Of a stretch of 64,000 nt of DNA, positions 1 to 64,000 are shown one piece after another (position 1 is the stretch's first letter; the number at the start of each line of letters is the position of its first letter). Source of the DNA: Gordius sp. MW1 (Eukaryota > Nematomorpha > Gordioida > Gordea > Gordiidae). The stretch is taken from positions 744,001 to 808,000 of the forward strand of contig OZ038531.1 in the NCBI GenBank assembly GCA_964036665.1, given 5' to 3'. The translations under genes and the position numbers were made by a program. Below the pieces are notes generated by a model. That model saw nothing but the letters and a program-made list of their open reading frames with translations. It did no database searches and was not told the origin of the DNA.

Positions 1-7
1 AGGGGGT

Positions 8-182
8 CATGGGCGTAGCCAACATTGGAATTAGAGGAAGGCAATAATGATTTAGAGGTAGGGGCAAATTTATCATTTTTTGAGATTTTAGGCATTATTT
101 TAATAAATTTTAACAAATCCTTGAATCTAAAGGGAGGCAGCCGCCCCTACCTGCTCCCCCCCCCTTCTTGGCTACGCCCATG
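8..182. repeat. Palindromic MITE-like element, GGGCGTAGCC family (copy 1)
   Basis: The ends are inverted copies of each other (CATGGGCGTAGCCA at the left, TGGCTACGCCCATG at the right) around about 150 bp of A/T-rich and C-rich sequence. Related copies lie at 19751-19919, 43690-43855, 50880-51048 and 52242-52394. No coding capacity is visible. The family name is descriptive; I do not recognise a catalogued element. Confidence 0.8.
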
Positions 183-508
183 CAGGGGGTGGAATTCAAT
201 TACAAATCACATTCAGTCATATCGATTCAATTTGCAAAAATTAGTAATCTTACAACCTTGAAAGTGATTCTACAGGTGGGTGATGTAAAGATAGTATAAA
301 TATGAAATTCCAACTTGTCGCTTTTTTAAGGATAACAATTCTTAAATCTTGGCAAAGCATCTTTTGTTAAATCGCTTTAAATTAACCTTGAAGGTTTAAC
401 CCATAAAAGCATAACCTAATGAATGACAAAAGTAAAAATAGAAATGTTTATAATAACGTAAATTTTTGGCTCAAAGCGAAATAACTTAACCCAATTTGCT
501 TTTGTTAC
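183..508. other. Non-coding stretch upstream of the small secreted-peptide gene
   Basis: AT-rich sequence with no supported gene or repeat. The only relevant structure is the promoter-like motif at its right edge. Confidence 0.5.
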
Positions 509-537
509 TTTAAATACGACTCAGAATTTTTTTCAGT
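509..537 (+). promoter_or_regulatory. TATA-like box and TCAGT initiator
   Basis: TTTAAATA at 509-516 is followed about 25 bp later by TTTCAGTGA, which contains the arthropod-type initiator TCAGT at 533-537. The first ATG of the next gene is at 574, so a short 5' UTR would result. Spacing and motif are close to a classic core promoter. It is a pattern match only, and TTTTTTTCAG could also be read as a splice acceptor. Confidence 0.35.
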
Positions 538-573
538 GATCAAATTTATTTTTAAATCAAAGTATCATTCTCC

Positions 574-1039
574 ATGATCAGCAAATATTCTTGGATTTTC
601 TTAGTAATCTTTACTTGCACATTAGCTTTTCAGCAGCTATAATTGTAATTTTAATGTATCGGAATTATTTCTAAATATCCATATACAAAAAAAATAAAAG
701 AATAAGTTTTATAAATAAATTTGTAAAAATAATTGGTATATTTTGATTCAGGTATCAGTGGGGTTAGTTGTAGCCCTTTTAAGCTTAGGGAAAACACATT
801 GCTTGACAGTTCCAGCTTTGGATTCCAATTTAATGGAGAACTTCGATGAAAAACTGCATTATCAAAAAAAGAAAAGAGCTTTAAAAGTTTTGGGATCTAA
901 TTCATTAAGTTCTAGTTTCAGCAACTCGGCTGTTGAAAACGTTAAATTAGATCGTAAAAAGAGAAGTAGCAGTTCATCATCATCAAGCAAAAGTCGTAGG
1001 CGCCATAGAAATAGAAATAGAGGCTATTATTGGGGATAA
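574..1039 (+). CDS. Small secreted basic protein, possible peptide precursor
   Basis: Two exons fit: 574-603 and 752-1039, joined in phase 0 between a GTAATC donor and a TTGATTCAG acceptor, giving 105 residues. The joined N-terminus reads as a signal peptide: a hydrophobic stretch of about 15 residues ending near Lys-Thr-His-Cys. The mature part carries two strongly basic sites of the proprotein-convertase type, KKKRA and RKKRS. A run of eight serines and an Arg/Asn-rich tail follow, ending in GYYWG and then a stop. A C-terminal glycine directly before the stop is the usual amide donor, so an amidated peptide ending in Tyr-Tyr-Trp is possible. No family was recognised. The first exon is inferred: the second exon has no ATG before its hydrophobic segment, which is why an upstream start was chosen. 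Function is unknown. Confidence 0.55.
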
Positions 1040-1175
1040 ATATTGAATTTTACCTATAATCCGATATTATTATAGTTTGATAAAAACGATATTTTAAATG
1101 TGTACGCAGATTTGTTAAAGATTTCATCGATTAAATTATGCTTTATAAGAGAATTTGAGGGATTTCATTTGATTT

Positions 1176-1181
1176 AATAAA
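1176..1181 (+). terminator. Polyadenylation signal AATAAA
   Basis: AATAAA lies 137 bp after the stop of the small secreted-protein gene, in AT-rich sequence. It is consistent with its 3' end. Confidence 0.4.
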
Positions 1182-1507
1182 GCAAAAATATTATATTATT
1201 TCTATTATACGAAATGTTTTTAAAAAATACACAAAAAACGACAAATTTATGATTAGCAAGTATTGAGTTTGTATAAGGCTTTTAACCCCAACTTCAACTA
1301 GGTCAAAGATCCCCCCTATATATATAAATCAGGTTATAGAGATATTGAATAAATTAAATGTTTCCCTCAGCTAAAATCAAGTAATGTTAAACAAAAATTA
1401 GGTTTTAATATATCTATTTAATTTGCAGCTATTAAAGGTTATCATAAATTTTGATTAAAATTTTTGTTTAAATTAAGTTAATCGATATTAGGAAGGACAT
1501 ATGAAGG

Positions 1508-1516
1508 TATATAAAA
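1508..1516 (+). promoter_or_regulatory. TATA box of the cysteine-rich secreted-protein gene
   Basis: TATATAAAA lies 57 bp upstream of the ATG at 1565, which leaves room for a transcription start and a UTR of about 25 nt. It is a good match to the consensus, though such strings are common in AT-rich DNA. Confidence 0.4.
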
Positions 1517-1564
1517 CAAAAATTTTCATTTAATTATATTTCAAATTTTTTTCAATTTTTTACC

Positions 1565-4500
1565 ATGTATAAAATTGTCATATCATTTATAGCATTCTAT
1601 AATGGTAAGATTGGTCTTAATTCATTAGGAATTGTAACTTAGATTATGATATTTAGTTTTTATAATTCTTAGGTGAAGTTTAGTTTTTTGTAGATAAAAA
1701 CTGTAAAAACTAAAATAATAGACCAAATTAGGCCATTTTTCCATATCTTAAAATTTAAGAATTTTAGCAACCTTTTGTAATTTAAAAAATCTCTTAAAAA
1801 GCACTTTTTACCCACAAAAATGTAAGAAAAAGGAATCCGAAAAATTAAAAACTTAAACCATGATTCACAAATAGTTATTTAAAATAGTTTTAAAGCAAAC
1901 AAAATTTAAATTGTTTTGATGTAGCTAAATTTGTGAAAACCATTCATCTATTTTTACGAATTTTATCACCAAACTCTAACAAATTTTAAATTAATAAAAA
2001 GGAGCTTTAAGTCAGAGTTATGAGAGAACATCAGGACCACAAACAAGGGGTTCGGGTAGTGCATGTTACTTGGATAGTTTTGATTCTTGTTTCGATCCTA
2101 TCATAAAAAATGTATTACCACATTTGAAAAATCAAGAAAATTATCAGGATCCAGCAAGTGGAACTTCTGGCCGCAGGCTTATTAAACACGATAAATTAAT
2201 CGATGTTTGCCGGTATGTACATTATAAATTCATAAAAGTTATTATTGAACATTTCAAAAATTTTAGTATTTTTAAATCAAAAAATTACAAAATTAATATT
2301 TTTCTCAAGTTTATTTCCGAATCTGAAAGATCTTTCATTTTTTTGGAATATTACTCAAGATGTCGCGTTAAATTCTCTGAGTTATTGGGACATTAACATT
2401 CTTTGGCAAAATATTAGGATAAATCAATTTTCAATTATATTAATTATTTGCGATGAAATATTAGTAACTATAAAATTAAAAAAAACGGTGTAAATTGTGA
2501 TTTTTTATCAATCCCATTTAAAAACAAATAATTTATACAGAAACTGCTCTATGATTTAAAATCTTGCATTCCAAGCTATACAATTTTTGAAATGAATAAA
2601 TTAAAATATAAAAAAATCATTTTGCAAAACGAAGAATTTCCAATAAATATAACAAACAAATCATTATTAAATGGGCAAACAACATAATATTTCAAATTTA
2701 TTTTTGAATTCAAACCATTAAAGGTTTAATTATTAAAATTGGGGCAGCCACAAAGAAATTCAGTTTTTTAATAACTTACAGGACTAATATTTTTATCTTT
2801 GATTACTGAGCACAATTTGATCGTGTTTTATGCATAAGGGGTTACCTCGATTATAAAGATTGCTTGCAGCGGTCAATTGAAGCTTGTTTCCAATACACGA
2901 ATGCAAGAGATATTGTAGATGCGGCTTCTTTATCAAAATCTGGAACTATTGATTACGTTTGTTATTTAGCATTAGACTTTAAAAAGTTCGTGTTTTTTCC
3001 ATGATAAATTAGCAAAATTTAATAAAAAAACATATAATTTTATGATTTTTTGATATTTTATTGCATTTTAGTGGCACATTCATACCCAGAAATTACACTG
3101 ATTATTGCAAATCAAGGTTATCTTATTGTTTTATCCAATCCCTCATTCAAGCAGCAACTCTTCCAACTTGCAAGTAAAATCAAAAAAAAAAAAAAACATT
3201 AAAATTTTTGATAATTAGTATACTTAATAATCCTCAAATATCTAATTAAGGTACAATGTAAAATAAAAATTATTTTAAAGAGTCTGGGATAAATAATTAT
3301 ATATTTTAATCATAATTTTATTAATTTTTTCAACAAAAAAGTTTAATTGAGTATTTTTAAACTAGAAGGATGGCATTTGAACCATGTTTAAAAATTGTGT
3401 TAAAATTTAAACCAAATTTAACAAAAAAATAAATTAAATAATATTATAGTTACAAAAATTGTGTTTATCAATATTTAATCCTTATATAAAAATTAATATT
3501 AACTATTTTTTTTTTGAATTTTAATTTGACTCAAGGCAAAAAAATATTCTACATCGTTATACAACTAAACGATTATTTAGAAAACTACATAAAAATTTAC
3601 CAAATATTACACCCTTTTCAATAAACAATAATTAAAAACAATGAATATTAGAACAATTTTTCTATTAATTAAAAAATCTAAAACATTTTAAATATTAGTG
3701 CCTGGAGCAATTTTAAAGATTGCATTTTTGATGTGGAACGCAACCCCTCTTGTCAAGTTTCGCGGTTGACTGATTTTCCAACGCATCAGCAAAATGTAGC
3801 TCGCCACGTAAGAAACAATTTTTAAATTTTAAAGAAAAATTACAAAGATCTAAAGTATTTTGATATGGAAATTGAATAAATTCTTGGGGTTAAAGGTGAA
3901 ACTTGATCATGATTTTTTAGAGAGGTATTAAAAGAACTAGTTGCAAGAATCTTGTTTTAACTGCTAAGCAATTATGGGCTCGTTTTTGGGTGTCCGTCCG
4001 TCCTGTCCAACTTGTATTTTTTTAAAAATTGCTGTGGAAACTTATACGGATTTTTGATGGCATTTCTGTAAAAGACTTTTATTTTGCTTTCGCAAATACA
4101 TTAGCTAATGACCGCTGGTTGGCTTTAATTTTTTCGACCTCGCCCGAGCCCAAATTCCTTTAATGTTTATGTGCCCGACTGATTACCTTTATATAATTTC
4201 TTTAGGCAATTTGTCTAAATTCTGGCTTTATAATAGATATTTACACTAGTTCTTAATAATCAACAACTCCCAAATAATCAAATCCCATTTTATTATATTT
4301 TACTAAAATGTTTTCTTTTTATATCGATAATCGTTTTCAAAAATTTTATATATTTTTTTGCATCAATTTTAACTTGTATATCTGATGTATTAATTCGCGA
4401 AATTATTATGACAAATAGAAAATTAAATTTGCTATTTTTCCACAAATTTCAGGTGAATTTAGCATGTCTTGATGGTCAAGTTAGAGTAGCAGATCGAGAA

Positions 4501-4623
4501 GGTCAAAGGATTCGAAATAAAAGACAGTTCGGGGATTTACAATGCCCAGCAGTTGTTAATTCTCTGATGAGAGCCGTTTCAGAACTTATCAATTTCAAAG
4601 CAGGCTTACAATTATTTTTATAA
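1565..4623 (+). CDS. Secreted cysteine-rich protein of unknown function (248 aa)
   Basis: Six exons keep phase throughout: 1565-1604, 2035-2212, 2839-2985, 3072-3173, 3699-3807 and 4453-4623. All introns are GT-AG, with a strong GTAAGA donor after exon 1 and GTATGT after exon 2. The product starts with a short hydrophobic signal-like segment and holds 13 cysteines spread over all exons after the first. They recur in helix-like contexts such as YKDCLQRSIEACF, TDYCKSRLSYCF and FKDCIFDVE. The spacing suggests repeated helical units held by disulphides, loosely like the DUF19/T20D4.11-type secreted domains, but I cannot assign a family. A basic stretch, IRNKRQ, precedes the last cysteine. The acceptor of exon 2 and the GTTCGT donor of exon 3 are weaker than the rest. 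AATAAA follows 36 bp after the stop. Confidence 0.65.
3968..4155 (+). repeat. Dispersed repeat, GGACAGGACGGAC family (copy in intron 5)
   Basis: It begins with ATTATGGGCTCGTTTTTGG and continues with GTCCGTCCGTCCTGTCC. It matches 21677-21874 on the same strand and 55671-55880 on the other. It ends near CTCGCCCGAGCCC. Likely a SINE-like or MITE-like element. The copy lies wholly within an intron of the cysteine-rich gene. Confidence 0.7.
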
Positions 4624-4658
4624 ATATTCTCCGCCGAATTTATACTGTAGCATAATTC

Positions 4659-4664
4659 AATAAA
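4659..4664 (+). terminator. Polyadenylation signal AATAAA
   Basis: It lies 36 bp after the stop codon at 4621-4623 and is the first AATAAA downstream. Confidence 0.5.
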
Positions 4665-5055
4665 TGAACACAAATACAATCCTCTGACTAATTCCTAGTA
4701 CATGTTTCATTTCTAAATTCAAATCTAAATTTGGTTATAATTCACATTTCGATAAAAATTAGTTTCACAACTGAACAAGGCAAGTTTATGTCGCGATCTA
4801 ATATACATACTAGAGGTTTACGAGAATTAGAGAAAAGCTTGATGCTACTATATAAATAACGTGTTAAAATATGTAAAAGACGAGCATTTTAGAGTGATAA
4901 AATAACAGAGAATAGTGTGATTTTCCGAAACTTTTAAAATCGACAACTAAATTATTCGAGCTAATTTCAATTTGATCTTTATGCTTCCGTCCACTTTTGC
5001 GGGGCTATTGGGATCTTTAATAACGTAATAAGAAGCGAGGGGACAAACGCTTTTC
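4665..5055. other. Convergent intergenic region between the cysteine-rich gene and TICRR
   Basis: The two genes point at each other across about 390 bp. On the minus strand an ATTAAA hexamer (5016-5021) lies 35 bp after the TICRR stop and could be its polyadenylation signal. Nothing else is supported. Confidence 0.45.
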
Positions 5056-8000
5056 CTATGTTAAAAAAGAATTTTTAAGTCTCAATATCATATAATAACG
5101 AATAAAGATATTCGAAATATACGAGTTATTCAATTCGAACCTTTGTTTAAGCATTAACTTTTGTCTATTTTTCCGCCTTTGCATATATCTAAAAGCGCTC
5201 CAAGATGTTTTAGCAGAAGCCCCATGGTTCCTACGCAATTTATATTTCCGTTTGAGGTCAATACGTTTTGTAAGACCTAGCTGCCTAGAGGGGACAGCGG
5301 ATGATAATACTTGACGCTTCAAGATGGCCGCTAAATTAGCGGGCGATTTAAAATCGGTCGGTCGTGTAATAATTGCTTTGGTAAACACGGGCGATAATGG
5401 AATCGTCAAAGCTTGTATTGAATTTTCATCTTTCACCGCAATTATACCTAAAAAAAATTTAAAAAAATAAAAGTTAAAAAATAATGATTCTATCTATTTC
5501 AAAATGTCATAGTCAGTATATACACAATTCTTATTAATAATTACTTTCTGCTAAATTATATTCTGATTGCCTCATATATATAATCTTTAACTCAAAACAA
5601 AAATTATAACAATATTCAAAAAATCAACAAAAGTGCACAATTCAAGATGGCGTTACTATCATGATTTTCATCGTCGAACGATGGATTTGATGTTAGGACC
5701 AAATCACTTTTGTCATAGATTTTGTCCGAATCTTCTAGCTCACATTGAATTACCGATGGCACGTGAAGATTAACTTCCTCATTTAAATCTTTACAGCTCA
5801 AATCCAATGGCAACTCTTGTTTGGGTGACACCGAAAAAAATGCTCCGCTTTGGGTAGATGAAACTGGAAGGCCCAAATAGACCTTACATTCGCTAAGCTT
5901 TATTTCGGCGGAACTACCACTAATTATGAATAAATATACTTAATAAATTAGCCAAAGTGGCATATTTATTGATTTGGAGAGAGTAACCACAACCTAGGAT
6001 CGCATGAGTAACAAAAGTCCAATATTTTGAAGGTAAAATCACAAAAAATAATGCCATTTAATCAAAAGATCTCTTTAAACACTATAAGTTTTCAAAACCT
6101 TTTTTAATTTTGTCAGCTAAATTTAACAAAACAAAAATGGGAAACCCCCAAAAATACTAAAGATTCATTGATATATCTTGATTAAAAAACCCCAAAGCGT
6201 CTTGGTCTTTAGAGATATTGATGGAAGTTCTACTGCAATTGCCCTTTCGATAAAATTGCCGACTCAGGGTATCGTGCAAGTATATAGCCGATAGTTGACG
6301 GGTAAATGTACCGGCCCTGTTAATTTCAAGATGGCCGCCCCTCCGAGGAGGTTCAACCCTTCCCACCTCGGTTTGTGCACCCTTTTCGGGGGTTAGGGAG
6401 CTAGTTGAGGGTGAGGGCTTCCAGCCTAATCGCAAATCGGGCGGCAACTTGCTAGAGCTCAAATGTCGAGGTGATATAATCTCGCTTCCTATATAAATAA
6501 ACCAAATGGACCAAGAGGGTTCTTAAACGGTTTTATTTTGGTGAATTTTAATTATTGCTTAAAGCATCAAATTAAGCCAAATAAGAAATTGGAAGAAAGC
6601 ATCAAGTTTTCGTACTAATGATAACTTAGATTTGGGTCGCAATTATGTAAGTTTTTATAATTTACCGATAATGATTATCTTAATATACATGTAGTAGATC
6701 TAAACGCTTTTTTAGACTGTTTCTTTAAATGAATAGATTAGATTTTCTGGTACCAAAAGCATTTGTTAAAATTTAAATCCCGCCAAACGTGTGTCAGCTG
6801 AGCAAAATAAAAAAAATTAGAAGATCGTTATTTTGAGGGTTTATAAATTTACTAAAACACATAAGTTTTGTAATAAATATCATATGGTGTCCACACGTTG
6901 AAGCCGTATACTGCCAAATGTACATGCACAACGAGTAACTAAAATAAGTTTTTTATTAACCCAATAAGTAGAATTTCATACCTTTATTGTTATATTTCAC
7001 AAAAATATGTTAGATTTTAAAATTATTAAAATAATGTATTCCCCCCCCCCAATAAAATTAGGAGACAAGCACATTATTAATGGGCGAAAGTTAAATTAGA
7101 AAAAAGCAAAATTACTTTTACTAGGGGTTTCGGGTATGGCAAAATTGGATTTGAAAAAATCTTCATTTTCATCCTTGAAAGAGACGTTTTTGGCGTCACC
7201 CTTCCTAGAGGATCCCGGTGTTCGTAATATAGAAGTCGGCGATTGGCCAGTTATTGCTAGGTAGCAAGACAAACTTTATTAAATCTTAAAAAGATAAAAA
7301 AAATAAAATTTTAAATTTTCTAGCTTATTTTACATATTTTTTCCCTTTCATCAAATTATAAAAATTATATAGAAATTACTATTTTATTTAAATAAAAACC
7401 CATTGGCCATTCATTCTATATTTCAAGGGGTCCTAAAGTCCCAAGCATTACATTATATACAACTAACTCTTTCAATCTTAATAGATTAAATATCTGAATT
7501 AATAAAATAAAATTAATATTATTCATCGCCTCTTTAAGCAAATTTTTTCAATTTCAGAACAATAGTTATATGGACAATAAACTAGCAAAAAAGGGCGCAA
7601 ATTATGCTTTAAATCGAATATAGTTAATCAACGCTTGTAATCTCTTTTTATTTTAAAGGATGATGTTATACTTAAATCCATATTAAAAACTGTTTTTTAA
7701 ATAGGCCATAAACCAGTAAAACACTCTATATAATTCCAAATAAAAAAACCTAAATTTTACAACACAAAACTTATTTTATACAACACTGTCGAATTCTTCT
7801 TCTTCTTCATCGTTTTATGGCCGTTTTCCAGGATCTCCTGGATTAGCCTGTTTTCCCCTAATGCATTTCCTCCATTTTATCCGATCATGCGAATCCTGTT
7901 TTGTCAGACCCATTGCTTCCATGTCGGTAGCTAGAACAGAGGCCCATGTTGATTTCGGCCTCCCGCGCGGTTTCTTTCCAGATACCTCCAGGGAAGTACA

Positions 8001-11000
8001 TCTCTTCACCCAGTCGTCGTCATTCTTCCGCTCCACATGTCCAAACCATCTTAGCCTGTTTTTCCGGATGACCTCGTTGATTGGCTCGATCCCGGTTCTT
8101 TCTCTGAGTCTATTGCTTGTTATTCTTTCCCGTAGCGACACGTTTGACATCCATCTTATCATGCGCATTTCTGTGCTTTCCAATTTGGCTTTCTGTATCG
8201 ACATTAATGGCCACGTTTCACTTCCATATACAAGACAACTTCTAATACATGCCGCGTAGACTTTACCCTTTAAAGTGAGTGAAACACCTTTTCCGGTCAA
8301 AAGAGGGGCCATCTCTCTAAACTTCTTCCAGGCTTGTCGTATCCTTGCTGTAACTGCCGAGTCAACATTCCCATCTGCACTTAAAGAGTCCCCGAGATAG
8401 GTAAAGGTGTTAACTTTTCCTAGCGTCTCCCCATTACCGATGTTAAAGTCGGTTATGGCATTATCCGGTAGAGGTCCTGTCACGCAGGGCTTGCAGCTAA
8501 AAGTACGGCTTGCCAATAAAAGACTTCCTTTCACACCGCTACATTTTTTTGTGGACCCATCCTAGGCATTTTGTACATTGTATAGAGTTGCTAGCAACTC
8601 CTTTGTAACATACCTAACAGGGCCAGGCGCAAGTTGTCTCGGCGCTTTTCATACTTTTCCCTCCAAACATTACCTTTGTTTTTCCCATGTTAACTTTTAA
8701 GCCCTTTTTCTCCATTCCGTTTTTCCATTTTTGTATCTTAGTAAAGAGATTAGCCTCACTCTCAGCCATTATCAAGAGATCATCGGCGTATAAAAGTTCC
8801 CATGGGAGTCCATCTCGCAGTTCTTTTGTCACCACCTCCATTACGAGTATGAAAAGTAGGGGGCTTAAAACGGAACCTTGGTGTAGCCCAACCTTCACTT
8901 CAAAGCTTTCGCTATCGCCATCATGGGTCCTCACTGCTGTTTGAGATTCGTCATACATAACCATCACAGTCGTAACCAACCATTCATCCACACCTGTTTT
9001 CCTAAGAGCCCATTTTACAACTTTCCGCGGCACCCGATCGAACGCTTTCTCTAGGTCTACAAAGGCGTAGTATAGTCTTTTCCCTTTTGCTTGGTGTTTT
9101 TCTTGCATCTGTCGTACTATAAAGATGGCATCAGTGGTCCCTTTCCCTGGTTTAAATCCGAACTGGATTGCGTCGATGTTCGTTTGTTCCCGGATTCTTT
9201 TCTCGAGCACCCTCTCGATAACTTTCATAGTTTGGTCGAGGAGCTTAATAGCCCGATATGATCCGCAGTCAAGTGGGTCGCCTTTTTTGTAGATTGGTAG
9301 AAGAACGCTCTTTTTCCAGTCGCTAGGTATAGTCCCTTCCTGAATTATGGCATTACACAGCTGTGTAAGCCAAACGACTCCTAAATGTCCAGAAGCTTTT
9401 ACCATCTCCGCCACTATTCCTGTTGGGCCTGCCGCTTTACCTTGTTTCGTTTTCTTTATGGCACGCTGAATTTCGTCAGTCCCAATCCAGCAGCAGGGTC
9501 CCTCCACTTTATCACAAACAACGTCATTGTCCCAGGTATTCTCTTCGTTTAACAGTCGTTTCATGTAGTCTTTCCAAACTTTTTTGATTCCATCGCCATG
9601 GGAGATGATGTTACCCGCCGGCGTTTTAACACATTTAGTCGCCACAACATCGAGTCGTTCTTTCGCCATTTGTTTGGCTACACGAAACATGCTTTCTTCC
9701 CTTCCTCTGAGTCAAGGCGTAGAGCAAACTCGCATCTTTTTGTTTCCTTTATTCTGGCGACGGTCCTTCTTGCAATTCTTTTAGCCTCTTGATACATAAC
9801 CTTATCGCACCTTTGTTGAGATTCATGCTAGACTTTAAAGCAACGCCTTTTATCTTCGATAGCTTTCGCCGCCTCAGAGTTCCACCACCAGGTTTCCTTA
9901 TGTCTTGGGGGCCCCTTTGTCCAACCACAAACGCGCGATGTTGTGTCAAGCCAAGCATTCTTCATATCCGTCCATTTGTCGTTTACGTTCTTCGCCATCG
10001 CCACTGAGGTTCCATCAAGTGCTTCGGCAAAATCCCTCTTTTGAGTATCATCTTTCAAACACCACACCTTGAGTCTCGGGATATAGCGTTTCTTTGGATT
10101 TATAAGCCCCTTCGAGATCCCCAACAATAAGACGGTGTTGTGTCACGCATTCTTCCCCAGGGACAACCTTGACGTTTTTCACCATACATCTGTCCGATTT
10201 TTTGACCATCATATAATCGGCAGTACTTTTGAGGGTACCCGATTCATAGGTTATAAGCTTCCTGTCTTCTTTCTTGAAGAAAGTATTGCATATAACCATC
10301 TGAGTAGCGTCCCCAAAATCCAGAATGCGTTCCCCCTCCGTGTTCCTGGTTCCTAAGCTGTGACCACCATGGACACCTTCATAACCATCGATATTCGCGC
10401 CAACATGTCCGTTTAGATCCCCGCCTAAAATCCCAGAAAATGTCTTTCTCTTCATCGCTTCTTCCTACTTGGGGGGCGTAGGCCGATTAACGTTGTATAG
10501 CCTTTCTCCCATCGCCATCTTTATAACTATGATCCGGTCATTCCATCGCTTGACAGCGATAACTTTGTCCAACCATTTCTCAGCGACAAGTATTCCTATA
10601 CCAGCTTTTCCATCCTTGTGCCCTTGCCAGTAGAATTTATACCGCGCTCCCATCATCCTAGCACCCTCTCCTTTCCACCTTGTCTCCTGTATGCAGCATA
10701 TATCTATCCTTCTCCGATTGAGTGCTTCCACTACCTCGCCCGCTCTTCCCGTCATACTCCCTATGTTCCAGGTAGCAACCCTTAGCGTGTCGCCTTTAGA
10801 CCGGCCTCCTCGAATATTTTCAAGTCGATGACCATCATGAGGAGGGAATCCTTGCGGAGTTCCCAAAACGATTTGGCCAGGATCCTCATCTTTTTTTTTG
10901 ACGTAGGTCGATGAGTTAACCCACTGGGTACTTACGGCTGTACCCCGCCCATTCGCCTTTGTATTCATAGGGGGGATTGGAGCAGGTTTTACAGTCGGAT

Positions 11001-14000
11001 GCCCTACCTGGCGCCAACCTCTTCGTCGGTTTGTACGATTCGCGAGGAGCGGAGATCCTATTCTGACCCCCGATCACAGGGGTTTGAGTCGTTTTCCTTA
11101 GAGGGTGAGTTCTAAAGGACCATTCTTTTGAAACCTTTCCATATAAACGAATCAGTATGGAAAGGTATAACCGTGTCACTTTAAATTTTTTTTTCTGTCT
11201 TTTTAAGTGACACGGACCGCTTTTCCTTTAGCCAGATATTATCTGTTACCCCCCTGCACGACGAGGACGTAGGAGAGCGGATTTGCCTAGAATATTCAGG
11301 CCTCACCCGATCAGCGAAGTCCCCAATGTTTAAAAACCTAAAACACGCTCTTTCGTTCTTAATGCAGTTTAAAAAACTCTGGCAAAAACAAAATCAACAT
11401 AGGTAACTATTTATCATAGGGGAGGAGGTAGGAATAAATTCTCACAATTTTTAGTGGGTGTTAGCAAGGCAAAATCCACCCCTTCCCCAAGATCATAATT
11501 CCATCCCGTCTGATCCTCGAGACAACCGGGCTGAATTTGGTCATATGATTTAGCACTCGTAAATTGCTTGCAAGAGGCGGAACGATAAAAGATGGGTGTA
11601 ATTTTGGTGGAAAACGAAAGGGTTTTGCTCCCTACCATCCGTGATACTTGTGCGCTCGTGTTATGGCGTTTGAGAGGAGATGTGGAAAATAAGTTACGCC
11701 TCACGTTTGGCATTTGGCTGCTTCTCTGCTTTGTAGGGCTGCCGATTCCTGCTCCGTCTAAATTATAATTACTACTGCTGCTAGGAGTAGAGACCGTTGA
11801 TTGACCTAAAAAAGTGAGATTCACAATTTTCGGAACAATAATCATTAGTTTTTGAGTAAATTTTAAATCAAAACTATAATATGGTGTTGTAAAAAGGGGT
11901 GGGTTTTGTTTGGTCGACCTTTGGCTTTAGTCGAGTAAGCAAATCAAACCCAGCCCTTTTTACCACACTACTATAATATTTTGTGATAAATGCATAATAA
12001 ATTAAACCGTGAAAATCTAAATTTACATTTATACTAAGGTCTTAACGTTGATCTAGAAAATTGATTTACAGTGATAAAAACATTTGTATTTAGAATGCTA
12101 ATAAAGCTAGAAATTTATGGAAAAAACAAAAAATTACCAACACTTTCAACTGTAAAACGCTCCAAAAGTTTAGTAAACAGGAACTAAGTTACAGTCGAGC
12201 TTATAATTAAAAAAAAAGAAGAAAAAATCATAATTATTACTTTTTATGGGTATGAGAGATGTAGTAGCACAATGGTTTGTAATAACGTAGCGACGGGTGC
12301 TGTTTGATGCCTTTCCATCAGTCCTAACCATTGGCCGGCCTGCAATATTTTAAAAATTGTGCTATAAAATTATTTTTTTTATTCGTATTCGTTAAAAATG
12401 ATATTTTACGTGTTAACTTAGCTAAGCTTTTTAAAATCATAGAAAACGCGCATTTAATAAACATTAATCTAAGAAGCTGCAGAGCAGGGAATTTAGGATC
12501 AATGTTATAACTTTAAAAGTTCCAACAAGTAAATACTAGAAACTTTTCGGCAATAAATAGTTGCCTAAATATTTACGCCAATATAAATAATTTGAACATA
12601 AATATATATGTCTATGTAGCTATGTTTACACTAAAATTGCGTAGCAAATCAAATTTACAATCATTTTAATTACACATACACGCCCAATACTTTTTTCACT
12701 GTCAAAATCTATCCTAGCCTGGGGCAATCGTAGCCCAAAAGTGGATGCGGTAAATGCTGATAATTGCTTGAAATCATCATTCTTCTCAGGAAAAATCTCG
12801 TCATTTTGCTGGCATTCCATTAAAGTTCGCTCAGGATCATAGATTAAGGAATGCTCTTCTTCTCTGCCCCGTTTACTCGCGGTTGGGACTATTAAGTTGA
12901 AATCTCTCCTAAAGGGCCGAGCCGTTTGACTTAGCATTAGAGCGTTGCCCGAGGGTCTGTGCTGTAAAGTCGACCCGCTGCTACGGTTCCTTGCCAAAAA
13001 TAAACCACTAATTTATAGTACACTGCCTATGATAATATTACTTAAATACACTCTTTTTTTATCCGTTTTTATAGTTTATATCTAGAATTTTATATTCATT
13101 TGTTCAAAATTAAATTGATAAAAAAATACAAAGTCCTATTTTGAGACAAATATTAAAAAATTACTATTGTTTGTTAGCAATTGCTTTTAAAATTTAAGGA
13201 AAATAGCCTGGCTTAACAAGTAAATAAAAAAACTCAATCGCTTAAACCAACCAAAACTCGGGCCTTCGGCCCTCGTGGGAAGGGGGAGAAGGGAAGGGGA
13301 GGGGGGAAGGGGAGGGGGGAAGGGGAGGAGGGGAAGGGGGGACGACTCATCTATACTCCGTATAAACGTAGCATATTTGCTATGCAATTTATAGGAGAGA
13401 AAGGTAAGCAGGGGCGAGAATGCCTATAGGGGGGTATTAAATGCAAAATTATTAGTTAATTATTAATTTATACAAATATTTAAAAAGTTAAATGGTATCA
13501 ACAAGAACAATATATTAATTTAATTTAAAAAATAAAAAAAATTGCCCTCGCTGAGATTCGAACCCACACCAGTAGTGGCATAGACTTTTGTAGGGGCACA
13601 GGGACCCATATCAGTAGAGGCATAGGCCTTTGTAGGAAAGGGCATAGGGTAATTATCAATGTTAACCTAATATACCCAATTCAAAAACGAAAAAAAATAT
13701 TTCGATTTATTTGGCCAATGGTCATTTTTTCATTTGTCAGTAGCCTGCCGACGGTTAAAGTCATATTATCAATGGCATTAACAAGAACAAAATATTAATT
13801 TAATTAAAAAAAAATTCCTCCTCTCCTGGGCTTGAACTCGAACCTCCAGGTCATAAAGCCGGGGAAAATAACTTGGTGGACAACGGACGGACACCAAAAA
13901 ACGAGCCCATAAATTGCATAGCAATTAATATATCCGAATTGTTTATATAAATTATGTTACCTTATAAATAAAAAGGGTAAGCAAATAAGTTTAAAAAACA

Positions 14001-17000
14001 CCTTTTTATGTAAAGAAAAAACTTCAGTATATAGAAAACGAATTATTTAGAGTTTACTCGGTGCTGGCCAAAGGATTAATTTGCTGTGTAGACATGGTAC
14101 ATCGATCTGTAGCTATTCCGGTACCAAAAACTTTGTTGGGCCTTTGGGCAAAGCACCTTTTAATGTGGCTCATAGTGGTGCCCGATTTATGGGCCGGCCC
14201 AAGGTCTGGGCTTATGCCCAAGGCCCCTTTCAAAGCGTACCATTTGGAGCTGGGTTGAGTTTTCTTGGCAAGCAAGTACCGACGGGCAGATGAAAATTGC
14301 CTGGACGAGGGTGTCCTAAACTGTAAAATGTTGCTATTGAAAAATTTTGCTTGCGTGAGAGAGAAGAAATCAAGATTAAAAAATTTTATTAAAATTAACA
14401 GCTCCCCCGACCTTATCTATTCTACGGAGAAAAGAATAGTGGACGGCCACCGAAATCTAAAGTTAACAACTAGGAGGGATTCTTGTTGTACGATACAACT
14501 TTGAATCCTTTGCCGACTCTTGGTCATAATGAGATAGCTATTTGTATTTATAACTAATATTTTTTGTAAACTTTGTTTTCGTGAAAATAAACATTTTAAA
14601 TATATTTCGACCTAGTAGCAACCACGACCTAGGGTAATTAACGATCCGAGGGTGACGATTCCTTAAACAATTATCACAAATAAGTGCCTCAATTACATAC
14701 GCGACCCCAAAGAATTTTCATGCATTAAGCAAAAAATCGTATGGACATTGTAAAATCCACTACAATTTCCATCCATGGCTCTATCTATGCCTGCTCATTA
14801 ACTCTATATATTTTAGCATGTAATTTATACTAGTGTTGTGAAAACGGCTGGGCACTGCTTGGGCGACCTTTGATTTTAGACGACATAACTAAACACCCCA
14901 GCCAGTTTTACAATGCACTAATGTGTACAATTATTGCCAAAATTAACGCTTTTCAATAATTTTTAAAAAATTAATTTAATTATACTCTGGGCGCAGCTCT
15001 TTTTGTTGGGGTACTGTGCAATATTTTAGACCCGTCCCCCAGGGTGGTTGGAATGGTCGGACGGGCTGCTAAGCGAGGTGGTATGGGTTGGGAAAAGAAA
15101 TGACATAGCTTGAGAACGAGTTTAGGCAATTTTTCCGGATACCTTAGAATAACGAGTTGAAGAAAAACAAAATATTTATAAATCAAAATATCATTTTGTA
15201 AGTAATTTTGCTTAGTTTTCACGCAAAGTTTTCATTTAATTAAAATATAAAACAGTTTAGAATCCGATTTTTTAAGGAAAATTTGTGATATAATACATTT
15301 TTTAGATTAAAAACATCCCTAAAATCTTTAAAATTGTTATCAGGATGTATTTTAGAAAGAATTACTGTTCTATGATGAAAGTGTTGACTAATTTGACAAA
15401 ATACTTGGGTTCGGTGATAAACACTAGGCGACGCAATGTAGAAACAACCTAAAATCAATAAATAAAATTATATATTTATTAAAGAATTTATAATTTCTGC
15501 AAATTTTATTTTATGTTCATGTAAAGAATGATGTCAGATAGCTCCAAATTTAAATATGACAATCTATATGCAGCTAGACCTTACAAATCGCCTTATGAAA
15601 AATCCATATATATCAATGAATAAAATTAAAATTGTGTTAAAAAGTTAAAATTAACCAATAGTATATCAGAAGATTTTTGAAAGGCTTAAAAAGTTCATAT
15701 TAACTTTCTTTGACTAAAATTTAAGATAACTTAGAGCTTAAAATGCAAACTGTACATTGAAAAATTATTTTCAGCTTCATTGCACTTGCTTAGAGTATAC
15801 TATTCCAAAGCCATAAACCTGATAGTAGCTATATAAATATATATTAAATTTGTATTTAAATTATTCATTAATTTTATAAACATTTTATAAGTAAAAGTAT
15901 TTGAAACCTATAGGCAGTATGAGAATTTTATAAACAATGTATTCTGATAAGATTTCTAAAGAGACTCCATGCAATATTAATTATTTTTAATGTAATTATT
16001 GTTAAAATCATATAAGAAAATAAAAGAACCTCTGTAATAATTTCATCCATCATTTGAGAATCAATGGAGTGTAAAATGGTACGAAAAGATAAAACGTCCA
16101 GTAGTAAGATAATTCCCACAAAAACCCTAATTTTTAAGTTTAATTTCAAAATCAAAAATAATTTAAAAATTAATTAAGTTAAAACAAATTTACACAACTA
16201 AAATTTATTTGTCAATTAACAAATAATTGCAATAATAAATTGAACAACCTCATAACTTCTTGTGTGTCATTTTGACCATCTTGAAAGAATGCAGATAATA
16301 ATTTAAGGTTGGACAGAATTTCATTATGGATAAATTGACGATCACAATTCTTCTAAATGGAAAAAGAATAAGAGAATTTAACATCAAATTAATAAAATAA
16401 AACTAAATTAGGTAAAATTTTAAGTATAACAATTTTTTTAGATCACCAATTTGGAAGACTATATGAAAATTTCTTAAAATTTATTAGTAACATATAAAAT
16501 ATAATACCTTGTAGAACAATTCATAATTAGGTCTTAAAACATGGTCAAGTATGCAGGGCAAGACATCTAATAAAAATGTATCCATTTCAAATAATAATGG
16601 CTGTACATTTATTTTTGTAGGCATAGGTATATGTTCTTCTATCTTTTCATTATTTTCTTATGATATAATTAAATTTTAGGTGAGATAAATAGTTTACCAA
16701 TTATATTTTCTTTTGGACTCTGACAAATATATCTTTTAATCTCCAAAACTGGTTTCTCTTCACATCTTTTAAACAAATCAACATTTGAGTTTAAACATTT
16801 ATTCTTACAAACTAATGGGTTGTATAACTTGATCTCTATTAAATTCCAATTCTTTTCTAACATTATCAGTGAGTAATTTTTCTGGCCTTAAGATATATAT
16901 TAAATATGGCAAAATGTTTACTTATTTTTTATTTTGGTAGTAGCTGATCTAAGTTTTTTCAAGCAGCCTAAAATTTGCTAAAAAAATAATTTAAAATTCA

Positions 17001-17593
17001 TAAAATATTTTACAAGTTTTTGTATAAGATCAATCCAGCTTGCTTTGATTTGGCACAGATTATAATTGCATGCTATAAACTGAACAATTGCATATCTAAA
17101 ATTAAAACAAGTTATTATTAATACCACAGTAAGATAAATTAATAACAATAAAAAAATTCTTCAAAATTACCCATTGTTTTTACAAATTGAATGATTTTTC
17201 AGCTTTTGTGAATGATGAGAGACAACAGATTTTATTAATAATGAGGTGAATAAGGAAGTATTCCAAGCAGCAGGTAACTAATTATTATGAATGCAGTAAT
17301 TTATCATAGTACCTTTTCCTCATTATTCATTTGTAATAAACGTGTATAAAACTGTGTTATTGTATTTGAACACAAAAACAAACATTCCAATGTTTCTTTG
17401 GTATATGATTTGATAATTTTGGGACATAAATTAAATTTAATTTCATCTTTGGAATATAATTGCCCATTTTTTAAGCCTTAAACCTATCAACGCCACATAT
17501 ACTATCTTACTACGCGCTTCTAGACATATTATATGTTTTTCGTAACTAAAAATAGCCTGATCAAACACCATTTCAAAATTTGAATTTTGCACG
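5056..17593 (-). CDS. TICRR: Treslin/TICRR-like replication initiation factor (5' end unresolved)
   Basis: Treslin (Sld3-type) recruits Cdc45 with TopBP1 and MTBP under CDK control. Recognition rests on exons 16126-16030, 15448-15366 and 15142-14986. They align with the vertebrate Treslin-Sld3 domain core: MRVFVGIILLLDVL, an MMDEIITEVVSTLRRLVF block, a region of about 30 residues, then IPPRLA. Exons, 5' to 3': 17593-17313, 17277-17171, 17095-17014, 16977-16922, about 16863-16698, 16656-16508, 16352-16249, 16126-16030, 15448-15366, 15142-14986, 14320-14058, 12989-12691, 11805-11446, 7256-7116, 6488-6312, 5863-5657, 5447-5056. The C-terminal half is low-complexity and rich in Ser/Thr-Pro (TPTK, SPTK, TPEK, TPSK), as in Treslin, and includes KNVSF, an RVxF-type PP1 docking motif. 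Problems: a one-base frame conflict at an A6 run (17467-17472), a phase conflict between the 4th and 5th exons, an ambiguous 6312/5863 junction, and no N-terminal domain found. Confidence 0.6.
7795..11180 (-). mobile_element. Decayed non-LTR retrotransposon (LINE), APE endonuclease plus reverse transcriptase
   Basis: The pieces run in order on the minus strand, in different frames. 10968-10465 holds an apurinic-type endonuclease (VATWNIGS, IQETRWKG). 10455-10048 is its second half (GGDLNGHVG, QHRLIVGDLE). 9690-8614 holds the reverse transcriptase (YRAIKLL, AFVDLEKAFDRVPR, GLHQGSVLSPLLF, LLYADDLLIMAE). 8534-7815 is the C-terminal tail seen in RTE-like elements (LVYGSETW, RWFGHVER). A stretch at 10127-9749 joins the endonuclease to the polymerase. 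Frame changes between pieces mean it is not active as it stands. The 3' end is a short GAAGAAGAAGAA tail, as in RTE-type elements. It lies in a TICRR intron in the same orientation as the gene. The clade is inferred from these motifs. Confidence 0.85.
11170..11217. repeat. Inverted repeat at the 5' edge of the LINE
   Basis: CCGTGTCACTT and AAGTGACACGG form an 11-bp perfect stem around an A/T-rich loop. It sits exactly where the LINE coding remnant begins, so it may be the element's 5' end or part of its insertion site. Confidence 0.55.
11883..11970. repeat. TAGTGTTGTAAAAA MITE family, short copy
   Basis: The terminal inverted repeat is TGTTGTAAAAAGGGGTGGG at the left and CAGCCCTTTTTACCACACTA at the right. 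An internal GTTTGGTCGACC arm is present. It lies in the TICRR intron between the exons ending at 12691 and starting at 11805. It is the shortest member of a seven-copy family. Confidence 0.8.
13245..13350. repeat. G-rich purine tract / minisatellite
   Basis: About 80 bases consist almost only of G with interspersed A, in units like GGGGAAGGGGAGG. It lies in a TICRR intron. Such tracts can adopt G-quadruplex structures; here the repeated GGGG runs are what is seen. Confidence 0.75.
13543..13925 (-). repeat. tRNA-derived SINE-like remnants with B-box sequences
   Basis: On the minus strand GGTGTGGGTTCGAATCTCAG (13552-13571) and GGAGGTTCGAGTTCAAGCCC (13826-13845) both carry a GGTTCGA-type RNA polymerase III B box, as in the T-arm of a tRNA. 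The second is preceded on that strand by ATTTATGGGCTCGTTTTTTGG and a GTCCGTCCG stretch. That links it to the GGACAGGACGGAC family. No complete tRNA cloverleaf can be drawn, so these are repeats and not tRNA genes. Confidence 0.55.
14395..14830 (+). repeat. Dispersed repeat, copy A (partner at 42735-43030)
   Basis: It shares CTATTCTACGGAG-type sequence at the left, a GTAAAATCCA segment, and TCCATGGCT...TATGCCTGCTCATTAA at the right with the copy near 43 kb, in the same orientation. It lies in a TICRR intron. No coding capacity is seen. Confidence 0.6.
14831..14920. repeat. TAGTGTTGTAAAAA MITE family, short copy
   Basis: The ends are TAGTGTTGTGAAAACGGCTG and CCAGTTTTACAATGCACTA, with a degenerate palindromic middle. 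It directly abuts the dispersed repeat at 14395-14830, in a TICRR intron. Confidence 0.75.
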
Positions 17594-19051
17594 CTAAAAA
17601 TCAGGTGTTAAATATAGATCGCAAGCAAACGAGCTAAGTATATAATTTCAAAATTTTACTCTTATTGGCAAAATGAAAAGAAGATGCGTATCATACACGT
17701 AGTTAACTTTTTATCCTAAGAGCCGATCAACCTCACTGGCAGGGAGTGAGTAACGGATGTTATATTATTATACTAAATCTAATTGTGGATAATGGCCAAA
17801 TGCTCTCTTAGGTAATTTTTCCCCATAAATTTGTATTTATGGCAGTGTATTAAATTTAAAGCTTTTATTAATCTTATGCATGCAAATCAGCTTAGATTTT
17901 CCCATTTTATTTGGCTTCGACGTACAACTTAAGTCTACAAAATCCCACCCTATATATGCATAACAACATTATGTGAATAAACGGTTGTATAAGATTATTT
18001 AATATAGTGTATACAAATGAATTGAAAATGTACAAAATAAATTGGTCCATATACTAGATTTTTTGCTTATAATCTTTAAATAAAAGTCAATTTTTATTAT
18101 TTGGCATTGAAACAATCAACAAGAAATTAAGGCAACAGATAACAAATCCCACGGCAAAATTTGTCGCAATTATCAGGAGCAGTGGCAACATTCTATGTCA
18201 TTTCAACCTTGCACCTTTCAAGAACACTGTTGAATTACAATGTGAGATCAACAATTCGATATAAGTTATCACATTATTTTAACTTTATCCTTTTAATATA
18301 TTATAATTAAATTGAGTCTTTAGAAAATAAATCATTGCGTTCTTTTTGTAAATGAACACAAAATGTTATCAAGAATAATTTCTTCCAAAAATATATCCCA
18401 GATCTAATAAAACTAGCGGGTGATATCTTAAAAGTTTTTCAGGGCTCGAATGACCTTCACAACTTGTCATCATTTCAACTTGACTAATAGTTGAACAAAG
18501 ATATGTTTTATAAAATTTAACAATAAAAAGGATTTTCAATATAGATCTAAGGCAGGCTTATTACGGTGTTTATCTGACTAAGTGCATGAGTCATAATTTA
18601 TTTTTGAATACGCATAGCCCTGAACAGACTGTACAATTAAACGTGTCCAACATGATTTGTGGGCTATACAAAATGAAATGTTAGCTGATTGACTTATAGA
18701 TCTATGGCGTACGCAGAGGGTGCAGCGTTAAGGTTAAAATGAAGATTTACACTATAAGCAAGGAAATCCCATGAGCTTATTTGATTATAAGGTACAAAAA
18801 TTCTAGAATTATTAGGTTAAAAAAATAAATGTTACAAAAAACATCATATCTATCACCCTTTCAAATGTGACATAATACTTTTGATAAAATCAGGGTAAAG
18901 TAATGCACTTTTGATGCATTTGTTTTATGTATTTTATGCATTTTTTATTTTTCTATTTATAAAAAAAAAAAATTTAGCAAAAAAGCATAAAAATTGATAG
19001 TATTCGAAAATTATTTCATACATTTTATTACATATAACAGGAATAAAACTA
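17594..19051. other. Region between the POLR1A 3' end and the first recognised TICRR exon
   Basis: The missing Treslin N-terminus would have to lie here if it exists in this copy. On the minus strand a 34-codon hydrophobic reading frame (about 18199-18095) and a short coding-like stretch near 18490-18370 are present. Neither has support from homology or convincing splice sites. A POLR1A polyadenylation signal is listed separately. Confidence 0.4.
19024..19029 (-). terminator. POLR1A polyadenylation signal AATAAA
   Basis: The minus strand reads AATAAA 23 bp after the POLR1A stop codon (19054-19052). It is close and well placed for the gene's 3' end. Confidence 0.5.
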
Positions 19052-22000
19052 TTAAAACAATTTTTGCATAAGATCAAAACAGCCAGTGCCCGTTTTAATT
19101 TCGCGTCCCATAACTATTCTGGCCGTCGGAGTTTCCAAGTCGTCGCTCGCTCCTAGAATAGTAACAAAATATCAATAAAAATCATTTATAATTTCCTATA
19201 AATTAAGTAATTTATATGAATTACAATTAAAATATAAATCAATGCATTTTGTATAACATCAGCCCAGAGCACCTCAAATAACCTAAATTCAAATCGCATA
19301 CTATTATATTGTAAAAGACTTTATACAAGAGCCTTTGTTTGGTATAAATTTGTTGGAGGAATTGTGTAAAAACCTGAGATGAGGGCATCTTTGAGGAAAG
19401 TAAAAGTTGATTCAAAGGACATTTTTAGGAAGGGTGATGCCTGGTTTGACATAGAGTAACGATTGAAAGGTCTGTAATAGCCGTCGAATGTCATATAATC
19501 AGAAATGAGAGATAGATGGCGGTAATCAACTTGTATTCCGTAAGCGGAAAACACCTTTTGCACCTCCTAACACCAAAATTAAACTAAAATATCGAATAAA
19601 GAAATTATTTAAAAATCAGTATACCAATCGTATAGGTTTTACTGGGTTTTACCTAAGTAACTTTTATGTTGCAAAAGTACACTTTTGCTAATGCTTATAA
19701 ATTAAATAAGACCAGAAAAGATTGTGGTAATATGATTATCACTTTCACGTCATGGACGTACAGGGGGTGGCAGTGAGGGACGACTCCCTTCCCCCCTAAA
19801 TCCAAAAAATCGTCAAAATTTAATATATTTATGACTAAAATTACTAAAAAATATTGTTTTGCCCCTCCCTAAATCATTATTGCCCCCCCCCTCTAACTCC
19901 AATCCTGGCTACGCCCATGTTTCACGTTATAATAATTACAGAAATAATATCTTAAGTACTTTTATACAAGTGGGGAAAAAATAGTGCCTCATTTTATATC
20001 TTTTTTTTTGCTAATAACAAGATTCTTAGCGCACTTTTATAATGGCATTTCTGCAGGCTTCGATGCCGTACGTTTCGAGAATTTGGTGCAAATCGTTGCA
20101 ATAAACTTTGTTGAGGTCCAACGATTTCCCATAATTAAAAATCTCCTTTAAACATTAAAAATAAAAATGTAAAAAATGGTAAAAATTGAATAAAATTAAA
20201 TGATAAAATTTAATCAACATTCAAAATGTCTAAATTTTATCAAATAAACATAATTATCAGAAAATAGATGTGAAAATTTTAAAATCCAATATAATATCGA
20301 TCCACGCTTCTATGAATTCAGTATATAGCATGTTTTTTTACACATAAAAACGTGCATGCAAAAATTTAGGTAAATAGATAAAATGAAGCCAAAAATTTAA
20401 AATATTGCGGTAAGAGGTATATTTTAGGAATTATACAAAATAAAGTTTGCATGAATTTCACTTTAAAATTAAATCTTGCCAAAAGTATTAAAAATTCTCA
20501 AAAAATACAAATTATTAATTTAAAAAAAATAAAAGGATTCTAACGGGTATATTAATGCCCTGAATTTGCAAGCTTCGACATTGAGTAGTTGTATCTGGTT
20601 CTGAAACGATAGATGATATAACACCGGGTATGCTGTGAAACAGGGTAGTTTTTATTTCTTTCTCTAGCAATACTTCCATATCAATTTTATTTTCCGATAA
20701 TGGTATCTAAAATATAATACATATAATATAAGTGGTAAATTATTTAAAAATAAAAATATTTAATTTATAAATTTACATTTTTCACGGTTCCAAAAACAGC
20801 TCACATATTGTTTTATCAAGTGAAATCGTTTAAAGGTCAAAAAGTGCAATGCAAATTGTCTATATTATTATCATTATATATATCTTTGCAGCGCGTTGAT
20901 TGAATCAAAATATAAATCCTAGCATTAATTGATTAATAATAGCTTTAATTTCAATAAAATTAATAAATAATTTATGAAAATTTAATTAAAGTTTAAAAAT
21001 TTCGTTATGGTTACTTGCAAGGTAACTTCAGCAGACCAGGGTTGGTCTCCACTTTCATAAGCGTAATGTGTTATGTATTTACTGATATCCAAAACGTTCT
21101 AAAAGTACAACAAAAAACCGTTATAATAAAAAATCATAAAAATTTTGAATTCAAAAATCAAAAACATGGTTTTCATACCTCAGATCATAGACGCATATAA
21201 TAGATATTTCAAATTAAATTTAGCAAATCTAAATATGAAAATCCTGCAACTTACAATGGAAAGTTTTAAGGTTTTAAAATATTTAGATTGACTAATCGTT
21301 TTCCCAATGATATATTTATAATTAAAATTAATTATAAATTTAGATGATAATAAATGATATTTTTTAATTTATTTAAAAATAAATAAAAGTAAAACCTTTA
21401 TCCTTTGTCGGTCAGTTTGTGAGCCAAAAGGTTCGTTTTTGATTTTATCTTTATTATCATTTGCTTCACTTTTAACCTTTTTGGAAGTCGAAACTTTTTT
21501 AGGAGAAGGAAGAGCAGAATCAGGATCATCAGTACCCAAACCGTCATCTAATATAATCCCAAAAGTAAATTTAAATTTAAAAAAACTTTTAAGTAAAAAT
21601 TTAATCAAAAATTCAGCATAATCAAATAAAAATTAAGATAAGTAAAGACTTGCCACATCTTTTAAATAAATTTTATGCAATTTATGGGCTCGTTTTTGGT
21701 TGTCCGTCCGTCCTGTCCAGCTTGTAATTTTTCAATAAGTGTTGTGGAGACTTATACGGGTTTTTAATGGCTGTGGACATATGCTCTATAAAAGACTTTT
21801 ATTATGCTTTCGCAAATAGACTAGCTAATGACCGCTGGTTGGCTTTATTTTTTCAACCTCGCCCGAGCCCAATTGCTTTAAAACATTCAAAGCTGCAAAA
21901 AATCATGTATAAACCTTTGGTAAAACAGGGACTTTTACGCTTGTGCGTAGCGCTATGAACGTCATCGTCCATATCAGAAACGCCGCTAGATGAGCGCGCT

Positions 22001-25000
22001 ACCGAAGAGCGTTTTTCATGAGCGCTTTCTCCTTCAGTATCGGTATCGTATTCTGAAGCTTGAGCGTCAAAACTTGCAGCGTCACCGTCAGAAAACGCTC
22101 CCATATCAGTGTTTTCATCTTCTGACGACACAGACGATTCGGAGGAGCTTGAAGTACGAGCGGCTTTTGAAGTTGACGCTTCTGCTTGAGCGTCATCAGT
22201 TTGAGCGTTGGCGTCATCATTTTCCCCTGCAGCGTTCTTATCAATGCCTTGCTCAACCAAGACCGCGCCCTCCAAAAAAATGCCCAGCTTTTTTCGACTC
22301 TCAAATAATCTGAAAGTTAAAGTGAAAAATAAAGAATTTTGCAAAGAAAAAAAATAACGCTATTAAATAAGCAAAAGTGAATAAAGTGTAAAATAAATAT
22401 TTTTAAAATTAAAGAAAAGTAAGATAAAACCAAACTAACATACCATTTTTTGATGTAAAAGAGACAAAAAAGCTATAAGATATTAATTTTTATAAATTAT
22501 GCGTTTTAGAGCAAACGATATAGGGACATTCCATGTCAAATCGATCATAAAAAGGCGTTTTTCGGCCGACCCCCTCAGAATTTTATAAAATTTGGTGGAA
22601 ATGTTAAAACTAGTAAAATTATTAATTTCCGAAAATTTTAGCTCATTTGGGCCATGGGCGCTCAAAGGTCGAAAATCGGCCATTTAAAAAATCGGGTTGT
22701 GACGCTATATTCAATAAAATTCATAAGTTATTGGCCCCCAAATCATAGAATCTTGTTGTAGTAATAGGTAAGACCTATCTTCATAGAAAAAAAATTTAAA
22801 ATTTTTTTTTTGTCGATTGGTCATCTCATAATGGTCGAAATGGCCAAAATGGCATAATTACTGTTGAACCCTCTCAAATCGTTTCAAATTTGAGACAAAT
22901 GTTTTATACTACCTATTAATCAAATTAAATAAAAGAGAAAGTTGGGCGGCCATCTTGAAGTGGTCATAAATTGCTAGAAATGGTATTTTATTTATTTGGC
23001 GCCAAAATGGATCTCTAAATATGTTTTTTTGCTCATTTAGCCTTCATATAATTTTAATATATCTATGATGCAAATATTTTTGCTATAAATTAACACCCCC
23101 CCCCACCCGCCATATTCCCTATCAATTACAATCAATATAGCGAGTGATTATTCTTCCCCGAATATGCTATAAATTAAAAAAAATTAAAAATAAACAGGTT
23201 TGTAAAATAGCCTAAAATAATTTACTTCAATATAGTTGTAGATACAAGTAGATATTTATTGATTTTTATTCGACATGTAATAATAAATATTTATAATAAA
23301 AGTATGACGGAGTGCATGTTTTCAAGAGCCTATAAAAAATTAATTTATCATTATTTAAAGTATATTTTACTTAAGGCAATAAGTTGTGTTGTCGCTTCAA
23401 GCATTTCCCTTTTAGATAAGGTATAAGTTCTTCCGGTTGTGGTTAAAGGTGATACGATTGTTAATATATCCAATTTATTGAGAGATAATTTGTGACATTT
23501 ATTTGGGAAAGCAAAAGAGTTTGACGGCCCGCATGGATGAAGCAAACTAACTATTATCTTTTCATCCTCATAATTTTTATCTATAACCAGGGCTAACCAC
23601 CATTTTGCTATGCAATTTATTTAAATAATATTTTTATAGCTATTTTACGAGCCTGTTTTTCACATAAATATTTATTATTACATATGTCGAATAAAAATCA
23701 ATAAATATATACTTGTACCTACAACTATATTCAAGTAAATTATTTTAGGCCATTTTACAGCTGTTTCTAATTAAAAAAAATTAAATTTATAGCATTCCGG
23801 GAAAATTAATCATACGCTATTTTGATTGTAATTGATAGGGAGAATATGGGGGGGGGGGGGGGGTTGGGGTGATAATTTATAGCAAAAATATTTGCATCAT
23901 AGATATAAATAATATGAATACTGAATGAGCAAAAAAAACATTTTTAGAGATTCATTTTGGCGCCAAATAATAAAATAACCCTTTTAACAATTTATGACCA
24001 CTTCAAGATGGCCGCCCAACTTTTTCTTTTATTTAATTTGATTAATAGGTTGTATAAAACATTTGTCTCAAATTTGAAACGGTTTGAGAGGGTTCAACAG
24101 TAGTTATGCCATATTGGCCATTTCAGCCATTATGAGATGACCAATCGACAAAAAAAATTTTTTTTATTTTTTTTCTATGAAGATAGGTCTTACCTATTAC
24201 TACAACAAGATTCTATGATTTGGGGGCCAATAACTTATAAATTTTATTGAATATAGCGTCACAACCCGATTTTTTTAATGGCCGATTTTCGACTTTTTAG
24301 CGCCCACAACTCAAAAAGTAGAGGCTCAAATGAGCTAAAATTTTCAGAAATTAAAAATTTCACTAGTTTTAACATTTCCACCAAATTTTATAAAATTCTG
24401 AGGGGGTCGGCCGAAAACGTGGCGATTTGACATGGAATGTCCCTATATCAACAAATAAGTAAAATGAGAAAAAATTCTGTAATAAAAAGGTTGCCTAATA
24501 TCATAATTTTTCCATTTCAATTGCACACAAGTGATTTTTAACCTTTCTAATGATTATTTAACTTTTATAAATATTTATCATACACATCCAACTTCCCAGA
24601 TCCCTTAGGACTATGAAAATGGCATCAAAGATAGGAAAAATACCATTGAAATCTAAAGATGAAATTTAAATTGCCTTTATACTTTTTCTCTATAATGATA
24701 AAAAACTAACGCGAAACCTCAAAGAACAGACCCCTGGCCGATTTTCTTAAAATGAAAAGTTTCCCGAACTTATAATTTGAATTATAACTAAAAAAGCTCA
24801 CCTTTAAGGGGCGAGGGTCTAGTCCTTATAAAATTCCCGTAATTCTCAATATTTTTAACATATCTGATTAACGCCATTTTTAGACCCAACACTTTGTCTT
24901 ATCCACCTCTCTAAAGTGAAAAGCTCATTTTATGGTTGTCTTCTAACTAGAAAAACGCGAGAAAAATGAAATAAAAAACGTAAGGTAATGTAAAAAAAGA

Positions 25001-28000
25001 GAATATTTTACTTAATATTATTCAAGCAAGAATCTTCTTTCTTGATAGTTTGCACCAATTTAGGCAACAAACGTCGTTCTAAACCGGCGTGGATGGAATT
25101 TTTATCGCAAGTCGGCAGCAATTTTTTCAGGCATTTGTAAGGCAAAAGGTTGAAACGTATGCGATAAACCCAGAAAACTTCCCTATTTTAATCGCAAAAA
25201 ATAAAACTAAGTTCAAATTTTCTTAAAAAAAAGGTTCTGTCATAAGAAAATTTGACCACTAATAGTCATTTCAAACCACAATTTTTAATTTTGCAAATAA
25301 AAGATATCTAACCTATTTAGTCTTACCTTAAAAACTCATGATCAGATCCAAAAAAGTATGCAATTTTTAATAACTTCCCTATTTTAAATCGCAAAAATTA
25401 AAATGATCTTCAAATTTGATTTAAAAAAGCTCTGTTTCATAAGAAATTTTGACCACTAAGAGGGATTTCAAGCCACAATCTTTAATTCTGTAACTAAAAG
25501 ATCTATAACCTATCTAGTCTTACCTTAAAAACTCATTATCCGACCCATTTAGATGGATATCTGTAAAAAATTATGCAATTTCTAAAAATCCTAAGAAGTA
25601 AAATTCCGTTTTAATGTGGTCAAAATACTTTATAATTTACCTCAGCTTACTACAGTGGTCTGAGAGCACGGATTCTTCGACTTCTACTTGCGTAATCACC
25701 TAATAAACCAAACACGGTATTAAAATAAAAATGTTTGAAATTTTTCGAGTGGCAGATATTGAACATTTAAATCTCCCGAGTTATATTAATATAGAAATTT
25801 AGTAATCACCAAAGGTAGCTAAGAATTTACTTTCAAACTCTCAATGTATAAACAACCTAAGCATAAATATAGCTTTCTGAATTTTTCAAATAACAATTTT
25901 AATATGAAAAACTCAAAAAACACCAAATTTCCTATCTCTAGCTCAAGATAGACCCCTTAAAGGAGCAAAAAAAGGAGTGGCGCCAAGCAAATTGCCTCTA
26001 TAAAATGAATATGTTCAAAAGAATGCGTTCAATTTCACAAATTTTCACACTTGGCGATAGAAGATTTGTTGAAAATTTCTGGAAATTTTATGGATTTTCT
26101 TCCCTTTAGCTGCTGCGGATCGAAATGGTGCCGACATCATGGGTGTTTTGAGATTCCGCGTCGCTGTCATAAGGATTTCCCTGAGCCTGGGTATGCCCAG
26201 CGTTACATTCATCTCCCCACGTCCAGCGAAATGAAAGGTATTTAGGGTCATTTGCGTCGAGGGTTCTCCTATACTCTGAAATTAAAAATATTCACGAAAA
26301 ATATTTTCCTTATATGTATAAGAGATCGATCAACATAGTCGTGTTTTGACATGACAATTAATAATATGAAGTTTATGACTAAGATTAACATCTACATAGT
26401 GTTTGTATTGCGATCGTATTAATAAGTGAAATTGATCCACAAATAATTGACTCATAAGATCAACCGGCAAACGTTTGCAGATTCTGGTCGATTTTTTTGA
26501 GGCGAACATGAATTTTAATAAATTCCTCTTCCATTTATTAATGCCAAAACTAAAATTTTACCCATGAATTTGCAAGTTGTTGCTGCAACTTTTGCAGCCA
26601 ATATTTCAAAACTTGACGTATACCCGTAAAAAAGTCTACCATAATCGGCAAACGGTTCGCCGGTTGATTTTACAAGTCTATTCAGTGTTGACTAGTGTAA
26701 GATTATCCTTATTATAAATAACAACTGCGGTTAAGTGTTAAAGCGATTACATTAATTATACAAACACAATTTATGCACATTAATAAATGCAAGTAGAACT
26801 GTAGAAATGGCATCATAAACGTTGATTTCATTTAAATATATTAGAATCTTATTTCATCTATCAATACGTTTTAATATTAAAAGATTCAAGTTCACTATTG
26901 ACCAAATGATTGGTATTCGTATCTAATCAAAATTAATAATATATAGTGAAGCATAGCCAATCCTATTATTAGCAATTTCATCAATCATCTAGTTAGATGT
27001 TCAAGATAAATGACAAATTTTGAAACAATTACTAACTCTAGTTTAGAAGTCCAGCATGAATATTTCCTTAAAGTTTTTTGCATTCTTTACTCAAGTTTCT
27101 TTTAAGCTTGATTTAGACAAAATCAAACTTAACAAGAAAAATCACTAAATATAATAGAGCAGCAACTCTGCGCGAAATGATAAAATAACCATGGGGTCAA
27201 ATAGACCTCAAACACACCGTATAAATTTATATTTTGCAAACCTGAGCGCACAACAATCCTACTGCCTCTCCGGGCTCTGCCATTGATTTCATGCTTTTCA
27301 AGTAGATCACGTCTTCCAGATTTTTGAAAGACGAAGGGAAATCTTTACGGGGGTAGGGGGAAGAGTTTGACGAGTCGTTCTGTATCTTAAAAACATATAA
27401 ATTAAATTTCATAAATTAAAATACCAAAAATTACAAAAAAATAGTAACAAAATTTTCATTTTCGCTTTCAATAGTCCTCCCCGTTCAAGCATAATCTCAC
27501 CTAGTTAACTTATATAATTTAAAAAAAAACTTTCAAATACATAGAGTTAAAATTGAGAAATTTGGAATATTGCCCTTAAAAAACATAATGTTAATTATGG
27601 AAAAATAAAATTAACGAAATAAAAGTTAATTATTAGGTATAAGAAAGCAAAAAATTGAAAATTTAACGATTAAAACGGCGCTTTGGTGTTTGATAGAATT
27701 CAAAAACTTGTTTAAGGAGGGTTGATTGTGTTTCAAACAAGGGTTCGTAGCCATCTATTCTGCTCTGGAGGTTAGCAGAAACTGAACCAAAAACCTTGGC
27801 AGGGGCGTACTGAGATATCAGAGGGGGTGGCATTTTAGAATTATTGCTTTCGATTGATTCAATTTCCATTGGTTGAAATCTATTAATTTATCGAATATTT
27901 AAAAAATTTAAAAAAACTATTTTAATATTATTAATATGGTTAAAGGTCTTTTGCTTTAGAGGAAAAATGTGTAATTAAAAGATTTTAACCTACAAAATTT

Positions 28001-31000
28001 ATAATTTTTTTAATATTAAATGGTAAATAATGTTTTAATTAATAAAGCTGTGCTTTTTGTAAAAAAAACTTGAAATTATAAAGGAGCTTTAAATAACAAA
28101 ATAAAACTGTTGGAAAGACGATTTGATGGGGACAGTGGCGAGCCATTCATTACTGACACTACTTAAATACTAAATTAAAAGTTAAAAATGCAATAAAATT
28201 TAGGTTATTAGCATAGGGACATTCCATGTCAAATCGCCACGTTTTCGGCCGACCCCCTCAGAATTTTATAAAATTTGGTGGAAATGTTAAAACTAGTAAA
28301 ATTATTAATTTCCGAAAATTTTAGCTCATTTGGGCCACTACTTTTCGAGTAATGGGCGCTCAAAGGTCGAAAATCGGCCATTCAAAAAATCGGGTTGTGA
28401 CGCTATATTCAATAAAATTCATAAATTATTGGCCCCCAAATCATAGAATCTTGTTGTAGTAATAGGTAAGACCTATCTCCATAGGGAAAAAATCCAAAAA
28501 AAATTTTTTGTCGATTGGTCATCTCATAATGGCCGAAATGGCCAATATGGCATAACTACTGTTGAACCCTCTTAAACCGTTTCAAATTTGAGACAAATGT
28601 TTTATACTACCTATTAATCAAATTAAATAAAAGAGAAAGTTGGGCGGCCATCTTGAAGTGGTCATAAATTGCTAGAAACGGTATTTTATTTATTTGGTGA
28701 CAAAATGACCCTCTAAAATTGGTTTTATTACTCATTTAGCCATCTTATAATATTATTATATCTATTATACAAATATTTTTGCTATAAATTAACACCCCAA
28801 CCCCCCCCCCCCCATATTTCCTATAAATTACAATCAAAATAGGGAGTGATTTTTCTTCGAATTTTGAAATAGAAACAGCTTTGAAAAATCACCTTAAATA
28901 ATAATTTATTTCAAAGTATATATTCATTGTTTGTTATTCGATATGTAAAAGTATTAAAAAAAAGTATGACGGAGGGCATGTCTTCAAGCGCATATAAAAA
29001 ATTAATTTAACATATCTGAAGTATATTTTAGGTAAGGCAATATGTTTTAGTGTCGCATCAAGCATTTCGTTTTAAATAAGGTATAAGTTCTCCGGTTGAG
29101 GTTAAAGGTGATACAATTTTTAATATATCCCATTTCTTTGGAGATATTTTGTGAAATTTATCTAAGAAAGCGAAAGGGTTCGCATGGGTTAAGCAAACTA
29201 ACTATTATTTTTTCATCGTCATAATTTTTATTATAAATTAGATTCAAAATTTCGAACGTCTAGGGGATAATTAGTTGATAGTAAAATTAAACGATAAAGT
29301 AATTTTATTAAAAGAATTCGACATCATTTAAAATTCGCGCTAGAGGTCATACAAATTAATTCATACGCGCCAAAAAAGAAATCAATCTGTGTTGATAAGG
29401 CAATTTTAAAGCCTATATTCAATAATCCTGACGATTTTATTATCTATTTCACGAGCCTGTTTCCAAATTACAATAAAATAATTTGTGGAAAAAAATTACT
29501 CGCTATTTTGATTTAAGATTAAAGGGGGGGGGGGGGGGGGGTTGGGGTGTTAATTTATAGCAAAAATATTTGTATAATAGATATAATAATATTATAAGAT
29601 GGCTAAATGAGTAATAAAACCAATTTTAGAGGGTCATTTTGGCGCCAAATAAATAAAATACCGTTTCTAGCAATTTATGACCACTTCAAGATGGCCGCCC
29701 AACTTTCTCTTTTATTTAATTTGATTAATAGGTAGTATAAAACATTTGTCTCAAATTTGAAACGGTTTGAGAGGGTTCAACAGTAGTTATGCCATATTGG
29801 CCATTTCGGCCATTATGAGATGACCAATCGACAAAAAAAATTTTTTTGATTTTTTTTCCTATGGAAATAGGACTTACCTATTACTACAACAAGATTCTAT
29901 GATTTGGGGGCCAATAACTTATGAATTTTATTGAATATAGCGTCACAACCCGATTTTTTAAATGGCCGATTTTCGACCTTTGAGCGCCCATAACTCGAAA
30001 AGTAGTGGCCCAAATGAGCTAAAATTTTCGAAAATTAATAATTTTACTAGTTTTAACATTTCCACCAAATTTTATAAAATTCTGAGGGGGTCGGCCGAAA
30101 AACGCCTTTTTATGATCGATTTGACATGGAATGTCCCCATAATAAAAATAAATTTTTAAAAATAATGATAATCATAAGAAAAAAGTTTCCGTAACAAACC
30201 CGTAATTTCGCTGTAATTTTAACTAGAAAAAAAACAGTTGTCGATAAAAAGAGATTTAATTTAGACATATCACCTAATTTTCCAGAATTTTCTTACATGT
30301 TTGGAAAAAATCAAGTAGCCCTCGAAACATTTTATAGATATCAACTCTATTAAAAATCTAAAAAATATTGTTTTATTGTTTGCATTTATACTAGAATTCT
30401 CTCAACAAAACGTTTAGCAAAAAAAACTTGCTTAATTTTAAAACAAACAAAAAAAGTAAATTTTCAATGCATTTCCTATCAAAAACTAATTTTTATAAAC
30501 AAATTTTTATTTTAATATGCTTAAAAAGGATGAAATTTACTTTTTGTATAAGCGTTTTTCTTTGGCAACAGCCTTTAAATCCTTTTTATCCACACTAGCT
30601 TTCACAGCTTTTATTTCTAAAGGGGGAGCTGCTATTGAATGATTTGAGAGTAGAAATTCAATCTCGGATCCATTGACTAGGTATTGAGATTTAGTAACTT
30701 CTAACCCATCTTCCCCGTACAAAAACTAAAAATATTGATCACAAAATGAAAATTTTGAAATTTTGTATTGATAAAATTAAATTTTTTAAACAAATAACTC
30801 AGATTTTTGTAAAGCTCAACAAAAATCGCAGTTTTAGTAACAAGAAATTAGTCAAAATAATATATAAAAATGTTATGAATTTTAACCAAATTATAAAGCT
30901 AACAAATTTTAAATCAATAAGGCTTATTACAAATTATTAAAATCTTGGTCATACAAGGGGTTTAATAAAATACTCATAGGTTAAAAAAAGCTATTTTCAA

Positions 31001-34000
31001 TATCCTCAATATTATATTTCCCAAAAATTCAAACAAAAAGTGGCCAACAATATTAAAAATGTCTATAAAACGGCCATACAACTACATTTATTGGCCAAAG
31101 TCCTTCCATTATAAACGTGCGACAAAACTTAATAAAAATAACATGAAAAGAAATCGCCAAGTGATGCGCGCTAAAAATCTTAAAATTACGCAAAAACTAA
31201 TAACAAAAATTCAGAAGCTTATAGAAGACTCAAATTCGCGCGGGATTCTAAAATACCCCCTCTATAAATGCACATACGAATAATAGATAGAAATAAAAAA
31301 ATCAACAGTCCTCCAAAGTTCATAATAAAAATTGAGGAAAAAAAAGTTTTGTGTCGGGTTGGTGTTGAAAAAAAAGCCATTCTACAAAATTTAAATTTTT
31401 TTTAGATTAATTAACTTTCCATAGCAATTTACTATAGTCCGTTTAAAAACAAGTCGTGATATGAAATTTGTGCGCGTCATGAAGAAAGTATACCTGAATA
31501 ACAGAACCGTCGCTGTCTCTAACGGTTGAATCGTATGACACTTTTAAGCCTTCCAAATGCTTTATGATACACCTCTGCAAATAACCGGAATGGCTTGTTT
31601 TCACGGCAGTATCTATCAATCCCTACCAAAAATAAACATTAGAAATTACAGTATATAAAACGTGAAAAATAAATTTGCTCTGAAAAACATTAAAAAGAGT
31701 AAATATAGGCAAATAAATATTAGGAAAGCTGATAATGTAGTAAATATTTCTTGCGAGTAAACATGACCACAATGTCTAAATTCCATTATGTTCATATGAA
31801 AAACGTCAGGCGTATTAGCGAATAGGAAAATATAAACAACCGCTAAGTCCTTAAAACATTAATTTTAAAAATATCACTACACTGCATGGTAAAAAAAGAA
31901 ATTTATACCAATTAATCTTAATACACACTTTCAATGATTTACCATTAAAAAATAAAATTTGACAAAATTCAACTAATTTTTTTAATTTTTTCACCATATA
32001 AATAAGAGAAAATTTAAGGTGTATATTGTGTTGTAAAAATGGCAAGGTTTTGTTTGGTCCACCTTTGGTTTTGGTCGACTAAACAAAAATAAAGCAAAGA
32101 TTTTATGGTCTGTCTTAAAGTTTTTTGGTCAAAGCTTTGGTCTGTTTAGGTTTGGTCGACTAAAACTAAAGGTCGACCAACCAAAACCCACCCCTTTTTA
32201 CGAATACCTCTCGGCCGGCCATGCAATGGAAAAAGTAATCTTGAGGCTTGAGCCCGGACAAAAAACGATAATCTATGAAGCCATGGGCTCGAGGCGTAGG
32301 GTCGTACGGTTTGAAAGAAGGTAAAGTCCGACCCGTTATTAACATGGGGGGCCGACGGCCTTCCAATTCTATTTGCCCGAGCAGGCAGCAAATCTGCATA
32401 CAATTAACCTGTGGCCCAAAAAATAATTTTACAACAGGCTAAAATAGTTTATAATATTAAAAATCCGTATTAATTTCCACATGAATTATTAAAAATATCA
32501 AGGTGGACAGGACGGGACCAACCAAAAAGGAGACCAGATATTGCATAGCAATTAATACGACGTAATGATTATGAATGTATTCTAAAAGCCAATTGGAGGA
32601 TAAACGACCTTACAATCAATACTCAATTGAATAGTGTTAAAAACTTGGTGAAAAAGATCGTTTTCTTTATACTTCAAAATTATACATTCAAAAAACAACA
32701 ATTAATATATGGGGAAAAAACATAAATTTGTGGAATAAATTTGAAAAATAAGCTGAGATAATTCCTAACCAAAGTTCCTTTTGCGCCAGAGTGGACCATG
32801 AGCAATAAATTGTTGCGGGGAAAAGATGTTAGAAGACCTCGCGACATGATATACCTGTAAAACAATCGTCGTATCAATATAATTACTGTAACAAAAATAG
32901 GTTAAAATTTTTTGAAAAATCATGGCATTTCTGTTTTATCAAAAAACGCAAAACAATGTGGAAACGCCGACTTCTACGATGCAAAGTAGATTTGCATCTT
33001 AGACGCATAGGGTAGCGGCGATTTTAGCGCTGCTAAGCATTAAACTTAACTTTCCCAAAATATTTGGCTTCTTGATTTTTCGTTGTTTTTATAGGAAGAT
33101 CTCGTAAAACTAGAATTAAATTTTAAAAAAATTCATTTTAAGGCAAAATGGCCTTTAGACTAAAGCGCGGCTTATTACTTTTAAGCTCTCGCCAACTTAA
33201 TGCTATTTTAAAATGAAATTTCATTGCAAAATTACAAAAAACGTAATTAAGGCATGTGGTCATTCATCTCTATTCCCAGATGAGACAATAACGCTGATAA
33301 CAGAGTTATATAAAACAATATCCCGCAATCGGACCTTAATTATTGTGGTAGGGATTTTTACGCCACACAATTCATTACCAGATTTTGAGATAAATGAGTT
33401 AGAAGGTGCATAAAATGGCCTTTTTGACTATTCTTAAGGCTATATTACGTAGCCATTTTCCTTTAATTTTCACTAGTTTCTTTATGACCCTGCTATGGTC
33501 CATTGATAAATTTAAAGCGTCATCTACGTATGAAGACTGTGGTAAATTCTAACGAACTTCAAATTGATGAAAGTTAAAAAAACGCTCAAGCGTTTTTCAA
33601 AAAGACAAAAAAGGTACTCCGATATGCGATTGTTAATTCCGTCGGTGGCGCGCTTGCTCGCAGATTCCCAATCTTGTAGCAACTTTTCATCTTTAGTAAC
33701 GAAAGCCTTTTCCCACCTGTTTGCCAGCGCCGCCAAGTCGGGTTTTTGTTGGTCTTCCCCAAAAACTTGAACCAACAAACCCGGTCCGATTTCGGTTCGA
33801 CCTTCTTTAACGATTTTTTTCCGCACTTTGTCACCCTGGTCAAATGTTGAAATACTAAATTCATTCTTATATCATTTAAAATTATTGCAAAATGTGAGTT
33901 TTATTATTTAAAAATTATTGATTGCATTGTGGAGAAGGATACTCTACAAAGGTAAAAACATTCTTAATTACAATTACTAGATGTAATTGTCTGATATATA

Positions 34001-37000
34001 CTGCCAGCTATATTTTTTCCCCTTTTAAAAATAAAAATATAATTTTTAAAATTTAACGTGTTTTTATGCTTTAACGTTTTTTGTGAAATTTTCGCCCTAT
34101 TTTCTACGGCATAAAAATATTTAAAATGAGCTTTAATCCTTTTTTATCAAATAAAAGCATTTATTAAATCTAGTTGTATATGAAGATGAAAGAAAGAAAA
34201 GTTAAGAATTATAATATATAAAGTATGTTTAAAGCTAATAAATTTTGCATTGTAGCGAGTAATACGATTAGTGGTAATGGCTTCTATACAAACAACTATT
34301 GATGATATGCTTTTTAAATTAGACCATAAACGCTAGAAAAATATTCATACACAAGAATTAACCAAAGTTACCCTAATTTCCTAGCCAAAATTAACATTTC
34401 ACTAAAAATGCTAGCTTTGGGAAATTGTCACAGCTTCGCGATCTTTCAACAAATGACACGTATTACAATATCAAACTCAATGGGGAGTGCAAGTTTTAAT
34501 GGGGATCGGGGAAATATGGATCGTGCTTGAGTGCGTGATAAAAAAGGGATACTTTAATATTGACGAGTATATCCTTGATGCCCAAAGTAAATCCCGCGAT
34601 TTGTAGGTAGGCTGTAAAAACTCGGCCCAGCGAAGTCAGGATATCACTAGCCACTTGGCCACCGTACAATTCCTGGCAGCAATGAATCTGTAATATAAAT
34701 AATATTCATAAATATAAATAACCATTTAAAAACAAAAGCTTAGAAAGTAATGAGCAATCTCAAATCCTAATCTAATGAGGTCGGTACTGTGAGTTTTGTG
34801 CGTAAATTATCATAATATGTGCGTTATGTAAATACACCCCAAGAGTAAACTATAAATTGTGGTTATTTCACAATAAAATTCCATTATTGATCTTCATAAG
34901 GATATTGATTTTAATAACCCATTGCCAAATTTTGGCAAAGGGTTTTGAACCAGAGCGAGATATAGACTACATAGACTGCTAATGTCTTATGTTTCACGTC
35001 TGGTAAAATGTGTACCATAAAATCCACCATTTTGAATTGAACTATCTCCCATGTCTTTCTACAGTTTACCTCTTTGTTAAACAGAAAAAGTGAATTTACC
35101 TTCCTCATTAGTTGATATAAATAAAAAAGAGTGTTAATAAATGATTACTTTATAAAATGCAGATGACATCAAATTGCTTTAACATCACATCATTACACTA
35201 CATCTTATTTTTTTATTTTTATGAATTTTGTAAATGATATATATTTAAAAACGCTGTATTTAATGTTTAACTCGTTCAATACTTTATTCATTACGTTTTA
35301 AAAACACTTGAAATAACCAAAACCACTATAATTTATACGTCCTTCCCTTATTTGTGCACATTTCAAAATGGCGGATAAATGAAACAGTCTAACTACTTAC
35401 GAGTCCGAAAGGGGAAGCTCCAAACTGAGATTTATCGAAGATCCCAGTTAACCAATCACCTCGCCTGACTACGACTTGAGTTTCGCTCAGGAATGGGGTT
35501 TGCTTGGCACAACCCCGCTCCTGAGCGGGTTGCAAGTAGAGGTCTTCTTTAATTTTACCCTTACCGTACATGTTTAGGGCTTGGGTGCCGGTCGATATCA
35601 AGTTTTGCAATATCGTCGATATTATCTAAAACACGCAAACACCACATTTACAAATATAAAGATTTTTATGTTTAAAATAAAAGTGATAGTTAAAATTTCG
35701 AGTGTTTTTTTGATTAAATTTAATGTAAAAAATGAAATTATTAGTAGATACGAGAGGTGTGAAAGTATTATTTTCATTATAGTACAAAATAGGAGCGATC
35801 TTGAATGGCTAGAACTCCGCCAAGATTAAAATTTGACGCGTATCCAGCATTTTATGTATCATAAATTCAAATTCTAAACTAAAAAATCTCATTTTACGTA
35901 CACACTAATTAAGAATGATACAATAAATGACTCATGATAAAATAAAATTTATTTGCCAAATGAAATAATGTTAGAAATTTCTGGGAGCTAGCCCTAATTA
36001 GTTCCCTAATTCTATAAATTCAAAAAATCATATATTTTTATTTTTACGAGGATAGAAAACTAGAGGATATTAATATAATTACTTGTTTTCCGGACCATAG
36101 CCTAGAAGGTTTCAATATCGCGGGTGGCTGGGTTTTTATGGCCCTGTTTGCCAAGTTGGGAGAGCCTTGGAGAGCCGCGTATATGAGCTGGTGATAATCG
36201 GAACGACCAAAAAATTGGCCCCGAACCTAACGTTAAATACAAGAAGCAACTCTAAAATCTTCATATTTATAAATTATCTGATCTAGTATACGTAAAAAGG
36301 CAAAAAAAACATGTTTTAAAAATAGTTAAATTAGAGCGAGACTATTTAACTAAGAAATTTCTATAAGGAAAACAGTTAAAGTGGTCAAGACATTTAGAAA
36401 ATTATATCCTGCCAACTAGGGACTTATGGTCCCTATGGTATTTTTGCCTCAATAATTTGCATCTAGGATGCAATCCTATGATGTTATAGTCCATTTTTCC
36501 GCCATTTTGAGATGTGCACATATAAGGGAATAAATTAGTTATCATTAATTTCAAATCGAGTAAAAAAAGGTAGCCGGGTTAAATTTTAAAAGAGCCGGGT
36601 GGGGTGGTCCAGCCTCGTACCGTCATTCTAACTGCCGCCACGAGATGGTCTTGAATTAGGCCGGTGAGGGGGCGGCCATCTTTGGGCCCGAGGTATATCA
36701 GCTGATTCCCGGTCACGTAACGAGCTTCGGAGGCGCAGGGCAGGGATTGGGGCAGATGGGCGTTCATTTCGTCCCCGTCAAAATCGGCGTTGTAAGCTTT
36801 GCAATGGGCGTAATGCAATCGCAGGGTTCGTTCGCCCGGCAACACTCGGGCCTTGTTACGAAAATGATCATCGTTATAATTCTCAAAACTTATAATTTTA
36901 AAGTGTCCATCCGTAACTTCAGGTTTAAAAATAATTCAGCATTATGGGGAATAACTATAAAAATCAAATTTGATAAATTGCAATTTTACCGATTAATTTA

Positions 37001-40000
37001 CAAGTTATCGACGTTTGAAAAACGCCAAAATCGCTGTTTTTAGCAACTTTGACAGCTAAGATTTCAAAATCTAGACGTATAGGGGAAAAAACAAATATAT
37101 ATGTGTTCACCTTAAGAAAAACTCTATCAAAATCTGTAAAGGTTTGTCGGTTGATTTTATAAATCTATTTAAATTATTGATAAGCATTATTATTACTTTT
37201 AATATAAATAATAACATTTTTGAAAAACCTCCATATTTACAGTGCTCAGGCAAATTATAATTCAAAGCTTAAAGCAAATAATTGAGTGAAGGCGCTATTT
37301 AACGTAAAATTTAAGGGGAAAAAACCTTATGGGCCATAATGCTAGGTTTGTGGAGGGTGGGTTGCCTGTTAAGCAGTAACATGTCTCCGTCCAGCAAATG
37401 CCGATTCACTATTTGGACGGGATTGGGTGCCGCAAATGTCTGATTTTGGGTATTGTCGCGGTGGGAGGCCATTTTGAAATTAACACCTAATCGATTTAGA
37501 GTAGGATTGGGGACCGTCAGTAAACGCGCTATGGCTTGTCTCTGTTCAGGCCTTTTCGGGTTCAAAAAAACCGTGCTACCGTCCGAATTTTGAACTGAAT
37601 ACGCTCTACAAAATTTGATTTTCGCGATGATAAATATAATTCCTACACATTTCACATCGTAATCATATAATGTGAAAATCACCTAATTTTATATGGTAAA
37701 ACGGTTTGGAACTAATAACTAAAAAAAATTTAAAAATGGTGATTTAAGGATATCTGGGGTCTGATGGACCCCAAGTGTATACCCGGGATACTTGGCGGGC
37801 CCGTTGATTATGGCTTGACGCAGGCGGTCCACGTTGAAGCAATTCACGGGTTCGGGAAAAGTTAGTTTCTGTGCAAATATTTGTGGAACTCCAATCTCGT
37901 CTACCCTTATGTATGGGTCGGGTGATATCACCGAACGAGCCGCGAAATTGACCCGCTTGCCCATCATGTGCTTGCGAAACAGACCTTCTTTCTTTTCCAA
38001 TATCTAACGTAGAAACATATAATACATGTCACGAATTACCGTAGACTAGAGAACAGCTGATATAATTATTAAGCACGGGATGGAGGTCGCCATCTTTGAA
38101 GGGTAGACCCATCTACATTTCGTCGCGTACTTAAATATTATATTATAAATTGCGTAGGCAAAGATAATTTTTGCATTTGATCACCGCACAAGTGGGCACA
38201 TTTAAAAATCTCACCCTTAATAATTTGTTTGCCAATATCATATTTCCCCCAGGTTATTGTATTACAAGTCTGGGGGGAAAAATTAATTTTTTGCGTTTTG
38301 GCGCATCTACAAGGGGGTAGATATAGAGAAAAAAATGAAGTCGCCAAAATTTAGGTTTTGGTTAAGGTAGGGGCCGAGCAGACCACGGACCGGGTCGGAT
38401 CAAGCCAGGATCGACCCTAACCTGTTTTATGCCCTTGAGTTTTTCTTTGGGAAACAGAGTTTCATCCGGTTCGATGAGAAGATTGACGCAAGCTTGCAAA
38501 TATTGCCAAACCATGAGGAACGCTTTGACGCTCTGCTCATTCAACGCGACGCTCTCCTTCTTTAAGTTGACGCTTTGACGCTCGGACTTAAAGCTGAATC
38601 GTTGAAGCGCCGACCTATTTTTTGAATCGACGACTAGCGTGGCTACAGACAAATCGGAAGGGTTGGCGCCGTCTTGGCAAGAATATTGACCAATCAAGTC
38701 TCCGGACGTCTCTTTCAAAAGTTGACAAGCCGCCAAAATTTTGGTGTAAGTCAGGGTTTGTCCTCCCACGAATTTGCTGTCGCCTATGGCGTTTACCTAT
38801 GTATATTTTAAAAACTACATTTAAATTTTTTTACAGGTATTAAAAAAAATTGGAAAATAAAATCAAATCAAAGAATAAATGCAAATTTGGACATAACATT
38901 AATATTCTCAGCACATTGTGGCTAAAATTTTTAATTTATTGTGATTTTATTTCAATTCTAAAGACAGAAATAAAAGTTAAAAGAAAGTTAATCTAAATGA
39001 CTGTTTATAGACCATATTAAATTTGATTTTATCCCAATATTTATAGCCCAAGAATTAACATTGTTCTAGTAATTTAGATTAATTCCCAAAAAATTAAAAA
39101 TTAATACTGAATTTCAATCTTGTTCTGCAGTCTTAGTATCATTGATATATTATATCAATAATTACAAATTTATATTTATCTAACCTTTAAAAAACTTGTA
39201 TAATTTATTTAAAAAATATTCAAAAGTAAGCAAGTTTTATAGGAATTTAATATAAATAGTATTTGTCTATATCTAAAAATTGGTTGATAATATTAAATAT
39301 TACTGGTCTAAACTTAGATGGAATAACTGGCAGGTTTTTAATGAAAAATATTCTTGATTGATCTCCAGTAGTTTCATATTTAATTATTTCAAAGAGGGAA
39401 GATAAAGTTTTTAATTGTTCAGGTATGTTAAAAATATTTTTCACAATATTTTTAGCTTCAAGTGGCATCAAACTTTGTTCTCCTTTAATAGATGGTTTTG
39501 TCCAAATTAATGCATCATTATCATTTGGGTCAACTTTTACAAAGTTTTTATTATTATCACTAAAAATAATTGTAATGAATTATTTAAAAAATAATAAATC
39601 AACCTGAATAGTTCGGTTGGTTTGGCAGAAGTTCTTTTAGCAAATAATAGAATTATTTTAGAATTATCTTTGACCTTAATTGAAGGCAGCTTAGCATGAC
39701 AATGTGGACAAGATTTATAAGAAGCGAGATGATATTTTTTGATGTAATCTTTAGTTATGTTTTCCTTTATTTCCAAAATATTTTTGCTTGGACAAATGTC
39801 ATCAGCCACTGAATGTTCTAAAACAAACCTTAATATTAAATATACTCATAAAATTTAAACCTTTAAGGAAGTTTATAATGTATTTATCAAAATGGCCTTC
39901 TAGATAATTATAATAATTATTTGCTATATCTTCTAAGGGCATCTTTTCCTCTGATAATTTTTTTGTTGACATGCCATTAACAATTTTATTCAAATCACAA

Positions 40001-40449
40001 ACTGCTGATTCAACTCCATAATTTAGCATATCTATTTGTTTAGTGATTAATAGAGTCTGAATTCTAGGAGCTAACAATCTAAAGCAAAATATGCAGGACC
40101 CTTTAAGAATCTTTTGAACCATAAAGTAAATTTTGTATATAAATTACCCAGTACAGAGTCTTAAAGAGCATTGGATTATATATTATCATTGGAAATTGTA
40201 TATGACCCAAATGTCCAGGACATTGATAATAGTTAAGTCCACATGTTATACAAACATCATTAAAGCCAAGGGGCCCTAAAAAATTAAATATTTTTAAAAT
40301 TATAAACCTAATGCTAGATCATGAGGCCCCTGAGAAATTGCGTTATAATCTTTATCTATGGCTTTAGGCAAAATAATCTCTTTGACCGATAAATTTTTAA
40401 CGTTTTCGTCAGAAATAGATCCAAATTTTATTCTGTTAATATAATGCAT
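19052..40449 (-). CDS. POLR1A: DNA-directed RNA polymerase I subunit RPA1 (largest subunit)
   Basis: Catalytic subunit of RNA polymerase I, which makes the large rRNA precursor in the nucleolus. The hand-built model has 29 exons in continuous phase and 1787 residues (human about 1720). Exons: 40449-40308, 40275-40148, 40110-39861, 39817-39604, 39559-39304, 38796-38422, 38003-37783, 37605-37326, 36851-36621, 36226-36083, 35625-35401, 34687-34553, 33835-33618, 32854-32770, 32408-32208, 31622-31494, 30725-30541, 27879-27708, 27385-27242, 26275-26051, 25699-25641, 25182-25012, 22309-21939, 21547-21396, 21098-21015, 20706-20545, 20145-20035, 19566-19374, 19152-19052. Landmarks in order: N-terminal zinc ligands (CITCG, CPGHLGH, SCIFC, CPHC), clamp ([17 protein letters not shown]), the catalytic [10 protein letters not shown] with all three aspartates, bridge-helix region (FFHCMAGRE), trigger-loop region ([23 protein letters not shown]), an acidic linker typical of RPA1, and a conserved C-terminus. 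Two donors (CAA|GTTTTT at 27708, CAA|GTGTGA at 26051) are weak. The first four introns are only 32-44 nt. Confidence 0.95.
19751..19919. repeat. GGGCGTAGCC palindromic element (copy 2)
   Basis: It ends in TGGCTACGCCCATG and contains the typical AAATCATTATTGCCCCCC block seen in the other copies. The left end is diverged (CATGGACGTACAGGG). It lies in the POLR1A intron between the exons starting at 20145 and 19566. Confidence 0.75.
21677..21874 (+). repeat. Dispersed repeat, GGACAGGACGGAC family
   Basis: It starts GCAATTTATGGGCTCG, contains GTCCGTCCGTCCTGTCC and a GACTTTTATTATGCTTTCGC block, and ends CTCGCCCGAGCCCAATT. The copy at 55671-55880 is its inverted relative with the same blocks. It lies in a POLR1A intron about 65 bp from an exon. 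Confidence 0.75.
22521..24447. mobile_element. Giant fold-back (long terminal inverted repeat) element, copy 1
   Basis: Arms of about 780 bp (22521-23295 and 23655-24447) are inverted copies of each other. Both begin at the outside with TAGGGACATTCCATGTCAAATCG. Each arm carries a C or G run (23097-23106; about 23850-23862). The roughly 360-bp loop contains a minus-strand reading frame of 64 codons (23545-23351). A related element with a homologous loop lies at 28213-30140. Both are in POLR1A introns. No transposase was recognised, so these look non-autonomous. Confidence 0.88.
25176..25600. repeat. Tandem duplication (about 195 bp x2) spanning a POLR1A splice acceptor
   Basis: Unit 1 (about 25176-25370) and unit 2 (about 25371-25600) share AACTTCCCTATTTTA, TTTGACCACTAA, TCTAGTCTTACCTTAAAAACTCAT-type blocks and GTATGCAATTTTTAAT-like ends in the same order. 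Unit 1 contains the real acceptor (exon starts at 25182) and the first exon bases. Unit 2 therefore carries a second copy of the acceptor. Confidence 0.75.
28213..30140. mobile_element. Giant fold-back element, copy 2
   Basis: Arms about 28213-28875 and 29515-30140 are inverted copies, with the outer sequence ATAGGGACATTCCATGTCAAATCG. Arm sequence is nearly identical to copy 1 over long stretches (for example the block ending in GTCGGCCGAAAA). The loop (about 28960-29250) is homologous to that of copy 1, but its reading frame is broken by stops. It lies in the POLR1A intron between the exons starting at 30725 and 27879. Confidence 0.88.
32026..32206. repeat. TAGTGTTGTAAAAA MITE family, copy adjoining a POLR1A exon
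   Basis: It has the family ends TTGTGTTGTAAAAATGG and CCCCTTTTTACGAATAC and internal GGTCGACC palindromes. The right end runs up to the splice donor of the exon that ends at 32208. Confidence 0.75.
32508..32560 (-). repeat. Fragment of the GGACAGGACGGAC family
   Basis: GGTGGACAGGACGGGACCAA is followed by ATTGCATAGCAATTAATA, the same terminal sequence as in the larger copies. Short remnant in a POLR1A intron. Confidence 0.55.
34962..35396. repeat. CATAGACTAC terminal-inverted-repeat element adjoining a POLR1A exon
   Basis: The left end is TATAGACTACATAGACTGC; the right end, on the opposite strand, reads TAGTTAGACTG. The interior matches an inverted copy at 58263-58690, including CACATTTCAAAATGGC near the right end. 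Its right end lies next to the donor GTAAG of the exon ending at 35401. Confidence 0.7.
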
Positions 40450-41246
40450 AACACCCCTTTCCATATTTAGGAATTAAAATAAAATCGAATGAATGAATCA
40501 ACCAGTTTAAAAATTTACTATCATGATAATTTAAGTACTTCCCACTATATTACCAATCGTTATGTTTAATTGGAGGAACAGAATAAAATTTTTTAATTGT
40601 TGGTTGCATTTATAATATAGAATAGATCTATGACAACTACCACGACTACCACGTAAGATCGGGATTGTAATAACTATTAATAGAGAAAATAATATTTAGC
40701 TATATAAGAATTATTAATAATAGCTGCCGCACAGCTTATATATATGATAGATGAAGATATATGTGGCTCTATTATTAGCAGTATTAAGAGGCACGATTTA
40801 AAATGGTGTCAATACGAAACACAGCTCTTTTGGTATGCCGTATAAAAAACAATTCAATGGAAAAAATAATCAAAAACTATTGAATGGTATCATATGCGCT
40901 ATGATGAATTTAAAATAAAATGAAAAAAGTAAAAATAAACATTTCAGCTTTAAACCCCTTCTAACGTATTGTAAATTGAGTGTCTTAATTTATTATTTAA
41001 TAGTCATAAAAGATAAAATATTACTTTTAACAATTATCGTGATTCAGGTTTACGTTATTAATGATTTTATTTATTGATATTTTCTTACCTTATAATTTAT
41101 TTATATCTCATGAATTTATCCTTTATTTCAATTAGAATTATGCCCAAGTAACAGCGCGTAATTAGCGAAGAGAAAGATTAATAATTAAAATGCGAACAAA
41201 GAAAAGGTTCGATCTACATATGTGTATAGAGAACAAAAGAATTCCT

Positions 41247-41348
41247 ACGCGTACATAATGATGGGAATACTCGCTGTGTATCATGTGATGTATTCCTACG
41301 CGTAAAATAAATCGTGTAGAGAACGATGGGGGGAGAGGGACTACGCGT
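41247..41348. promoter_or_regulatory. Three ACGCGT motifs upstream of POLR1A
   Basis: ACGCGT occurs at 41247-41252, 41298-41303 and 41343-41348, two of them in the shared context ATTCCTACGCGTA. They lie 0.8-0.9 kb upstream of the POLR1A start, in an otherwise CpG-poor region. It may be a local duplicated element or regulatory sites. There is no experimental support. Confidence 0.3.
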
Positions 41349-42734
41349 ATACATAAAGATGCGTATACAGACACTAAAATAAGCGAAATAAGATGAGGGG
41401 AGCGCAGCTGGTCTTGCTGCGTAGATGGATGAGAGTGGAGTCGTGTAGTAAGACTACAACACGTATGAAAAAAAATTTCTAGCTATTTTTAAATGTCTCA
41501 TTTATTTCCCCCTGAACACGAGAATGTGTTTTGCTGTAAATGTATCATTTTCTCAGTACATTATATAAATTTATGCATCGCATTAACTTGAAAACCCAAC
41601 TATTGCACCTAACCCCCTTCCCTTTTAAAATGCAGTTTGTGTGACCAATGATTGTCTCTTCAGCCTTTAAATGGTGACCATCTTATTTCATTACAGGAAC
41701 TAGCCTTTTATACGACACCTTCTGCTCTTTCCCCCCTGATAAATGTAAAATTCAAGATCCTCATTCTACCTTCTAAGATCTAGTTTTTTATTTAAAAAAG
41801 ATTGCTTTAAATTATCCAAAATGTCCTTTTTTGGTCCTTGCAAAAAAAAATAATCATCCGTTATTTAGCAATACAACAGCCTATCCCTGGCGAATGGCCT
41901 CGAGTCGGCCAAATACCTGGTTTTCTCCTGACTTTCAACTATTTTTTTATAACTATAGCCTCATGCTCTAGAACATTCAGTCCTTGCGCAATTAATCTAG
42001 TTAAAGAAATTAGCAGGATACACAAACTTTGTTAAAACAAAACATTGGCAAAATTTTGGTATTCTAAAAAGTTTATTTCAATAGCGGCTTTTTGCTGACG
42101 ACTCTTAAGAATTTTCATATCCTTCCTAAAACCATTGTTTTAATTATAAATTTTTAGCTTAATATAGATTTATAGTTTAGACAACTTCGTAATTACAATA
42201 TTTTAAATTTGTTAGGATGAAATAATTTGTTTACAGACTATAAACGGCTTTCCTCATATATTATTGACAAAATATATTTTTGTAATTTGATTAATTATAA
42301 AAAAGTTAGGAAAAAATGCATAAAGAATCTTAAATACATTCTACCTTTTACTCAATTGAATTTCATATGAGAATTACATGCTAAACTAAATTTCTAAGTT
42401 TCTATAGTTAAAAGAGTGTAAGGACTAGTCAATTGAGTATTTTTATAGGAAGATCCATTTAGCTATAACTTGACAATTTTTCCCTTAATTATAATTTAAA
42501 AAATTCATAAAAAGCACAATCACCCCATAATCGCAATTTTTGTTTTAAATAAACTTAGAATTACAAACATAACATTTTCCCCTTAAATAAAAAATCGTGC
42601 AATTTTTGAAGATAGCCTGGTTTTTTAACACAATGGAACCCACAGGCCAAACTCTATTGACGGTAAAAGACCCGACGGCTTAACAATCATTCCAAGGGCT
42701 CGCGGCCTTAAGGCTTGTTAGGACTTCACTACGT

Positions 42735-43030
42735 TGCATATATTTGCCCAAATCTAATGCTCCCCCACCTCATCTCTTCTACGGAGTGAAAAGAAGTTAG
42801 AAAATACAAATACCTCAACAATTTTATTTTTGTCCCAGAAGTGGCTACGACCCTGGGTACTTTAGGACCCGAAAGTAGCTAATTCCTTAGACAAATATTA
42901 AAGTTTATCAACTTCACACCTTCCCAAAGGATTTTTATATTAGGCAGGAAATTGTAAAATCCAATACAGTCTTAATCCATGGCTTTATGCCTGCTCATTA
43001 ATTTAATATAATTTTGCATGTATCATACAC
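42735..43030 (+). repeat. Dispersed repeat, copy B (partner at 14395-14830)
   Basis: It shares CTTCTACGGAG, TTGTAAAATCCA and CATGGCTTTATGCCTGCTCATTAA-type segments in the same order and orientation with the copy in TICRR. Confidence 0.6.
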
Positions 43031-43689
43031 AATCATTTGGAAATAAACCACTATTAGTTCAAATAAATTAGCTTCAGCATAAAATGACGATGTAATTTTC
43101 AACAAACTAGATATCTTAAGTAATTAAACTAACTTTAATGACAACTAACACATATGTAAGAGTATTTTGAACTAAAATTTAACATTTTTAATCACATAGC
43201 ACACAATATTGATGAAAATTTTCACCCGAAGTCTTTAAATATAAAAGCATAACTCATAAATATAAAGCTCTCTTTCTTTAACTTTGAAATGATGTATATT
43301 TTACTTTAACTTTCATTGTAATTCTACTAAGTCTCGTTTAAAATCAAACAATTGTAGCTTTATAAAAATCGTTATAATAATTATACATTAATTTAAAAGT
43401 ACCCTTGCTTAAAATTAGTCTTTTTATTCTATATCTTTTTTATAGCTCATTTCATCATAAAACGTAGATGCGCTTAAGAATTACAACATATAGATTTGAA
43501 AGGTGCAAGTTGTGTTGTGTACATTGTGCAGAGTAGATAAAGTAATTGAATTGAGTGCAATTTTAACAATATTCGGAATATGGTAAATCCTTTTCCACGA
43601 AATAATAAAGCTCGTTGTGTCTGTTGACGAAAGTAGTTGGCCTAATGCAAATTTAGCATGAAATTTTTTAAAAATAGTTTAGAAATATT

Positions 43690-43855
43690 CATGGGCGGAG
43701 CCAAGGGGGGGGGCAGGGAAGAACGACTGCCCCCCTCAAGATCCAAATTTTTTTAAAATTTATTGAAATCATGACGAATATTTCAAAAAATGATCCGTTT
43801 GCCCCTCCCTAAATCATTATTGCCCTCCTCTAATTCCAATGCTGGCTACGCCCAA
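43690..43855. repeat. GGGCGTAGCC palindromic element (copy 3)
   Basis: The ends are CATGGGCGGAGCCAAGG and GGCTACGCCCA. The middle has GCCCCTCCCTAAATCATTATTGCCC as in copy 2. Confidence 0.78.
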
Positions 43856-44782
43856 GGAGAAGTTGTAAATAATCTTTTTACATACAGAACTAAAATTTGT
43901 CCTTAGTTTGTGTTTTAATAATTAAAAAATTGTTAGACCCTGAGAAAGCAAATGCTGCATAGACTACATAGATTGCTCATGGGCTTATGTTTATAATGAA
44001 ATATTTTGTACCGTATAAAACCGCCATTTTGAAATATACACTCGAAAATCAATTGACAAACTATACATGTTTTCTATTCAAAGTGACTAAAAAATTAAGA
44101 ATTAGATGATTTTAGCTGAATCTTGTACTCATTTAAAGTCACTTTCATTTCAGGCGCGTAGCCAGGATTTTCACGAGGGGGGGGGGGGAATCTGGCAAAA
44201 AAAAAATTAACAACGCATTTTGTCAAAAATTAAATTAAAAAAATTATATATTATATTTCTAGGTTTTTATAAGTGCTTTAAAGTCTTTGATGTAATTAAA
44301 CTATAATATTTTAACCCGTTTAATTTAGTTATTAATCAAAAAAAGGGGGGGGGGGACTGTTTCATTTATTTTAAACAACCTCTAAATAAGTGAAATTAAT
44401 TTACATATCTTAAAGATTGACAAAATTTGTAATTGTATTTTTCGCAATATTTATAAAAACTAATAGGCATAGATGTTGGCTTGTAGATTTAGCTTAAATT
44501 GTTATACACTCTAATTAGAGATAAAATAAGAATTATTTCAGCATTATTACTAAAAAAACAATAGATTCATTTTCACCTAAGGTATTAGTCTTGTTAGAAG
44601 CTACACAATTTCGTGTTAAAATTCCATATTATATAAATTTGCTCATAGAAACATTCATAAACTTTAAACTATGGAATAATCAGTTGAAATACATAGTTTA
44701 TATTATATAGTTTTAATAACTATTATACCTCAGAATCAAAAAGCGTCAGAATATAAATATTATATTATGAGTAAAAAATATC

Positions 44783-47700
44783 TTACTTGTTATAAATGCC
44801 GGCGATAACGGGTCCAGTTACATTATGACCTTTGAGCAATAAAATTTGGGCAAATTCCTTGGATTTCGTTGCCATAACGTAGGGTAGGGCATAGCCACCA
44901 AACATTTTAACATACACTACGTGATCGGGAAGCTTAGTTATAACGATCTATAGGTTACATACGATAAATCTTTAAAAATATGAAGTTAAAATAATTATTG
45001 ATTTTATATTAAAAAATTTAATTAGGTATATTAAATAACTTTCCGACGCAATTGATGAGAAAAACGCTATATTACCTGCGACAGCAGCAATCTAAATTGA
45101 ATCAAAGATTAGGAGATTCCATGTTAAAACTACACGCTTTAGGATTTGTAGTCAGGAGACGTACAAAAAACGACTTATAGAATGAATAAATTAAAAAAAA
45201 TTTTTATCTATAAAATCATGTAGATAAGCGACAATAAATATTAATATAATTGTGATCAGGATCCTAATTATTTAAGTTTTTTATGCATGGTTATAATGAT
45301 AATAATAATAATTAATATCTACTTGGATCTGAGCATAAAATATTTCGACAAGCAATTCTCTAGAGCCATTTTTAAAAAACAGCTCCACATGTTTAAGCAT
45401 TAAAGTTAAATGACAGATCTCTACCAGGAAATTGAAAAGATTCTAAAGATGGTGGAAGAATTGATAAAGATTACTGGAGTTCTTACATAATATTGGCACT
45501 ATTATTTTCCGATCTTTATGTTTTTTGTCATCTCGAGTAGATAACGTTTCTGTTCAAACTAAAAGCTGTTCATTTCATAAGCTAATATAAAATGCTTGAT
45601 GTCTTGTGGGGTAAGGGTTGTTAGGGCAAGGGTTAGGGTTAGGGTTCTCAATTAGATTTGCTTGGCTTTTGAAATGATCAGCTTTTAGTTTGAATAAGAA
45701 TCGTAGATAAATGAATGTTACAATTTCAATAAAAAGTTGGGCCCTAAAAAGATTGCTTTATTTTACATCAGGATCATCTGGAAGGGGTGGATTTTGACCA
45801 AAGGGGGGAGGTATAGCAACGTTAACAGCAGGTCCTTCGCCACCTTTCAGCAATTCTAGCAATTGCGTTTTTGGATTGCCTATCCCCTTTGTTGGAGCCA
45901 ATAACGCGTTAGGTACGGTCCAGGGTATTTTAACTCCTAAATATCATATAATAATTATACGTGGAAATGTAATGTTGTATTTTTACATCCCTTACTATAC
46001 AATTTTATTTAAGGTATAGTTTATGTATGAAAACATTTAGTATAATACAAAGAGGAAAACTGGCATTTTGATTTGATTTTTTCGTTTAAAAAGATCTTTA
46101 AATTTATTTCATTTTCAGGGTTATCTTAGACAGTTTGTAATAAATGATAATTTTTTATTTTACTTTTTATGCAAAAAACATCATTCTTATGAATACAATG
46201 TTGCAAACATCAGCAATCAATTTATTCTACTGTATTTTAAAGAGTTTCTAGAGATTTACAAAAAAAAGCAAATTTTAAGACCCATATATAAACTCAATTA
46301 GGTCGCCTATATATTTTCCATATGTGTGCTATTAATAAGCAATTCATAGCTTTTTTTTAAAACTCTCTTAAATCAAACAAGACAAAACAACTACTTAATT
46401 CCTGGAGAGGCTTGTGCCCAGAACACAAAATAGATGAAAGACCAGAAGCTATTTAAAATATTTCCTTGTCGTCAGCTGACTAAACAAATGGATAGGGCTA
46501 TAACAATAATATTATATATAATATTTTTTGTAAAATGTATTACTTTTATCATTTTCTCCACCAAAATAACGAATTATTTTGTAGTAAGCTTTCCTCAAGC
46601 CAGAATTAACAAAATCCACTCCATTGACACGAGCAGTGGCAACTGTAAAGCCATAATAATATCGGACTTCATACAATTCATTTCGGCAAAGGATTTCAAA
46701 TTTGGCGCAATAATAATTTCCACAAAACTCAGGAGCTTTTTCTCCAGTTGGACTATCAATAAAATTATTAAATATCAATAATTAATTTTTAAAAGTTTTA
46801 CGAGCGTAAGTTTTGCAATCATTTGGAAATATAAATTGTATTAAAAGTTTGATTATAATTAAAAACGTTCTAGTGATCTTAAAAATTGATGATTTAGCGA
46901 ATAAACCTCAAAAAATGTAATTTTAAATTATAAATTTAACTGAAATAAAAGTATTCCAGTCAGCTTACAAAAGAATCTAAAAATTCTAAAACAGACAGGG
47001 TGCATTAAAAGATTTTTCCACGGTGTCTGAAGGATTTCAGTTATATAAAGTTGTCCAATAAAATGTGGCTTATAGGGTTAACTATATTCCCTAGGCAAAT
47101 AATATAAGAATGGCCTGGCGATAAATTAAAACTAGATCTAACAGACAATTTATAAAAAGAATAAATTCAAGAATCCTTTCCAAAAAAGACTAATTAATTT
47201 GTGTCTGCATCAAAACGGGGTTATAAAGGTCTAAGAAGCATACCCTATGATGTAATTGTAGTCGTGTATATCTTCGAATTGTTCCGTAAAATATTTCAGA
47301 GCTGCTCCGAAATAGGAAACTCTAGCCGCCTCAAATCCACTAAAAAAGAATTGATGAACTTGTTCGGGAATAGAGGGCTTCGGTTGTTTTTCCCCATCCC
47401 AAGTTTTAGAAGGGCCTGGATCCTCATAGGATTTTAGTCCTGGCTTTAAAGCAGGCCCATCTGCCAATTGAGAACGGTGCACTTGATAAAGTTTGCTATT
47501 CTCTTCTCCTCCATCTTCATGGTGTGAAGGCGCGTCTTGATATTTTCTAAAAGTTCTACTATCCCTAGGTTCACCAATATCATCTTCATTTTCTCCGTCG
47601 GAATGCTTATTTTTCATGATGGCTCGCCATTTGTCCGAAATTACACCAATCACGGGTCGCCTCTTGGGTGTCCTGTAACCGGATTGGTAGGATCCCTCTT

Positions 47701-47812
47701 CAGGAACGTCATTGGCTAAATCTTCTCGCGAATCGTAATGCCGGATTGCGTCGTCCACTTCGATTAACACCACGATAAAACAAGTCACTAAAATGAGTTT
47801 AAAAGTTTTCAT
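44783..47812 (-). CDS. Secreted SOUL-domain protein (heme-binding protein family)
   Basis: Four exons in phase: 47812-47244, 46752-46544, 45936-45767 and 44947-44783, 370 residues. The N-terminus is a clear signal peptide (MKTFKLILVTCFIVVLIEV, then charged residues). About 165 acidic, polar residues follow. The SOUL/HEBP domain then begins around residue 195: FEILCRNELYEVRYY, TARVNGVDFVNSGLRKAYYKIIRYFGGEN, IPWTVPNALLAP, and VVYVKMFGGYALPYV, all in family order. SOUL proteins bind or traffic heme, though binding is not proven for many members. Odd points: the long N-terminal extension, and a domain that ends early, without the usual C-terminal NRxNEVW segment. The last codon and stop (AAC AAG TAA) overlap a good donor, AA|GTAAGA, so a further exon may exist that I could not find. 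A TATTTAAA box lies 54 nt upstream of the ATG. Confidence 0.8.
45535..45720. repeat. Inverted-repeat element enclosing an interstitial TTAGGG array
   Basis: Imperfect arms (about 45540-45585 with CAAACTAAAAGCTGTTCATTTC, and 45663-45715 with GAAATGATCAGCTTTTAGTTTG) flank GGGTAAGGGTTGTTAGGGC and AAGGGTTAGGGTTAGGGTT (45611-45646). It lies in an intron of the SOUL gene. Confidence 0.65.
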
Positions 47813-47865
47813 TTGCTCGGTGAAAATTAAATCATTTAATAATATTGTTAAAGACTATATCCGCC

Positions 47866-47873
47866 TTTAAATA
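47866..47873 (-). promoter_or_regulatory. TATA-like box of the SOUL gene
   Basis: The minus strand reads TATTTAAA 54 nt upstream of the ATG at 47812, a spacing that fits a short 5' UTR. Pattern match only. Confidence 0.35.
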
Positions 47874-49807
47874 CCAAAGTTTGATGTACCCCAGCCCCGC
47901 GAACGTACTTTAAACTAAATCATGTAATCCCCAGTGTTTTAGCTTATTTCTTAAATTACACGGGATGTCCTGATAACGCCAAATTAACAACCATCCCTAT
48001 TACCTAAGGTATAATTAAAAATTTAAATTAATTTCCCTTTTAAATCCAACCAACCCATACAAAATTTCTACATGACGGAGTATAATTAATAAATAAAACA
48101 CGTAAATTTTTGAGGACAATTTCCAAGGGTTTAGAACAATGAACTTTTACTAACTGTTCCTATCGTGCGACACTTAGTTATTAGCTGCAATGACAATGAG
48201 TTAGTTTTGTAAGGTGTTTTAAACAGGAAAAGAAATAAAGTTAAGATTTAAGAAAGCGAATTTGTTAAGCCTATAATTAGACTAAATTGTTAATTTCGTA
48301 AAATTCCATCCAAGATCGTTTTCGTTTTTTAGGAAGAGGGGTGGGGAAAGTGGTACAATTTTTTAAATATAAATTTCTAAATTTAGATTTTGTACTTTTA
48401 TCCGACCACATCCCATCTATAAATAACCCTTATTGACGCCTATATAGATTCTAGTCTTAGGCTTTAAAATAAAATAAATTGTAATAACCAAATCAAAATG
48501 ATTTGGATTTAATAAAAAAAATATACGAAAAATTTTTTAAGTTAAATTAACTTTAATTTATAATAAAAATTTGTATTCTAATAAGATCATTGACTAAAAT
48601 CAGAAACAAATTTAAAATATACACATATTTCTATGTTATTTGATTTTAACATAGGTATAGGTTTCTAATACAAAATTTAATAGAGCTAGGCTTATTAATG
48701 TGCATTTTCAGCGATATGATTTCATATTTTTAAAATTATTTCTCATTGATTTACAAGAAAACATAATCTAATAATATATTTTTTTTTATTAAAAAATGAA
48801 AATAAACCGTGTTCTGTTAAAGGACGAGTCAAGTTTCAACCCACTCTTTGTCTTTTTTAAGTATAATAAACTTCCAAGGTCAGTAAAATTGGTTATAATG
48901 AAATTTTGCCTCTCAAGTCTATCGTTAATTTCCATACAAGTGGCAAAGCCTAGTTAGATACATATGGGAAGTGACGTAGCTAGCATTCTCTTGGGGTGGC
49001 CGAACTAAAATTTCATACCCGTTTCAATGGTGATTACAAAAATTTCCATAGCCATTTGTCAAACTTAATAATCAACTATTCCTTTGTGTATTTTCTTTTT
49101 CAAAATTCACTTAAACTCCTACCATTTTAACTCTTTATTAATGTTATGTTCCGAAACCTTAAAATTTTCCCTCTTTCGTTTACCTTCGATTTACACATGA
49201 GCATACCAAATTAGAGGCCTGCAACGGACACTTTAGGTCTATTAGCCCAGCCGTTACAAACATATAAATCCTTGGTCGGGTCAGGGGTCGAGCCGGTAAA
49301 TTTTTATAAAGCCCTCGCCCAAAATCTTAAACAAAAAACTTTTTATTTTGCATTTTTATATTCGATTGTATTTTTTTAGTGAATGAGCCACATACATTAG
49401 TTACAGATGTTAATAATAATCATGTAAAAAATTATACTGATCTAAAATTAAATAAGCCTCCTCTAAAGTTTATAGATTTTCAAAGCGTGTGATTGGAATC
49501 GACCACATCTAAAAATAGTCTCTAATTAGCACTTATCAATTTAAAAGGAAAATTGTGATAATGATGAATGGAGACTAGAAAAATAATTTATATTTTCACT
49601 GGAAATTTAATAAACTTTAAATGATTATAAAATAATAAAAAACTTCATAAAAACACACCTTTGTTTATACTTTATAATACACAAAGAAATCTAATTAATT
49701 TTGTAACGGGTTCATATGACCTTAATTACATCTATGTACGGCCCGAGCCCGCTAGGTTAAATTACGGTCCGTCACCGGCCCGTTGTCTCCTTCAAAGCAA
49801 AAACATG

Positions 49808-49873
49808 TGGGTAATTTCGCTTAGAGACCTGGACAGGGGGCGACAGTAGAAGACTTTAAGCGAAATTACCCGC
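49808..49873. repeat. Short perfect hairpin
   Basis: GGGTAATTTCGCTTA and TAAGCGAAATTACCC form a 15-bp stem around a loop of about 34 nt containing GACAGGGGGCGACAG. It sits next to GGCCCGAGCC-rich repeat sequence. Confidence 0.6.
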
Positions 49874-50879
49874 AATAAAATATTTTTTATTCATAATGAA
49901 AAATGCATATAGTTAAATAACAACGAAAGTATGTGTTTAAAATATTATTTTGAGGCTACAATAAATTATGTGACGCATAATGAGTTTGTAAAAATCCATT
50001 AAATCCCAAAATGGAACGGGTATATCGACAAGAAAAATGTTAATTTTTGTAAAATGATACCATTGCTAAAACTATATAGACTGTCATTATAACAATTCGG
50101 TATTGCCCAAATCCCAAATAATATACCCCACATATTTGTTAAGCTATTATTTAGAGCTTTTAAAAATAAGTCCTTTTTTCAATGCTTGTTAATAAGTAGC
50201 AAAGCGGAAATTTTATATAAATGAGTCACTTAGCTTTATTAAGAAATTTACTTATTTAAAAACTAATAAAATTAGGATATATTAAATAATTTCTTGGGGA
50301 GGGGGGCAAAGGGGCCTGGATTTTTCATTTGGGCCCCGCCCCCCTTAGCCACGCCATTGTATAAAAATACAATATTTGATTAATTCAACGCATTTTTGCT
50401 GTAATATGATAGTTTCCAGTCTGCAATAAATTTTGATTTTTTTTTATCTATTTATAAATGTAATATCCGCATTGGCTTGTTTTAATTTGCCGTGTTGTTA
50501 AACATAAAGATTATTTAATTTTAAAATATTAGGGTTTCAAGATTAAAAAATCGTTTGCACAATTAATTAGTAGATGCTTATTTAAAATCGAAAAAATAAA
50601 ACAATGAAACCTATAAGATTATACTAACGGCCGGTTGCGAGTTTTAATAAAAAAAACGTTAAAAATTTTAAATAAAGCTCACTAAGTTTCTCAACAATAA
50701 ATAATTTATTATATTACTTTTTATATCGAGGGTAAAACACTAAAGCGTAATTGATAATTGCACAGAGAAGTGAAGTTAAAATAAATAAACAAGTATTAAT
50801 ATTAAACAGTGATTTAAAATATATACTATAAACATAACTTTGCTGCAAAACGATGTATGAATAAATAAAGGGATATATT

Positions 50880-51048
50880 CATAGGCGTTGCCAGGATTGG
50901 AACTAGAGGGGGGGGGCAATAATGCTTTAAAGGGGAGCAAAATAATAATTTTTTGAAATTGAAGCCATAATTATATTAAATTAAAAAAAAATTGGATTTA
51001 GGGGGGGGGGGGCAGCCGGCCCTCCCTGTCACCCTGGCTACGCTTATG
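50880..51048. repeat. GGGCGTAGCC palindromic element (copy 4)
   Basis: The left end reads CATAGGCGTTGCCAGGATTGG, the right end ACCCTGGCTACGCTTATG. Two long G runs lie inside. It ends about 80 bp from the GABBR1 stop codon, probably inside the 3' UTR or just beyond it. Confidence 0.75.
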
Positions 51049-51129
51049 AATATATTATATGGGATGGTATGTATTGCACTGGAAGTAGATCATAAGTAAC
51101 ATAAATATTTAGGGATATAAAAAATTTCT

Positions 51130-54100
51130 TTAATGTTTGCATTTAGTTTTGGAATTATCATTTTTGGAACCACTTTGTTTAGCAGAAATCCTATGTCTCA
51201 GCATTTCGCTCAATTCCTTTATCCGCACTTCCTTCTAAAAGTAGTAAACAAAAAAAATCATATTTTATCGTAAAAATTGAAATAGTTCGCACACATTCTA
51301 ACAATGGTCGCACACACGTACTTCGGTGATTTGTTTTTGTATATCATCATTCTCCGTAACTAATTGTTGATATTTATCCTCTTCTTCTTTGCTCAGCAAA
51401 TTACCGGTCGTCACGTCAAAAGTATCAATGTCCATTTTAAACTTCCACACGTAAATTATCTGAAAAACAAATTAATGTGTTTACCATGAGCATTAAATAC
51501 CACGAAGAAAAGCTATTACAAGCCATAGAGATGAGAATGATAGGGTGGAGCTTGGGGTACTTTAAGCTCGACCATATGACGAATGACTTTCTCATGACAG
51601 AAATGGGTATCAACCTATGGCGGACATGATTAACTGAAATCGGCTAAGGCGTAATGGGCATATACTGAGAAGGGACACGAATGACGTAAATCGAAAAATA
51701 CTGGATATGGAAGTACCGGGGAAGAGAGGAAGAGCACGACCTCGTGTCACGTGGAAAGGGCATGTGGACAAAGTTATGAGTCTAAGAAATCAAGATATGG
51801 CACTTACCCGACCAAGATGGAAGAAACTCATTTAAAACAAACCCCACGACTGTGGGACCAAATACTTGATAAAGAAGAAGAAAGCAATCATCACTGAGAA
51901 AGTTTCAATGATATATCAAAAAAATAGGATTCAAGGCTTGAAATTAAATTGAGAGTTAAAAAAAGTTAGCTTAGAGATTTGAGAAATTATTTAAAATTCA
52001 TTACTCCACTAAAATAAATTTGAAAGGCCAGATGGGGAGTTAATAAAACAGAAGTTACTTTGATTAGGGCAGATTATGAAGCTAGTTAATTTTATCTAAT
52101 AATGTTATTCCCTTTTTTCATCTAGCTATATTAATTTTAAACCACTCGATTTTAAAATATCTTACTTAAAATAGACGTATAAGGCATAACCAATACCCAT
52201 TACAAGCTATTTCCTAACATCTAAATTAAAGGATCTAGATGAATGGGCGTAGCCATCATTGAAATTAGAGGGGGCAATAATGATTTAGGGAGAGGCAAAA
52301 TGATCTTATTTCGATATTTTAGCCATAATTTTAATAAATTTCAACAAATTTTTGGATTTAGAGGGGGCACCGTCCCCCCCTGGCTACGCCCATGTCAGAT
52401 GGATATTTTTTGAAAAAATCGAGCAGTCTATTAGTCAATGTAGGTAAAAGGCCAAAAAACGGTAAAAAAATAAACACTTTCTCCGTTTAAATTGCGATAA
52501 AAATATATTTTAAAAAATATACCTTTGATCCAAATATCAAAGCAGTCGCTAAGAGACAAGACACGATGGTACTGATGGCTACGAAAGCGTAACAGGCATT
52601 ATGATTGTTCACTATGAGTATAGTCATGGGTACCGTTATCAAGCAAAGCACCTAAAATCATATCACAAATAAATAAATAAATCATAAAGTAAACAAAATA
52701 ATGTTGGAAATTTATTTGAAATAAAAAAACAACAAAGCCGATCGATTAGAGAAATAGCCGAAATTAAATAAATTCTCCGAGATTTATAATTTTGTATGTC
52801 AAAAAATAAATAATAAATCAATATTTCATTTCCATTAATTTACGGCAATATTGTAAATGGCGACGCCAGCAAATTTAGAATCGTTGATTTGCTTGATAGC
52901 TATGCGACGAACCTCGTAGCTCAGAAACAGTCCGAATAACAAGAAAAGACCCTTGGCCCCGTACAGCAATGCTAAATGCGGGGCAAAAAATGTAAAAACA
53001 TTAAATTATAGGGGGAAAATATAAATTAATGATTAGGTAGGAGTATTTTTCCTAACATGCATGTCTAATAGTATTGTAAAAACGGCTGGCTTTTAATTGG
53101 TCGACCTATTAAACATAATTTCTTGGTCGATCTTTAGGCTTGGTCGAAATTTGAAAAACAGACTAGATGTCGACCAAACAAAATCCAGCCGTTTTTACAA
53201 CATAATTGCCTAATTTTTTGTTTAGGTAAACAACCATTATAAAATTCAACAGAAAATTTAGATTTAATTTAGGTGTAATATCTTTATCGGTAAGACTAGA
53301 TTTACAACTATTTGATAGGTTGTCAATTCAGAACATAAATTATTATTAAATTTTTATGAATTCTTGTGACGAATTTCTACAAAACAAATTATAATTTTCA
53401 GATTAAAATTAAAGACCCAAATAAGATATTATTATTAAAATTACAAAATATGCAATGGTACCCCTGCCCTTTAGTTAAAAATGGTTTATTGAGCAATTCC
53501 GAATAGACGCACTAAAAAAATAGTCTGTTTCTTCTTTTAATTATTCCTTTCAAACACAAACAGTTAAACCCTTCCTTAAAAATGAGAATTCATCGTAATA
53601 ATTCCTCGCTCCTTTCTAAGTCTTATTTTAATATGACAATTTACATGCATTGGCTGCCAATTCTAATTTAAATTCAGTAATTTTCTAATTTTCTGGCACT
53701 CCAGAATTTCCAAAAAAAGAACTGGCAGAGTTCATATAGCAAAAACTGTAAAGCTCCTTTTAAGATGGCTGACCTTAAAAGGCGAAGAATAGCAAGGAAA
53801 TAATAGTATTAATATCCCATATCGATCCTTTCATACTAAAAATCCACGGCAATTATTATAAAAATACAAGTTCGACAGGACAGGACGGACGACCAAAAAT
53901 GAGCTCATAAATTGCAAAAGTGGGTAGTAATTAAAAATTGAATTTATGGTCTCACCCCCAACTAAGATAAAGATCCATCTCTTTTGAATGTCTAAACTAA
54001 TCGTAAATCATACCCAAAGATACGACAACAATTTTAACCCACCATCTTCTGCCAAAGTTCTTAAAACAATTAAATACCGAGATATTACTCATTCTAAAAT

Positions 54101-57100
54101 TTTTATCCCCACACCTGTTCAGCCAATATTTGGCAAAAAACATTAGCTTATACTCACCCAGCTTTATTTTAATTCAAAAAACTTTTAATATTTTAATAGC
54201 GCAACAAACAATTATAAATCTTTATCTGACACATAATGGCCCTAGTTGCCTGCTGAAGAACTATTTTAATAAGAAAAAAACTTAAAAATTTCATCGCAAG
54301 TAGGAGTTTACCTAACCAAAGGTTGAGTTTTTTGCACATGCAACGTTCAACTTGGGGCAGCACTCTGACCTCGTCCCCATCTATCACGTGGTCGATCATG
54401 TGAAAATCTTGAAGAGTGCGATGCAATGGGTCAATCCCTTGCCATATTCCCAATAAAATCAAATCAAGCGCCAATGCCAAGGGTATACATAGGTTGGAAG
54501 TCCATGTTTCTCCTTGCTTAATAAGTAATATAAAATTAAAATTAAATCGTAACAAATGATAGCAAGTTTTAAAAAAACTACTTGAAAAATCTATAAATCC
54601 ATATAGTTCCATTAATTATCTCGTATTCAATGCATTATCTTTAAATTTATTCAGCATTTTTGGGGCATTCATAGCAATGTTAAATGTAATTTTATAAAAG
54701 CGTATATTCAAGGCAGGTGTTAATGTTCGATGCCTCAAATATAACTATTTTGTTATTTAACCGCCTATAAAAAGGTCAAACATTTGCTTCACACGAGGAA
54801 ACACGATTTAAAATTAAAAGGGACTAATTTTAAGCAAATAAATATATATTTAAACTAATTTATTCATATTGTAACAAAATCTAACCTTTTAAGACCCTAA
54901 AGAAGCAGATAAAATTTGCTTGTAAACGCAAATAATTTACTATAACATTAAAAATGCCAATCTTAATGGCACAAAACGGATTCAAAATACCTGAACTTCT
55001 TTTTTGACCGTAGTCCTTAGGTTGTGCACCTTCCATACTTTGGTAAACAATGCTCCGTAAGTCAGACTAAATCCAAAGCTCATTAGCCAAAGCCGTGCCT
55101 AAAATGACAAATTAAACGGATAAAAGCCATAAATTAAGGTGTAAGAATTTAATTATAAATTTTTAATTTATAAATGTATGGTAAATTACAGTCACAAAAC
55201 ATATTGGTTTACGATATCCATGAAAAAAAATATTTTTTTCAGCGGAAAAACAGGATGGAATATATATTTTTTTTAAACCGTAGCTTCCAAAGTTATAGAA
55301 AACGTACCAAAAATCGTATTTAGGGACGTTAAGGATTACCCCATTAAAACACATACATACAATAAATTAGCCTAATAGATTAGCCAACTAAAATTTCAAT
55401 AAAACATTGGATCAAAATATATATTGTGTTAAACTAAATATTAGTTCCATTTTTAAAAAATTGAAAACATTATTTAAAACCTGACATAAAGCGGTGTAGG
55501 AATGAGGTAAATATCTTCCATCTAAGCCGAACAAAATAGTAGAAACTAGGCACATCACATTACCCACTAACATGATGTCATTGATCCAAGGCATCGACAT
55601 GGCTACAATCCTACAAAAATTATTATTTGTAATAACACAATTATAAAATTAAAAATAGGAATAAAAAATTGGGTTCGGGCGAGGTCGAAAGCCAACCAAC
55701 GGTCATCAGCTAGTCTATATGCGAAAGCAAAATAAAAGTCCTTTACAGAAGCATAAGTCTCCACAGCCATTGATATCCCGCATAAGTTTCCACAGTAATC
55801 ATTGAAAAATTACAAGTTGGACGGGACAGACATGACGGACGGACAACCAAAAACGAGCCCATAAAGTGCATAGAAATTTATAGGGGGGGGGGGGCAAAAC
55901 CCTAGAGTTACCCCATGTTAGAGCAAAGCCAATCCCTTAGCTAAACAATTTAATTCGACCCTAAACCGTAGATTAATAATGTAATAGCGTCGCAAACAGC
56001 TAGTTTTTGCATATTTACTAAGTAAGGTTGATCCCCATTTTTGATAAGATTTTCCACTATGTCCGCATTCCTGCAAAAAAAATTGCAAAAGTTATGGGAA
56101 AAAGAGACTAATGAGATCATTACAAGAAATATCAAAGTCCCAATTTTAATAGAGCATCACAATGAATTCGTTTTGCAACCCTTAATTTATGCCTCATCAA
56201 ACATGGCCGCCTTTTCAGCTGTTCCCCACTTTATTGCATCAATACTATAAATTTCCCCATTTTCATTTCCTCAAATGTTAAAATTCAAATAGTTATACGT
56301 AGCTTTGTGTGACAGGAGGTTTTCTCTACGAGTTATCATCGGTACATGTATAACCTGCGATGGGCGTAAAGACGATTGAAAATTAGGCAAGAAACGGCAG
56401 CTAGGATTCCAAAGCCCGCAGCCACGCACATGCTAACGAATAGTCGGTGAGAAATGACCAACAGCTTTGGTATAATCCTGGTCCTATCGGGTGGTGGACC
56501 ATTACCTAACGTTAATTCCAATGCAAAAATAATGTATAAACATATACGTTTTGTCGAAGATGGATTATAAAAATGATCTAGCCTTAGTTTATATTGTGGG
56601 TTATAACTTTCAAAGAATTCCAATCTAATATTTTATTTTGTCCCTGGGGCCTTGTTGTCTAAGCTTGGTGGGACTAATACGACTTAACCACTTTTAAAAT
56701 ATTGATAATCTAAAAGATAAACTAGATGTTTAGGAAAACGTTTATACTGCTATTGGGTACTTAACAAATTTAAAACTGAATCCTTGTATAACCATAACCA
56801 TTGATCCGAATTTAAAATCCTTTCAAACTATATAAGGTAGTGTCGTAAAAACGGTTGGTTTTTGTTATGTCGTGGTTTAACTAAGACGAAGGTCGACTGT
56901 GGTCTACTTTCAAATTTCGACCAAGCCTAGAGGTCGACTAAGAAAAACCGACCAAAAAACTCCTGGTCTGTTTATGTTTAGTCTTGTAAACCTAAAGGTC
57001 GACCAAACAAAGGCCAGCCGTTTTTACAACACTAATATAAGGTGACAAAAATACTGATTATAAATTAAAGAAAAATGAAAGTACCGGGCCATTCGACGGC

Positions 57101-60100
57101 ATTCAACCAGGTCAAATTGTTGTCGTACTGTTGGTAAAAGGCCAACTTCTTGTATTTTCCATCTATATTTGAGAGGCAGAGAAGCAATTAAAAGAGAGAA
57201 GCATACATTTTTAACATTAAATAGCATGTAATAGAGTTTATTAACGAGAACGGATCGAGTCAAGTATAAACTAAATCGTGATTACAAAAAATTTTTCTAC
57301 AATATATTAATGCTCCAAGCGAATATTAAATTAAAAAAATTTCCTTAAAATTATATTTTAAAACATAAGGAAAGTTCTAAAAAAACTTGGAAACAACAAA
57401 TGTTTTTAGCATGTCAAAATTGCCTTTAAAATCTTTGACCAATTTTGAAAATACATAGAAAATCTGAAAAAAATATCTTATTTTTCTAAAATCCGTGACA
57501 AAAAAATCGGTATATAAAAATTCGTTACTATAATTCAACAACATATAACGTTAACTAAGGGCAGCAATTTCTCGCTGTGTTAAAGTGATCACAATCATAC
57601 TATTGGCATGCTGGAAGGCTTTTCAGAAGAGGCACATCAATCGTTAAAAAATGTAACATTTGAATACATTATGAAATTCTGATATTTTTTTGGAAGTAAT
57701 TGGAAAATAGCTCAGAATTCTTACAGACTCTCAATAATAATATGTATTAGTTTCGTAAAAACGGCTGAGTTTTGTTTGGTCTTTGGTTTTAGTTGACTAA
57801 ACTTGAAGAGAACAAATATTTTTTGGTCTGTTTTTCTTAGTCGAGGTCGAGTAAACATAAAGAGACCAAAACCTTAGGTGTGCTCATGTTTAGTCGACTA
57901 AAACCAAAGGTGGACCAAACAAAACCCAACCGTTTTTACAACACTGTTATGTTTACAGGATTTAAATATAGCAAAGTATAGGTGGCGTGTTAAATTACCA
58001 ATCATTTGTTCGAGTAAGGTCCAAGCAATCCTGTCTCCGCTATCAGTAAAAGTAACCATTCCCTAAAACAAAACAATAAATGCATTTTATAAATATTTAA
58101 AATTCCCCCCCCGCCTATTTGCAAATAGACAATGTCCTTTATAAAGACGAAATATTATAATAATTATAATTTGTTTTTAACACAACATTCCAGATAATAA
58201 ATCTATGAAGAATAACATCGAGATTCAAAAATATATAATTTAACTTTTCCGCAACCTATATTACCACAAGTCCCCGCATAGACTAGAGAGACTGCTCATC
58301 AACTTTAAATAAGCGTACCGTTTTTCAGCCATTTTGAAATGTGCACAAATAAGGGAAGTTATAGTAATTTTGGTTAATTAAGGTATTTTTAAAATATAAA
58401 AATATTTAACTAGTTAAACATTAAAAACAGCATTATTAAAATATATATCATTTACAAAATTCATAAAAATAAATATACTGTGAAGATGTGATGTTAAAGC
58501 CATTTGCATTTTATTAAACAAATCCTTCATTAACATACTTTTTTAATTATTAACTAATGAGGACACTTTTCCTGGTTTAACAAAGGGGATAGGTACACTG
58601 CAGAAAGACATAAAAGATTGTTAAATTCAAAATGGTGGATTTAATGATACACTTTTTCCCATAGGGCAGTCTAGGTAGTCTATGGTTAACAAATCAAATC
58701 AATTTAAAACATTCAAATTAAAACGCGAGAGAGGTAACTATAAAACCTTTATTCGACCGAACTTACAATAAAAAAAACACAAAAACAACTTAAGAAAAAA
58801 CCATTTTACTAATGCAAAAAAAAAGAAAACTACTTACGGAAACTCCAAAAAAACGGGTTTGACTCATACTATCGTATATAACTTTGGAAATTTCGGTATT
58901 TTGATAAGTGAAATTTTCCAAGTACAAGTTTCGATCCTTCAAAGTATACATAGTTTTGTTGAGGGCAAAAGCTAAAGCCCATACGGCATCGTAAGCTAGA
59001 GGAGCTTCGGCCACACCAGAGACCGTATTGGGGTCTATTCCCTTCGCCTTGAACCCGTCCTTTAGCTTTTTCAAAAATTGCTGCGCCGTCTTATTTTTGT
59101 GTATAGTAAAGAACGCGGTATTAATATATAATTCCTAAATCTTAAAGGAATTTTCTGCTCAAATGCAAGCAATTTGTATTTGAAAAATATGTATATATAT
59201 CTAATAAGGATGTAATATTTTTAACTTAAGTATTACACGTGGTTAATTATATTACAAAACCACATTTACACAACCCATTAAACTGCAAAAATAAAAGATC
59301 TGTGATAGCCATAATTAATAATTTTAGGGTCATCTATAAATTATTTAATACTCATTCAGCTTTGTCATGATCAAAATATCGCTATTTAACCAAATTATTT
59401 AATAGATATCTAGTTTGTGCTTAGATGTAAATGGTGGATTGATGAGAGGTCTTCATATATATAAACCCTAGCTCAGTGATTTTGTTTTTTTTGTTTTTAA
59501 ATCATTATTTAATATTTTTCCTTTTTAGGCGATTTAGAGACATTTTAGCATTGTTTAAATGAAAGAGAGCAGAAAAAACTTTATTTTGATAAAAAAATCT
59601 TTTTTTTGCAAGACTGACATGTAATAAAAGTCATTATACCTTCAATTATAACATTGTAAACATTATAAATTCAAACTAAAGTAGCCTTAAAAATAGATTT
59701 TACCTTAAGAAAGACGACAAAAAAAACACTCTAAAATTTCAAAAAGTTTTTTGCACCCCATGAGGGGGGTAAAAATTACCCGGCCAGATACGGTTACGGT
59801 ATCGTCTTGATTCAGCATCAAACTCTCTATAGAAAAATGGTATTTCAAAACTTCGGCTAGTTGGCGAGAGGTACAATTGGTATTGGCTTCGGCATTTTCG
59901 AACCAATTATCGGCATACCATCCCAGGATGAACCAAACATACCTTTTCCCATACAAACCGTTCTTGTAAACCTGCAAAATCCTTATAATTTAAGCTTTGT
60001 AAATTTAGTAATTTTTCCAAAATTTTCTACTGCTAAAAAAGACTTAGTTGTTAAGATTTACACTCAAGATTCAACAATTCGACCGACAAATTGTTTGCAG

Positions 60101-63048
60101 ATTTTGGTAGAGTTTTTCTCGGTGAATACGAAAATATTTTTACCCTTTTCCCTATATGTCAAGTTTTTATAATATTTGAGGTCAAAGTTGCTAAAACAGC
60201 GATTTTGGCGTTATTCAATCGTCAATAACATGCAAATTAATCGGTAAAATTTTAATTCGGTTAAAAAAAATTAATAAAACGCGCAAAGCTGGTCGAATGG
60301 GCTAGCTGTTAAATAACGCTATATTCAAACATTTAGAATAGAAATCATTTAAAATAAGAATGATAAAGTGGGTGCTTAATAGAAATTCCACGAGATTGCT
60401 CTAAAAATCATCGATGTCTTAATAAAATTAGAGAAAAATAGAGCAGGGAAGCTTTTACATTATAAAATTTGTAGAAATTTTACAATACGCAGTTACTAGT
60501 GTCGTAAAAAGGGGTGGGTTTTGCTTGGGACCTTTGGCTTTAGTCGATTAACCATGTGCAGACAAAAAGTTTGGCCAAAAAGCCTTTAGTCAGTTTATAA
60601 TTAATCGACAAAAACGAAAGGTCGACCAAACAAAGTCCAGCTGTTTTTACGATACTACATGACAACATTCTGTAGGAAATGGCACTAAGAAGACCTTACT
60701 GAATACTATTGTAAAATGTAAACAATATTCTCCATTTTAATGTATCCAAACTCAAACTCAACAACCATCTAAATATACTTGGAAACGTAAAAGTAAAATT
60801 TATAAATTAAAGTAACCAGTTTGATTCAGTACTGGTTTAACCTCGCAAAAGACTTGTTGGGCAAAATTGTCGTAAAAAATTCCCACTATAATTCTCGCAT
60901 CTTGACGCTTCAAATTTTTAACCGCGTCGCTGGGATCACTAATAAAACTTTGCCGTGTCATCACTTCCATCCCCGCACTTTTGAGTCGCGTCTCCAAATC
61001 TTCGGCCGTCTAAACGTTTAGCAAAAAACAACACAAAATCAAAATTATCTTATTTTTTGAGAAAAAATGAGTTTAGTAACAGGAATAACGATCAAAATCA
61101 TTGGTTGATCGATTGCAAAAGTAGGATTTGGCTAGAAAAAACTTTGCCCGAACCCGGCCCGGTTCAATTCAATAATCAAAATAACCGGCCCTATCATGAA
61201 TGAATCATTAGAGCTCCTCGAGCCGAAAGCAGTAATTTCGTTGGATTTTCCGAACAAAATTTTAATTTAATTCTCAAACTTTTTTTGGACAATACCTACG
61301 AATATATAAATAATATATAGTTCCAAATGAAAAACCGTACAAATTTTACACGAAAAAAGAATAGTATCTATATTAAAAAATTTCGCCCATCCCAAAAATC
61401 TAAATCCAACACAGTTGCCCGGCCTGTGGGCCAGGTCGGGTCGGGCCTTTGCAGGTCTCTGACACTTAATTCCTTCAATACATAAAACCCCTAAAACTTT
61501 TAAAATCTCAAAAACTTTAAATGATTTTTGTAGACTAAAATTTAAAGTTTAAAATTGTGTACAGATGTGAATAGTTCTTGTAGTTCTTGCAAAATAGCTA
61601 TTCGTTTCCAACCCCACATTTTAAAGAGCTTGATACGGGTTGGATTATGCAATGATTGTGATGGGTGAGTTCGAAAAAATGTTGGAAATCTTTTACGATT
61701 CGATAAGGCTGGTGAGCTTGACCCATAAGATATCTATATATAAAATGAAAATAATAAAATTAAAATGTTTAAATAAATAAACACAAATATGACAGCTATT
61801 TAGGTATTAAAGTTATAGTTACAAAAAATTATAGACTTTTTAAATTGTCTACTTATTATAGCTTTATCAACTATGTGATTATATATATAAATAATAATTA
61901 AAATAAGAAAAAGATTGAAATATTTTTAACATAATATTGAAAGTTCCTAAATAAAATTATAACTACTATTCAAATTACAAAAAACATGATATTATGACAG
62001 TGATTAAAGTATTAAAGTTAAACATACAAGAATAATAAAAAATTTAACACTTCCACTATAGACATTAGGTTTTATAAAAATTACTCTAGCTAGATTTAAT
62101 AAAACAATCCATAATATTGGGAAGATAATTAAGTCTATTGTCAAGTTGCTTTAATTACTATATCTTAAAGCATTAAATGCACAAATTTTTTTTTGCTTAT
62201 GTAAAGTATTTGTGAAAAATAGTTTAAAAATATTATTAATTTAACTACTTTCAAAAAAATATGCAATTGTTTTCTATTTATATTTAAAGCTTTATATATA
62301 TTATATACAAAAAACTTAAACCAAACAAAGTTCTTTCCTAAATTTAATCCATTGAAGGCAAAAATTTTTAACCTTAGTTTTTAAAAAAACAGATTTATAA
62401 TATTTTTTAATATTTAAGCCTCGTATTATTTTAATGGATTAATATAGAAGTAAAAAGCCATAGTAAATATATTTACTACGACTAAATTCCACATATGTGC
62501 AGCCTCAGCTATTGTAGTTGAAACAGAACTGCAACCAGTCATAAGCATTATCTTGGTTGGTTTGTTATATAGCAAATCATACAATATTCTTGTACCCAAT
62601 CCTGGGTGACACTAAAATTATGATAAGCAATATTCAACAACACTTTAATTTATTTAAGTTTAAAAACTCTAAAATATTTAAAAAATGTATGTTTGTAAAA
62701 ATGTGCTATAATAAATTACTATTAATAAATGAGAAAAATTTTAACTAATTTGTGAATAAATTGTACCCTGCTATCATTATAATGAAATTTAATATAATAT
62801 CCTGGTACAATATCCTTGCGATCATTGATGTCTTTTAAAGCCATTAAGGCTGCTGGCAAACAACCTTGCCCACCAGGCCAACCTCCAGACATTGGGAATG
62901 TGCCACCAATGTGTATGCATTTGCGACCATCTGAAGATTTTTGAACTGCTTGGCATTCCCTATCCTCATTGTTTAATGCATCTAAACTAATCTTCTCATA
63001 TAACGTGCATACTATAACAAGTAAAAATATCACATATTTAGCAAACAT
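51130..63048 (-). CDS. GABBR1: Metabotropic GABA-B receptor subunit 1
   Basis: Class C G-protein-coupled receptor subunit that binds GABA at the cell surface and pairs with GABBR2. Sixteen exons in unbroken phase give 811 residues: 63048-62767, 62611-62477, 61733-61563, 61009-60842, 59971-59780, 59089-58838, 58062-57999, 57162-57085, 56505-56355, 55610-55481, 55098-54991, 54516-54312, 52971-52844, 52651-52523, 51459-51322, 51234-51130. A signal peptide ([17 protein letters not shown]) leads straight into the Venus-flytrap domain, with no sushi domains. The known GABA-contact segments are present: [55 protein letters not shown]. Transmembrane segment 1 starts near [14 protein letters not shown], followed by the other six, with [24 protein letters not shown] and [11 protein letters not shown] conserved. 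The C-terminus is a short coiled coil ([23 protein letters not shown]) with an RHR tripeptide but no RSRR retention motif. Introns hold four MITEs and a LINE tail. Confidence 0.95.
51500..51870 (+). mobile_element. LINE 3' fragment of the same kind as the element at 7.8-11.2 kb
   Basis: Plus-strand translation, with stops, includes [13 protein letters not shown] and [16 protein letters not shown]. These are the same C-terminal tail motifs as in the large LINE (RLRWFGHVER, GKKPRGRPKSTW). It ends in AAAGAAGAAGAAAG, the same GAA-type tail. It is a 5'-truncated copy in a GABBR1 intron, opposite in orientation to the gene. Confidence 0.75.
52242..52394. repeat. GGGCGTAGCC palindromic element (copy 5)
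   Basis: The ends are AATGGGCGTAGCCATCATTG and TGGCTACGCCCATG, with AATAATGATTTAGGGAGAGGC inside. It lies in a GABBR1 intron. Confidence 0.8.
53069..53204. repeat. TAGTGTTGTAAAAA MITE family copy
   Basis: The ends are TAGTATTGTAAAAACGGCTG and CAGCCGTTTTTACAACATAA, with internal GGTCGACC arms. It lies in a GABBR1 intron. Confidence 0.8.
53833..53922 (-). repeat. Fragment of the GGACAGGACGGAC family
   Basis: ACAAGTTCGACAGGACAGGA, CGGACGACCAAAAATGAGC and TCATAAATTGCA match the ends of the larger copies. It lies in a GABBR1 intron. Confidence 0.65.
55671..55880 (-). repeat. Dispersed repeat, GGACAGGACGGAC family (inverted copy)
   Basis: It has the same blocks as 21677-21874 in reverse: GGGTTCGGGCGAGGTC, GCGAAAGCAAAATAAAAGTC, GACGGACGGACAACC and ACGAGCCCATAAAGTGCATAG. 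It lies in a GABBR1 intron. Confidence 0.75.
56838..57034. repeat. TAGTGTTGTAAAAA MITE family, full-length copy
   Basis: A near-perfect 197-bp palindrome-like element from TAGTGTCGTAAAAACGGTTG to CAGCCGTTTTTACAACACTA, with several internal GGTCGAC segments. It lies 50 bp from the exon ending at 57085. The TA at each edge could be a target-site duplication. Confidence 0.85.
57748..57945. repeat. TAGTGTTGTAAAAA MITE family, full-length copy
   Basis: A 198-bp copy with ends TAGTTTCGTAAAAACGGCTG and CAACCGTTTTTACAACACT and internal GTCGACTAAA/TTTAGTCGAC. It lies 53 bp from the exon ending at 57999. Confidence 0.85.
58263..58690. repeat. CATAGACTAC terminal-inverted-repeat element, full copy
   Basis: The left end GCATAGACTAGAGAGACTGC and right end GCAGTCTAGGTAGTCTATGG are inverted relatives. 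The interior GCCATTTTGAAATGTGCAC is shared, inverted, with 34962-35396, and a fragment recurs near 36495-36535. It lies in a GABBR1 intron. Confidence 0.75.
60497..60657. repeat. TAGTGTTGTAAAAA MITE family copy
   Basis: The ends are TAGTGTCGTAAAAAGGGGTG and CAGCTGTTTTTACGATACTA, with an internal AGGTCGACCAAAC arm. It lies in a GABBR1 intron. Confidence 0.8.
61138..61472. repeat. GC-rich repeat remnant with CCCGGCC/GGGTCGGG ends
   Basis: GCCCGAACCCGGCCCGG at the left and GGGCCAGGTCGGGTCGGGC at the right enclose AT-rich sequence. Related strings occur near 49217-49800. The outer TTTGCAGGTCTCTGA resembles hAT-type termini, but I could not define both ends. Confidence 0.4.
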
Positions 63049-64000
63049 GCCAAATTAATAAATTAAATCATCTTTGGACAAATTTCTATTATTGATTTTT
63101 TTGAATTTTTTCATGAATGAATCAAGGTGTAACAGCTGTAAAGGTAAGCAAGTCTAAATTAATTGTGATTATGGAATCTGACGCATGTGGAAAACCGATA
63201 ATAACGAAAGTACTTACAAACTAGATATATGATCTAAAATATAAAAAAAAAAAGTTAATTACATAAATAAATATATACAATATATATAAATATGTGCTGT
63301 ATATTACATACATTATAATATACCATAATTATATTGTTATTACATATATTTAAACCCATCTATGTATTCAAAATTATATATGCACTACATATATACATTT
63401 ACAATTATTTAAAGACAATATATGTGAATAGTTATAGATATACATACATATTCATAATATAAATAATAATGTTAGAGTACTATATCTATATATAAATTAT
63501 ATTAAGGATAGTTTAAAAGTACCATATTTACTTTTATGGCTTTTTATAAAATAGCCATAGTGTATTGAAATATTATAAATATTTCTGTTCATTATATATA
63601 TTTACTTGTACATATAGGCATTATATATATAATGTTATGCAAATTTATTTATACTTATATATATGTGGCATAAGGCCAATTTTTGGTATATTGAACTAAT
63701 CTAAACTCTTCCCCGCTGCCCCCGCTTATTCCTTATTTTATCCACTTATTTCTAGTTTTATTAAATATCTATTTTTCCCCCTCCCCTTTCTAGGTTTATT
63801 ACTCTTCAAGTTTAAAATAGTTTATTGCTTGTCACGCAGTTCTAATCCCCTCATCATTATTATTGTATCACCGCGCTGTGCGCTATTATTATTATTTACA
63901 TCAACCATCATCATTATTATTCCTACTATTTAAAGTACGAATTGTTTGTAAAGAGTCAGTTATATTAAAGTCATATTAAAGTCATATACCCATAGACTAC
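63049..64000. other. Upstream region of GABBR1
   Basis: Long runs of alternating A and T (63250-63670) are followed by C/T-rich sequence and ATTATT repeats (63700-63930). The last ten bases are CATAGACTAC, the terminal motif of the element family at 58263, so another copy probably continues past the window edge. No exon upstream of the ATG was identified. Confidence 0.5.

What the first reader, a model, noticed from the sequence alone, without database searches (positions are those of the whole stretch)
14986..63048. Two exon classes inside single genes: A/T-ending codons at the 5' end, G/C-ending codons further downstream
In three independent genes the early exons use A/T at third positions and later exons switch abruptly. 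By hand count, POLR1A exon 4 has about 16 of 71 G/C-ending codons and exon 6 about 69 of 125. TICRR goes from 8 of 34 (16352-16249) to 46 of 87 (14320-14058). GABBR1 goes from 14 of 45 (62611-62477) to 26 of 56 (61009-60842). The breakpoints fall near 39.3-38.8, 15.4-15.1 and 62.5-61.0 kb. The switch goes with intron size: small introns before it, large repeat-filled ones after. Phase and homology continue across the break, so this is not a contig join of unrelated DNA. A sharp low-to-high GC3 step 5' to 3' in neighbouring genes is unusual. Mutational gradients from transcription, local gene conversion, or different intron-invasion histories are all possible causes.
Basis: partly seen in the sequence, partly recalled or inferred. 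Interest (0 to 1): 0.75.

Follow-up and report, generated by a model that had tools for sequence, protein, structure and literature searches.

The report
CpG-starved starts of three animal genes
The first one to two thousand bases of three genes in this AT-rich animal genome have lost most of their CG dinucleotides, the usual scar of DNA methylation inherited through the germ line, and this together with a local AT shift explains why their early exons use different codons from the later ones.

Summary
Three stretches of 1.3-1.9 kb at the gene starts (38791-40340, 15433-17340, 61702-63003) have CpG observed/expected 0.15, against 1.01 in the rest of the window. TpG and CpA are raised, and 42 equally AT-rich windows elsewhere never fall below 0.69. 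Introns inside the deserts are depleted too, 2 CpG against 20.8 expected; a retrotransposon and the later exons are not. Best explanation: germ-line CpG methylation confined to the 5' part of some gene bodies, as measured in Nasonia and Daphnia. CpG loss accounts for about 44% of the GC3 gap. The rest is a broader AT shift that also reaches introns and POLR1A amino acids, and in two exons the shift and the CpG loss do not coincide. In these three genes all nine introns under 160 nt lie in deserts, though a neighbouring gene has one of about 86 nt outside. Methylation itself, the species and its DNMT genes could not be tested.

The parts
38791..40340 (-). CpG desert 1: POLR1A from late exon 1 through intron 5
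   Evidence: 2 CpG in 1550 bp, 23.7 expected from its base composition, o/e 0.08; best 1300-bp scan window, log10 p -8.3, reached in 0 of 2000 null runs
15433..17340 (-). CpG desert 2: 5' part of the TICRR (treslin) gene
   Evidence: 4 CpG in 1908 bp, 26.0 expected, o/e 0.15; scan log10 p -6.4, 0 of 2000 null runs
61702..63003 (-). CpG desert 3: GABBR1 exon 1 through intron 2 and the start of exon 3
   Evidence: 4 CpG in 1302 bp, 18.9 expected, o/e 0.21; scan log10 p -4.8, 21 of 2000 null runs
39304..40464 (-). POLR1A exons 1-5 with introns of 32, 37, 43 and 44 nt
   Evidence: models; GC3 0.27, 0.26, 0.23, 0.23, 0.15
38797..39303 (-). POLR1A intron 5, 507 nt, the desert's last element; CpG returns 6 bases into exon 6
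   Evidence: 0 CpG, 4.5 expected; CpG positions listed
38422..38796 (-). POLR1A exon 6, first exon of the second class
   Evidence: GC3 69/125, 26 CpG, o/e 1.26
19055..38003 (-). POLR1A exons 7-27, CpG-normal as a group; GC3 falls again towards the end
   Evidence: exons 6-27 together 229 CpG against 214.5 expected; two-step GC3 fit. Exons may be missing in introns 17 and 20
62477..63048 (-). GABBR1 exons 1-2
   Evidence: GC3 0.29 and 0.31, CpG o/e 0.33 and 0.21
61734..62476 (-). GABBR1 intron 2, 743 nt, last intron of the desert
   Evidence: 1 CpG, 5.9 expected
61563..61733 (-). GABBR1 exon 3: low GC3 but near-normal CpG, a place where the two signals part
   Evidence: GC3 15/57, CpG o/e 0.89
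52523..61009 (-). GABBR1 exons 4-14, second class
   Evidence: exons 75 CpG against 76.2 expected; GC3 0.38-0.72
16030..16882 (-). TICRR 5' exons found (ranks offset), introns of 41-155 nt
   Evidence: GC3 0.16-0.31, 3 CpG against 10.1 expected in exons
15449..16029 (-). TICRR first long intron, 581 nt, last intron of the desert
   Evidence: 1 CpG, 6.6 expected
5125..15448 (-). TICRR later exons, second class
   Evidence: 99 CpG against 109.1 expected in exons
7800..11220 (-). non-LTR retrotransposon in a TICRR intron, control: CpG-normal
   Evidence: CpG o/e 0.93; RVT_1 E 9.4e-34

Best explanation
Two layers are superimposed. Layer 1 (pattern shown, cause inferred): in the germ line of this animal, CpG sites are methylated in one block at the 5' part of some gene bodies, starting about 120 bases after the POLR1A start codon and running 1.3-1.9 kb, through introns as well as exons. 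Methylated C decays to T, so CpG became TpG or CpA on both strands and codons with a CpG-creating third base were lost. Layer 2 (pattern shown, cause inferred): the same neighbourhood is AT-rich and free of repeats detected by self-comparison. The likeliest cause is weaker GC-biased gene conversion where recombination is low, a link reported for germ-line-methylated honeybee genes. Later exons, outside the block, kept CpG and a higher GC3.
For: CpG o/e 0.15 in the three deserts against 1.01 elsewhere; GpC is not depleted (1.54 against 1.26); TpG and CpA 1.16 against 0.95; 42 composition-matched windows outside range 0.69-1.30. The three strongest scan windows in 64 kb are the three deserts, reached in 0, 0 and 21 of 2000 null runs. 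With blocks set by GC3 alone, low-block exons still have CpG 6/22.1, 9/19.5 and 3/10.1 against 229/214.5, 75/76.2 and 99/109.1. CpG-dependent third sites 5/115 against 321/620; Arg CGN 4/16 codons in deserts against 95/150. Introns inside 2 against 20.8 expected, outside 743 against 752. The retrotransposon (0.93) and the 5' regions of the neighbouring genes (0.70-0.91) are not deserts. Precedents, passages seen: Nasonia methylation almost only on the 5'-most 1 kb of coding exons, clusters averaging 1.2 kb (PMC3794928); Daphnia exons 2-4 (PMC6097596); honeybee germ-line-methylated genes with low crossing over and strong gBGC (PMC4406589).
Against: No 5mC data and no test for DNMT1 or DNMT3. 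CpG decay accounts for about 44% of the GC3 gap; 56% is at CpG-independent sites, and this part is not significant for desert membership once flanking intron GC is included (t -1.67). The signals part at POLR1A exon 1 (GC3 0.27, CpG o/e 1.00) and GABBR1 exon 3 (GC3 0.26, CpG 0.89). The excess of TpG+CpA, 91, is larger than the estimated 59 lost CpG. Nasonia and Daphnia introns are nearly unmethylated, while introns here are depleted. With strict settings an HMM called only the POLR1A desert. Desert edges were set at CpG positions, so their exact o/e is biased low.
Confidence: 0.75

Rival explanations
1. Regional base composition alone: gene starts sit in AT-rich, repeat-poor DNA, later exons in GC-richer repeat-filled DNA, and exon GC3 follows its surroundings.
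For: GC3 follows flanking intron GC in all 55 exons (rho 0.65) and in the 44 non-desert exons (rho 0.38, p 0.011); desert introns average 0.165 GC against 0.281. POLR1A exons 22-24 in AT-rich DNA are also low.
Against: It does not predict the CpG loss: 42 equally AT-rich windows have CpG o/e 0.69-1.30. Desert membership still lowers GC3 after flanking GC is included (t -3.31).
Confidence: 0.15
2. Exon definition: exons between long introns carry more GC so that the splicing machinery recognises them, exons between short introns do not (differential GC architecture, recalled, paper not read).
For: Over all 55 exons GC3 correlates with the shorter flanking intron (rho 0.46, p 0.0004).
Against: The correlation vanishes outside the deserts (rho 0.02, p 0.90, 44 exons). 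It explains neither CpG specificity nor CpG loss inside introns.
Confidence: 0.06
3. CpG-blind deamination or repair bias tied to transcription starts (R-loops, deaminases).
For: Deserts lie at gene starts and 56% of the GC3 gap is not CpG-dependent.
Against: CpG is hit far more than other contexts, and there is no consistent strand preference: coding-strand TpG/CpA o/e 1.18/1.09, 1.22/1.17, 0.99/1.35.
Confidence: 0.06
4. Selection for codon usage or weak mRNA structure near the start of translation.
For: Low GC3 lies at the 5' ends.
Against: The block spans several exons and introns over 1.3-1.9 kb, the introns are CpG-depleted too, and POLR1A amino acids shift with it.
Confidence: 0.02

Closest known systems
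5'-biased gene-body CpG methylation of Hymenoptera (Nasonia vitripennis, PMC3794928, passages seen; Trichogramma, PMC5960102, passages seen)
   Same: Block of 1-2 kb at the 5' coding region with clusters averaging 1.2 kb, CpG-poor, in conserved genes; transposons rarely methylated.
   Different: There methylation is on exons and only 0.7% of intronic CpGs are methylated; here introns up to 743 nt are depleted as well. Here the block also has tiny introns, no detected repeats and a broad AT shift.
Daphnia gene-body methylation (PMC6097596, passages seen)
   Same: Maximum at exons 2-4, fading further into the gene, low at the start of exon 1.
   Different: Near-zero methylation in Daphnia introns.
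Honeybee low-CpG genes with reduced crossing over and gBGC (PMC4406589, passages seen)
   Same: Germ-line-methylated sequence with low CpG o/e; recombination-driven GC offers a cause for the second layer.
   Different: There genes are compared with genes; here two states lie inside single genes, with a break within about 100 bases of an intron end.
Schistosoma mansoni intron-size gradient, small 5' and large 3' introns (recalled; my searches did not bring up that paper)
   Same: Very small introns at the 5' end of the gene.
   Different: I know of no linked CpG desert there; not checked.

Membership tests
Invertebrate 5' gene-body CpG methylation (inferred from its scar) | CpG depletion beyond base composition, GpC unaffected | tested here: met
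   CpG 0.15 against 1.01, GpC 1.54 against 1.26
Invertebrate 5' gene-body CpG methylation (inferred from its scar) | gain of TpG and CpA on both strands | tested here: met
   1.16 against 0.95; per desert uneven, GABBR1 coding strand 0.99/1.35
Invertebrate 5' gene-body CpG methylation (inferred from its scar) | block begins after the start codon and ends within about 2 kb | tested here: met
   POLR1A block starts 123 bases after the ATG and ends at 38791; GABBR1 exon 1 keeps 3 CpG, at 62819, 62924 and 63004. TICRR start not known
Invertebrate 5' gene-body CpG methylation (inferred from its scar) | conserved genes marked, lineage-restricted ones not | tested here: inconclusive
   3 of 3 long conserved genes have a desert, 0 of 4 other gene regions tested do (o/e 0.70-0.91); small numbers, GABBR1 is not a classic housekeeping gene, and the SOUL gene is itself a conserved domain family
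Invertebrate 5' gene-body CpG methylation (inferred from its scar) | transposons not methylated | tested here: met
   one element tested, CpG o/e 0.93
Exon-restricted form (Nasonia, Daphnia) | introns spared | tested here: not met
   2 CpG against 20.8 expected in 12 desert introns
Invertebrate 5' gene-body CpG methylation (inferred from its scar) | 5mC present; DNMT1/DNMT3 in the genome | not testable with these tools
   no genome held for the window, no methylation data
Differential-GC exon definition (recalled) | exon GC rises with flanking intron length | tested here: not met
   rho 0.02 among 44 non-desert exons; rho 0.46 over all 55 only because of the deserts

The most novel reading that the evidence does not exclude
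In this lineage the germ-line-methylated 5' domain runs unbroken through introns and stops at the end of the first long intron, and the same edge limits intron growth: inside it introns stay at 32-155 nt and free of repeats until the last one, beyond it they swell with transposons. Methylated 5' chromatin would then shape gene architecture, base composition and even protein composition (POLR1A exons 1-5 have 41% F/Y/M/I/N/K against 24% in the aligned human chain, while exons 6-13 have 26% against 25%).
Probability: 0.2. Interest if true: 0.7.

Novelty: new variant of a known kind. Interest (0 to 1): 0.45.

Why it matters
It turns an odd codon-usage step into a readable record of germ-line methylation at single-gene scale, visible without any methylation data. 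If the coincidence of methylation edge, intron size and repeat exclusion is general in this species, it makes testable whether gene-body methylation limits where introns can grow, and it warns that codon-usage and amino-acid comparisons within one gene can be driven by methylation and recombination rather than by selection on the protein.

Tried and rejected
Simple monotone 5'-to-3' gradient: rejected for POLR1A (two-step fit). Exon definition by intron length: rejected outside the deserts. AT-richness alone as cause of CpG loss: rejected by 42 matched windows; these windows overlap one another and are not independent. Contig join: not supported, the homology alignments run across the breaks. 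Strict two-state HMM: called only the POLR1A desert and 0 domains in 40 simulations, so I used a scan statistic. In that scan the fourth window, 45963-47262 around the SOUL gene, log10 p -3.0, is within chance (723 of 2000 null runs). First call of the 1-kb ratio test was weak: 5% of simulations reached 0.24 and the lowest was 0.11. Claim that short introns occur only in deserts: true for the 52 introns modelled in three genes, but the plus-strand gene at 2.0-4.6 kb has a likely intron of about 86 nt outside any desert, so the rule is not absolute. Species identification: not achieved; no genome is held, no tRNA and no Rfam match in the window. Rows left out: 2 POLR1A introns (17 and 20) were left out of the splice-site count because exons may be missing there; TICRR introns were also left out of that count. 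Papers: one search on methylation and intron length in insects, one adding transposons, one on methylation domains and first long introns and one on GC3 by exon rank listed no paper that I recognised as reporting this coupling; only titles and abstract beginnings were seen for most of their rows.

Full report
What was checked. The window is 64 kb of AT-rich DNA (31.5% G+C); its gene content and splicing say animal, but no genome is held for it, so all tests are inside the window. I built exon models for POLR1A (27 exons), GABBR1 (14 exons, 3' end not reached) and TICRR (14 exons, 5' end not found) from open frames, splice signals and homology. POLR1A matches human RNA polymerase I subunit RPA1 at E 2.4e-253 over the 1099 residues given, GABBR1 a GABA-B receptor subtype 1 at 2.3e-240, and TICRR matches the Treslin_STD Pfam domain at 3.6e-05, exactly at its cutoff. 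TICRR exon ends are less certain than the others.

The step is real. A step fits better than a constant or a slope in all three genes, with permutation p of 0.0022, 0.0064 and 0.0012. In POLR1A a second, downward step after exon 15 improves the fit further (AIC 2216.1 against 2237.9), so 'low then high' is not the whole shape.

The hidden feature is CpG. In 1-kb bins CpG observed/expected is 0.14, 0.22 and 0.24 in the three bins starting at 39001, 16001 and 62001, and 0.59 or more in the other 61 bins. Deserts defined at CpG positions have 2, 4 and 4 CpG in 1550, 1908 and 1302 bp. Because such edges are chosen after the fact, I repeated the count on blocks set by GC3 alone: low-block exons have 6 of 22.1, 9 of 19.5 and 3 of 10.1 expected CpG, high-block exons 229 of 214.5, 75 of 76.2 and 99 of 109.1. 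A scan with 1300-bp windows puts the three deserts first, second and third in 64 kb; 0, 0 and 21 of 2000 simulated windows sets reach their values. GpC is not depleted, and TpG and CpA are raised, 1.16 against 0.95. Forty-two overlapping windows elsewhere that are equally AT-rich have 0.69 to 1.30. This is the recognised scar of methylated CpG (established knowledge; stated also in passages of PMC8821070).

Shape of the domain. The POLR1A desert starts 123 bases after the start codon and ends 6 bases inside exon 6. The GABBR1 desert ends 32 bases inside exon 3 and the TICRR one 16 bases inside the exon that starts at 15448 (edges, exons). In each case the last intron of the desert is the first long one of the gene part examined: 507, 743 and 581 nt with 0, 1 and 1 CpG against 4.5, 5.9 and 6.6 expected. 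Edges in AT-rich introns are known only to about 100 bases, so 'ends at the splice site' is approximate. Of 52 introns modelled in the three genes, the 9 shorter than 160 nt are all among the 12 in deserts and none is among the 40 others. The plus-strand gene at 2.0-4.6 kb, however, seems to have an intron of about 86 nt and no desert. Repeats found by comparing the window with itself cover 0 of 4760 desert bases and 7473 of 59240 others; single-copy repeats would escape this test.

How much of the codon shift is CpG. Of 581 desert codons 139 end in G or C, of 2724 others 1237. At third sites where a CpG could arise the figures are 5/115 against 321/620; at the rest 113/445 against 833/2021. 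Setting the CpG-dependent sites to the outside rate would raise desert GC3 from 0.239 to 0.333, setting the others would raise it to 0.360, against 0.454 outside: about 44% and 56% of the gap. The second part follows flanking intron GC and, with that included, is no longer significant for desert membership (t -1.67), while total GC3 still is (t -3.31). Whether flanking GC is a cause or a further effect of the same process cannot be told here. Long desert introns have 0.18-0.21 GC; repeat-free intron sequence outside has 0.278. In POLR1A the shift reaches the protein: exons 1-5 have 41% F/Y/M/I/N/K against 24% in the aligned human chain, exons 6 to part of 13 have 26% against 25% (Fisher p for F/Y/M/I/N/K against G/A/R/P 1.2e-4 and 0.93). 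GABBR1 exons 1-2 shift little (30.5% against 25.8%).

Where the reading strains. POLR1A exon 1 has normal CpG but low GC3, and GABBR1 exon 3 likewise, so the AT shift is wider than the CpG loss. The TpG+CpA excess of 91 exceeds the estimated loss of 59 CpG, so part of it has another source. In Nasonia 0.7% of intronic CpGs are methylated (PMC3794928) and in Daphnia introns are near zero (PMC6097596), whereas introns here are depleted; a comparison of arthropods found exon methylation higher than intron methylation in most species, with little difference in two crustaceans (PMC7343188). The case here is therefore a variant of the known 5' pattern, not the exon-restricted form.

Mechanism. Shown: block-wise CpG loss with TpG/CpA gain at the 5' part of three gene bodies, introns included, a retrotransposon and later exons spared. 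Inferred: methylation in the germ line as the cause, since only germ-line decay is inherited. Inferred with less certainty: reduced recombination and GC-biased conversion in the same block as the cause of the wider AT shift, by analogy with honeybee, where germ-line-methylated genes have low crossing over and gBGC is strong (PMC4406589, passages). Not shown: any role of methylation in keeping introns short.

Verdict. I give 0.75 to methylation as the cause of the CpG deserts and of a substantial part of the codon step, and 0.2 to the bolder claim that the methylation edge also limits intron growth.

Noticed in passing
POLR1A and GABBR1 introns, e.g. 40308/40275, 37326/36851: 5' splice sites are very weak: of 37 donors counted, only 8 have G at +5 and the sequence after GT is mostly A or T at +3; acceptors mostly end TAG (25 of 37 have T at -3). 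My site choice favoured GTAAGT-like donors, so this is not an artefact of the model.
   Followed up: partly
40276-40307, 40111-40147, 39818-39860, 39560-39603: Introns of 32, 37, 43 and 44 nt, near the lower limit known for animal introns (limit recalled).
   Followed up: partly
about 55960-56072 (-): Between GABBR1 exons 9 and 10 (my numbering) lies an exon-like frame resembling the start of exon 10's domain but ending in a stop; possibly a decayed or alternative exon. Seen by eye only.
   Followed up: no
7818-11073 (-): Non-LTR retrotransposon with reverse transcriptase (RVT_1 E 9.4e-34), in several frames, inside a 4.2-kb TICRR intron.
   Followed up: partly
22493-22683, 28232-28381 (-) and 29962-30156 (+): Repeated frames starting [10 protein letters not shown] in introns of POLR1A, part of a repeat family of about 1 kb (self-hits 22517-24458, 28213-30156).
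   Followed up: no
2061-4596 (+): Cysteine-rich secreted-looking protein in at least four exons; 0 Pfam families for the typed assembly at E 1.
   Followed up: partly
46545-46754 (-): Weak SOUL heme-binding domain match, E 0.00037, 21 bits against a cutoff of 27.
   Followed up: no
25011-25187 (-): Possible missed POLR1A exon in the 3.8-kb intron between exons 20 and 21, judged by eye.
   Followed up: no
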